Source: Protonemura montana (lineage: Eukaryota > Arthropoda > Insecta > Plecoptera > Nemouridae). Taken from it: a stretch of 64,000 nt of DNA. This document shows, piece by piece, positions 1 through 64,000 of this stretch. The position numbers and the translations under genes were made by a program. Under the pieces are notes generated by a model that searched no databases, was not told where the DNA came from, and saw only the letters and a list, made by a program, of their open reading frames with translations. Positions within the stretch are counted from its first letter, which is position 1. Each line of letters starts with the position of its first letter. The stretch spans positions 17,009,208-17,073,207 of the forward strand of contig OX387609.1 in NCBI GenBank assembly GCA_947568835.1, in the 5' to 3' direction.

Positions 1-597
1 AGCTCGGTGTCTGAATTTATTACGTCTATTGAGACAGCTGGCCAGCTTGGCGGGTGGAGTGATGTTTAAATGAAAGCTGTCTTGCAGGCCCGACTCTTGG
101 GTCCAGCATTACTTTACTTTAGAGCGTCCGCCACTCCCCCAACTGCTACCTGGACTTATATTAAACAACAATTCCGAGCCTGGTTTTTTGAAGACACCCC
201 GTTGTTGGACCTACTTCATACTTTTTATTCATGCACTCAAAGGCCGACCGAAACCGCAAAAACATACGTCACGAGACTTCGTATTGCTGGCCTTACAGCC
301 GCATCCGCAGGTATCACTCGCGACGATAGACACTCGAACAACCCTCGTGAATAATGGCATTCTTTCGGTGTTTGTTAACGGTCTGCGCGACGAATCAGGA
401 GGCAATTTCCTCGTTATGTGTCCGCAAGATGATTTGAATGATGCGGTGACCTTTGCTACAAAATTTAAACAGAAGCACGCGGCTTAAAGGAAAGTCTATT
501 CTATCTCAGTCGATCCCTCGATTAAGCCAACTACGTCCAGTATTTCACCATCGCCGACGCGCACCACTCGACCAAAGAGCCCCTATTCAAATGCCTC
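1..597 (+). pseudogene. Gag N-terminal part of Ty3/gypsy-type retroelement (broken, 5' end outside window)
   Basis: The frame open from base 1 reads like the N-terminal or capsid part of a gypsy-type Gag: an 'IETAGQLGGW' stretch, a Trp/Phe-rich helical segment, and 'QRPTETAKTYVTRL', which resembles the QRP...Y..RL region of retrotransposon Gag. Gag packages the element RNA into cytoplasmic particles. The copy is dead. A TAA at 67-69 interrupts the frame, and near 290-300 the homology moves from frame 1 to frame 2, where it continues to about 487 ('NGLRDESGGNFL'). A Ser/Thr/Pro-rich tail runs up to the hAT insertion at 606. The zinc-knuckle half resumes at 3958. The family call rests on pattern, on order and on the pol domains downstream; Gag alone would be weak evidence. 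Confidence 0.6.
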
Positions 598-605
598 TCC
601 CTCGG
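598..605. repeat. Target-site duplication, left copy, element A (TCCCTCGG)
   Basis: The 8-bp TCCCTCGG directly precedes the CAAAGTTGGGGAAG end of element A and recurs exactly at 3950-3957 after its CTTCCCCAACTATG end. Eight-base duplications are typical of hAT transposition. One copy is the original gag target. Confidence 0.85.
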
Positions 606-790
606 CAAAGTTGGGGAAGATCGTTTTGAAATCGATCTTTTAAAAAGATCAAGATCGTCGTCAAAAAACGATCGCGATCGAAGATCGAAGTTCGCGATCG
701 TTTTTTTTTACGATCAAATTCAAATTCGTTTCTATAAAAGATCAAGATCGTTTAAAAGATCGTTTTCGAAAAAAAATCATGTGATCAATA
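606..790. repeat. Left subterminal GATC/CGATCG-rich inverted region of element A
   Basis: The end is densely packed with AAAAGATC, GATCGCGATC-like and CGATCGAAGATCG words, many of them self-complementary. The opposite end (about 3765-3949) has the same words in reverse orientation, forming a long imperfect subterminal inverted repeat. In hAT elements such repeats can be transposase binding sites; that role here is inference. Confidence 0.7.
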
Positions 791-1561
791 AAACTAATAA
801 CGTTGCACAGTTGAGTGCAGGTTCTAGGTAGAGAAACAACATCAATGTTACAGTCTCTGAGTGAAAGATGGCCGCCAAATGACTACCTTACCGACAAAAA
901 TGCTGAGTACCGGAACATCACGTTAAGTGGAGCCACTGTCGTATGAAATTTAATTTATAGTAAGAAATTTATGAAATTCGAAATTCGAGAAATTCGTATG
1001 AAATTTATAGTAGGTTACTCGCTTATGAATATTGTTACGTGTATATTAATCGTCGAGGTACACATTGATGGAGATTTTTTGAGCATGAAAAGTCTCAAAA
1101 GCGAGATTGTGCACGCATATCGGCGTGCAATGGTGTTTCCTACGTTTAATCGCGAATGCTGTAAGTGTCAAACTATTTCAAACCTCGGGGAACTAGAAGG
1201 TATGTTGAAAACACCGATTGGGTCCCACGAAGAGTTCATAATGTTTATTTTGTTACCTTCCGTTTATCGGAATAAGTTTAGGATCTATTGATAAAATGCT
1301 CTGGCCATTCACTCTTACCTTCATGTACCTTTTCAAATTTGAAGAGTTGGTGCTGTTAGCTGCAATTTCCCTATGCACCGGCATCCACAATAAACACTTT
1401 ACTTTGAAAACCACCCCGAGATCGGGAACATTTCCCTCGTGGAGAAAAAAGAATTTCTTTAAATTTCCCCACGGCAGAGCATTGGTCTCCGTGGCCGCGA
1501 AATCGTGATTGACCACTTCGTCTCCGTCACCCGAATCAATCGAACTCAATTAATTTAAAAA

Positions 1562-2979
1562 AAATTAAACACGGCTTGCTTCGACCAAGCGGGAGCAACG
1601 AGTGGGTGGAAATTCTCAGTGGTACAACCGTGCCACATTTGATGAAATTAAACACGGCTTGCTTCGACCAAGCGGGAGCAACGAGTGGGTGGAAATTCTC
1701 AATGGTACAACCGTGCCACATTTGATGAAATTAAACACGGCTTGCTTCGACTAAGCGGGAGCAACGAGTGGGTGGAAATTCTCAGTGGTACAACCGTGCC
1801 ACATTTGATGAAATTAAACACGGCTTGCTTCGACCAAGCGGGAGCAACGAGTGGGTGGAAATTCTCAGTGGTACAACCGTGACTCATTTGATGAAATTAA
1901 ACACGGCTTGCTTCGACCAAGCGGGAGCAACGAGTGGGTGGAAATTCTCAGTGGTACAACCGTGACTCATTTGATGAAATTAAACACGGCTTGCTTCGAC
2001 CAAGCGGGAGCAACGAGTGGGTGGAAATTCTCAGTGGTACAACCGTGCCACATTTGATGAAATTAAACACGGCTTGCTTCGACCAAGCGGGAGCAACGAG
2101 TGGGTGGAAATTCTCAGTGGTACAACCGTGCCACATTTGATGAAATTAAACACGGCTTGCTTCGACCAAGCGGGAGCAACGAGTGGGTGGAAATTCTCAG
2201 TGGTACAACTGTGTCACATTTGATGAAATTAAACAAAGCTTGCTTCGACCAAGCGGGAGCAACGAGTGGGTGGAAATTCTCAGTGGTACAACCGTGACTC
2301 ATTTGATGAAATTAAACACGGCTTGCTTCGACCAAGCGGGAGCAACGAGTGGGTGGAAATTCTCAGTGGTACAACCGTGCCACATTTGATGAAATTAAAC
2401 ACGGCTTGCTTCGACCAAGCGGGAGCAACGAGTGGGTGGAAATTCTCAGTGGTACAACCGTGCCACATTTGATGAAATTAAACACGGCTTGCTTCGACCA
2501 AGCGGGAGCAACGAGTGGGTGGAAATTCTCAGTGGTACAACCGTGCCTCATTTGATGAAATTAAACACGGCTTGCTTCGACCAAGCGGGAGCAACGAGTG
2601 GGTGGAAATTCTCAGTGGTACAACCGTGACTCATTTGATGAAATTAAACACGGCTTGCTTCGACCAAGCGGGAGCAACGAGTGGGTGGAAATTCTCAGTG
2701 GTACAACTGTGCCACATTTGATGAAATTAAACACGGCTTGCTTCGACCAAGCGGGAGCAACGAGTGGGTGGAAATTCTCAGTGGTACAACCGTGCCACAT
2801 TTGATGAAATTAAACACGGCTTGCTTCGACCAAGCGGGAGCAACGAGTGGGTGGAAATTCTCAGTGGTACAACCGTGCCACATTTGATGAAATTAAACAC
2901 GGCTTGCTTCGACCAAGCGGGAGCAACGAGTGGGTGGAAATTCTCAGTGGTACAACTGTGCCACATTTGATGAAATTAA
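1562..2979. repeat. 83-bp tandem repeat, about 17 copies, inside element A
   Basis: Near-identical 83-bp units start with AAATTAAACACGGCTTGCTT and continue through GTGGGTGGAAATTCTCAGTG to CCGTGCCACATTTGATG. Copies differ at few positions (CCACATTTG/ACTCATTTG/CCTCATTTG, CAATGG/CAGTGG). Each unit contains a short hairpin-capable GCTTG-CTTCGAC-CAAGC and outer CACGG/CCGTG complements. Eighty-three is not a multiple of three, so the roughly 60-aa open frames here are repeat artefacts. Element B has a single copy at about 11115-11205. Confidence 0.95.
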
Positions 2980-3764
2980 AAGTAAGTTAAGAGCACCTTA
3001 AATACAAGAAATGTGAGAAATATTTTCTATGGTTGACATCGGTGATAGAGAAATGTTATGAAATTTCAGCAGAAAGCTCAACCTGCGAACTGTAACTTGT
3101 AACTTTAGGTCGTTAGCTTGGCTAGCAGCGTATTCGTAGGTTCACTTGAATATCCATTGAACTCGGAGTACCATCGACTCGCTTATCTCGCTTCTACCCT
3201 TTGTCAGTCAGCGCCGACAAAGCAACGCGACAGTATGGAACAAAGACAACTACTGGGTATAGGTAGGATTTTTTCTAGTTACTGAATGAGAACTTGTAGT
3301 CAAAATAGAACATTTAAGAAGTATTTTATGCTTGATAGGATGTATTGCCGTTTAAGATTTTTTGGCATAACCCCCCCACACCTCTGACCAACTCTGACCC
3401 CTCTGGTTTACTGACAGCCTTTTGACTCTTAGATCCGCCCCTGAGCGCACACACAGCTCATTCCGAATGAGTCAATCGCCACTATCCAGCTAAAGCTCGA
3501 TTCGAAAATGCAAACACATCTCTTACAGCTAAGTGCTAATACCCGTGTTAGTATCTCTTCGAAATAAGAACTGCTAGACTCAATATTTTCGATCGTCGCC
3601 TACGATTTACATGGAACGGATGAGAGAGTTGAGGCTAATGGGTTTCCAGCGTACATTTTTGTCCAACAACCCAACAAGAAATGATTATGGAAATAAATCG
3701 ATCGCTGCTCAAATTTCAATTGCCAAGTGTTGTTCAACAATAAACATAAAAAAGGAACGACTGT

Positions 3765-3949
3765 GCAAACGATCTTGATCTTTTAAAACGATCTTTTAAA
3801 ATGATATTTTGAAAGATCGTAAAAATTCGATCGCGATCAAATTAAAAGATCGTCTTACACAAAAAAGATCGCGATCAGTTCGAAGATCATTAAAAAAGGA
3901 TCGCTATCGCACGATCGCGATCTTTTTAAAAGATCCTTCCCCAACTATG
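3765..3949. repeat. Right subterminal GATC-rich inverted region of element A
   Basis: This mirrors the left end: runs of ACGATCTTTTAAAA, GATCGCGATC and AAAAGATCC lead to the terminal CTTCCCCAACTATG. The outer 12 bases match the left terminus when reverse-complemented, apart from one A/G difference just inside. Confidence 0.7.
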
Positions 3950-3957
3950 TCCCTCGG
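3950..3957. repeat. Target-site duplication, right copy, element A (TCCCTCGG)
   Basis: An exact 8-bp copy of 598-605 immediately follows the right end of element A. Retroelement gag sequence continues directly after it, showing that the transposon landed in an already resident retroelement. Confidence 0.85.
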
Positions 3958-4420
3958 ACTCGGACTCCATGTTATCTACGTTGGTCTTATCAGTGAACCA
4001 ACTAGTAACTTCACTAAATAATCCGTCGCGACAACGGCTACCTCAAAAGCCAACGCGACCCTCCGTTTCTACCCCACGCGACTCTTCGACTTCAAGCCAA
4101 CTTGCACGCCCAGCACAGCGACCTCTAATACGGTCACTTTCTCGGACTCTACCCTGTCTCAAATTGTGTGTTATCGCTGTGGTAACCGTGGTCACTATGC
4201 CCCGCGATGCACTTCTCCTCACAATCCAGTGCTTCAGCGTATGTACTGCAATATCTGTCATTGCAATGGCCATTCTATACAAGAATGTCGCCGCCGCAAC
4301 ACCTCACCACCGACCCCGCGTCACCTTTCCCAGTCGCGACCCGAATCACATCCAGTTCGACGCGATTCGCAGCCGAATTTCGGCCGTCGCTAGTCCTACA
4401 ACCCTCTAAGGACAGCGCAT
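3958..4420 (+). pseudogene. Gag C-terminal part with two CCHC zinc knuckles (nucleocapsid-like)
   Basis: After the hAT insertion the retroelement resumes with a Ser/Thr/Pro-rich linker in frame 3, then two consecutive CX2CX4HX4C zinc knuckles in frame 2. The first is CYRCGNRGHYAPRC at 4169-4210 and the second is CNICHCNGHSIQEC at 4247-4288. Zinc knuckles bind the element RNA for packaging; a paired knuckle at the Gag C-terminus just before protease is standard for gypsy-type elements. The linker and knuckles are in different frames, and the protease lies in a third. At least some of these shifts must be decay, although one Gag/Pol boundary could be a natural frameshift. Confidence 0.85.
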
Positions 4421-4860
4421 TTGCGAAGAGGGTTTACTTTACTCTCACCCCATATACTCGTATGCTTGGCTTCCATAAACCCGCAATTGAAGTTTTTATT
4501 TCAAATCCCAATAAACCTAACTCGCGTTATTCGTTCCCATGTCTACTTGACACTGGCGCCGATATATCGTTATTTCCCGAAACAATTCTCCGTTCATGTG
4601 GCATCTCTTATAACAAGACTACTACGCGACCAGTCTATGGTGTCACTGGCTCACCACTCCCCATCGTTGGTGAAGCCAATCTAACCTTACAAATCGGCAA
4701 TAAATCCTACACATACCCTTTTCTTATTACGTCCGATGAGCCCGCAAAATTGGTTCCGGTGGTCTCATTGGATTCGACATGTTCGACTTCTTTTCATTTA
4801 GTATAGATGGTAAGACCCACGAGCTCGTCGATGGTCCAAACCGCATCCCTTAGTCAAAAA
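4421..4860 (+). pseudogene. Retropepsin-like aspartic protease domain of pol (frameshifted)
   Basis: Frame 1 carries the catalytic signature LLDTGADIS (Asp-Thr-Gly at about 4549-4557). The expected strands follow: a glycine-containing flap region (VYGVTGSPLPIVGEA) and a hydrophobic 'YTYPFLI' strand. Retropepsins cleave Gag-Pol and act as dimers. Near 4750-4765 the frame is lost. The C-terminal hydrophobic strand and helix (LIGFDMFDFFSF) and a following ELVDG continue in frame 3, so this copy could not make an intact enzyme. It lies between the zinc knuckles and RT, the normal gag-pro-RT order. Confidence 0.85.
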
Positions 4861-4891
4861 CACTCACAGCCGACCGACCTTACGGCGGTCA

Positions 4892-5760
4892 ATGCCCTCC
4901 AAGGCCCTACACGGCGCTGCACTCGTTAAGGGGCCTAAACATTCAAGCCATTCACCAAGCCTAGCTACGATGAATCCGCCAGCACTGTACGCCAGTGTTG
5001 TCGCCCGTCCTCCTGTTTCGCCCCCTGCTAATTCGCCAGCCATATCTCACGGTGTGCATCCCTGCCAGAGTGTTTTTATTCAATCGGCAAGTCTCCTGAA
5101 TCCTGTACAAATTCAGGCGTCCCACCCATCGCGCTCAACACCCGCAGGTAGAAATCAACAGGCATCTCGTATTTCAGTAGCGGACACTACTAAAGATACG
5201 AATGATGTCCGCACATCCGTCATCGCTGACAATTCTCGACGCGAAACGCCCCCTCCTCTAATGAAACCCAGAACCACTAATTCGAAGTCGCTCTTTGATA
5301 AGGTTCCGCCGAAAAGTTATATTTCTACGCCAACCGTGGTTACCACCCCGGTTCGTCTACAGTGCGCAATTATTATTCTCGGTCGAAGTGAATTTCTTTG
5401 CGAAGGCACATCAGATGCTCGCATTTATCCCTCGACTATCTCATCCCCTCGGTCAAGTCGCACACGACCGACATTCCAGGACAATTCTGTGTCCTCTTCC
5501 GATGCTCGTGAAGCATCGAGTCACCCTCTCCTTTTCGAGCCACAGACTATACTCAAACATGGTATCTCTGCTGCTAGATCTATTTCCTTTGAACGCAATG
5601 ATCGTTCTATGCAAATCTTGCTCAGTAATGTTTCTGACAGTGATATTGCTTTCCCTGCCCGCACAATTGTTGGGTTTATCCAGTCTTTTGATGATACAAA
5701 AGACATTATTTCCTCGTCCACTGACGACTGTTACTCCACTGAATGCAGTAGTCGCTTCCT
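4892..5760 (+). pseudogene. Protease-RT linker of retroelement pol
   Basis: A single open frame (frame 2) runs from the protease toward RT. It is rich in Ser, Pro, Thr and Ala. From about 5540 it gives a segment resembling the beta-rich module that often precedes RT in gypsy-type pol ('ILKHGISAARSISFER' and 'FPARTIVGFIQSF'). I recognise no catalytic motif. The homology passes from frame 2 to frame 3 between about 5700 and 5790, where the RT proper begins, so another frameshift lies there. Its assignment comes from position between two recognisable pol domains rather than from its own sequence. Confidence 0.55.
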
Positions 5761-6256
5761 TGTCTCAGTCACAACAGTCATTTTCACCAGAGGATCGCCT
5801 CTCGTCTTTACAGGAGATTATTCCTACTGACCATTTGCCTGATAGTGATAATGCTAAGCTCTGGTCTCTCCTCTCCGAATATTCGGATATTTTCTTTTGT
5901 ACTGGTGACGCAATTGGTCGTCACCCCAATGTCGAGCACTGTATCGACACTGGAGATGCAAAACCTATACGAAAATCTTCCTATCGGATTCCCCATGCGT
6001 TACGCCCAGTTCTGGACGCTCAAATTCAGGACTTACTTGACAAAGGACTGATTCGTCCTTCTAATTCTCCATGGGCATTGCCCGTCTTGCTCGTTACAAA
6101 GAAGAGCACTTCCGGCCAACCAGAGAACCGGATGGTTATTGACTTCCGGGCTCTTAACAAGGTCACTTGTAAGGATAGTTATCCCTTATTATCAATTGCT
6201 GACACTCTTGACCTTCTCGGAGACTCCAATTATTTTTCTACTTTGGACCTATATAG
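5760..6256 (+). pseudogene. Reverse transcriptase, N-terminal half (fingers and start of palm), interrupted
   Basis: Frame 3 gives a clear Ty3/gypsy RT start: a 'LLSEYSDIF' pre-RT segment, HCIDTGDAKPIRKSSYRIP, 'IQDLLDKGLIRPSNSPWALP', the basic 'LLVTKK' strand, 'RMVIDFRALNKVT' (about 6129-6165), and the first palm motif FSTLDLYS (about 6232-6258, catalytic Asp of motif A). RT copies element RNA into cDNA in the cytoplasmic particle. The domain stops in the middle of motif A at the insertion boundary, after TATATAG. The rest, starting at AFFHIPI, is at 13086 onward in the matching register. The codon phase is preserved across the roughly 6.8-kb insertion. Confidence 0.92.
6250..6256. repeat. 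TATATAG at left edge of RT-interrupting insertion
   Basis: TATATAG occurs here and again at 13079-13085, at the exact points where RT coding breaks and resumes. It is best read as a 7-bp target duplication, or 8 bp with a C/G mismatch at the first base. Confidence 0.65.
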
Positions 6257-6304
6257 CAGGGACCCGAACCGGAACCGAAACCGGAACCGGAACCCGAAAA
6301 AAAA
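6257..6304. repeat. GGAACC-type short repeats at insertion left end
   Basis: The insertion opens with imperfect 6-bp repeats GGAACC/GAACCG/GAAACC and a following A-rich run. Related words reappear in the same orientation at 9615-9690 and in reverse (GGTTCC) at 9693-9720, on the far side of the 189-bp satellite. This suggests that one element carried the satellite between its repeat-rich ends. Confidence 0.65.
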
Positions 6305-6524
6305 ACCGGGTGTAGCTGTATCTTATTGATACGGCCGATATTGAAGCGTGACTACGTTCAACTACCGCGTAGGCACGTAGGTCAACTACAGTACTGACCG
6401 CACTTCACATGCAAGTTTTACATCTCTCTTTATTTGGGTTGTGTTTTCATATCTAATTTACACACTGAAGGATTTTACAGATTGGGATGGAAGTGTCATC
6501 TTGCGATATATATATTTTATTTTG

Positions 6525-9500
6525 CATTAGTTTAATGACGAGTGCTAAAAACGCCGCCTACTCTCACGCCTCCAATATTTAGTTTATCGAAAATAAAAAA
6601 AAAGTACTTTTAAAAAATTGTCTGAACTATTGAATGATAATAAGTCGCATTCTGTCCTTTGTTTCCTGTAGGCTGTAGGGGTTGTTACACATTTGCCATT
6701 TTGCGTAATTTAACATTGGTCTTATGGAGAGCATTAAAAACGCCAACCCCTCTAACGCCTCCAATATTTATTTTATCGAAAATAAAAAAAAAGTACTTTT
6801 AGAAAATTGTCTGAACTATTGAATGATAATAAGTCGCATTCTGTCCGTTGTTTCCTGTAGGCTGTAGGGGTTGTTACACATTTGCCATTTTGCGTAATTT
6901 AACATTGGTCTTATGGAGAGCATTAAAAACGCCAACCCCTCTAACGCCTCCAATATTTATTTTATCGAAAATCAAAAAAAAGTACTTTTAGAAAATTGTC
7001 TGAACTATTGAATGATAATAAGTCGCATTCTGTCCGTTGTTTCCTGTAGGCTGTAGAGGTTGTTACACATTTGCCATTTTGCGTAATTTAACATTGGTCT
7101 TATGGAGAGCATTAAAAACGCCAACCCCTCTAACGCCTCCAATATTTATTTTATCGAAAATTAAAAAAAAGTACTTTTAGAAAATTGTCTGAACTATTGA
7201 ATGATAATAAGTCGCATTCTGTCCGTTGTTTCCAGTACTCTGTAGGGGTTGTTACACATTTGCCATTTTGCGTAATTTAACATTGGTCTTATGGAGAGAA
7301 TTAAAAACGCCAACCCCTCTAACGCCTCCAATATTTATTTTATCGAAAATAAAAAAAAAGTACTTTTAGAAAATTGTCTGAACTATTGAATGATAATAAG
7401 TCGCATTCTGTCCGTTGTTTCCTGTAGGCTGTAGGGGTTGTTACACATTTGCCATTTTGCGTAATTTAACATTGGTCTTATGGAGAGCATTAAAAACGCC
7501 AACCCCTCTAACGCCTTCAATATTTATTTTATCGAAAATAAAAAAAAAGTACTTTTAGAAAATTGTCTGAACTATTGAATGATAATAAGTCGCATTCTGT
7601 CCGTTGTTTCCTGTAGGCTGTAGGGGTTGTTACACATTTGCCATTTTGCGTAATTTAACATTGGTCTTATGGAGAGCATTAAAAACGCCAACCCCTCTAA
7701 CGCCTCCAATATTTATTTTATCGAAAATAAAAAAAAAGTACTTTTAGAAAATTGTCTGAACTATTGAATGATAATAAGTCGCATTCTGTCCTTTGTTTCC
7801 TATAGGCTGTAGGGGTTGTTACACATTTACCATTTTGCGTAATTTAACATTGGTCTTATGGAGAGCATTAAAAACGCCAACCCCTCTAACGCCTCCAATA
7901 TTTATTTTATCGAAAATCAAAAAAAAAGTACTTTTAGAAAATTGTCTTAACTATTGAATGATAATAAGTCGCATTCTGTCCGTTGTTTCCTGTAGGCTGT
8001 AGGGGTTGTTACACATTTGCCATTTTGCGTAATTTAACATTGGTCTTATGGAGAGCATTAAAAACGCCAACCCCTCTAACGCCTCCAATATTTATTTTAT
8101 CGAAAATCAAAAAAAAGTACTTTTAGAAAATTGTCTGAACTATTGAATGATAATAAGTCGCATTCTGTCCTTTGTTTCCTATAGGCTGTAGGGGTTGTTA
8201 CACATTTACCATTTTGCGTAATTTAACATTGGTCTTATGGAGAGCATTAAAAACGCCAACCCCTCTAACGCCTCCAATATTTATTTTATCGAAAATAAAA
8301 AAAAAGTACTTTTAGAAAATTGTCTGAACTATTGAATGATAATAAGTCGCATTCTGTCCGTTGTTTCCTGTAGGCTGTAGGGGTTGTTACACATTTGCCA
8401 TTTTGCGTAATTTAACATTGGTCTTATGGAGAGCATTAAAAACGCCAACCCCTCTAACGCCTCCAATATTTATTTTATCGAAAATCAAAAAAAAGTACTT
8501 TTAGAAAATTGTCTGAACTATTGAATGATAATAAGTCGCATTCTGTCCGTTGTTTCCTGTAGGCTGTAGGGGTTGTTACACATTTGCCATTTTGCGTAAT
8601 TTAACATTGGTCTTATGGAGAGCATTAAAAACGCCAACCCCTCTAACGCCTCCAATATTTATTTTATCGAAAATCAAAAAAAAAGTACTTTTAGAAAATT
8701 GTCTGAACTATTGAATGATAATAAGTCGCATTCTGTCCTTTGTTTCCTATAGGCTGTAGGGGTTGTTACACATTTACCATTTTGCGTAATTTAACATTGG
8801 TCTTATGGAGAGCATTAAAAACGCCAACCCCTCTAACGCCTCCAATATTTATTTTATCGAAAATCAAAAAAAAGTACTTTTAGAAAATTGTCTGAACTAT
8901 TGAATGATAATAAGTCGCATTCTGTCCGTTGTTTCCTGTAGGCTGTAGGGGTTGTTACACATTTGCCATTTTGCGTAATTTAACATTGGTCTTATGGAGA
9001 GCATTAAAAACGCCAACCCCTCTAACGCCTCCAATATTTATTTTATCGAAAATCAAAAAAAAGTACTTTTAGAAAATTGTCTGAACTATTGAATGATAAT
9101 AAGTCGCATTCTGTCCGTTGTTTCCTGTAGGCTGTAGGGGTTGTTACACATTTGCCATTTTGCGTAATTTAACATTGGTCTTATGGAGAGCATTAAAAAC
9201 GCCAACCCCTCTAACGCCTCCAATATTTATTTTATCGAAAATCAAAAAAAAGTACTTTTAGAAAATTGTCTGAACTATTGAATGATAATAAGTCGCATTC
9301 TGTCCTTTGTTTCCTGTAGGCTGTAGGGGTTGTTACACATTTGCCATTTTGCGTAATTTAACATTGGTCTTATGGAGAGCATTAAAAACGCCAACCCCTC
9401 TAACGCCTCCAATATTTATTTTATCGAAAATCAACAAAAAGTACTTTTAGAGAATTGTCTGATCTATTGAATGATAATAAATCGCACTCTGTCCTTTACT

Positions 9501-9545
9501 TCCTGTAGGCTGTAGGGCTTGTTACACATTGGCTATTTTGGAGAG
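6525..9545. repeat. 189-bp satellite, about 16 tandem copies
   Basis: The block is a head-to-tail array. The landmark CTGTCC recurs at 6652, 6841, 7030, 7219, 7408, 7597, 7786, 7976, 8165, 8354, 8543, 8733, 8922, 9111, 9300 and 9489, spaced 189 bp with two 190-bp steps caused by an A-tract. Each unit contains GGGGTTGTTACACATTTGCC, AAAAACGCCAACCCCTCTAA and an AAAAAAAGTACTTTTAGAAA segment. First and last copies are clearly diverged, as expected at the edges of an array kept uniform by unequal exchange. Variant units (TCCTTTG...CTATAGG...TTTACC) occur at 7786, 8165 and 8733. It has no long open frame and is non-coding. Confidence 0.97.
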
Positions 9546-9725
9546 CAAATCCGTACATGCCTCCCTATATAATGCGCTTTAAGACGTAGTCACGTCAAAA
9601 CCCGTATTTTCTTGGAACCGAAACCGGAACCAGAACCGTTATTATTAATTTCCAAGAACCGGAACCGGAACCGGAACCCTTATTAAATCATGGGTTCTTT
9701 TCGGTTCCTTAAAGGTTCCATAAAG
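9546..9725. repeat. GGAACC and GGTTCC repeat cluster after the 189-bp satellite
   Basis: Imperfect GGAACC repeats (GGAACCGAAACCGGAACC, then three GGAACC units) are followed by GGTTCC-type repeats in the opposite orientation (TTCGGTTCCTTAAAGGTTCC). The mixture of both orientations resembles the subterminal region of a transposon and pairs with the 6257-6304 repeats. A clean terminal CCCTG partner for the left CAGGG end is not present. Confidence 0.5.
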
Positions 9726-10202
9726 GTTCCGAATTTATATTGAGATTTCAGAAATTCAGATTAAAGTTATTTGCTTATTATGTTTACAACTTTTTTGTTT
9801 TTAATTTTTCCACACGATAAAAAAATGTTTCACTGGTTTGTTCCGAAAACATCCATTGACTCATCTTGTATCCACAATTTTGTTTGGGGAAAACACAAGG
9901 CATTTTCGAGAGTATTTCTTTATAAATGACCACACCGCTCTGAGAAGCGTTCTTTGGTGGTGCCCTAGCAGCCAGCTACTTTGTTTTATATCTGATAAGC
10001 TATAATCCACGTATCCTGCCGACTCGACTCACTCGTGGGCCAGCGCGGGTAATAGCTTGTTTCATAATATGCTAGCGTATGTTAGATTGTATGACGAACA
10101 GATCCGAGCGACCAGCCAGTTTGGTCGAGTTTTCGCTATTTCTGGAATTTGTCCTGTTTCATAATGTCCGTAAGATGTGTCTTAACTCATAAGAGACCTC
10201 AT
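9726..10202. other. Unassigned AT-rich stretch between repeat cluster and element B
   Basis: No convincing coding region in either strand; short frames only, with several stops in each. It contains an A/T-rich part (9726-9900) and a more mixed part (9950-10200). It probably belongs to the element that carries the 189-bp satellite, since hAT element B inserted at its right edge. Confidence 0.4.
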
Positions 10203-10210
10203 AAAGGAGG
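10203..10210. repeat. Target-site duplication, left copy, element B (AAAGGAGG)
   Basis: AAAGGAGG precedes the CATAGTTGGGGAAG terminus and is repeated exactly at 12189-12196. This independent 8-bp duplication confirms the element boundaries deduced from element A. Confidence 0.9.
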
Positions 10211-11114
10211 CATAGTTGGGGAAGATCGTTTTGAAATCGATCTTTTAAAAAGATCAAGATCGTCGTCAAAAAACGATCGCGATCGAAGATCGAAGTTCGC
10301 GATCGTTTTTTTTTTACGATCAAATTCAAATTCGTTTCTATAAAAGATCAAGATCGTTTTCGAAAAAAAATCTTGTGATCAATTAGGTAGAGAAACAAAG
10401 TCAATGTTACAGTCTCTGCGTGAAAGATGGCCGCCAAATGACTACCTTACCGACAAAAATGCAGATTATCGGAACATCACGTTAAGTGGAGCCACCTTAG
10501 AGAAAATAATATCTAAGGAGCCACTGTCGTATGAAATTTCATTTCGATATTTATCGTGGTTACTCGCTTTTTAATATCGTTACATGTATATCAATCGTTG
10601 AGGTTAACATTGATGAAGATTTTTTTGAGCTTGTAAGGTCTAAAAAGCGAGATTGTGCACGCATATCGGCGTGCAATGGTGTTTCCTACGTTTAATCGCG
10701 AATGCTGTAAGTGTCAAACTATTTCAAACCTCGGGGAACTAGAAGGTACGTTGAAAACACCGATTGGGTCCCACGAAGAGTTCATAATGTTCATATCGTT
10801 ACCTACAGTTTATCGGAAAAAGTTTAGGATGTATTGTTAAAATGCTCTGGCCATTCACTCTTACCTTCATGTACCTTTTCAAATTTGAAGAGCTGGTGCT
10901 GTTAGCTGCAATTTCCTTATGCACCGGCATCCACAATAAACACTTTACTTTGAAAACCACCCCGAGATTTTCCCGGAACATTTCCCTCGTGGAGAAAAAA
11001 GAATTTCTTTAAATTTTCCCACGGCAGAGCATTGGTCTCCGTGGCCGCGAAATCGTGATTGACCACTTTGTCTCCGTCACCCGAATCAATCGAACTCATT
11101 AAATAAAAAAAAAT

Positions 11115-11205
11115 AAAAATAAACACGGCTTGCTTCGACCAAGCGGGAGCAACGAGTGGGTGGAAATTCTCAGTGGTACAACCGTGCCTTATTCGATGAA
11201 ATTAA
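11115..11205. repeat. Single copy of the 83-bp unit in element B
   Basis: One unit matches the element A array, including CACGGCTTGCTTCGACCAAG, and ends in CCGTGCCTTATTCGATG before the shared AAAAGTAAGTTAAG flank. It is the unexpanded state of the 1562-2979 array. Confidence 0.9.
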
Positions 11206-11595
11206 AAGTAAGTTAAGAACACCTTATATACGAAAAATGTGAGAAATATTATCTATGGTTGACATCGGTGATAGAGAAATGTTATGAAATTTCAGCAGAA
11301 AACTCAACCTGCGAACTGTAACTTGTAACGTTAGGTCGTTAGCTTGGCTAGCAGCGTATTTGTAGGTTCTCTTGAATATCCATAGAGCTCGGAGTACCAT
11401 CGACTCGCTTATCTCGCTTCTACCCTTTGTCGGTCAGCGCCGAGAAAGCAACGCGACAGTATGGAACAAAGACAACTACGTATAGGGTGGATTTTTTCTA
11501 GTTACTGAATGAGAAATTGTAGGCAAAATAGAACATTTACGACGAATTTTATGCTTGATGGAATGTATTGCCGTTTAGGATTTTTGGCATAAAAT

Positions 11596-11612
11596 CCCCC
11601 CCCCCCCCCCCC
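11596..11612. repeat. Poly-C tract (17 C)
   Basis: An uninterrupted C run in element B. The equivalent site in element A (3371-3377) has only seven C, so this homopolymer has lengthened or slipped in B. Length may also be affected by sequencing. Confidence 0.9.
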
Positions 11613-12188
11613 TCACCGCCTACCAACAAGGGCCCATTGGAAAGGTTTGCTGACAGCCTTTTGAGTCTTAGATCCGCCCCTGAGCGCACACACAGCTCAT
11701 TCCGAATGAGTCAATCACCAATATCCAGCTAAAGCTCGATTCGAAAATGCAAACACATCTCTCACTGCTAAGTGCTAATACCCGTGTTAGTATCTTTTCG
11801 AAATAAGAACTGCTAGACTCAATATTTTCGATCGTCGCCTACGATTTACATGGAAAGGATGAGAGAGTTGAGGCTAATGGGTTTCCAGCGTACATTTTTG
11901 TCCAACAACCCAGCAAGAAATGATTATGGAAATGAAACGATCGTGCTCAAATTTCAATTGCCAAGTGTTGTTCAACTATAAACATAAAAAAGGAACGACT
12001 GTGCAAACGATCTTGATCTTTTAAAACGATCTTTTAAAATGATCTTTTGAAAGATCGTAAAAAATTCGATCGCGATCAAATTAAAAGATCGTGTTACACA
12101 AAAAAGATCGCGATCAGTTCGAAGATCACTAAAAAAGGATCGCGATCGCACGATCGCGATCCTTTTAAAAGATCCTTCCCCAACCATG

Positions 12189-12196
12189 AAAGGAGG
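12189..12196. repeat. Target-site duplication, right copy, element B (AAAGGAGG)
   Basis: Exact repeat of 10203-10210 directly after the CTTCCCCAACCATG terminus. Confidence 0.9.
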
Positions 12197-12249
12197 GATG
12201 CAAATCATACTTGTTGAGACTTTAGCTCAGTGTTGGCGAAATCGTGGTT

Positions 12250-12624
12250 ACAATAATAATTATAATAATAATGTTTTTTATTCCGTTTAAACACATCGTG
12301 CCATTTGGAAAGTTCAAAGTATTACATTTAGGTGACCAACAATTAAACAACATATACGTCTTATGTATCCATAGCAACATTTTTAGGTACTATAATATTT
12401 ACATTTACACTACAATTTTTCATTGTCTCTACCTTATACAATAAAAAATCTTTTATAGTATAAAAACATTTTTTAAGTAGAAAATTCTTGAGCACAATTT
12501 TGAATTTCTTGTCCTTTTTGATTTGAAGATCCGCCGGCAATGCCCTATAAAGCTCACAACCCGCATAGGTGGGCCCCCTTTTATAATTTTGAAAAGTTGG
12601 TTTATCCATGGTTTTTAGACTCAT
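12250..12624 (-). pseudogene. Probable C-terminal tail of a non-LTR retrotransposon RT, with 3' end
   Basis: On the minus strand a frame from 12624 to 12361 reads 'YAGCELYRALPADLQ', then a Lys-rich stretch, then KNFLLKKCFYTIKDFL. This resembles the conserved tail found at the C-terminus of many invertebrate non-LTR RT proteins (hydrophobic-'LP'-hydrophobic, then a K-rich helix and a 'LL...YY/FY..EEYL'-type ending). Downstream, at about 12250-12275 (on the minus strand), is a run of TAATAA/ATT repeats that would serve as the simple-sequence 3' end of such an element. The catalytic RT part is not upstream, so the copy is 5'-truncated or rearranged. The match is by remembered pattern and is moderate to weak. 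Confidence 0.4.
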
Positions 12625-13078
12625 GTCTATTTAATTTATCCTTAGCACAAGTTTTTAGAAAAACTATTTGAACTGGGTTTTGAATGCTAAGTAAAGGGCT
12701 ACTAAATTTCCCGACGTTTCGCAACATATACTAGTTACTTCTTCAGAGGTTTGAGCAGTCCTGACAATTTTCCGATAATATCCAGTTTATAGTTAATTTT
12801 ATGTCTAGTGTTAAATAACCCTTTGCCTGTCCCCATCAGAGTGTAACCGTAAATCCATTTCTTTACATTTTTTACTTGATAGCCTCAAACAAACTAACCC
12901 CTTGTCGTGCATGCTTTGTCTTATAGAGATGGACTAGCCTGCCTTTTTTACTCCGTACATAGTAGTACTCTGAAACTCTACTGGAGCAGAGAAATTGAAT
13001 CAAAAAAATTACTACGACTTCGTTACACCCCCATCTTTTATGCAACTGGCTTCGTGTGCTTTGAAACCCAATGTGAGG
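12625..13078. other. Unassigned stretch before RT resumes (possible retroelement remains)
   Basis: No credible coding region. On the minus strand a 72-codon frame (12872-13090) has no recognisable motif and runs into the opposite-strand RT. The only structured signal is the hammerhead-like motif at 12713-12746. The right border of the composite insertion falls at 13078. Confidence 0.4.
12713..12746 (-). other. Hammerhead-ribozyme-like motif (degenerate)
   Basis: Read on the minus strand, CTGAAGAA is followed by GTAAC, an 8-nt loop and GTTGC (which pair with one G-U), then GAAACGTC. This is the order of a hammerhead core (CUGANGA, stem II, GAAA, cleavage triplet GUC) of the compact type reported in Penelope-like elements. 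It deviates by one extra A before stem II, and stem I is supported by only about three pairs. An active ribozyme is doubtful; it may be a decayed one or a chance resemblance. Confidence 0.3.
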
Positions 13079-13870
13079 TATATAGTGCATTTTTCCATAT
13101 TCCTATCAACAAATCGGATATAGAGAAAACTGCCTTTATTGCCCAGGCCAATTTGTACGAAAGCTTAACGCTTACGTTTGGCCTTTGCAATGCTCCCCCA
13201 ACATTCTCAAGAATGATGATGGCCGCCATGTCTGGCCTCACGGGTGATAAGGTACTTATTTATCTGGATGACTTGATTGTCTGGAGCGTTACAGTAGACT
13301 CCCATATCGAGAAGTTACGTGCCGTCTTTGACAGACTACGCACTAATAACTTGAAGCTGAAGCCACAGAAGTGCCACTTCCTCAAGGAGGAATGTGAATA
13401 CCTTGGCCATATCATTACGCCCCATGGTGTCAAAACTACGCCTCGTATAGTCGACGCTATACGCAACTATCCAGTCCCGAAAACTGTCAAACAAGTTCGC
13501 AGTTTTCTTGGTCTATCCGGCTATTTCAAGAAATTTGTTCCTAATCACGCTGATGTGTCTAGGATCTTGTCAGATATCACGAAAAAGAATACCCCTTTTA
13601 TCTGGACTGATAAGCATACTGAAGCCTTCGATTACTTACGCAACGTACTTTGTCGCGATCCCGTCTTACAATATCCTCGGTTCAATCTTCCGTTTATCCT
13701 CACGACCGACTGCTCAAACTTTGCTGCTGGTGCTGTCTTATCGCAAATAATTGACGGTAATGAACACGCCATTGCTTATGCCTCTCGCGTTCTTAAAACC
13801 AGCGAACTTAATTATAACGCCACTGAACGTGAGCTCACCGCAGTCCTCAAAAACTGGCATCAAAACTTTT
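13079..13870 (+). pseudogene. Reverse transcriptase C-terminal half and start of RNase H
   Basis: RT resumes at TATATAG and reads YSAFFHIPINKSDIEKTAF, completing palm motif A. It continues through FGLCNAPPTFSRMM (about 13177-13218), the catalytic YLDD (13261-13272), the 'LKLKPQKCHFLKEECEYLGH' thumb-proximal segment, and 'VRSFLGLSGYFKKFVPN' typical of the Ty3/gypsy connection. RNase H follows: LTTDCSNFAAGAVLSQ with the first catalytic Asp at about 13708, and 'NATERELTAV' with the Glu. The frame ends at a TAA near 13870, but homology continues in another frame, indicating a one-base indel around 13855. The residues before 13079 in this frame are insertion sequence, not RT. Confidence 0.93.
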
Positions 13871-14119
13871 AATTGCAATCTTTATGGACGAAAATTCACG
13901 CTGATAACAGAACATAGCGCAATTAAATTCCTGATTGCAAATGTCAATCCAACTTCTAAGCACACTCGTATGCACCTTACCTTGTTAGAATATGATATGG
14001 AAATTGTTCATCGTTCTGGACGTACTATTTCCCATGCAGATGCTTTATCTCGTATCTCTCTCCCAGACAATTCTGATTCGGCGCCCCCTTTGCCCACTAT
14101 AGCCGGTCCATTCTCGTAA
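13855..14119 (+). pseudogene. RNase H C-terminal part, frameshifted
   Basis: In frame 2 the RNase H domain carries on with 'NLYGRKFTLITEHSAIKFL' and ends with 'RSGRTISHADALSRI', the usual ADALSR close of gypsy RNase H. RNase H removes the RNA strand of the RNA:DNA hybrid during reverse transcription. At the third acidic site, where TDH is normal, this copy has TEH (Glu codon 13910-13912), a conservative change that may affect catalysis. About 20 low-complexity residues then lead to a stop at 14117-14119. The integrase zinc finger and DDE core expected next are not found. Confidence 0.88.
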
Positions 14120-14796
14120 CACCTATTCTTGTAACACCTACAACTACCTGCTTACCCTTTCTGACCGTCGGTCGACCGTCGGTCGACGGGCCCCCAACCT
14201 TTCGCGACGTCTACCGACTGGATTTTCTAGCATAAATTAAATCTCAAAATATTTTTCTTGTATCACCTACAACCCCCGAGGCGGCTGAGCGAACGCAAGG
14301 TGTGAACCTGCCCCCTGTGCAAGGATGTTTGAATTTCTCGGCGCGTTTTGAGTGGACATGGCTCCTCTACAGCCTCAACAAGGTGATCTTCAATTTTGCA
14401 CAAAGCCGGACGTCGATTTACGTTTTTTAATTGTGCTTAAGAAGGACTGTGAGGGGGGGGGGGGGGCGATTTAACGATTATAATATCAAGTAAAGAGTTA
14501 TGAAGCCAAAATTGCTACTTCAGAACCAAGACAAGGAAAGGAAAAATTTGACACTCCCCCGCACGATCAGGGACGCTTGCTCCTGAGAGAGTGCGCCCAA
14601 ACCCAGAAAATTTGGGCACCGTTTCGAACAAGGAGAAGGTCAGTTTGCGGGGTGACCATCGGGATTTGAGTTAAATAACGATTTTATCATCCTAATAGTG
14701 ACGGTTTGTGCATGAGGCACCTGTGGAAGAAGACGAGAGGATTTGGAGGAGCCATGTCCGCTTAACGCACCGAGATATTCGGCTGGATATCCGACT
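14120..14796. other. Unassigned stretch; no integrase, no LTR recognised
   Basis: After RNase H I see no integrase motif (HHCC or DDE) in any frame and no recognisable LTR. The stretch has a short duplicated GGTCGACCGTCGGTCGAC segment at about 14168-14187, two copies of 'CTTGTAACACCTA/CTTGTATCACCTACAAC', and a G14 run at 14453-14466. A 69-codon frame starting at 14708 mainly reads the following tandem repeat and is not credible. Confidence 0.5.
14453..14466. repeat. Poly-G tract (14 G)
   Basis: An uninterrupted G run directly after GAAGGACTGTGA. It is simple sequence with no associated gene. Confidence 0.9.
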
Positions 14797-15092
14797 TCGC
14801 CTGGCTGGATCCTATGCTCTATTCAGGTTATTTGAGATCAGCTGGCTGGATCCTATGCTCTATCCAGGTTATTTGAGATCAGCTGGCTGGATCCTATGCT
14901 ATATTCAGGTTATTTGAGATCAGCTGGCTGGATCCTATGCTCTATCCAGGTTATTTGAGATCAGCTGGCTGGATCCTATGCTCTATCCAGGTTATTTGAG
15001 ATCAGCTGGCTAGATCCTATGCTCTTTCCAGGTTATTTGAGATCAGCTGGTTGGATCCTATGCTCTATCCAGGTTATTTGAGATCAGATGGT
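14797..15092. repeat. 41-bp tandem repeat, about 7 copies
   Basis: Units AGCTGGCTGGATCCTATGCT followed by CTATCCAGGTTATTTGAGATC recur every 41 bp (landmark GCTGGCTGG at about 14800, 14841, 14882, 14923, 14964, with variants at 15005 and 15046). Single-base differences such as CTATTCAGG/CTATCCAGG and GGCTAG/GGTTGG distinguish units. It is non-coding minisatellite at the boundary between the retroelement region and the satellite region. Confidence 0.95.
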
Positions 15093-15420
15093 TGTATCAG
15101 CTGTTACTTGATTGGGATGATCTAGAAATGTTGCTATTGGTTCTTGTTGGTGCCAACATTTGCAGAGATGTGTCAGCTTCCAGCTGCTGTATTCGTGGAA
15201 ATAATCTAATGCTCTCTGTTTTGCAGGACGCTGGACGCTGGACGCAGGATGCAGGATGCTGGGGAGTCAGCAATGGCCGCCACGTGTCGCTGATGATGGT
15301 GAGAGGGGAAGGGGGGTGTTGGTGATAACCAGACAGCTGGGAGCGTAGCTTACACCCCCTGTGTTAGGGGACGATATCGACAATTGGTGTCGCTGCCAGG
15401 TGCTTAAAGTCAAGGCATGC
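15093..15420. other. Unassigned stretch between minisatellite and composite satellite
   Basis: A G/T-rich stretch containing a short GGACGCTGGACGC duplication (about 15228-15243) and no recognisable gene. The small frame at 15092-15325 has no motif. Confidence 0.4.
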
Positions 15421-16639
15421 TACACACACAGCCCTAAGTCCTGCACCATGTCCTGCGTCATGACCTGATCCATGTCCCTGCCCGATGTCCTGCCACATGT
15501 TCTCCCCCATGTCCTGCCCCATGTCCTGACCCGAAAACTTCCCCATGCCCGGTCCGATGTCCTGCCAAATGTGTCCTCTTGTCTTGCCCAATGTCCTGTA
15601 CGATGTCCTGTTTGACATCACCGCATCCGAAGTCATCTTCCAGAAAGCCTTGGACTTTCACGCCTCCTCTGACACATAGCTTCCTAATACCCTTATCCTG
15701 CTTCCACGTAAGAAGAAAAAATTATGCAAGCTGATCTCTTGATCGCGGCCATCATTTCAACCGGAGATTAAGCGCATCCTCCTCGGCACAGCTTGACATC
15801 AATCTCAACACACGCTTGCCTCATGTCCTGCCCAATGTACTATGTCTTGTCTCATGTCCTGCGCAATGTCCTGTACCATATGCCCCATATCCTGCCTCTT
15901 ATTCTGAACCTTGTCCTGCGCCATTTCTTGTTTCATGTCCTGCACCATATCCTGCCTCTTATCCTGAACCATGTCCTGCGCCATGTCTTGTTTCATGTCC
16001 TGCCTCATTTCCTGCCCCATTTCTCTCCATATGTCCTGCCTCATGTACTGCCCCATGTTCCTGCCCGATGTCCTGCCCCATGTCATGTACCATGTCCTGT
16101 CTGACTACCGCATCCGATGTCCTCTACCAGAAAACCTCGTTCCCCACAACTCCGCCTACTCTGACACATGGCTTCCAAATCCCCCTATACTGCTCCCCCT
16201 TAAGAAGAAAGAATGCCGCCTGCTGATCTCTACATCGCAGCAATCATTTACACCCCATACCCTGTCTCATGTACTGCCCAATGTCCTGCCCTATGTTCTG
16301 CCCTATGTCCTGCCTTATTTCCTGACTCTTGTCATGTCCTATGTCCTGCCCCATGTTCTGTTCCATGTCCTGCCTAATTTCCTGCTCCATGTCTTGTCCA
16401 ACGTCGTGCACCATAACCTCTGTCCTGATCTATGTCCTGACCCAAGTCCTGCGCCCTGTCCTGTCCTATGTCCTGCACCATGTTATGGCCCACGTCCTGC
16501 CGCATGTCCTGCCCCATGCCCAGACTATGTCCAGTCACTTGTCGGGTCATTTGTCCTGCCCCATGTCCTGTCGCATGTCCTGCGCTATGTCCTCCGAAGT
16601 CCTCTTCCATAAAGCCGTGGACCCCACTTCACAGCCTCC

Positions 16640-17100
16640 TCTGACACATGGCTTCATTATCCCCTTATTCTGTTCCCACATAGGAAGAAAGAATTATGCA
16701 AGCTGATATCTACATCACGGCAATCATTTCCACCCTTCCTGCCTCATGACTTGCAATATGTCCATTCTTATGTCCTGTCCTATGTCCTGCCCAATGTTAT
16801 GCCCCACATCCTGCCGCATTTCCTTCCCCACGCCACGACTATGTCCAGTCACATGTCGGGTCCTATATCCTGCCCCATGTCCTGTGGCATGTCGTGAACC
16901 ATGTCCTGCCCCATTTCCTGTACCATGTCTTGTCTGACATCACCGCATCCGATGTCCTCTAACAGGTAGCCTCGGACCGCACCATTCCGCCTCTCTGACA
17001 TATGACTTCCCAATCCCCTAATACTGCTCAAACGTAAGAAGAAAGAATTCCGCCATCTGATATCTACATCGCGGCAATCATTTCCATAATATACCCTGCC
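16640..17100. repeat. Composite-satellite segment duplicated at about 19304-19764
   Basis: This segment and the one 2664 bp further on carry the same landmarks in the same order with few differences (TGACTTGCAATATGTCC against TGACTTGCCATATGTCC, CTCTAACAGGTAG against CTCTAACAGGAAG). It indicates a block duplication within the degenerate satellite. Confidence 0.75.
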
Positions 17101-19744
17101 TCATGTACTGCCACAAGTCATATCCCATGTACTGCCCTATGTCCTGCCTTATTTCCTGACTCTTGTCATGTCCTATGTCCTGCCCCATTTTATGCCCCAC
17201 GTCCTGCCGCATGTCCTGCCCCAAACCCGACTATGTCCAGTCACACGGGTCCTATGTCCTGCCCCATGTCCTGTACCATGTCTTGTCTGACATCACCGCA
17301 TCCGATGTCCTCTAACAGGAAGCCTCGGACCGCACCATTCCGCCTCTCTGACATATGACTTCCCAATCCCCTTATACTGCTCCACCGTAAAAAGAAAGAA
17401 TGCCGCCTGCTGATCTCTACATCGCAGCAATCATTTCCACCCCATACCCTGTCTCATGTACTGCCCTATGTCCTGCTTTATTTCCTGACTCTTGTCATGT
17501 CCTATGTCCTGCCCCATGTTCTGTTCCATGTCCTGCCTAGTTTCCTGCCCCATGTCCTGTCCAACGTCCTGCACCATAACCTCTGTCCTGAAATATGTAG
17601 TGACTTCGGTCCTGCGCTCTGTCCTGTCCTATGTCCTGCCCTATTTTATGCCCCACGTCCTGCCGCATGTCCTGCCCCAAACCCGACTATGTCCAGTCCC
17701 ATGTCGGGTCCTATGTCCTGCCCTATATCCTTTTGCATGTCCTGCCTTATGTCCTCCGTAGTTCTCTTCCATAAACTTTTATCCACTTTCCCGCCACATC
17801 TGACACATGGCTTTCTTATCACCTTATCCTATTCCTACGTAAGAAGAAAAAATATGCAAGCTGATCTCTAGATCGCTACCATCGTTTTCACCAAAAGCCA
17901 AACGCATCCTCCTCGTCTCACCTTGACATCAATCTCCACACACGCATGCTTCATGTCTTGCCCAATGTACCATGTCTTATCTTATGTCTTGCGTAATGTC
18001 CTGGACCAATGCCTGTCCCATGTCCTGCGCCATGTCTTGTTTCATGTTCTGCCTCATGTCTTGCCATATGTCCATCCTTATGTCCTGTCCCATATCCTGT
18101 CCTATGTTCTGAACTAAGTCCTGCTCTATGTCCTGTCCTATGTCCTGCCTAATGTTATTCCCTACATCCTGCCGCATGTCCTTCCCCATGCCCCGACTAT
18201 GTCCAGTCACATGTCGGGTCCTATGTCCAGCCCCATGTCCTGCCCCATGTTCTGTACCATGTCTTGTCTGACATAACCGCATACGATGTCCTCTACCAGG
18301 AAGCCTCGGACCGCACTACTCAGCCTCCTCTGACACAAGACTTCCCAATCCCCCTATACTGCTACCCCGTAAGAAATAAGAATGCCGCCTGCTGATCTCT
18401 ACATCGCAGCAATCATTTCCACCCCATACCCTGTCTCATGTACTGCCCAATGTCCTGCCCCATGTTCTGTTCCATGTCCTGCCTAATTTCCTGCCCAACG
18501 AACAACGTCCTGCACCATAATCTCTGTCCTGATCTATGTCATGACCCCATGTTCTGCCTAGTTTCCTACCCCATGTACTGTCCAACGTCCTGCACCATAA
18601 CCTCTGTCCTGAAATATGTCCTGACTCTAGTCCTGCGCTCTGTCCTGTCCTATGTCCTGCCCTCTTTTATGCCCCTCGTCCTGCCGCATGTCGTGCCCCA
18701 AACCCGACTATGTCCAGTCCCATGTCGGGTCCTATGTCCTGCCCTATATCCTTTTGCATGTCCTGCCTTATGTCCTCCGTAGTCCTCGTCCATAAACTTT
18801 TATCCACTTTTCCGCCACATCTGACACATGGCTTCTTTATCACTTATCCTATTCCTACGTAAGAAGAATAAATTATGCAAGCTGATCTCTAGATCGCTAC
18901 CATCGTTTTCACCAAAAGCCAAACGCATCCTCCTCGTCTCAGTTTGACATCAGTCTTTACACACGCATGATTCATGTCTTGCCCAATGTACCATGTCTTA
19001 TCTCATGTCTTGCGGAATGTCCTGCACCAATGCCTGTCCCATGTCCTGCGCCATGTCTTGTTTCATGTCCTGCCTCATGTCTTGCCATATGTCTATCCTT
19101 ATGTCCTGTCCCATATCCTGTCCTATGTCCTGCCCAATGTTATGCCCCACATTCTGCCGCATGTCCTTCCCCATGCCCCGACTATGTCCTGTAACATGTC
19201 GGGTCCTACGTCCTGCCCCATGTCCTGTGGCATGTCGTGAACCATGTCCTCCGAAGTCCTCACTTCGTGGACGCCACGCCGTGGACCCCACTTCGCAGCC
19301 TCCTCTGACACATGGCTTCATTATCCCCTTATTCTGTTCCCACGTAGGAAGAAAGAATTATGCAAGCTGATATCTACATCACGGCAATCATTTCCACCCT
19401 TCCTGCCTCATGACTTGCCATATGTCCATTCTTATGTCCTGTCCTATGTCCTGCCCAATGTTATGCCCCACATCCTGCCGCATTTCCTTCCCCACGCCAC
19501 GACTATGTCCAGTCACATGTCGGGTCCTATATCCTGCCCCATGTCCTGTGGCATGTCGTGAACCATGTCCTGCCCCATTTCCTGTACCATGTCTTGTCTG
19601 ACATCACCGCATCCGATGTCCTCTAACAGGAAGCCTCGGACCGCACCATTCCGCCTCTCTGACATAAGACTTCCCAATCCCCTTATACTGCTCAAACGTA
19701 AGAAGAAAGAATTCCGCCATCTGATATCTACATCGCGGCAATCA

Positions 19745-21010
19745 TTTCCATAATATACCCTGCCTCATGTACTGCCATAAGTCCTGCCCTATGTTATGCC
19801 CTATGCCCTGCCCCATGAACTGTATTATGTCCTGACTGACATCACGGCATCTGATGTCCTCATCCCAGAAAGCCGAGGACCGCAATACTCCGCCTTCTGG
19901 CTTCAGCCAGTCCTGTCCTGTCCAATGACCTGTTCCATGTTATGCCCCACATCCTGCCGCATAGCTCCGACTATGTCAAACACATCTTAGGTCTTATGTC
20001 CTCCCCCATGTCCTGTCGCATGTCATGCACTATGTCCTGCCCCATGTCCTGTACCAAGTCTTGTCTGACATCACCGCATCCGATGTCCTCTACCAGGAAG
20101 CCTCGGACCGCACTACTCCGCCTCCTCTGACCCATGACTTCCAAATCCCCTTATAGTGCTCCCAAGAAAGAAGAAAGAATGCCGCCTGCTGATCTCTACA
20201 TCGCGGCAATCATTTCCCACCCATACCCTGCCTCATGTACTGCCAAAGTCCTGCACTATGTTATGCCCAATGCCCTGCCCCATGAACTGTACCATGTCCT
20301 GACTGACATCACGGCATCTGATGTCCTCATCCCAGAAAGCCGAGGACCCCAATACTCCGCCTTCTGCCTTCAGCCAGTCATGTCCTGTCCTATGTCCTGC
20401 CCCATGTTATGCCCCACATCCTGCCGCATAGCTCCGACTATGTCAAACACATCTTAGGTCTTATGTCCTCCCCCATGTCCTGTCGCATGTCATGCACTAT
20501 GTCCTGCCCCATGTCCTGTACCATGTCTTGTCTGACATAACCGCATCCGATGTCCTCTACCAGGAAGCCTCGGACCGCACTACTCCGCCTCCTCTGACCC
20601 ATGACTTCCAAATCCCCTTATAGTGCTCCCAAGAAAGAAGAAAGAATGCCGCCTGCTGATCTACATCGGGGCAATCATTTATACCCATACCCTGCCTCAT
20701 GTACTGCCATAAGTCCTGCCCTATGTTATGCCCTATGCCCTGCCCCATGAACTGTATTATGTCCTGACTGACATCACGGCATCTGATGTCCTCATCCCAG
20801 AAAGCCGAGGACCGCAATACTCCGCCTTCTGGCTTCAGCCAGTCCTGTCCTGTCCTATGACCTGCCCCATGTTATGCCCCACATCCTGCCGCATATCCTG
20901 CCCAATGCCCCGACTATGTCAAACACATCTTGGGTCTTATGTCCTCCCCGATGTCCTGGGGCATGTCCTGCACCAAGTCCTGCCCCATGTCCTGCACCAT
21001 GTCTTGTCTG
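19745..21010. repeat. About 466-bp higher-order unit, three copies in the composite satellite
   Basis: The landmark CCCCATGAACTGTA and the following GACTGACATCACGGCATCTG / CCAGAAAGCCGAGGACC appear near 19811, 20278 and 20743, about 466 bp apart. These three are much closer to each other than to units further left, so this end of the satellite amplified most recently. Confidence 0.8.
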
Positions 21011-21310
21011 ACACCATCGCATCCGATGTCCTCATCCAGAATGCCGCGGACCCCGATACTTTGCCTTCTCAGACACATGGATTCCCAATTCATTTACACT
21101 GCTACTACGTTATAAGAAAGAATGCCCGCTAGATCGCGACCATCATTTTCACCGGAGACCAAACGCATCCTCCTCATCTCAGCTAGTTCTGCTCCATGTC
21201 CTGCCTTATGTCCTGATCCACATCCTGCCCCAAGTCCTGCCCCACGTTATGCCCTAAGCCCTGCCCTATGTCCTGTACGATGTCCTGTTTCGCCTCTCCC
21301 GCCTCCTCTG

Positions 21311-21466
21311 CAGTTCATTGCCTCTGCCTTGCCGAAAGTTCATTGACCTCTGTTTTGCCGAAAGGTCATTCGCCTCTGATTTGCCCATGTCATTGACCTC
21401 TGTCTTGCCGAAAGTTCATTGACCTCTCTTTAGCCGAAAGGTCATCGACCTTTGTCTTGCTGAACA
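21311..21466. repeat. 26-bp tandem repeat, about 6 copies
   Basis: Units of GTTCATTGACCTCTG plus TTTTGCCGAAAG recur at 26-bp steps (GCCGAAAG landmark near 21331, 21357, 21383 variant, 21407, 21433, 21459), with one 24-bp unit. It separates the degenerate satellite from the unassigned stretch before the pure array. Confidence 0.9.
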
Positions 21467-21932
21467 ACATCTCGACAAGAGCCAGAGCTTTCTGACCGTG
21501 CGCCACACAAAGGAGAGCAATCTCGAATCAGCAAGTCTAATCCGACGCCAGAGACACGTTGACGAGCCATGAATTCCTCCACGGGCTTCGTCTGCGATCG
21601 TTGCGACAATGTCTTCACGTCGTTTGCCGACTCGGACGGCTAACGTCCGAATGACACGGCGGCTTTCTAGCCTGCGCTACGGTAGTTAATATACAAAACG
21701 GCTACTGTCGCAGGCAGTCAACGAGCCGCAAACATCGTTCCCTTCTACGTAGGATCCAGAATCACTCGATACGGACCATCTCCCCGACGCGCCATGGTCT
21801 CGGTGCTCTCGCGTCACCCTCCGTCGCGCGGGGGGTTAGGTTGCCACCGACGCGTAATACCAGTCTTTTAGCTACAATAGATTAGGCTTAGTGGTGGTTG
21901 TTAGTTCACCTCGTGGTGGTCGACACGAGGCT
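21467..21932. other. Unassigned low-copy stretch before the 12-bp array
   Basis: The sequence is more complex than its surroundings, with no long open frame. A 24-codon frame at 21569-21643 reads 'GFVCDRCDNVFTSFADSDG', which resembles the first half of a C2H2 zinc finger (CX2C followed by a Phe) but stops before any His pair. I cannot assign a source. Confidence 0.4.
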
Positions 21933-22949
21933 CCTGCCCCATGTCCTGCCCTATGTCCTGCCCCATGTCCTGCCCCATTTTCTGCTCCATGTCCCGCCCC
22001 ATGTCCTGCCCCATGTCCCATGTCATGCCCCATGTCCTGCCCCATGTCCTGCCCCATGTCCTGTCCCATGTCCTGCTCCATGTCCTGCCCCATGTCCTGC
22101 CCCATGTCCTGCCCCATGTCCTGCCCCATGTCCTGCCCCATGTCCCATGTCCTGCCCCATGTCCTGCCCCATGTCCTGCCCCATGTCCTGCCCTATGTCC
22201 TGTCCCATGTCCTGCCCCATGTCCTGCCCCATGTCCTGCCCTATGTCCTGCCCCATGTCCTGCCCCATGTCCTGCCCCATGTCTTGCCCCATGTCCCATG
22301 TCCTGCCCCATGTCCTGCCCCATGTCCTGCCCCATGTCCTGCTCCATGTCCTGCCCCATGTCCTGCCCCATGTCCTGCCCTATGTCCTGCCCCATGTCCT
22401 GCCCCATGTCCTGCCCCATGTCCTGCCCTATGTCCTGCCCCATGTCCTGCCCCATGTCCTGCCCTATGTCCTGTCCCATGTCCTGTCCCATGTCATGTCC
22501 CATGTCCTGTCCCATGTCCTGCCTCATGTCCTGCCCCATGTCCTGCCCCATAGCCTGGCCTATGTCCTGCCCCATGTCCTGTCCTATGTCCTGCCCCATG
22601 TCCTGCCCCATGTCCTGCCCCATGTCCTGCCCCATGTCCTGCCCCATGTCCTGTCCCATGTCATGTCCCATGTCCTGCTCCATGTCCTGCCCCATGTCCT
22701 GCCCCATGTCCTGCCCTATGTCCTGCCCCATGTCCTGCCCCATGTCCTGCCACATGTCCTGCCCCATGTCCTGCCCTATGTCCTGCCCCATGTCCTGCCC
22801 CATGTCCCATGTCCTGCCCCATGTCCTGCCCCTTGTCCTGTCCCATTTCCTGCCCCATGTCCTGCCCCATGTCCTGCCCCATGTCCTGCCCCATGTCCTG
22901 CCCTATGTCCTGCCCCATGTCTTGCCCCATGTCCCATGTCCTGCCCCAT

Positions 22950-24185
22950 GTCCTGCCCCATGTCCTGCCCCATGTCCTGCCCTATGTCCTGTCCCATGTC
23001 CTGTCCCATGTCATGTCCCATGTCCTGCTCCATGTCCTGCCCCATGTCCTGCCCCATGTCCTGCCCTATGTCCTGCCCCATGTCCTGCCCCATGTCCTGC
23101 CCCATGTCCTGCTCCATGACCTGCCCCATGTCCCATGTCCTGCCCCATGTCCTGCCCCATGTCCTGCCCCAAGTCCTGCCTCATGTCCTGCCCCATGTCC
23201 TGCCCCATGTCCTGCCCCATGTCCTGCCCCATGTCCTGCCCTATGTCCTGCCCCATGTCCTGCCCCATGTCCTGCCCTATGTCCTGTCCCATGTCCTGTC
23301 CCATGTCCTGCCCCATGTCCTGCCCCATGTCCTTCCCTATGTTCTGTCCCATGTCCTGCCCCATGTCCTGCCCCATGTCCTGCTCCATGTCCTCCCCCTG
23401 TCCTGCCTCATGTCCCATGTCCTGCCCCGTGTCCTGCCCAATGTCCTGCCCCATGTCCTGCCCTATAACCTGTCCCATGTCCTGCCCCATGTCCTGCCCC
23501 ATGTCCTGCCCCATGTCCTGCCCCATGTCTTTCCCCATGTCCCATGTCCTGCCCCATGTCCTGCCCCATGTCCTGCCCCATGTCATGCCCTATGTCCTGT
23601 CCCATGTCCTGCCTCATGTCCTGCCCCATGTCCTGTCCCATGTCCTGCCTCATGTCCTACCCCATGTCCTGCCCTATGTCCTGCCCCATGTCCTGCCCCA
23701 TGTCCTGCCCCATGTCCTGCCCCATGTCCTGCCCCATGTCCTGTCCCATGTCATGTCCCATGTCCTGCTCCATGTCCTGCCCCATGTCCTGCCCCATGTC
23801 CTGCCCTATGTCCTGCCCCATGTCCTGCCCCTTGTCCTGCCCCATGTCCTGCCCCATGTCCTGCCCTATGTCCTGCCCCATGTCCTGCCCCATGTCCCAT
23901 GTCCTGCCCCATGTCCTGCCCCTTGTCCTGTCCCATTTCCTGCCCCATGTCCTGCCCCATGTCCTGCCCCATGTCCTGCCCCTTGTCCTGCCCCATGTGC
24001 TGCCCCATGTCTTGCCCCTCGTCCCATGTCCTGCCCCATATCCTGCCCCATGTCCTGCCCCATGTCCTTCCCTATGTCCTGTCCTATGTCCTGCCCCATG
24101 TCCTGCCCCATGTCCTGCTCCATGTCCTCCCCCTGTCCTGCCCCATGTCCCATGTCCTGCTCCATGTCCTGCCCTATGTCCTGCC
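22950..24185. repeat. Array block duplicated at about 25045-26280 (offset 2095 bp)
   Basis: Rare variant units occur in the same order and at the same spacing in both blocks, for example CTTGCCCCTCGTCCC at 24011 and 26106, CCCTATGTTCTG at 23336 and 25431, and CCCTATAACCTG at 23461 and 25556. The blocks diverge on the right where 24185 onward has CACTTCCTG units. Confidence 0.8.
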
Positions 24186-27100
24186 CCACTTCCTGCCCCA
24201 CTTCCTGCCCCATGTCCTGCCTCACTTCCTGCCCCATGTCCTGCCTCACTTCCTGCTCCATGTCCTGCCCCATGTCCTGCCCCATGTCCTGCCCTATGTC
24301 CTGCCCCATGTCCTGCCCCATGTCCTGCCCCATGTCCTGCCCTATGTCCTGCCCCATGTCCTGCCCCATGTCCTGCCCTATGTCCTGTCCCATGTCCTGT
24401 CCCATGTCATGTCCCATGTCCTGCTCCATGTCCTGCCCCATGTCCTGCCCCATGTCCTGCCCTATGTCCTGCCCCATGTCCTGCCCCATGTCCTGCCCCA
24501 TGTCCTGCTCCATGACCTGCCCCATGTCCCATGTCCTGCCCCATGTCCTGCCCCATGTCCTGCCCCAAGTCCTGCCTCATGTCCTGCCCCATGTCCTGCC
24601 CCATGTCCTGCCCCATGTCCTGCCCCATGTCCTGCCCTATGTCCTGCCCCATGTCCTGCCCCATGTCCTGCCCTATGTCCTGTCCCATGTCCTGTCCCAT
24701 GTCCTGCCCCATGTCCTGCCCCATGTCCTTCCCTATGTCCTGTCCCATGTCCTGCCCCATGTCCTGCCCCATGTCCTGCTCCATGTCCTCCCCCTGTCCT
24801 GCCTCATGTCCCATGTCCTGCCCCGTGTCCTGCCCAATGTCCTGCCCCATGTCCTGCCCTATGTCCTGCCCCATGTCCTGCCCCATGTCCTGCCCCATGT
24901 CCTGCTCCATGACCTGCCCCATGTCCCATGTCCTGCCCCATGTCCTGCCCCATGTCCTGCCCCATGTCCTGCCCCATGTCTTTCCCCATGTCCCATGTCC
25001 TGCCCCATGTCCTGCCCCATGTCCTGCCCCATGTCCTGCCCCATGTCCTGCCCCATGTCCTGCCCCATGTCCTGCCCTATGTCCTGTCCCATGTCCTGTC
25101 CCATGTCATGTCCCATGTCCTGCTCCATGTCCTGCCCCATGTCCTGCCCCATGTCCTGCCCTATGTCCTGCCCCATGTCCTGCCCCATGTCCTGCCCCAT
25201 GTCCTGCTCCATGACCTGCCCCATGTCCCATGTCCTGCCCCATGTCCTGCCCCATGTCCTGCCCCAAGTCCTGCCTCATGTCCTGCCCCATGTCCTGCCC
25301 CATGTCCTGCCCCATGTCCTGCCCCATGTCCTGCCCTATGTCCTGCCCCATGTCCTGCCCCATGTCCTGCCCTATGTCCTGTCCCATGTCCTGTCCCATG
25401 TCCTGCCCCATGTCCTGCCCCATGTCCTTCCCTATGTTCTGTCCCATGTCCTGCCCCATGTCCTGCCCCATGTCCTGCTCCATGTCCTCCCCCTGTCCTG
25501 CCTCATGTCCCATGTCCTGCCCCGTGTCCTGCCCAATGTCCTGCCCCATGTCCTGCCCTATAACCTGTCCCATGTCCTGCCCCATGTCCTGCCCCATGTC
25601 CTGCCCCATGTCCTGCCCCATGTCTTTCCCCATGTCCCATGTCCTGCCCCATGTCCTGCCCCATGTCCTGCCCCATGTCATGCCCTATGTCCTGTCCCAT
25701 GTCCTGCCTCATGTCCTGCCCCATGTCCTGTCCCATGTCCTGCCTCATGTCCTACCCCATGTCCTGCCCTATGTCCTGCCCCATGTCCTGCCCCATGTCC
25801 TGCCCCATGTCCTGCCCCATGTCCTGCCCCATGTCCTGTCCCATGTCATGTCCCATGTCCTGCTCCATGTCCTGCCCCATGTCCTGCCCCATGTCCTGCC
25901 CTATGTCCTGCCCCATGTCCTGCCCCTTGTCCTGCCCCATGTCCTGCCCCATGTCCTGCCCTATGTCCTGCCCCATGTCCTGCCCCATGTCCCATGTCCT
26001 GCCCCATGTCCTGCCCCTTGTCCTGTCCCATTTCCTGCCCCATGTCCTGCCCCATGTCCTGCCCCATGTCCTGCCCCTTGTCCTGCCCCATGTGCTGCCC
26101 CATGTCTTGCCCCTCGTCCCATGTCCTGCCCCATATCCTGCCCCATGTCCTGCCCCATGTCCTTCCCTATGTCCTGTCCTATGTCCTGCCCCATGTCCTG
26201 CCCCATGTCCTGCTCCATGTCCTCCCCCTGTCCTGCCCCATGTCCCATGTCCTGCTCCATGTCCTGCCCTATGTCCTGCCCCATGTCCTGCCCCATGTCC
26301 TGCCCCATGTCCTGCCCCATGTCCTGCCCCATGTCCTGCTCCATGTCCTGCCCCATGTCCTGCCCCATGTCCTGCCCTATGTCCTGCCCCATGTCCTGCC
26401 CCATGTCCTGCCCCATGTCCTGCCCTATGTCCTGCCCCATGTCCTGCCCCATGTCCTGCCCTATGTCCTGTCCCATGTCCTGTCCCATGTCATGTCCCAT
26501 GTCCTGCTCCATGTCCTGCCCCATGTCCTGCCCCATGACCTGCCCTATGTCCTGCCCCATGTCCTGCCCCATGTCCTGCCCCATGTCCTGCTCCATGACC
26601 TGCCCCATGTCCCATGTCCTGCCCCATGTCCTGCCCCATGTCCTGCCCCAAGTCCTGCCTCATGTCCTGCCCCATGTCCTGCCCCATGTCCTGCCCCATG
26701 TCCTGCCCCATGTCCTGCCCTATGTCCTGCCCCATGTCCTGCCCCATGTCCTGCCCTATGTCCTGTCCCATGTCCTGTCCCATGTCCTGCCCCATGTCCT
26801 GCCCCATGTCCTTCCCTATGTCCTGTCCCATGTCCTGCCCCATGTCCTGCCCCATGTCCTGCTCCATGTCCTCCCCCTGTCCTGCCTCATGTCCCATGTC
26901 CTGCCCCGTGTCCTGCCCAATGTCCTGCCCCATGTCCTGCCCTATGTCCTGCCCCATGTCCTGCCCCATGTCCTGCCCCATGTCCTGCTCCATGACCTGC
27001 CCCATGTCCCATGTCCTGCCCCATGTCCTGCCCCATGTCCTGCCCCATGTCCTGCCCCATGTCTTTCCCCATGTCCCATGTCCTGCCCCATGTCCTGCCC

Positions 27101-30100
27101 CATGTCCTGCCCCATGTCCTGCCCCATGTCCTGTCCCATGTCCTGCCTCATGTCCTGCCCCATGTCCTGCCCCATAGCCTGGCCTATGTCCTGCCCCATG
27201 TCCTGTCCCATGTCCTGCCCCATGTTTTGCCCCATGTCCTGCCCCATGTCCTGCCCTATGTCCTGTCCCATGTCCTGCCCCATGTCCTGCCCCATGTCCT
27301 GTCCCATGTCCTGCCTCATGTCCTACCCCATGTCCTGCCCTATGTCCTGCCCCATGTCCTGCCCCATGTCCTGCCCCATGTCCTGCCCCATGTCCTGCCC
27401 CATGTCCTGTCCCATGTCATGTCCCATGTCCTGCTCCATGTCCTGCCCCATGTCCTGCCCCATGTCCTGCCCTATGTCCTGCCCCATGTCCTGCCCCATG
27501 TCCTGCCCCATGTCCTGCCCCATGTCCTGCCCTATGTCCTGCCCCATGTCCTGCCCCATGTCCCATGTCCTGCCCCATGTCCTGCCCCTTGTCCTGTCCC
27601 ATTTCCTGCCCCATGTCCTGCCCCATGTCCTGCCCCATGTCCTGCCCCATGTCCTGCCCTATGTCCTGCCCCATGTCTTGCCCCATGTCCCATGTCCTGC
27701 CCCATGTCCTGCCCCATGTCCTGCCCCATGTCCTGCCCTATGTCCTGTCCCATGTCCTGTCCCATGTCATGTCCCATGTCCTGCTCCATGTCCTGCCCCA
27801 TGTCCTGCCCCATGTCCTGCCCTATGTCCTGCCCCATGTCCTGCCCCATGTCCTGCCCCATGTCCTGCTCCATGACCTGCCCCATGTCCCATGTCCTGCC
27901 CCATGTCCTGCCCCATGTCCTGCCCCAAGTCCTGCCTCATGTCCTGCCCCATGTCCTGCCCCATGTCCTGCCCCATGTCCTGCCCCATGTCCTGCCCTAT
28001 GTCCTGCCCCATGTCCTGCCCCATGTCCTGCCCTATGTCCTGTCCCATGTCCTGTCCCATGTCCTGCCCCATGTCCTGCCCCACGTCCTTCCCTATGTCC
28101 TGTCCCATGTCCTGCCCCATGTCCTGCCCCATGTCCTGCTCCATGTCCTCCCCCTGTCCTGCCTCATGTCCCATGTCCTGCCCCGTGTCCTGCCCAATGT
28201 CCTGCCCCATGTCCTGCCCTATAACCTGTCCCATGTCCTGCCCCATGTCCTGCCCCATGTCCTGCCCCATGTCCTGCCCCATGTCTTTCCCCATGTCCCA
28301 TGTCCTGCCCCATGTCCTGCCCCATGTCCTGCCCCATGTCCTGCCCTATGTCCTGCCCCATGTCCTGTCCCATGTCCTGCCCCATGTTTTGCCCCATGTC
28401 CTGCCCCATGTCCTGCCCCATGTCCTGCCCCAAGTCCTGCCTCATGTCCTTCCCTATGTCCTGTCCCATGTCCTGCCCCATGTCCTGCCCCATGTCCTGC
28501 TCCATGTCCTCCCCCTGTCCTGCCTCATGTCCCATGTCCTGCCCCGTGTCCTGCCCAATGTCCTGCCCCATGTCCTGCCCTATGTCCTGCCCCATGTCCT
28601 GCCCCATGTCCTGCCCCATGTCCTGCTCCATGACCTGCCCCATGTCCCATGTCCTGCCCCATGTCCTGCCCCATGTCCTGCCCCATGTCCTGCCCCATGT
28701 CTTTCCCCATGTCCCATGTCCTGCCCCATGTCCTGCCCCATGTCCTGCCCCATGTCCTGCCCCATGTCCTGTCCCATGTCCTGCCTCATGTCCTGCCCCA
28801 TGTCCTGCCCCATAGCCTGGCCTATGTCCTGCCCCATGTCCTGTCCCATGTCCTGCCCCATGTTTTGCCCCATCTCCTGCCCCATGTCCTGCCCTATGTC
28901 CTGTCCCTTGTCCTGCCCCATGTCCTGCCCCATGTCCTGTCCCATGTCCTGCCTCATGTCCTACCCCATGTCCTGCCCTATGTCCTGCCCCATGTCCTGC
29001 CCCATGTCCTGCCCCATGTCCTGCCCCATGTCCTGCCCCATGTCCTGTCCCATGTCATGTCCCATGTCCTGCTCCATGTCCTGCCCCATGTCCTGCCCCA
29101 TGTCCTGCCCTATGTCCTGCCCCATGTCCTGCCCCATGTCCTGCCCCATGTCCTGCCCCATGTCCTGCCCTATGTCCTGCCCCATGTCCTGCCCCATGTC
29201 CCATGTCCTGCCCCATGTCCTGCCCCTTGTCCTGTCCCATTTCCTGCCCCATGTCCTGCCCCATGTCCTGCCCCATGTCCTGCCCCATGTCCTGCCCTAT
29301 GTCCTGCCCCATGTCTTGCCCCATGTCCCATGTCCTGCCCCATGTCCTGCCCCATGTCCTGCCCCATGTCCTGCCCTATGTCCTGTCCCATGTCCTGTCC
29401 CATGTCATGTCCCATGTCCTGCTCCATGTCCTGCCCCATGTCCTGCCCCATGTCCTGCCCTATGTCCTGCCCCATGTCCTGCCCCATGTCCTGCCCCATG
29501 TCCTGCTCCATGACCTTCCCCATGTCCCATGTCCTGCCCCATGTCCTGCCCCATGTCCTGCCCCATGTCCTGCCCCATGTCCTGCCCTATGTCCTGCCCC
29601 ATGTCCTGCCCCATGTCCTGCCCTATGTCCTGTCCCATGTCCTGTCCCATGTCCTGCCCATGTCCTGCCCCATGTCCTTCCCTATGTCCTGTCCCATGTC
29701 CTGCCCCATGTCCTGCCCCATGTCCTGCTCCATGTCCTCCCCCTGTCCTGCCTCATGTCCCATGTCCTGCCCCGTGTCCTGCCCAATGTCCTGCCCCATG
29801 TCCTGCCCTATAACCTGTCCCATGTCCTGCCCCATGTCCTGCCCCATGTCCTGCCCCATGTCCTGCCTCATGTCTTTCCCCATGTCCCATGTCCTGCCCC
29901 ATGTCCTGCCCCATGTCCTGCCCCATGTCCTGCCCTATGTCCTGTCCCATGTCCTGCCTCATGTCCTGCCCCATGTCCTGCCCCATAGCCTGGCCTATGT
30001 CCTGCCCCATGTCCTGTCCCATGTCCTGCCCCATGTTTTGCCCCATGTCCTGCCCCATGTCCTGCCCTATGTCCTGTCCCATGTCCTGCCCCATGTCCTG

Positions 30101-30133
30101 CCCCATGTCCTGTCCCATGTCCTGCCTCATGTC

Positions 30134-31300
30134 CTACCCCATGTCCTGCCCTATGTCCTGCCCCATGTCCTGCCCCATTTCCTGCCCCATGTCCTGCCCC
30201 ATGTCCTGCCCCATGTCCTGTCCCATGTCATGTCCCATGTCCTGCTCCATGTCCTGCCCCATGTCCTGCCCCATGTCCTGCCCTATGTCCTGCCCCATGT
30301 CCTGCCCCATGTCCTGCCCCATGTCCTGCCCCATGTCCTGCCCTATGTCCTGCCCCATGTCCTGCCCCATGTCCCATGTCCTGCCCCATGTCCTGCCCCT
30401 TGTCCTGTCCCATTTCCTGCCCCATGTACTGCCCCATGTCCTGCCCCATGTCCTGCCCCATGTCCTGCCCCATGTCCTGCCCCATGTCTTGCCCCTCGTC
30501 CCATGTCCTGCCCCATATCCTGCCCCATGTCCTGCCCCATGTCCTTCCCTATGTCCTGTCCTATGTCCTGCCCCATGTCCTGCCCCATGTCCTGCTCCAT
30601 GTCCTCCCCCTGTCCTGCCCCATGTCCCATGTCCTGCCCCATGTCCTGCCCCATGTCCCGCCTATGTCCTGCCCTATGTCCTGTCCCATGTCCTGCCCCA
30701 TGTCCTGCCCCATGTCCTGCCCTATGTCCTGCCCCATGTCTTGCCCCATGTCCCATGTCCTGCCCCATGTCCTGCCCCATGTCCTGCCCCATGTCCTGCC
30801 CTATGTCCTGCCCCATGTCCTGCCCCATTTTCTGCTCCATGTTCCACCCCATGTCCTGCCCCATGTCCCATGTCCTGCCCCATGTCCTGCCCCATGTCCT
30901 ACCCCATGTCCTGCCCTATGTCCTGTCTTATGTCCTGCCCCATGTCCTGCCCCATGTCCTGCTCCATGTCCTGCCCCATGTCCTGCTCCATGTCCCATGT
31001 CCTGCCCCATGTCCTGCCCCATGTCCTGTCCCATGTCCTGCCTCATGTCCTGCCCCATGTCCTGCCCCATGTCCTGCCCCATGTCCTGCCCCATGTCCTG
31101 TCCCATGTCCTGCCCCATGTCATGCCCCATGTCCTGCCCCATGTCCTGCCCCATGTCCCATGTCCTGCCCCATGTCCTGCCCTTTGTCCTGTCCCATTTC
31201 CTGCCCCATGTTCTGCCCCATGTCCTGCCCCATGTCCTGCCCCATGTCCTGCCCCATGTTCTGCCCCATGTCCTGCCCTATGTCTTGCCCCATGTCCCAT
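30134..31300. repeat. Array block duplicated at about 33827-34993 (offset 3693 bp)
   Basis: Shared rare units keep a constant offset, for example the short CCCGCCTATGTCC unit near 30658 and 34351, and CCATTTTCTGCTCCATGTTC near 30826 and 34519. A few single-base differences (CTTGCC/TTTGCC) mark divergence since duplication. Confidence 0.75.
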
Positions 31301-34300
31301 GTCCTGCCCCATGTCCTGCCCCATGTCCTGCCCCATGTCCTTCCCTATGTCCTGTCCTATGTCCTGCCCCATGTCCTGCCCCATGTCCTGCTCCATGTCC
31401 TGCCCCATGTCCTGCCCCATGTCCCATGTCCTGCCCCATGTCCTGCCCCATGTCCTGCCCCATGTCCTGCCCTATGTCCTGTCCCATGTCCTGCCCCATG
31501 TCCTGCCCCATGTCCTGCCCTATGTCCTGCCCCATGTCCTGCCCCATGTCCTGCCCCATGTCTTGCCCCATGTCCCATGTCCTGCCCCATGTCCTGCCCC
31601 ATGTCCTGCCCCATGTCCTGCTCCATGTCCTGCCCCATGTCCTGCCCCATGTCCTGCCCTATGTCCTGCCCCATGTCCTGCCCCATGTCCTGCCCCATGT
31701 CCTGCCCTATGTCCTGCCCCATGTCCTGCCCCATGTCCTGCCCTATGTCCTGTCCCATGTCCTGTCCCATGTCATGTCCCATGTCCTGCTCCATGTCCTG
31801 CCCCATGTCCTGCCCCATGTCCTGCCCTATGTCCTGCCCCATGTCCTGCCCCATGTCCTGCCCCATGTCCTGCTCCATGACCTGCCCCATGTCCCATGTC
31901 CTGCCCCATGTCCTGCCCCATGTCCTGCCCCAAGTCCTGCCTCATGTCCTGCCCCATGTCCTGCCCCATGTCCTGCCCCATGTCCTGCCCCATGTCCTGC
32001 CCTATGTCCTGCCCCATGTCCTGCCCCATGTCCTGCCCTATGTCCTGTCCCATGTCCTGTCCCATGTCCTGCCCCATGTCCTGCCCCATGTCCTTCCCTA
32101 TGTCCTGTCCCATGTCCTGCCCCATGTCCTGCCCCATGTCCTGCTCCATGTCCTCCCCCTGTCCTGCCTCATGTCCCATGTCCTGCCCCGTGTCCTGCCC
32201 AATGTCCTGCCCCATGTCCTGCCCTATGTCCTGCCCCATGTCCTGCCCCATGTCCTGCCCCATGTCCTGCTCCATGACCTGCCCCATGTCCCATGTCCTG
32301 CCCCATGTCCTGCCCCATGTCCTGCCCCATGTCCTGCCCCATGTCTTTCCCCATGTCCCATGTCCTGCCCCATGTCCTGCCCCATGTCCTGCCCCATGTC
32401 CTGCCCCATGTCCTGTCCCATGTCCTGCCTCATGTCCTGCCCCATGTCCTGCCCTATAGCCTGGCCTATGTCCTGCCCCATGTCCTGTCCCATGTCCTGC
32501 CCCATGTTTTGCCCCATGTCCTGCCCCATGTCCTGCCCTATGTCCTGTCCCATGTCCTGCCCCATGTCCTGCCCCATGTCCTGTCCCATGTCCTGCCTCA
32601 TGTCCTACCCCATGTCCTGCCCTATGTCCTGCCCCATGTCCTGCCCCATGTCCTGCCCCATGTCCTGCCCCATGTCCTGCCCCATGTCCTGTCCCATGTC
32701 ATGTCCCATGTCCTGCTCCATGTCCTGCCCCATGTCCTGCCCCATGTCCTGCCCTATGTCCTGCCCCATGTCCTGCCCCATGTCCTGCCCCATGTCCCGC
32801 CCCATGTCCTGCCCTATGTCCTGCCCCATGTCCTGCCCCATGTCCCATGTCCTGCCCCATGTCCTGCCCCTTGTCCTGTCCCATTTCCTGCCCCATGTCC
32901 TGCCCCATGTCCTGCCCCATGTCCTGCCCCATGTCCTGCCCTATGTCCTGCCCCATGTCTTGCCCCATGTCCCATGTCCTGCCCCATGTCCTGCCCCATG
33001 TCCTGCCCCATGTCCTGCCCTATGTCCTGTCCCATGTCCTGTCCCATATCATGTCCCATGTCCTGCTCCATGTCCTGCCCCATGTCCTGCCCCATGTCCT
33101 GCCCTATGTCCTGCCCCATGTCCTGCCCCATGTCCTGCCCCATGTCCTGCTCCATGACCTGCCCCATGTCCCATGTCCTGCCCCATGTCCTGCCCCATGT
33201 CCTGCCCCAAGTCCTGCCTCATGTCCTGCCCCATGTCCTGCCCCATGTCCTGCCCCATGTCCTGCCCCATGTCCTGCCCTATGTCCTGCCCCATGTCCTG
33301 CCCCATGTCCTGCCCTATGTCCTGTCCCATGTCCTGTCCCATGTCCTGCCCCATGTCCTGCCCCATGTCCTTCCCTATGTCCTGTCCCATGTCCTGCCCC
33401 ATGTCCTGCCCCATGTCCTGCTCCATGTCCTCCCCCTGTCCTGCCTCATGTCCCATGTCCTGCCCCGTGTCCTGCCCAATGTCCTGCCCCATGTCCTGCC
33501 CTATAACCTGTCCCATGTCCTGCCCCATGTCCTGCCCCATGTCCTGCCCCATGTCCTGCCCCATGTCTTTCCCCATGTCCCATGTCCTGCCCCATGTCCT
33601 GCCCCATGTCCTGCCCCATGTCCTGCCCTATGTCCTGTCCCATGTCCTGCCTCATGTCCTGCCCCATGTCCTGCCCCATAGCCTGGCCTATGTCCTGCCC
33701 CATGTCCTGTCCCATGTCCTGCCCCATGTTTTGCCCCATGTCCTGCCCCATGTCCTGCCCTATGTCCTGTCCCATGTCCTGCCCCATGTCCTGCCCCATG
33801 TCCTGTCCCATGTCCTGCCTCATGTCCTACCCCATGTCCTGCCCTATGTCCTGCCCCATGTCCTGCCCCATGTCCTGCCCCATGTCCTGCCCCATGTCCT
33901 GCCCCATGTCCTGTCCCATGTCATGTCCCATGTCCTGCTCCATGTCCTGCCCCATGTCCTGCCCCATGTCCTGCCCTATGTCCTGCCCCATGTCCTGCCC
34001 CATGTCCTGCCCCATGTCCTGCCCCATGTCCTGCCCTATGTCCTGCCCCATGTCCTGCCCCATGTCCCATGTCCTGCCCCATGTCCTGCCCCTTGTCCTG
34101 TCCCATTTCCTGCCCCATGTCCTGCCCCATGTCCTGCCCCATGTCCTGCCCCATGTCCTGCCCCATGTCCTGCCCCATGTCTTGCCCCTCGTCCCATGTC
34201 CTGCCCCATATCCTGCCCCATGTCCTGCCCCATGTCCTTCCCTATGTCCTGTCCTATGTCCTGCCCCATGTCCTGCCCCATGTCCTGCTCCATGTCCTCC

Positions 34301-37300
34301 CCCTGTCCTGCCCCATGTCCCATGTCCTGCCCCATGTCCTGCCCCATGTCCCGCCTATGTCCTGCCCTATGTCCTGTCCCATGTCCTGCCCCATGTCCTG
34401 CCCCATGTCCTGCCCTATGTCCTGCCCCATGTTTTGCCCCATGTCCCATGTCCTGCACCATGTCCTGCCCCATGTCCTGCCCCATGTCCTGCCCTATGTC
34501 CTGCCCCATGTCCTGCCCCATTTTCTGCTCCATGTTCCACCCCATGTCCTGCCCCATGTCCCATGTCCTGCCCCATGTCCTGCCCCATGTCCTACCCCAT
34601 GTCCTGCCCTATGTCCTGTCTTATGTCCTGCCCCATGTCCTGCCCCATGTCCTGCTCCATGTCCTGCCCCATGTCCTGCTCCATGTCCCATGTCCTGCCC
34701 CATGTCCTGCCCCATGTCCTGTCCCATGTCCTGCCTCATGTCCTGCCCCATGTCCTGCCCCATGTCCTGCCCCATGTCCTGCCCCATGTCCTGTCCCATG
34801 TCCTGCCCCATGTCATGCCCCATGTCCTGCCCCATGTCCTGCCCCATGTCCCATGTCCTGCCCCATGTCCTGCCCTTTGTCCTGTCCCATTTCCTGCCCC
34901 ATGTCCTGCCCCATGTCCTGCCCCATGTCCTGCCCCATGTCCTGCCCCATGTTCTGCCCCATGTCCTGCCCTATGTCTTGCCCCATGTCCCATGTCCTGC
35001 CCCATGTCCTGCCCCATGTCCTGCCCCATGTCCTTCCCTATGTCCTGTCCTATGTCCTGCCCCATGTCCTGCCCCATGTCCTGCTCCATGTCCTCCCCCT
35101 GTCCTGCCCCATGTCCCATGTCCTGCCCCATGTCCTGCCCCATGTCCTGCCCCATGTCCTGCCCTATGTCCTGTCCCATGTCCTGCCCCATGTCCTGCCC
35201 CATGTCCTGCCCTATGTCCTGCCCCATGTCTTGCCCCATGTCCCATGTCCTGCCCCATGTCCTGCCCCATGTCCTGCCCCATGTCCTGCCCCATGTCCTG
35301 TCCCATGTCCTGCTCCATGTCCTGCCCCATGTCTTACCTCATGTCCCATGTCCTGCCTCATGTCCTGCCCCATGTCCTGCCCCATATCCTGCCCCATGTC
35401 CTGCCCCATGTCCTGCCCCATGTCCTGTCCCATGTCCTGCCCAATGTCCTGCCCCATGTCCTGCTCCATGTCCTGCCCCATGTCCTGCCCCATGTCCTGC
35501 CCTATGTCCTGCCCCATGTCCTGCCCCATGTCCTGCCCCATGTCCTGCCCTATGTCCTGCCCCATGTCCTGCCCCATGTCCTGCCCCATGTCCTGTCCCA
35601 TGTCATGTCCCATGTCCTGCTCCATGTCCTGCCCCATGTCCTGCCCCATGTCCTGCCCTATGTCCTGCCCCATGTCTTGCCCCATGTCCTGCCCCATGTC
35701 CTGCCCCATGTCCTGCCCCATGTCCTGCCCCATGTCCTGCCCCATGTCCCATGTCCTGCCCCATGTCCTGCCCCTTGTCCTGTCCCATTTCCTGCCCCAT
35801 GTCCTACCCCATGTCCTGCCCCATGTCCTGCCCCATGTCCTGCCCCATGTCCTGCCTCATGTCCTGCCCCATGTATTGCCCCATGTCCCATGTCCTGCCC
35901 CATGTCCTGCCCCATGTCCTGCCCCATGTCCTGCCCTATGTCCTGTCTTATGTCCTGCCCCATGTAATGCCCCATGTCCTGCTCCATGTCCTCCCCCTGT
36001 CCTGCCCTATGTCTTATGTCCTGCCCCATGTCCTGCCTCATGTCCTGCCCCATGTCCTGCCCTATGTCCTGTCCCATGTCCTGCCCCATTTCCTGCCCCA
36101 TGTCCTGCTCCATGTCCTGCCCCATGTCCTGCCCCATGTCCCGCTCCATGTCCTCCCCCTGTCCTGCCTCATGTCCCATGTCCTGCCCCATGTCCTGCCC
36201 CATGTCCTGCCCCATGTCCTGCCCCATGTCCTGCCCCATGTCCTGCCCTATGTCCTGCCCCATGTCCTGCCCCATGTCCTGCCCTATGTCCTGTCCCAAG
36301 TCCTGTCCCATGTCCTGCCCCATGTCCTGCCCCATGTCCTGCCCTATGTCCTGTCCCATGTCCTGCCCCATGTCCTGCCCCATGTCCTGCCCTATGTCCT
36401 GCCCCATGTCTTGCCCCATGTCCCATGTCCTGCCCCATGTCCTGCCCCATGTCCTGCCCCATGTCCTGCCCCATGTCCTGCCCCATGTCCTGCTCCATGT
36501 CCTGCCCCATGTCCTGCCCCATGTCCCATGTCCTGCCCCATGTCCTGCCCCATGTCCTGCCCCATGTCCTGCCCTATGTCCTGTCCCATGTCCTGCCCCA
36601 TGTCCTGCCCCATGTCCTGCCCTATGTCCTGCCCCATGTCCTGCCCCATGTCCTGCCCCATGTCTTGCCCCATGTCCCATGTCCTGCCCCATGTCCTGCC
36701 CCATGTCCTGCCCCATGTCCTGCTCCATGTCCTGCCCCATGTCCTGCCCCATGTCCTGCCCTATGTCCTGCCCCATGTCCTGCCCCATGTCCTGCCCCAT
36801 GTCCTGCCCTATGTCCTGCCCCATGTCCTGCCCCATGTCCTGCCCTATGTCCTGTCCCATGTCCTGTCCCATGTCATGTCCCATGTCCTGCTCCATGTCC
36901 TGCCCCATGTCCTGCCCCATGTCCTGCCCTATGTCCTGCCCCATGTCCTGCCCCATGTCCTGCCCCATGTCCTGCTCCATGACCTGCCCCATGTCCCATG
37001 TCCTGCCCCATGTCCTGCCCCATGTCCTGCCCCAAGTCCTGCCTCATGTCCTGCCCCATGTCCTGCCCCATGTCCTGCCCCATGTCCTGCCCCATGTCCT
37101 GCCCTATGTCCTGCCCCATGTCCTGCCCCATGTCCTGCCCTATGTCCTGTCCCATGTCCTGTCCCATGTCCTGCCCCATGTCCTGCCCCATGTCCTTCCC
37201 TATGTCCTGTCCCATGTCCTGCCCCATGTCCTGCCCCATGTCCTGCTCCATGTCCTCCCCCTGTCCTGCCTCATGTCCCATGTCCTGCCCCGTGTCCTGC

Positions 37301-37789
37301 CCAATGTCCTGCCCCATGTCCTGCCCTATGTCCTGCCCCATGTCCTGCCCCATGTCCTGCCCCATGTCCTGCTCCATGACCTGCCCCATGTCCCATGTCC
37401 TGCCCCATGTCCTGCCCCATGTCCTGCCCCATGTCCTGCCCCATGTCTTTCCCCATGTCCCATGTCCTGCCCCATGTCCTGCCCCATGTCCTGCCCCATG
37501 TCCTGCCCCATGTCCTGTCCCATGTCCTGCCTCATGTCCTGCCCCATGTCCTGCCCTATAGCCTGGCCTATGTCCTGCCCCATGTCCTGTCCCATGTCCT
37601 GCCCCATGTTTTGCCCCATGTCCTGCCCCATGTCCTGCCCTATGTCCTGTCCCATGTCCTGCCCCATGTCCTGCCCCATGTCCTGTCCCATGTCCTGCCT
37701 CATGTCCTACCCCATGTCCTGCCCTATGTCCTGCCCCATGTCCTGCCCCATGTCCTGCCCCATGTCCTGCCCCATGTCCTGCCCCATGT

Positions 37790-40700
37790 CCTGTCCCATG
37801 TCATGTCCCATGTCCTGCTCCATGTCCTGCCCCATGTCCTGCCCCATGTCCTGCCCTATGTCCTGCCCCATGTCCTGCCCCATGTCCTGCCCCATGTCCT
37901 GCCCCATGTCCTGCCCTATGTCCTGCCCCATGTCCTGCCCCATGTCCCATGTCCTGCCCCATGTCCTGCCCCTTGTCCTGTCCCATTTCCTGCCCCATGT
38001 CCTGCCCCATGTCCTGCCCCATGTCCTGCCCCATGTCCTGCCCTATGTCCTGCCCCATGTCTTGCCCCATGTCCCATGTCCTGCCCCATGTCCTGCCCCA
38101 TGTCCTGCCCCATGACCTGCCCTATGTCCTGTCCCATGTCCTGTCCCATGTCATGTCCCATGTCCTGCTCCATGTCCTGCCCCATGTCCTGCCCCATGTC
38201 CTGCCCTATGTCCTGCCCCATGTCCTGCCCCATGTCCTGCCCCATGTCCTGCTCCATGACCTGCCCCATGTCCCATGTCCTGCCCCATGTCCTGCCCCAT
38301 GTCCTGCCCCAAGTCCTGCCTCATGTCCTGCCCCATGTCCTGCCCCATGTCCTGCCCCATGTCCTGCCCCATGTCCTGCCCTATGTCCTGCCCCATGTCC
38401 TGCCCCATGTCCTGCCCTATGTCCTGTCCCATGTCCTGTCCCATGTCCTGCCCCATGTCCTGCCCCATGTCCTTCCCTATGTCCTGTCCCATGTCCTGCC
38501 CCATGTCCTGCCCCATGTCCTGCTCCATGTCCTCCCCCTGTCCTGCCTCATGTCCCATGTCCTGCCCCGTGTCCTGCCCAATGTCCTGCCCCATGTCCTG
38601 CCCTATAACCTGTCCCATGTCCTGCCCCATGTCCTGCCCCATGTCCTGCCCCATGTCCTGCCCCTAGTCTTTCCCCATGTCCCATGTCCTGCCCCATGTC
38701 CTGCCCCATGTCCTGCCCCATGTCCTGCCCTATGTCCTGTCCCATGTCCTGCCTCATGTCCTGCCCCATGTCCTGCCCCATAGCCTGGCCTATGTCCTGC
38801 CCCATGTCCTGTCCCATGTCCTGCCCCATGTTTTGCCCCATGTCCTGCCCCATGTCCTGCCCTATGTCCTGTCCCATGTCCTGCCCCATGTCCTGCCCCA
38901 TGTCCTGCCCCATGTCCTGCCCCATGTCCTGTCCCATGTCATGTCCCATGTCCTGCTCCATGTCCTGCCCCATGTCCTGCCCCATGTCCTGCCCTATGTC
39001 CTGCCCCATGTCCTGCCCCATGTCCTGCCCCATGTCCTGCCCCATGTCCTGCCCTATGTCCTGCCCCATGTCCTGCCCCATGTCCCATGTCCTGCCCCAT
39101 GTCCTGCCCCTTGTCCTGTCCCATTTCCTGCCCCATGTCCTGCCCCATGTCCTGCCCCATGTCCTGCCCCATGTCCTGCCCCATGTCAAGCCCCATGTCT
39201 TGCCCCTCGTCCCATGTCCTGCCCCATATCCTGCCCCATGTCCTGCCCCATGTCCTTCCCTATGTCCTGTCCTATGTCCTGCCCCATGTCCTGCCCCATG
39301 TCCTGCTCCATGTCCTCCCCCTGTCCTGCCCTATGTCCCATGTCCTGCCCCATGTCCTGCCCCATGTCCCGCCTATGTCCTGCCCTATGTCCTGTCCCAT
39401 GTCCTGCCCCATGTCCTGCCCCATGTCCTGCCCTATGTCCTGCCCCATGTTTTGCCCCATGTCCCATGTCCTGCCCCATGTCCTGCCCCATGTCCTGCCC
39501 CATGTCCTGCCCTATGTCCTGCCCCATGTCCTGCCCCATTTTCTGCTCCATGTTCCACCCCATGTCCTGCCCCATGTCCCATGTCCTGTCCCATGTCATG
39601 TCCCATGTCCTGCTCCATGTCCTGCCCCATGTCCTGCCCCATGTCCTGCCCTATGTCCTGCCCCATGTCCTGCCCCATGTCCTGCCCCATGTCCTGCCCC
39701 ATGTCCTGCCCTATGTCCTGCCCCATGTCCTGCCCCATGTCCCATGTCCTGCCCCATGTCCTGCCCCTTGTCCTGTCCCATTTCCTGCCCCATGTCCTGC
39801 CCCATGTCCTGCCCCATGTCCTGCCCCATGTCCTGCCCTATGTCCTGCCCCATGTCTTGCCCCATGTCCCATGTCCTGCCCCATGTCCTGCCCCATGTCC
39901 TGCCCCATGACCTGCCCTATGTCCTGTCCCATGTCCTGTCCCATGTCATGTCCCATGTCCTGCTCCATGTCCTGCCCCATGTCCTGCCCCATGTCCTGCC
40001 CTATGTCCTGCCCCATGTCCTGCCCCATGTCCTGCCCCATGTCCTGCTCCATGACCTGCCCCATGTCCCATGTCCTGCCCCATGTCCTGCCCCATGTCCT
40101 GCCCCAAGTCCTGCCTCATGTCCTGCCCCATGTCCTGCCCCATGTCCTGCCCCATGTCCTGCCCCATGTCCTGCCCTATGTCCTGCCCCATGTCCTGCCC
40201 CATGTCCTGCCCTATGTCCTGTCCCATGTCCTGTCCCATGTCCTGCCCCATGTCCTGCCCCATGTCCTTCCCTATGTCCTGTCCCATGTCCTGCCCCATG
40301 TCCTGCCCCATGTCCTGCTCCATGTCCTCCCCCTGTCCTGCCTCATGTCCCATGTCCTGCCCCGTGTCCTGCCCAATGTCCTGCCCCATGTCCTGCCCTA
40401 TAACCTGTCCCATGTCCTGCCCCATGTCCTGCCCCATGTCCTGCCCCATGTCCTGCCCCTAGTCTTTCCCCATGTCCCATGTCCTGCCCCATGTCCTGCC
40501 CCATGTCCTGCCCCATGTCCTGCCCTATGTCCTGTCCCATGTCCTGCCTCATGTCCTGCCCCATGTCCTGCCCCATAGCCTGGCCTATGTCCTGCCCCAT
40601 GTCCTGTCCCATGTCCTGCCCCATGTTTTGCCCCATGTCCTGCCCCATGTCCTGCCCTATGTCCTGTCCCATGTCCTGCCCCATGTCCTGCCCCATGTCC

Positions 40701-41380
40701 TGCCCCATGTCCTGCCCCATGTCCTGTCCCATGTCATGTCCCATGTCCTGCTCCATGTCCTGCCCCATGTCCTGCCCCATGTCCTGCCCTATGTCCTGCC
40801 CCATGTCCTGCCCCATGTCCTGCCCCATGTCCTGCCCCATGTCCTGCCCTATGTCCTGCCCCATGTCCTGCCCCATGTCCCATGTCCTGCCCCATGTCCT
40901 GCCCCTTGTCCTGTCCCATTTCCTGCCCCATGTCCTGCCCCATGTCCTGCCCCATGTCCTGCCCCATGTCCTGCCCCATGTCAAGCCCCATGTCTTGCCC
41001 CTCGTCCCATGTCCTGCCCCATATCCTGCCCCATGTCCTGCCCCATGTCCTTCCCTATGTCCTGTCCTATGTCCTGCCCCATGTCCTGCCCCATGTCCTG
41101 CTCCATGTCCTCCCCCTGTCCTGCCCTATGTCCCATGTCCTGCCCCATGTCCTGCCCCATGTCCCGCCTATGTCCTGCCCTATGTCCTGTCCCATGTCCT
41201 GCCCCATGTCCTGCCCCATGTCCTGCCCTATGTCCTGCCCCATGTTTTGCCCCATGTCCCATGTCCTGCCCCATGTCCTGCCCCATGTCCTGCCCCATGT
41301 CCTGCCCTATGTCCTGCCCCATGTCCTGCCCCATTTTCTGCTCCATGTTCCACCCCATGTCCTGCCCCATGTCCCATGTC
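37790..41380. repeat. Tandem duplication of a 1795-bp higher-order unit in the array
   Basis: The unit at about 37790-39585 is followed directly by a second copy at about 39585-41380. Markers recur at exactly 1795 bp, including CCCCTAGTCTTTCCCC (38663, 40458), CATGTCAAGCCCC (39183, 40978) and CCTTGTCCTGTCCC (37971, 39766). The junction is near 39585, where CATGTCCTGTCCCATGTCATG restarts. Confidence 0.8.
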
Positions 41381-42350
41381 CTGCCCCATGTCCTGCCCCA
41401 TGTCCTACCCCATGTCCTGCCCTATGTCCTGTCTTATGTCCTGCCCCATGTCCTGCCCCATGTCCTGCTCCATGTCCTGCCCCATGTCCTGCTCCATGTC
41501 CCATGTCCTGCCCCATGTCCTGCCCCATGTCCTGTCCCATGTCCTGCCTCATGTCCTGCCCCATGTCCTGCCCCATGTCCTGCCCCATGTCCTGCCCCAT
41601 GTCCTGTCCCATGTCCTGCCCCATGTCATGCCCCATGTCCTGCCCCATGTCCTGCCCCATGTCCCATGTCCTGCCCCATGTCCTGCCCTTTGTCCTGTCC
41701 CATTTCCTGCCCCATGTCCTGCCCCATGTCCTGCCCCATGTCCTGCCCCATGTCCTGCCCCATGTTCTGCCCCATGTCCTGCCCTATGTCTTGCCCCATG
41801 TCCCATGTCCTGCCCCATGTCCTGCCCCATGTCCTGCCCCATGTCCTTCCCTATGTCCTGTCCTATGTCCTGCCCCATGTCCTGCCCCATGTCCTGCTCC
41901 ATGTCCTCCCCCTGTCCTGCCCCATGTCCCATGTCCTGCCCCATGTCCTGCCCCATGTCCTGCCCCATGTCCTGCCCTATGTCCTGTCCCATGTCCTGCC
42001 CCATGTCCTGCCCCATGTCCTGCCCTATGTCCTGCCCCATGTCTTGCCCCATGTCCCATGTCCTGCCCCATGTCCTGCCCCATGTCCTGCCCCATGTCCT
42101 GCCCCATGTCCTGTCCCATGTCCTGCTCCATGTCCTGCCCCATGTCTTACCTCATGTCCCATGTCCTGCCTCATGTCCTGCCCCATGTCCTGCCCCATAT
42201 CCTGCCCCATGTCCTGCCCCATGTCCTGCCCCATGTCCTGTCCCATGTCCTGCCCAATGTCCTGCCCCTTGTCCTGCTCCATGTCCTGCCCCATGTCCTG
42301 CCCCATGTCCTGCCCTATGTCCTGCCCCATGTCCTGCCCCATGTCCTGCC
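39600..42350. repeat. Array block duplicated at about 43370-46120 (offset 3771 bp)
   Basis: The same rare markers, including CCCCTAGTCTTTCCCC (40458, 44229), CATGTCAAGCCCC (40978, 44749) and the short CCCGCCTATG unit, keep a constant 3771-bp offset over about 2.7 kb. The segment therefore includes one copy of the 1795-bp unit and was copied again. Confidence 0.75.
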
Positions 42351-45300
42351 CCATGTCCTGCCCCATGTCCTGCCCTATGTCCTGCCCCATGTCCTGCCCC
42401 ATGTCCTGCCCTATGTCCTGTCCCATGTCCTGTCCCATGTCATGTCCCATGTCCTGCTCCATGTCCTGCCCCATGTCCTGCCCCATGTCCTGCCCTATGT
42501 CCTGCCCCATGTCCTGCCCCATGTCCTGCCCCATGTCCTGCTCCATGACCTGCCCCATGTCCCATGTCCTGCCCCATGTCCTGCCCCATGTCCTGCCCCA
42601 AGTCCTGCCTCATGTCCTGCCCCATGTCCTGCCCCATGTCCTGCCCCATGTCCTGCCCCATGTCCTGCCCTATGTCCTGCCCCATGTCCTGCCCCATGTC
42701 CTGCCCTATGTCCTGTCCCATGTCCTGTCCCATGTCCTGCCCCATGTCCTGCCCCATGTCCTTCCCTATGTCCTGTCCCATGTCCTGCCCCATGTCCTGC
42801 CCCATGTCCTGCTCCATGTCCTCCCCCTGTCCTGCCTCATGTCCCATGTCCTGCCCCGTGTCCTGCCCAATGTCCTGCCCCATGTCCTGCCCTATGTCCT
42901 GCCCCATGTCCTGCCCCATGTCCTGCCCCATGTCCTGCTCCATGACCTGCCCCATGTCCCATGTCCTGCCCCATGTCCTGCCCCATGTCCTGCCCCATGT
43001 CCTGCCCCATGTCTTTCCCCATGTCCCATGTCCTGCCCCATGTCCTGCCCCATGTCCTGCCCCATGTCCTGCCCCATGTCCTGTCCCATGTCCTGCCTCA
43101 TGTCCTGCCCCATGTCCTGCCCTATAGCCTGGCCTATGTCCTGCCCCATGTCCTGTCCCATGTCCTGCCCCATGTTTTGCCCCATGTCCTGCCCCATGTC
43201 CTGCCCTATGTCCTGTCCCATGTCCTGCCCCATGTCCTGCCCCATGTCCTGTCCCATGTCCTGCCTCATGTCCTACCCCATGTCCTGCCCTATGTCCTGC
43301 CCCATGTCCTGCCCCATGTCCTGCCCCATGTCCTGCCCCATGTCCTGCCCCATGTCCTGTCCCATGTCATGTCCCATGTCCTGCTCCATGTCCTGCCCCA
43401 TGTCCTGCCCCATGTCCTGCCCTATGTCCTGCCCCATGTCCTGCCCCATGTCCTGCCCCATGTCCTGCCCCATGTCCTGCCCTATGTCCTGCCCCATGTC
43501 CTGCCCCATGTCCCATGTCCTGCCCCATGTCCTGCCCCTTGTCCTGTCCCATTTCCTGCCCCATGTCCTGCCCCATGTCCTGCCCCATGTCCTGCCCCAT
43601 GTCCTGCCCTATGTCCTGCCCCATGTCTTGCCCCATGTCCCATGTCCTGCCCCATGTCCTGCCCCATGTCCTGCCCCATGACCTGCCCTATGTCCTGTCC
43701 CATGTCCTGTCCCATGTCATGTCCCATGTCCTGCTCCATGTCCTGCCCCATGTCCTGCCCCATGTCCTGCCCTATGTCCTGCCCCATGTCCTGCCCCATG
43801 TCCTGCCCCATGTCCTGCTCCATGACCTGCCCCATGTCCCATGTCCTGCCCCATGTCCTGCCCCATGTCCTGCCCCAAGTCCTGCCTCATGTCCTGCCCC
43901 ATGTCCTGCCCCATGTCCTGCCCCATGTCCTGCCCCATGTCCTGCCCTATGTCCTGCCCCATGTCCTGCCCCATGTCCTGCCCTATGTCCTGTCCCATGT
44001 CCTGTCCCATGTCCTGCCCCATGTCCTGCCCCATGTCCTTCCCTATGTCCTGTCCCATGTCCTGCCCCATGTCCTGCCCCATGTCCTGCTCCATGTCCTC
44101 CCCCTGTCCTGCCTCATGTCCCATGTCCTGCCCCGTGTCCTGCCCAATGTCCTGCCCCATGTCCTGCCCTATAACCTGTCCCATGTCCTGCCCCATGTCC
44201 TGCCCCATGTCCTGCCCCATGTCCTGCCCCTAGTCTTTCCCCATGTCCCATGTCCTGCCCCATGTCCTGCCCCATGTCCTGCCCCATGTCCTGCCCTATG
44301 TCCTGTCCCATGTCCTGCCTCATGTCCTGCCCCATGTCCTGCCCCATAGCCTGGCCTATGTCCTGCCCCATGTCCTGTCCCATGTCCTGCCCCATGTTTT
44401 GCCCCATGTCCTGCCCCATGTCCTGCCCTATGTCCTGTCCCATGTCCTGCCCCATGTCCTGCCCCATGTCCTGCCCCATGTCCTGCCCCATGTCCTGTCC
44501 CATGTCATGTCCCATGTCCTGCTCCATGTCCTGCCCCATGTCCTGCCCCATGTCCTGCCCTATGTCCTGCCCCATGTCCTGCCCCATGTCCTGCCCCATG
44601 TCCTGCCCCATGTCCTGCCCTATGTCCTGCCCCATGTCCTGCCCCATGTCCCATGTCCTGCCCCATGTCCTGCCCCTTGTCCTGTCCCATTTCCTGCCCC
44701 ATGTCCTGCCCCATGTCCTGCCCCATGTCCTGCCCCATGTCCTGCCCCATGTCAAGCCCCATGTCTTGCCCCTCGTCCCATGTCCTGCCCCATATCCTGC
44801 CCCATGTCCTGCCCCATGTCCTTCCCTATGTCCTGTCCTATGTCCTGCCCCATGTCCTGCCCCATGTCCTGCTCCATGTCCTCCCCCTGTCCTGCCCTAT
44901 GTCCCATGTCCTGCCCCATGTCCTGCCCCATGTCCCGCCTATGTCCTGCCCTATGTCCTGTCCCATGTCCTGCCCCATGTCCTGCCCCATGTCCTGCCCT
45001 ATGTCCTGCCCCATGTTTTGCCCCATGTCCCATGTCCTGCCCCATGTCCTGCCCCATGTCCTGCCCCATGTCCTGCCCTATGTCCTGCCCCATGTCCTGC
45101 CCCATTTTCTGCTCCATGTTCCACCCCATGTCCTGCCCCATGTCCCATGTCCTGCCCCATGTCCTGCCCCATGTCCTACCCCATGTCCTGCCCTATGTCC
45201 TGTCTTATGTCCTGCCCCATGTCCTGCCCCATGTCCTGCTCCATGTCCTGCCCCATGTCCTGCTCCATGTCCCATGTCCTGCCCCATGTCCTGCCCCATG

Positions 45301-48300
45301 TCCTGTCCCATGTCCTGCCTCATGTCCTGCCCCATGTCCTGCCCCATGTCCTGCCCCATGTCCTGCCCCATGTCCTGTCCCATGTCCTGCCCCATGTCAT
45401 GCCCCATGTCCTGCCCCATGTCCTGCCCCATGTCCCATGTCCTGCCCCATGTCCTGCCCTTTGTCCTGTCCCATTTCCTGCCCCATGTCCTGCCCCATGT
45501 CCTGCCCCATGTCCTGCCCCATGTCCTGCCCCATGTTCTGCCCCATGTCCTGCCCTATGTCTTGCCCCATGTCCCATGTCCTGCCCCATGTCCTGCCCCA
45601 TGTCCTGCCCCATGTCCTTCCCTATGTCCTGTCCTATGTCCTGCCCCATGTCCTGCCCCATGTCCTGCTCCATGTCCTCCCCCTGTCCTGCCCCATGTCC
45701 CATGTCCTGCCCCATGTCCTGCCCCATGTCCTGCCCCATGTCCTGCCCTATGTCCTGTCCCATGTCCTGCCCCATGTCCTGCCCCATGTCCTGCCCTATG
45801 TCCTGCCCCATGTCTTGCCCCATGTCCCATGTCCTGCCCCATGTCCTGCCCCATGTCCTGCCCCATGTCCTGCCCCATGTCCTGTCCCATGTCCTGCTCC
45901 ATGTCCTGCCCCATGTCTTACCTCATGTCCCATGTCCTGCCTCATGTCCTGCCCCATGTCCTGCCCCATATCCTGCCCCATGTCCTGCCCCATGTCCTGC
46001 CCCATGTCCTGTCCCATGTCCTGCCCAATGTCCTGCCCCTTGTCCTGCTCCATGTCCTGCCCCATGTCCTGCCCCATGTCCTGCCCTATGTCCTGCCCCA
46101 TGTCCTGCCCCATGTCCTGCCCCATGTCCTGCCCTATGTCCTGCCCCATGTCCTGCCCCATGTCCTGCCCCATGTCCTGTCCCATGTCATGTCCCATGTC
46201 CTGCTCCATGTCCTGCCCCATGTCCTGCCCCATGTCCTGCCCTATGTCCTGCCCCATGTCTTGCCCCATGTCCTGCCCCATGTCCTGCCCCATGTCCTGC
46301 CCCATGTCCTGCCCCATGTCCTGCCCCATGTCCCATGTCCTGCCCCATGTCCTGCCCCTTGTCCTGTCCCATTTCCTGCCCCATGTCCTACCCCATGTCC
46401 TGCCCCATGTCCTGCCCCATGTCCTGCCCCATGTCCTGCCTCATGTCCTGCCCCATGTCTTGCCCCATGTCCCATGTCCTGCCCCATGTCCTGCCCCATG
46501 TCCTGCCCCATGTCCTGCCCTATGTCCTGTCTTATGTCCTGCCCCATGTAATGCCCCATGTCCTGCTCCATGTCCTCCCCCTGTCCTGCCCTATGTCTTA
46601 TGTCCTGCCCCATGTCCTGCCTCATGTCCTGCCCCATGTCCTGCCCTATGTCCTGTCCCATGTCCTGCCCCATTTCCTGCCCCATGTCCTGCTCCATGTC
46701 CTGCCCCATGTCCTGCCCCATGTCCCGCTCCATGTCCTCCCCCTGTCCTGCCTCATGTCCCATGTCCTGCCCCATGTCCTACCCCATGTCCTGCCCCATG
46801 TCCTGCCCCATGTCCTGCCCCATGTCCTGCCCTATGTCCTGCCCCATGTCCTGCCCCATGTCCTGCCCTATGTCCTGTCCCAAGTCCTGTCCCATGTCCT
46901 GCCCCATGTCCTGCCCCATGTCCTGCCCTATGTCCTGTCCCATGTCCTGCCCCATGTCCTGCCCCATGTCCTGCCCTATGTCCTGCCCCATGTCTTGCCC
47001 CATGTCCCATGTCCTGCCCCATGTCCTGCCCCATGTCCTGCCCCATGTCCTGCCCCATGTCCTGTCCCATGTCCTGCTCCATGTCCTGCCCCATGTCTTA
47101 CCTCATGTCCCATGTCCTGCCTCATGTCCTGCCCCATGTCCTGCCCCATATCCTGCCCCATGTCCTGCCCCATGTCCTGCCCCATGTCCTGTCCCATGTC
47201 CTGCCCAATGTCCTGCCCCATGTCCTGCTCCATGTCCTGCCCCATGTCCTGCCCCATGTCCTGCCCTATGTCCTGCCCCATGTCCTGCCCCATGTCCTGC
47301 CCCATGTCCTGCCCTATGTCCTGCCCCATGTCCTGCCCCATGTCCTGCCCCATGTCCTGTCCCATGTCATGTCCCATGTTCTGCTCCATGTCCTGCCCCA
47401 TGTCCTGCCCCATGTCCTGCCCTATGTCCTGCCCCATGTCTTGCCCCATGTCCTGCCCCATGTCCTGCCCCATGTCCTGCCCCATGTCCTGCCCCATGTC
47501 CCATGTCCTGCCCCATGTCCTGCCCCTTGTCCTGTCCCATTTCCTGCCCCATGTCCTACCCCATGTCCTGCCCCATGTCCTGCCCCATGTCCTGCCCCAT
47601 GTCCTGCCTCATGTCCTGCCCCATGTCTTGCCCCATGTCCCATGTCCTGCCCCATGTCCTGCCCCATGTCCTGCCCCATGTCCTGCCCTATGTCCTGTCT
47701 TATGTCCTGCCCCATGTAATGCCCCATGTCCTGCTCCATGTCCTCCCCCTGTCCTGCCCTATGTCTTATGTCCTGCCCCATGTCCTGCCTCATGTCCTGC
47801 CCCATGTCCTGCCCTATGTCCTGTCCCATGTCCTGCCCCATTTCCTGCCCCATGTCCTGCTCCATGTCCTGCCCCATGTCCTGCCCCATGTCCCGCTCCA
47901 TGTCCTCCCCCTGTCCTGCCTCATGTCCCATGTCCTGCCCCATGTCCTGCCCCATGTCCTGCCCCATGTCCTGCCCCATGTCCTGTCCCATGTCCTGCCC
48001 CATGTTTTGCCCCATGTCCTGTCCAATGTCCTGCCTTATGTCCTGCCCCATGTCCTGCCCCATGTCCTGCCCCATGTCCTGCCCCATGTCCTGCCCTATG
48101 TCCTGCCCCATGTCCTGCCCCATGTCCTGCCCTATGTCCTGTCCCAAGTCCTGTCCCATGTCCTGCCCCATGTCCTGCCCCATGTCCTTCCCTATGTCCT
48201 GTCCTATGTCCTGCCCCATGTCCTGCCCCATGTCCTGCTCCATGTCCTGCCCCATGTCCTGTCCCATGTCCTGCCCCATGTTTTGCCCCATGTCCTGCCC

Positions 48301-50239
48301 CATGTCCTGCCCTATGTCCTGTCCCATGTCCTGCCCCATGTCCTGCCCCATGTCCTGTCCCATGTCCCATGTCCTGCCTCATGTCCTGCCCCATGTCCTG
48401 CCCCATAGCCTGGCCAATGTCCTGCCCCATGTCCTGTCCCATGTCCTGCCCCATGTTTTGCCCCATGTCCTGCCCCATGTCCTGCCCTATGTCCTGTCCC
48501 ATGTCCTGCCCCATGTCCTGCCCCATGTCCTGCCCTATGTCCTGCCCCATGTCCTGCCCCATGTCCTGCCCCATGTCCTGCCCTATGTCCTGCCCCATGT
48601 CCTGCCCCATGTCCTGCCCCATGTCCTGTCCCATGTCATGTCCCATGTCCTGCTCCATGTCCTGCCCCATGTCCTGCCCCATGTCCTGCCCTATGTCCTG
48701 CCCCATGTCTTGCCCCATGTCCTGCCCCATGTCCTGCCCCATGTCCTGCCCCATGTCCTGCCCCATGTCCTGCCCCATGTCCCATGTCCTGCCCCATGTC
48801 CTGCCCCTTGTCCTGTCCCATTTCCTGCCCCATGTCCTACCCCATGTCTTTCCCATGTCCTGCCCCATGTCCTGCCCCATGTCCTGCCTCATGTCCTGCC
48901 CCATGTCTTGCCCCATGTCCCATGTCCTGCCCCATGTCCTGCCCCATGTCCTGCCCCATGTCCTGCCCTATGTCCTGTCTTATGTTCTGCCCCATGTAAT
49001 GCCCCATGTCCTGCTCCATGTCCTCCCCCTGTCCTGCCCTATGTCTTATGTCCTGCCCCATGTCCTGCCTCATGTCCTGCCCCATGTCCTGCCCTAAGTC
49101 CTGTCCCATGTCCTGCCCCATTTCCTGCCCCATGTCCTGCTCCATGTCCTGCCCCATGTCCTGCCTCATGTCCTGCCCCATGTCCTGCCCTAAGTCCTGT
49201 CCCATGTCCTGCCCCATTTCCTGCCCCATGTCCTGCTCCATGTCCTGCCCCATGTCCTGCCCCATGTCCCGCTCCATGTCCTCCCCCTGTCCTGCCTCAT
49301 GTCCCATGTCCTGCCCCATGTCCTGCCCCATGTCCTGCCCCATGTCCTGCCCCATGTCCTGTCCCATGTCCTGCCCCATGTTTTGCCCCATGTCCTGTCC
49401 AATGTCCTGCCTTATGTCCTGCCCCATGTCCTGCCCCATGTCCTGCCCCATGTCCTGCCCCATGTCCTGCCCTATGTCCTGCCCCATGTCCTGCCCCATG
49501 TCCTGCCCTATGTCCTGTCCCAAGTCCTGTCCCATGTCCTGCCCCATGTCCTGCCCCATGTCCTTCCCTATGTCCTGTCCCATGTCCTGCCCCATGTCCT
49601 GCCCCATGTCCTGCTCCATGTCCTGTCCCATGTCCTGCCCCATGTCCTGCCCCATGTCCTGCCCCATGTCCTGCCCTATGTCCTGTCCCATGTCCTGCCC
49701 CATGTCCTGCCCCATGTCCTGCCCCATGTCCTGCCCCATGTCTTTCCCCATGTCCCATGTCCTGCCTCATGTCCTGCCCCATGTCCTGCCCCATAGCCTG
49801 GCCAATGTCCTACCCTATGTCCTGCCCCATTTCCTGCCCCATGTCCTGCCCCATTTCCTGCCCCATGTCCTGCCCCATGTCCTGCCCCATGTCCTGCCCC
49901 ATGTCCTGCCCCATGTCCTGTCCCATGTCCTGCCCAATGTCCTGCCCCATGTCCTGCTCCATGTCCTGCCCCATGTCCTGCCCCATGTCCTGCCCTATGT
50001 CCTGCCCCATGTCCTGCCCCATGTCCTGCCCCATGTCCTGCCCCATGTCCTGCCCCATGTCCTGCCCCATGTCCTGCCCCATGTCCTGTCCCATTTCATG
50101 TCCCATGTCCTGCTCCATGTCCTGCCCCATGTCCTGCCCCATGTCCTGCCCTATGTCCTGCCCCATGTCTTGCCCCATGTCCTGCCCCATGTCCTGCCCC
50201 ATGTCCTGCCCCATGTCCTGCCCCATGTCCTGCCCCATG

Positions 50240-51290
50240 TCCCATGTCCTGTCCCATGTCCTGCCCCTTGTCCTGTCCCATTTCCTGCCCCATGTCCTAC
50301 CCCATGTCCTGCCCCATGTCCTGCCCCATGTCCTGCCCCATGTCCTGCCTCATGTCCTGCCCCATGTCTTGCCCCATGTTCCATGTCCTGCCCCATGTCC
50401 TGCCCCATGTCCTGCCCCATGTCCTGCCTCATGTCCTGCCCCATGTCTTGCCCCATGTTCCATGTCCTGCCCCATGTCCTGCCCCATGTCCTGCCCCATG
50501 TCCTGCCCTATGTCCTGTCTTATGTCCTGCCCCATGTAATGCCCCATGTCCTGCTCCATGTCCTCCCCCTGTCCTGCCCTATGTCTTATGTCCTGCCCCA
50601 TGTCCTGCCTCATGTCCTGCCCCATGTCCTGCCCTATGTCCTGTCCCATGTCCTGCCCCATTTCCTGCCCCATGTCCTGCTCCATGTCCTGCCCCATGTC
50701 CTGCCCCATGTCCCGCTCCATGTCCTCCCCCTGTCCTGCCTCATGTCCCATGTCCTGCCCCATGTCCTGCCCCATGTCCTGCCCCATGTCCTGCCCCATG
50801 TCCTGTCCCATGTCCTGCCCCATGTTTTGCCCCATGTCCTGTCCAATGTCCTGCCTTATGTCCTGCCCCATGTCCTGCCCCATGTCCTGCCCCATGTCCT
50901 GCCCCATGTCCTGCCCTATGTCCTGCCCCATGTCCCGCTCCATGTCCTCCCCCTGTCCTGCCTCATGTCCCATGTCCTGCCCCATGTCCTGCCCCATGTC
51001 CTGCCCCATGTCCTGCCCCATGTCCTGTCCCATGTCCTGCCCCATGTTTTGCCCCATGTCCTGTCCAATGTCCTGCCTTATGTCCTGCCCCATGTCCTGC
51101 CCCATGTCCTGCCCCATGTCCTGCCCCATGTCCTGCCCTATGTCCTGCCCCATGTCCTGCCCCATGTCCTGCCCTATGTCCTGTCTCATGTCCTGTCCCA
51201 TGTCCTGCCCCATGTCCTGCCCCATGTCCTTCCCTATGTCCTGTCCCATGTCCTGCCCCATGTCCTGCCCCATGTCCTGCTCCATGTCCT
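50240..51290. repeat. Array block duplicated at about 55440-56490 (offset 5198 bp)
   Basis: Two closely spaced copies of CTTGCCCCATGTTCCATG and the twin CCCGCTCCATGTCCTCCCC markers occur at the same relative positions in both blocks, at a constant offset of 5198 bp. The blocks then diverge by internal deletion. Confidence 0.7.
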
Positions 51291-54200
51291 GTCCCATGTC
51301 CTGCCCCATGTCCTGCCCCATGTCCTGCCCCATGTCCTGCCCTATGTCCTGTCCCATGTCCTGCCCCATGTCCTGCCCCATGTCCTGCCCCATGTCCTGC
51401 CCCATGTCTTTCCCCATGTCCCATGTCCTGCCTCATGTCCTGCCCCATGTCCTGCCCCATAGCCTGGCCAATGTCCTGCCCCATGTCCTGTCCCATGTCC
51501 TGCCCCATGTTTTGCCCCATGTCCTGCCCCATGTCCTGCCCTATGTCCTGTCCCATGTCCTGCCCCATGTCCTGCCCCATGTCCTGTCCCATGTCCTGCC
51601 TCATGTCCTACCCTATGTCCTGCCCCATTTCCTGCCCCATGTCCTGCCCCATGTCCTGCCCCATGTCCTGCCCCATGTCCTGCCCCATGTCCTGCCCCAT
51701 GTCTTGCCCCATGTCCCATGTCCTGCCCCATGTCCTGCCCCATGTCCTACCCCATGTCCTGCCCTATGTCCTGTCTTATGTCCTGCCCCATGTCCTGCCC
51801 CATGTCCTGCTCCATGTCCTGCCCCATGTCCTGCTCCATGTCCCATGTCCTGCCCCATGTCCTGCCCCATGTCCTGTCCCATGTCCTGCCTCATGTCCTG
51901 CCCCATGTCCTGCCCCATGTCCTGCCCCATGTCCTGCCCCATGTCCTGTCCCATGTCCTGCCCCATGTCATGCCCCATGTCCTGCCCCATGTCCTGCCCC
52001 ATATCCCATGTCCTGCCCCATGTCCTGCCCTATGTCCTGCCCCATGTCCTGCCCCATTTTCTGCTCCATGTCCCGCCCCATGTCCTGCCCCATGTCCCAT
52101 GTCATGCCCCATGTCCTGCCCCATGTCCTGCCCCATGTCCTGTCCCATGTCCTGCTCCATGTCCTGCCCCATGTCCTGCCCCATGTCCTGCCCCATGTCC
52201 TGCCCCATGTCCTGCCCCATGTCCTGCCCTATGTCCTGCCCCATGTCCTGCCCCATGTCCTGCCCCATGTCCTGCCCTATGTCCTGCCCCATGTCCTGCC
52301 CCATGTCCTGCCCCATGTCCTGTCCCATGTCATGTCCCATGTCCTGCTCCATGTCCTGCCCCATGTCCTGCCCCATGTCCTGCCCTATGTCCTGCCCCAT
52401 GTCTTGCCCCATGTCCTGCCCCATGTCCTGCCCCATGTCCTGCCCCATGTCCTGCCCCATGTCCTGCCCCATGTCCCATGTCCTGCCCCATGTCCTGCCC
52501 CTTGTCATGTCCCATTTCCTGCCCCATGTCCTACCCCATGTCTTTCCCATGTCCTGCCCCATGTCCTGCCCCATGTCCTGCCTCATGTCCTGCCCCATGT
52601 CTTGCCCCATGTCCCATGTCCTGCCCCATGTCCTGCCCCATGTCCTGCCCCATGTCCTGCCCTATGTCCTGTCTTATGTCCTTCCCCATGTAATGCCCCA
52701 TGTCCTGCTCCATGTCCTCCCCCTGTCCTGCCCTATGTCTTATGTCCTGCCCCATGTCCTGCCTCATGTCCTGCCCCATGTCCTGCCCTAAGTCCTGTCC
52801 CATGTCCTGCCCCATTTCCTGCCCCATGTCCTGCTCCATGTCCTGCCCCATGTCCTGCCCCATGTCCCGCTCCATGTCCTCCCCCTGTCCTGCCTCATGT
52901 CCCATGTCCTGCCCCATGTCCTGCCCCATGTCCTGCCCCATGTCCTGCCCCATGTCCTGTCCCATGTCCTGCCCCATGTTTTGCCCCATGTCCTGTCCAA
53001 TGTCCTGCCTTATGTCCTGCCCCATGTCCTGCCCCATGTCCTGCCCCATGTCCTGCCCCATGTCCTGCCCTATGTCCTGCCCCATGTCCTGCCCCATGTC
53101 CTGCCCTATGTCCTGTCCCAAGTCCTGTCCCATGTCCTGCCCCATGTCCTGCCCCATGTCCTTCCCTATGTCCTGTCCCATGTCCTGCCCCATGTCCTGC
53201 CCCATGTCCTGCTCCATGTCCTGTCCCATGTCCTGCCCCATGTCCTGCCCCATGTCCTGCCCCATGTCCTGCCCTATGTCCTGTCCCATGTCCTGCCCCA
53301 TGTCCTGCCCCATGTCCTGCCCCATGTCCTGCCCCATGTCTTTCCCCATGTCCCATGTCCTGCCTCATGTCCTGCCCCATGTCCTGCCCCATAGCCTGGC
53401 CAATGTCCTGCCCCATGTCCTGTCCCATGTCCTGCCCCATGTTTTGCCCCATGTCCTGCCCCATGTCCTGCCCTATGTCCTGTCCCATGTCCTGCCCCAT
53501 GTCCTGCCCCATGTCCTGTCCCATGTCCTGCCTCATGTCCTGCCCCATGTCCTGCCCCATGTCCTGTCCCATGTCCTGCCCAATGTCCTGCCCCATGTCC
53601 TGCTCCATGTCCTGCCCCATGTCCTGCCCCATGTCCTGCCCTATGTCCTGCCCCATGTCCTGCCCCATGTCCTGCCCCATGTCCTGCCCTATGTCCTGCC
53701 CCATGTCCTGCCCCATGTCCTGCCCCATGTCCTGTCCCATTTCATGTCCCATGTCCTGCTCCATGTCCTGCCCCATGTCCTGCCCCATGTCCTGCCCTAT
53801 GTCCTGCCCCATGTCTTGCCCCATGTCCTGCCCCATGTCCTGCCCCATGTCCTGCCCCATGTCCTGCCCCATGTCCTGCCCCATGTCCCATGTCCTGCCC
53901 CATGTCCTGCCCCTTGTCCTGTCCCATTTCCTGCCCCATGTCCTACCCCATGTCCTGCCCCATGTCCTGCCCCATGTCCTGCCCCATGTCCTGCCTCATG
54001 TCCTGCCCCATGTCTTGCCCCATGTTCCATGTCCTGCCCCATGTCCTGCCCCATGTCCTGCCCCATGTCCTGCCTCATGTCCTGCCCCATGTCTTGCCCC
54101 ATGTTCCATGTCCTGCCCCATGTCCTGCCCCATGTCCTGCCCCATGTCCTGCCCTATGTCCTGTCTTATGTCCTGCCCCATGTAATGCCCCATGTCCTGC

Positions 54201-56619
54201 TCCATGTCCTCCCCCTGTCCTGCCCTATGTCTTATGTCCTGCCCCATGTCCTGCCTCATGTCCTGCACCATGTCCTGCCCTATGTCCTGTCCCATGTCCT
54301 GCCCCATTTCCTGCCCCATGTCCTGCTCCATGTCCTGCCCCATGTCCTGCCCCATGTCCCGCTCCATGTCCTCCCCCTGTCCTGCCTCATGTCCCATGTC
54401 CTGCCCCATGTCCTGCCCCATGTCCTGCCCCATGTCCTGCCCCATGTCCTGTCCCATGTCCTGCCCCATGTTTTGCCCCATGTCCTGTCCAATGTCCTGC
54501 CTTATGTCCTGCCCCATGTCCTGCCCCATGTCCTGCCCCATGTCCTGCCCCATGTCCTGCCCTATGTCCTGCCCCATGTCCTGCCCCATGTCCTGCCCTA
54601 TGTCCTGTCCCAAGTCCTGTCCCATGTCCTGCCCCATGTCCTGCCCCATGTCCTTCCCTATGTCCTGTCCCATGTCCTGCCCCATGTCCTGCCCCATGTC
54701 CTGCTCCATGTCCTGTCCCATGTCCTGCCCCATGTCCTGCCCCATGTCCTGCCCCATGTCCTGCCCTATGTCCTGTCCCATGTCCTGCCCCATGTCCTGC
54801 CCCATGTCCTGCCCCATGTCCTGCCCCATGTCTTTCCCCATGTCCCATGTCCTGCCTCATGTCCTGCCCCATGTCCTGCCCCATAGCCTGGCCAATGTCC
54901 TGCCCCATGTCCTGTCCCATGTCCTGCCCCATGTTTTGCCCCATGTCCTGCCCCATGTCCTGCCCTATGTCCTGTCCCATGTCCTGCCCCATGTCCTGCC
55001 CCATGTCCTGTCCCATGTCCTGCCTCATGTCCTACCCTATGTCCTGCCCCATTTCCTGCCCCATGTCCTGCCCCATGTCCTGCCCCATGTCCTGCCCCAT
55101 GTCCTGCCCCATGTCCTGTCCCATGTCCTGCCCAATGTCCTGCCCCATGTCCTGCTCCATGTCCTGCCCCATGTCCTGCCCCATGTCCTGCCCTATGTCC
55201 TGCCCCATGTCCTGCCCCATGTCCTGCCCCATGTCCTGCCCTATGTCCTGCCCCATGTCCTGCCCCATGTCCTGCCCCATGTCCTGTCCCATTTCATGTC
55301 CCATGTCCTGCTCCATGTCCTGCCCCATGTCCTGCCCCATGTCCTGCCCTATGTCCTGCCCCATGTCTTGCCCCATGTCCTGCCCCATGTCCTGCCCCAT
55401 GTCCTGCCCCATGTCCTGCCCCATGTCCTGCCCCATGTCCCATGTCCTGCCCCATGTCCTGCCCCTTGTCCTGTCCCATTTCCTGCCCCATGTCCTACCC
55501 CATGTCCTGCCCCATGTCCTGCCCCATGTCCTGCCCCATGTCCTGCCTCATGTCCTGCCCCATGTCTTGCCCCATGTTCCATGTCCTGCCCCATGTCCTG
55601 CCCCATGTCCTGCCCCATGTCCTGCCTCATGTCCTGCCCCATGTCTTGCCCCATGTTCCATGTCCTGCCCCATGTCCTGCCCCATGTCCTGCCCCATGTC
55701 CTGCCCTATGTCCTGTCTTATGTCCTGCCCCATGTAATGCCCCATGTCCTGCTCCATGTCCTCCCCCTGTCCTGCCCTATGTCTTATGTCCTGCCCCATG
55801 TCCTGCCTCATGTCCTGCCCCATGTCCTGCCCTATGTCCTGTCCCATGTCCTGCCCCATTTCCTGCCCCATGTCCTGCTCCATGTCCTGCCCCATGTCCT
55901 GCCCCATGTCCCGCTCCATGTCCTCCCCCTGTCCTGCCTCATGTCCCATGTCCTGCCCCATGTCCTGCCCCATGTCCTGCCCCATGTCCTGCCCCATGTC
56001 CTGTCCCATGTCCTGCCCCATGTTTTGCCCCATGTCCTGTCCAATGTCCTGCCTTATGTCCTGCCCCATGTCCTGCCCCATGTCCTGCCCCATGTCCTGC
56101 CCCATGTCCTGCCCTATGTCCTGCCCCATGTCCCGCTCCATGTCCTCCCCCTGTCCTGCCTCATGTCCCATGTCCTGCCCCATGTCCTGCCCCATGTCCT
56201 GCCCCATGTCCTGCCCCATGTCCTGTCCCATGTCCTGCCCCATGTTTTGCCCCATGTCCTGTCCAATGTCCTGCCTTATGTCCTGCCCCATGTCCTGCCC
56301 CATGTCCTGCCCCATGTCCTGCCCCATGTCCTGCCCTATGTCCTGCCCCATGTCCTGCCCCATGTCCTGCCCTATGTCCTGTCTCATGTCCTGTCCCATG
56401 TCCTGCCCCATGTCCTGCCCCATGTCCTTCCCTATGTCCTGTCCCATGTCCTGCCCCATGTCCTGCCCCATGTCCTGCTCCATGTCCTGTCCCATGTCCT
56501 GCCCCATGTCCTGTCCCATGTCCTGCCCCATGTCCTGCCCCATGTCCTGCCCCATGTCCTACCCCATGTCCTGCCCTATGTCCTGTCTTATGTCCTGCCC
56601 CATGTCCTGCCCCATGTCC

Positions 56620-59600
56620 TGCTCCATGTCCTGCCCCATGTCCTGCTCCATGTCCCATGTCCTGCCCCATGTCCTGCCCCATGTCCTGTCCCATGTCCTG
56701 CCCCATGTCATGCCCCATGTCCTGCCCCATGTCCTGCCCCATATCCCATGTCCTGCCCCATGTCCTGCCCTATGTCCTGCCCCATGTCCTGCCCCATTTT
56801 CTGCTCCATGTCCCGCCCCATGTCCTGCCCCATGTCCCATGTCATGCCCCATGTCCTGCCCCATGTCCTGCCCCATGTCCTGTCCCATGTCCTGCTCCAT
56901 GTCCTGCCCCATGTCCTGCCCCATGTCCTGCCCCATGTCCTGCCCCATGTCCTGCCCCATGTCCTGCCCTATGTCCTGCCCCATGTCCTGCCCCATGTCC
57001 TGCCCCATGTCCTGCCCTATGTCCTGCCCCATGTCCTGCCCCATGTCCTGCCCCATGTCCTGTCCCATGTCATGTCCCATGTCCTGCTCCATGTCCTGCC
57101 CCATGTCCTGCCCCATGTCCTGCCCTATGTCCTGCCCCATGTCTTGCCCCATGTCCTGCCCCATGTCCTGCCCCATGTCCTGCCCCATGTCCTGCCCCAT
57201 GTCCTGCCCCATGTCCCATGTCCTGCCCCATGTCCTGCCCCTTGTCCTGTCCCATTTCCTGCCCCATGTCCTACCCCATGTCTTTCCCATGTCCTGCCCC
57301 ATGTCCTGCCCCATGTCCTGCCTCATGTCCTGCCCCATGTCTTGCCCCATGTCCCATGTCCTGCCCCATGTCCTGCCCCATGTCCTGCCCCATGTCCTGC
57401 CCTATGTCCTGTCTTATGTCCTTCCCCATGTAATGCCCCATGTCCTGCTCCATGTCCTCCCCCTGTCCTGCCCTATGTCTTATGTCCTGCCCCATGTCCT
57501 GCCTCATGTCCTGCCCCATGTCCTGCCCTAAGTCCTGTCCCATGTCCTGCCCCATTTCCTGCCCCATGTCCTGCTCCATGTCCTGCCCCATGTCCTGCCC
57601 CATGTCCCGCTCCATGTCCTCCCCCTGTCCTGCCTCATGTCCCATGTCCTGCCCCATGTCCTGCCCCATGTCCTGCCCCATGTCCTGCCCCATGTCCTGT
57701 CCCATGTCCTGCCCCATGTTTTGCCCCATGTCCTGTCCAATGTCCTGCCTTATGTCCTGCCCCATGTCCTGCCCCATGTCCTGCCCCATGTCCTGCCCCA
57801 TGTCCTGCCCTATGTCCTGCCCCATGTCCTGCCCCATGTCCTGCCCTATGTCCTGTCCCAAGTCCTGTCCCATGTCCTGCCCCATGTCCTGCCCCATGTC
57901 CTTCCCTATGTCCTGTCCCATGTCCTGCCCCATGTCCTGCCCCATGTCCTGCTCCATGTCCTGTCCCATGTCCTGCCCCATGTCCTGCCCCATGTCCTGC
58001 CCCATGTCCTGCCCTATGTCCTGTCCCATGTCCTGCCCCATGTCCTGCCCCATGTCCTGCCCCATGTCCTGCCCCATGTCTTTCCCCATGTCCCATGTCC
58101 TGCCTCATGTCCTGCCCCATGTCCTGCCCCATAGCCTGGCCAATGTCCTGCCCCATGTCCTGTCCCATGTCCTGCCCCATGTTTTGCCCCATGTCCTGCC
58201 CCATGTCCTGCCCTATGTCCTGTCCCATGTCCTGCCCCATGTCCTGCCCCATGTCCTGTCCCATGTCCTGCCTCATGTCCTACCCTATGTCCTGCCCCAT
58301 TTCCTGCCCCATGTCCTGCCCCATGTCCTGCCCCATGTCCTGCCCCATGTCCTGCCCCATGTCCTGTCCCATGTCCTGCCCAATGTCCTGCCCCATGTCC
58401 TGCTCCATGTCCTGCCCCATGTCCTGCCCCATGTCCTGCCCTATGTCCTGCCCCATGTCCTGCCCCATGTCCTGCCCCATGTCCTGCCCTATGTCCTGCC
58501 CCATGTCCTGCCCCATGTCCTGCCCCATGTCCTGTCCCATTTCATGTCCCATGTCCTGCTCCATGTCCTGCCCCATGTCCTGCCCCATGTCCTGCCCTAT
58601 GTCCTGCCCCATGTCTTGCCCCATGTCCTGCCCCATGTCCTGCCCCATGTCCTGCCCCATGTCCTGCCCCATGTCCTGCCCCATGTCCCATGTCCTGCCC
58701 CATGTCCTGCCCCTTGTCCTGTCCCATTTCCTGCCCCATGTCCTACCCCATGTCCTGCCCCATGTCCTGCCCCATGTCCTGCCCCATGTCCTGCCTCATG
58801 TCCTGCCCCATGTCTTGCCCCATGTTCCATGTCCTGCCCCATGTCCTGCCCCATGTCCTGCCCCATGTCCTGCCTCATGTCCTGCCCCATGTCTTGCCCC
58901 ATGTTCCATGTCCTGCCCCATGTCCTGCCCCATGTCCTGCCCCATGTCCTGCCCTATGTCCTGTCTTATGTCCTGCCCCATGTAATGCCCCATGTCCTGC
59001 TCCATGTCCTCCCCCTGTCCTGCCCTATGTCTTATGTCCTGCCCCATGTCCTGCCTCATGTCCTGCCCCATGTCCTGCCCTATGTCCTGTCCCATGTCCT
59101 GCCCCATTTCCTGCCCCATGTCCTGCTCCATGTCCTGCCCCATGTCCTGCCCCATGTCCCGCTCCATGTCCTCCCCCTGTCCTGCCTCATGTCCCATGTC
59201 CTGCCCCATGTCCTGCCCCATGTCCTGCCCCATGTCCTGCCCCATGTCCTGTCCCATGTCCTGCCCCATGTTTTGCCCCATGTCCTGTCCAATGTCCTGC
59301 CTTATGTCCTGCCCCATGTCCTGCCCCATGTCCTGTCCCATGTCCTGCCTCATGTCCTGCCCCATGTCCTGCCCCATGTCCTGCCCCATGTCCTGCCCCA
59401 TGTCCTGTCCCATGTCCTGCCCCATGTCATGCCCCATGTCCTGCCCCATGTCCTGCCCCATATCCCATGTCCTGCCCCATGTCCTGCCCTATGTCCTGCC
59501 ACATGTCCTGCCCCATTTTCTGCTCCATGTCCCGCCCCATGTCCTGCCCCATGTCCCATGTCATGCCCCATGTCCTGCCCCATGTCCTGCCCCATGTCCT

Positions 59601-62010
59601 GTCCCATGTCCTGCTCCATGTCCTGCCCCATGTCCTGCCCCATGTCCTGCCCCATGTCCTGCCCCATGTCCTGCCCCATGTCCTGCCCTATGTCCTGCCC
59701 CATGTCCTGCCCCATGTCCTGCCCCATGTCCTGCCCTATGTCCTGCCCCATGTCCTGCCCCATGTCCTGCCCCATGACCTGTCCCATGTCATGTCCCATG
59801 TCCTGCTCCATGTCCTGCCCCATGTCCTGCCCCATGTCCTGCCCTATGTCCTGCCCCATGTCTTGCCCCATGTCCTGCCCCATGTCCTGCCCCATGTCCT
59901 GCCCCATGTCCTGCCCCATGTCCTGCCCCATGTCCCATGTCCTGCCCCATGTCCTGCCCCTTGTCCTGTCCCATTTCCTGCCCCATGTCCTACCCCATGT
60001 CTTTCCCATGTCCTGCCCCATGTCCTGCCCCATGTCCTGCCTCATGTCCTGCCCCATGTCTTGCCCCATGTCCCATGTCCTGCCCCATGTCCTGCCCCAT
60101 GTCCTGCCCCATGTCCTGCCCTATGTCCTGTCTTATGTCCTGCCCCATGTAATGCCCCATGTCCTGCTCCATGTCCTCCCCCTGTCCTGCCCTATGTCTT
60201 ATGTCCTGCCCCATGTCCTGCCTCATGTCCTGCCCCATGTCCTGCCCTAAGTCCTGTCCCATGTCCTGCCCCATTTCCTGCCCCATGTCCTGCTCCATGT
60301 CCTGCCCCATGTCCTGCCCCATGTCCCGCTCCATGTCCTCCCCCTGTCCTGCCTCATGTCCCATGTCCTGCCCCATGTCCTGCCCCATGTCCTGCCCCAT
60401 GTCCTGCCCCATGTCCTGTCCCATGTCCTGCCCCATGTTTTGCCCCATGTCCTGTCCAATGTCCTGCCTTATGTCCTGCCCCATGTCCTGCCCCATGTCC
60501 TGCCCCATGTCCTGCCCCATGTCCTGCCCTATGTCCTGCCCCATGTCCTGCCCCATGTCCTGCCCTATGTCCTGTCCCAAGTCCTGTCCCATGTCCTGCC
60601 CCATGTCCTGCCCCATGTCCTTCCCTATGTCCTGTCCCATGTCCTGCCCCATGTCCTGCCCCATGTCCTGCTCCATGTCCTGTCCCATGTCCTGCCCCAT
60701 GTCCTGCCCCATGTCCTGCCCCATGTCCTGCCCTATGTCCTGTCCCATGTCCTGCCCCATGTCCTGCCCCATGTCCTGCCCCATGTCTTGCCCCATGTCT
60801 TTCCCCATGTCCCATGTCCTGCCTCATGTCCTGCCCCATGTCCTGCCCCATAGCCTGGCCAATGTCCTGCCCCATGTCCTGTCCCATGTCCTGCCCCATG
60901 TTTTGCCCCATGTCCTGCCCCATGTCCTGCCCTATGTCCTGTCCCATGTCCTGCCCCATGTCCTGCCCCATGTCCTGTCCCATGTCCTGCCTCATGTCCT
61001 ACCCTATGTCCTGCCCCATTTCCTGCCCCATGTCCTGCCCCATGTCCTGCCCCATGTCCTGCCCCATGTCCTGCCCCATGTCCTGTCCCATGTCCTGCCC
61101 AATGTCCTGCCCCATGTCCTGCTCCATGTCCTGCCCCATGTCCTGCCCCATGTCCTGCCCTATGTCCTGCCCCATGTCCTGCCCCATGTCCTGCCCCATG
61201 TCCTGCCCTATGTCCTGCCCCATGTCCTGCCCCATGTCCTGCCCCATGTCCTGTCCCATTTCATGTCCCATGTCCTGCTCCATGTCCTGCCCCATGTCCT
61301 GCCCCATGTCCTGCCCTATGTCCTGCCCCATGTCTTGCCCCATGTCCTGCCCCATGTCCTGCCCCATGTCCTGCCCCATGTCCTGCCCCATGTCCTGCCC
61401 CATGTCCCATGTCCTGCCCCATGTCCTGCCCCTTGTCCTGTCCCATTTCCTTCCCCATGTCCTACCCCATGTCCTGCCCCATGTCCTGCCCCATGTCCTG
61501 CCCCATGTCCTGCCTCATGTCCTGCCCCATGTCTTGCCCCATGTTCCATGTCCTGCCCCATGTCCTGCCCCATGTCCTGCCCCATGTCCTGCCTCATGTC
61601 CTGCCCCATGTCTTGCCCCATGTTCCATGTCCTGCCCCATGTCCTGCCCCATGTCCTGCCCCATGTCCTGCCCTATGTCCTGTCTTATGTCCTGCCCCAT
61701 GTAATGCCCCATGTCCTGCTCCATGTCCTCCCCCTGTCCTGCCCTATGTCTTATGTCCTGCCCCATGTCCTGCCTCATGTCCTGCCCCATGTCCTGCCCT
61801 ATGTCCTGTCCCATGTCCTGCCCCATTTCCTGCCCCATGTCCTGCTCCATGTCCTGCCCCATGTCCTGCCCCATGTCCCGCTCCATGTCCTCCCCCTGTC
61901 CTGCCTCATGTCCCATGTCCTGCCCCATGTCCTGCCCCATGTCCTGCCCCATGTCCTGCCCCATGTCCTGTCCCATGTCCTGCCCCATGTTTTGCCCCAT
62001 GTCCTGTCCA
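56620..62010. repeat. Near-tandem duplication of a 2719-bp higher-order unit in the array
   Basis: From about 56620-59290 the variant pattern repeats at 59340-62010 with an offset of 2719 bp. CATGTCTTTCCCATGTCC (57280, 59999) and CATAGCCTGGCCAATG (58132, 60850) are example markers. The few differences are single-base. Confidence 0.75.
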
Positions 62011-64000
62011 ATGTCCTGCCTTATGTCCTGCCCCATGTCCTGCCCCATGTCCTGCCCCATGTCCTGCCCCATGTCCTGCCCTATGTCCTGCCCCATGTCC
62101 TGCCCCATGTCCTGCCCTATGTCCTGTCTCATGTCCTGTCCCATGTCCTGCCCCATGTCCTGCCCCATGTCCTTCCCTATGTCCTGTCCCATGTCCTGCC
62201 CCATGTCCTGCCCCATGTCCTGCTCCATGTCCTGTCCCATGTCCTGCCCCATGTCCTGCCCCATGTCCTGCCCCATGTCCTGCCCTATGTCCTGTCCCAT
62301 GTCCTGCCCCATGTCCTGCCCCATGTCCTGCCCCATGTCCTGCCCCATGTCTTTCCCCATGTCCCATGTCCTGCCTCATGTCCTGCCCCATGTCCTGCCC
62401 CATAGCCTGGCCAATGTCCTGCCCCATGTCCTGTCCCATGTCCTGCCCCATGTTTTGCCCCATGTCCTGCCCCATGTCCTGCCCTATGTCCTGTCCCATG
62501 TCCTGCCCCATGTCCTGCCCCATGTCCTGTCCCATGTCCTGCCTCATGTCCTACCCTATGTCCTGCCCCATTTCCTGCCCCATGTCCTGCCCCATGTCCT
62601 GCCCCATGTCCTGCCCCATGTCCTGCCCCATGTCCTGCCCCATGTCTTGCCCCATGTCCCATGTCCTGCCCCATGTCCTGCCCCATGTCCTACCCCATGT
62701 CCTGCCCTATGTCCTGTCTTATGTCCTGCCCCATGTCCTGCCCCATGTCCTGCTCCATGTCCTGCCCCATGTCCTGCTCCATGTCCCATGTCCTGCCCCA
62801 TGTCCTGCCCCATGTCCTGTCCCATGTCCTGCCTCATGTCCTGCCCCATGTCCTGCTCCATGTCCTGCCCCATGTCCTGCCCCATGTCCTGTCCCATGTC
62901 CTGCCCCATGTCATGCCCCATGTCCTGCCCCATGTCCTGCCCCATATCCCATGTCCTGCCCCATGTCCTGCCCTATGTCCTGCCCCATGTCCTGCCCCAT
63001 TTTCTGCTCCATGTCCCGCCCCATGTCCTGCCCCATGTCCCATGTCATGCCCCATGTCCTGCCCCATGTCCTGCCCCATGTCCTGTCCCATGTCCTGCTC
63101 CATGTCCTGCCCCATGTCCTGCCCCATGTCCTGCCCCATGTCCTGCCCCATGTCCTGCCCCATGTCCCATGTCCTGCCCCATGTCCTGCCCCATGTCCTG
63201 CCCCATGTCCTGCCCTATGTCCTGTCCCATGTCCTGCCCCATGTCCTGCCCCATGTCCTGCCCTATGTCCTGCCCCATGTCCTGCCCCATGTCCTGCCCC
63301 ATGTCTTGCCCCATGTCCCATGTCCTGCCCCATGTCCTGCCCCATGTCCTGCCCCATGTCCTGCCCCATGTCCTGCCCCATGTCCTGCCCCATGTCCTGC
63401 CCTATGTCCTGCCCCATGTCCTGCCCCATGTCCTGCCCTATGTCCTGTCCCATGTCCTGTCCCATGTCATGTCCCATGTCCTGCTCCATGTCCTGCCCCA
63501 TGTCCTGCCCCATGTCCTGCCCTATGTCCTGCCCCATGTCCTGCCCCATGTCCTGCCCCATGTCCTGCTCCATGACCTGCCCCATGTCCCATGTCCTGCC
63601 CCATGTCCTGCCCCATGTCCTGCCCCAAGTCCTGCCTCATGTCCTGCCCCATGTCCTGCCCCATGTCCTGCCCCATGTCCTGCCCCATGTCCTGCCCTAT
63701 GTCCTGCCCCATGTCCTGCCCCATGTCCTGCCCTATGTCCTGTCCCATGTCCTGTCCCATGTCCTGCCCCATGTCCTGCCCCATGTCCTTCCCTATGTCC
63801 TGTCCCATGTCCTGCCCCATGTCCTGCCCCATGTCCTGCTCCATGTCCTCCCCCTGTCCTGCCTCATGTCCCATGTCCTGCCCCGTGTCCTGCCCAATGT
63901 CCTGCCCCATGTCCTGCCCTATGTCCTGCCCCATGTCCTGCCCCATGTCCTGCCCCATGTCCTGCTCCATGACCTGCCCCATGTCCCATGTCTTGCCCCA

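What the first reader, a model, noticed from the sequence alone, without database searches (positions are those of the whole stretch)
21933..64000. At least 42 kb of a 12-bp minisatellite open in all six frames
The array is a nearly unbroken field of ATGTCCTGCCCC variants. Because the unit is four codons long and lacks stops in all frames, automated gene callers will predict giant 'MSCP', 'HVLP' or 'MGQD' proteins. An array of this size with such a short unit is unusual, and its function (structural heterochromatin, subtelomere or none) is unknown. The sequence shows the array; its chromosomal role is inference.
Basis: partly seen in the sequence, partly recalled or inferred. Interest (0 to 1): 0.7.

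Follow-up and report, generated by a model that had tools for sequence, protein, structure and literature searches.

The report
Megabase 12-bp satellite at chromosome end
This is the start of a roughly 1.2-million-base block of non-coding 12-letter DNA repeats that caps one end of an animal chromosome up to the telomere, a large but recognisable kind of terminal satellite block whose giant 'proteins' are almost certainly not real.

Summary
The array is real and far larger than the window shows. Tandem Repeats Finder gives 3,594 copies from 21,932 to 63,986. The window is C12:17,009,208-17,073,207 of a 258.5 Mb genome. Between 17.073 and 18.225 Mb, 22 of 22 sampled points carry the 12-mer on the same strand, and the contig ends in TTAGG telomere repeats: a terminal block of about 1.2 Mb.

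"Open in all six frames" holds only for the perfect unit. The real array has 20-28 stops per forward frame and 209-230 per reverse frame, and 7-bp units break phase.

Beyond the finding: 99-100% identical spacers punctuate the proximal part, sequence sharing along C12 falls with distance, and the telomere-side part is degenerate. The proximal edge carries a diverged relative of a subtelomeric element whose canonical form was found at one end of 9 of 11 large contigs, including C12's other end.

Best reading: a terminal, probably heterochromatic satellite, grown by local unequal exchange, with no coding role and organised like ape subterminal caps. Whether this is C12's centromeric end stays open. 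New member of a known kind.

The parts
21932..64000 (+). 12-bp satellite array, unit ATGTCCTGCCCC, with interspersed 7- and 11-bp units; continues beyond the window to about C12:18.228 Mb, next to the telomere
21470..21931 (+). Spacer element at the proximal edge of the array; 15 places at 99-100% including this one (C12 x4, C17 x10, C25 x1), plus one 72% match on C5
15431..21469 (+). Degenerate 12-mers mixed with longer repeats (353- and 467-bp periods); a piece of it (20530-20685) recurs on C12, C17 and C25
15221..15421 (+). Diverged (88-90%) relative of a subtelomeric element whose canonical form lies within 128 kb of one end of nine large contigs
14801..15098 (+). 41-bp repeat, 7.3 copies, also present in the canonical subtelomeric cassette (L035) and at C11:2.27 Mb (L122)

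Best explanation
The array is a non-coding terminal satellite block at the right end of contig C12 (taken to be a chromosome). Shown by sampling: it starts beside a subtelomere-related cassette, carries the 12-mer in one orientation at every C12 point sampled, and ends at the TTAGG telomere. It has three layers: a proximal zone with near-identical spacers, a homogeneous core, and a degenerate zone next to the telomere. Inferred: it grew and is kept homogeneous by local unequal crossing-over or gene conversion, which also copied the spacers. Inferred and untested: it is constitutive heterochromatin, a structural or passenger cap on the pole of C12 opposite the canonical subtelomere. The long ORFs follow from a four-codon stop-free unit and are not genes.
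For: 22 of 22 C12 samples forward; array-to-telomere passage read in L118 and L119; spacer copies followed by array in the four whose downstream side was read; consensus score .81-.91 in 10 samples at or below 17.75 Mb and .63-.77 in 11 from 17.80 Mb on (L011 not scored); 150-mers shared with the window array fall from .67 at 17.073 Mb to .53.14.09 and 0 at 17.10, 17.20, 17.30 and 17.50 Mb; only 72 kinds of unit; frame breaks and stops; subtelomeric element at the proximal edge.
Against: No chromatin, methylation, RNA or cytogenetic data. Sharing with the window is .07 again at 17.75 Mb, and in the 23 array samples of C18 it ranges from 0 to .67, so similarity does not follow place on C12 alone; C18's chromosome is unknown, so 'specific to C12' is not proved. 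In L126 the degenerate block passes into the array without a match to the 462-bp element. Short arrays of the unit lie on C2, C3, C4 and C11 too.
Confidence: 0.7

Rival explanations
1. The homogeneous 12-mer core is the centromere, or the immediate pericentromere, of a telocentric or acrocentric C12. Chromosomes here would be polar: canonical subtelomere at one end, satellite-rich centromeric end at the other.
For: Canonical element at one end only of 9 large contigs in 40 of 82 candidates scored, and a marker 12-mer at the same nine ends in 100 of 119 places listed. Opposite ends often carry satellites: 30-bp at C2R, C13R and C15L, 12-bp at C12R, others at C1L, C14L and C16R. Homogeneous core beside degenerate zones. 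A 12-bp satellite (dodeca) lies at the fly chromosome 3 centromere (PMC4542561).
Against: No CENP-A or Hi-C evidence; the CENP-C search did not complete. Nine marked ends on nine different contigs has probability 0.057 by random placement, or 0.026 under another null: weak. A canonical end also has tandem repeats at 150 kb (C13L), and C4L and C11L looked unremarkable at 150 kb. C12's interior was hardly sampled.
Confidence: 0.3
2. Assembly artefact: the length or end position of the array on C12 is wrong, for instance through false joins or an unresolved second haplotype.
For: C18 changes strand several times among its samples; C17's length is a round 1,170,000; C17's telomere side is nearly the same as C12's, so part of the total may be a second haplotype.
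Against: C12 and C17 both show array, then degenerate zone, then telomere; spacers mark the proximal part; similarity falls with distance along C12. 161,685 exact dimers exist wherever they are placed.
Confidence: 0.08
3. A repetitive protein gene, of the MSCP, HVLP, PAPC or MGQD kind.
For: Forward open stretches up to 1640 aa.
Against: 265 frame-shifting units, stops in every frame, 209-230 stops per reverse frame; same composition in each frame; no credible domain.
Confidence: 0.02

Closest known systems
Subterminal heterochromatic caps of African great apes (32-bp pCht/StSat satellite with segmental-duplication spacers)
   Same: Long arrays of a short unit reaching the chromosome end, interrupted by high-identity spacers (PMC12758386, abstract and start of introduction; PMC12926204, passages).
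   Different: Unit 12 bp and GC-rich, not 32 bp and AT-rich; spacers seen here are a few kb and at 3.7-99 kb intervals, in the proximal zone, against about 32 kb every 287-389 kb in apes. Known on one placed chromosome end here. No common origin claimed; methylation not testable.
Dodeca satellite of Drosophila (11/12-bp unit)
   Same: 12-bp unit with one C-rich and one G-rich strand, long blocks, largely tied to one chromosome in D. melanogaster (PMC4542561).
   Different: Sequence unrelated: 6 of 12 positions at best, reached by 4731 of 5000 shuffles. Centromere-associated there; terminal and of unknown centromere status here.
Satellites of telocentric mouse chromosomes
   Same: Satellite block at or near one chromosome end (PMC8122249, passages).
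   Different: Much longer units and sharing between chromosomes in mouse (recalled, from no call); centromere function unknown here.

Membership tests
Satellite DNA (long tandem array of a short unit) | Head-to-tail copies of one unit over a long stretch | tested here: met
   3594 copies in the window; 22 of 22 C12 samples
Satellite DNA (long tandem array of a short unit) | Heterochromatic packaging | not testable with these tools
   No chromatin data
Terminal (subtelomeric) satellite | Adjoins the telomere | tested here: met
   L118: degenerate 12-mer runs into TTAGG; contig end is TTAGG
Terminal (subtelomeric) satellite | Shares sequence with other chromosome ends | tested here: inconclusive
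   The bordering 200-bp element does, at 88-90%; the 12-mer unit resembles the subtelomeric 12-mer at 9 of 12, reached by 306 of 20000 shuffles, in another arrangement
Ape-type subterminal cap | Array punctuated by high-identity spacers | tested here: met
   15 places at 99-100%; downstream array read in 4 of 15
Ape-type subterminal cap | Homologous 32-bp pCht sequence | tested here: not met
   Period is 12, not 32; so it is not a member, only organised alike
Dodeca satellite | Unit sequence CCCGTACTCGGT or close variant | tested here: not met
   6 of 12, chance level
Centromeric satellite | CENP-A occupancy | not testable with these tools
   No ChIP data; the CENP-C gene search did not complete
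Repetitive protein gene | One frame preserved through the array | tested here: not met
   265 frame-shifting units; stops in every frame

The most novel reading that the evidence does not exclude
This genome has polar, telocentric chromosomes: one pole carries a shared subtelomeric cassette with a small 12-mer repeat, the other a megabase centromeric satellite. On C12 the centromeric satellite is a young 12-bp repeat seeded from such a cassette, so a subtelomeric minisatellite has become, or displaced, a centromere.
Probability: 0.2. Interest if true: 0.65.

Novelty: new member of a known kind. Interest (0 to 1): 0.42.

Why it matters
It offers a layered chromosome-end satellite with a very short unit, with its proximal spacers, its telomere junction and a probable second haplotype, so that satellite growth, local homogenisation and spacer copying can be measured. 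If the satellite pole is the centromeric one, it would tie subtelomeric cassettes to centromere turnover. It also warns annotators against calling giant MSCP, HVLP or MGQD proteins.

Tried and rejected
Coding array: rejected. Relation to dodeca satellite: chance level. Canonical G-quadruplex motif (G3+, loops 1-7) on the G-rich strand: none found; with loops up to 12 the motif covers 62% against 17% in 20 mononucleotide shuffles, and two-tetrad motifs 77% against 39%, a product of the unit and no proof of structure. Watson-Crick folding of four units is no better than shuffles (179 and 126 of 200 shuffles fold at least as well). Regular higher-order repeat: unit-level autocorrelation peaks at .37 against .30 expected, so block copying looks irregular. 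Unit sequence in print: 8 papers hold one of six rotations, none on satellites by title (listing). A mayfly satellite search listed 6 papers, none specific by title. 5S-like repeat in the subtelomere: no Rfam match.

Limits: one search lists only the first 100 places, up to early in the C12 array, so later contigs are not mapped by dimers. score 40 of 131, 82, 82 and 200 candidates; one search lists 100 of 1962 places; one search lists 100 of 119 in contig order, up to C16:40,407. A neighbouring piece of the cassette (L035:5000-5700) also matches at many interior places, so the cassette holds a dispersed element; only the 196-bp element and its 12-mer were used as end markers.

Full report
Observation. 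Tandem Repeats Finder reports one array of period 12 from 21,932 to 63,986 with 3,594 copies. A 24-base dimer with up to two mismatches occurs 2,758 times in the window against a mean of 0.01 in 100 dinucleotide-preserving shuffles. Cut into units, the 42 kb give 3,595 units of only 72 kinds: 3,330 of 12 bp (95.1% identical to ATGTCCTGCCCC), 204 of 7 bp and 61 of 11 bp. GC is 62% with steady GC and AT skew and almost no CpG (observed/expected 0.015).

Frames. The actual array has 25, 28 and 20 stops in the + frames and 209, 230 and 221 in the - frames, with longest open stretches of 1,640 and 461 aa. A C-to-T change at position 12 makes TAG on the reverse strand (299 cases of ACATAGGGC), and the 265 units of 7 or 11 bp change the frame about every 160 bases. 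No preserved protein is there.

Place in the genome. The window is C12:17,009,208-17,073,207 of a genome of 258,480,905 bases in 34 contigs; C12 has 18,231,111 bases. I sampled C12 at 22 points from 17.073 to 18.225 Mb; all 22 carry the 12-mer on the + strand, and one (L011) passes into the spacer module. The contig ends in TTAGG repeats, and L118 shows the passage from degenerate 12-mer to telomere. The block is therefore about 1.2 Mb and terminal; between samples it was not read.

Other contigs. C17 (1.17 Mb) has the same layout and nearly the same telomere junction: 3,202 bp at 99.8%, mostly telomere repeats, with 571 bp of pre-telomere array at 98.8%, and another 301 bp at 99.7%; the two placements differ by about 0.3 kb, so there is a length difference. 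It is most simply the other haplotype of the C12 end, but another chromosome end is not excluded. C18 (5.5 Mb) is array at 23 of 24 point samples, 16 forward and 7 reverse; it begins with a 35-bp satellite that meets the 12-mer at about 10.4 kb. The small contigs C21, C24 and C25 begin with the array.

Internal organisation. Proximal layer: a 462-bp element beside the array (window 21,470-21,931) is found at 15 places at 99-100% identity, this one included: four on C12 (17.031, 17.130, 17.154 and 17.169 Mb), ten on C17 (58-292 kb) and one on C25, with one 72% match on C5. In the four copies whose downstream side I could read (window, L125, L127, L128) the array follows; in L126 the degenerate block passes into the array without this element. 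Core layer: consensus scores .81-.91 in 10 samples. Distal layer.63-.77 in 11 samples from 17.80 Mb on, with longer repeats of its own, since samples up to about 200 kb apart on C12 match over 150-400 bp at 85% or more, 85% being the floor of that search.

Homogenisation. Within the window array 82% of positions have a 150-mer that recurs and 23% a 1,000-mer that recurs. The share of 150-mers of other C12 samples found in the window array is .67 at 17.073 Mb.53 at 17.10.14 at 17.20.09 at 17.30, 0 at 17.50.07 at 17.75 and 0 at 18.00 (L011, mixed.12). It is .31-.51 for the 8-kb starts of C17, C21, C24 and C25, and 0 to .67 in the 23 short array samples of C18. Along C12 this fits local unequal exchange (inference); the scattered C18 values show that blocks are also shared beyond this place.

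The proximal edge. Window 14,801-15,425 holds a 41-bp repeat and a 200-bp element. In one search (40 of 82 candidates scored) a query from this edge gives nine places at 98-100% on C12 and C17, itself included, two diverged relatives on C16 and C11, and 29 shorter matches at 88-90%. Searching with the C28 copy gives again 40 scored of 82: two on C28 and 38 on nine large contigs, all within 128 kb of one end, none at both ends; C12's right end carries only the diverged form. Orientation relative to the end is constant in these 38. Beside the element the canonical cassette (L035) has a short 12-bp repeat, TTGTCCTGCACT; 119 exact dimers exist and the 100 listed lie at the same nine ends. It matches the satellite unit at 9 of 12 positions (306 of 20,000 shuffled 12-mers do as well) but lies on the other side of the element and in the other orientation, so common origin is plausible, not shown. 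C12's canonical end is the left one.

Other chromosome ends. A 30-bp satellite was seen on C2 from 29.157 to 29.224 Mb (first 100 of 1,962 exact places) and at 29.70 Mb, and by eye at C13R and C15L; other short-period repeats at C1L, C3L, C5L, C14L and C16R. Against a clean polarity: C13L, a canonical end, has tandem repeats at 150 kb, and C4L and C11L were unremarkable there. Nine marked ends on nine of 11 contigs has probability 0.057 by random placement, or 0.026 under another null. A telocentric, polar karyotype is worth testing, no more.

Dispersed copies. Before C12, exact dimers lie at six places on C2, C3, C4 and C11. At C4:1.47 Mb the array stands near a stretch that I read by eye as a serine-protease exon. 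At C11:2.27 Mb degenerate 12-mers stand with the element and 41-bp repeat, and at C4:25.26 Mb a 41-bp-type repeat lies on the same 3-kb stretch by eye. The unit thus also exists as short arrays, partly with the cassette.

How it works. The best reading is a non-coding terminal satellite cap, enlarged and homogenised by unequal exchange that also copied spacers, and probably heterochromatic. Its organisation resembles ape subterminal caps, where a 32-bp satellite is punctuated by segmental-duplication spacers and whose function is stated to be unknown (PMC12758386, abstract and start of introduction; PMC12926204, passages). It is no member of that family by sequence. The dodeca satellite of flies (PMC4542561, abstract and part 1 of Results) shows that a 12-bp satellite can lie at a centromere; the sequences are unrelated. 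The centromere rival stays open at about 0.3.

Novelty. Terminal satellites with spacers are known. I found no description of this sequence in my searches (read as listings of an open-licence library). New member of a known kind.

Noticed in passing
window 13100-13700 and C12:16941647-16942247: Reverse transcriptase / RNase H stretch of an LTR retrotransposon (Pfam RVT_1, RT_RNaseH_2) has a 100% identical inverted copy about 80 kb away and 96% copies on C1, C5 and C11.
   Followed up: partly
window 1562-2980 and 6546-9540: An 83-bp x 17.1 and a 189-bp x 15.8 tandem array lie among retrotransposon pieces.
   Followed up: no
C18 (5,535,519 bases), L025 and L124: A contig that is 12-mer array at 23 of 24 point samples with several strand changes, starting in a 35-bp satellite; chromosome unknown, no spacer copy found on it.
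   Followed up: partly
L035:1600-2820 (C28): Roughly 90-bp tandem repeat in the canonical subtelomere resembles part of 5S rRNA by eye, but Rfam gave no match.
   Followed up: partly
L123 (C3:250000-253000): Tandem repeat resembling a tRNA-derived element by eye, next to a short 12-bp array; no Rfam match.
   Followed up: partly
C2:29156928 to at least 29223859, also C13R and C15L: A 30-bp satellite (CTCCAGACACTCTGCCTCGCTAGCCAGACG) with 1962 exact unit matches, near chromosome ends opposite the canonical subtelomere.
   Followed up: partly
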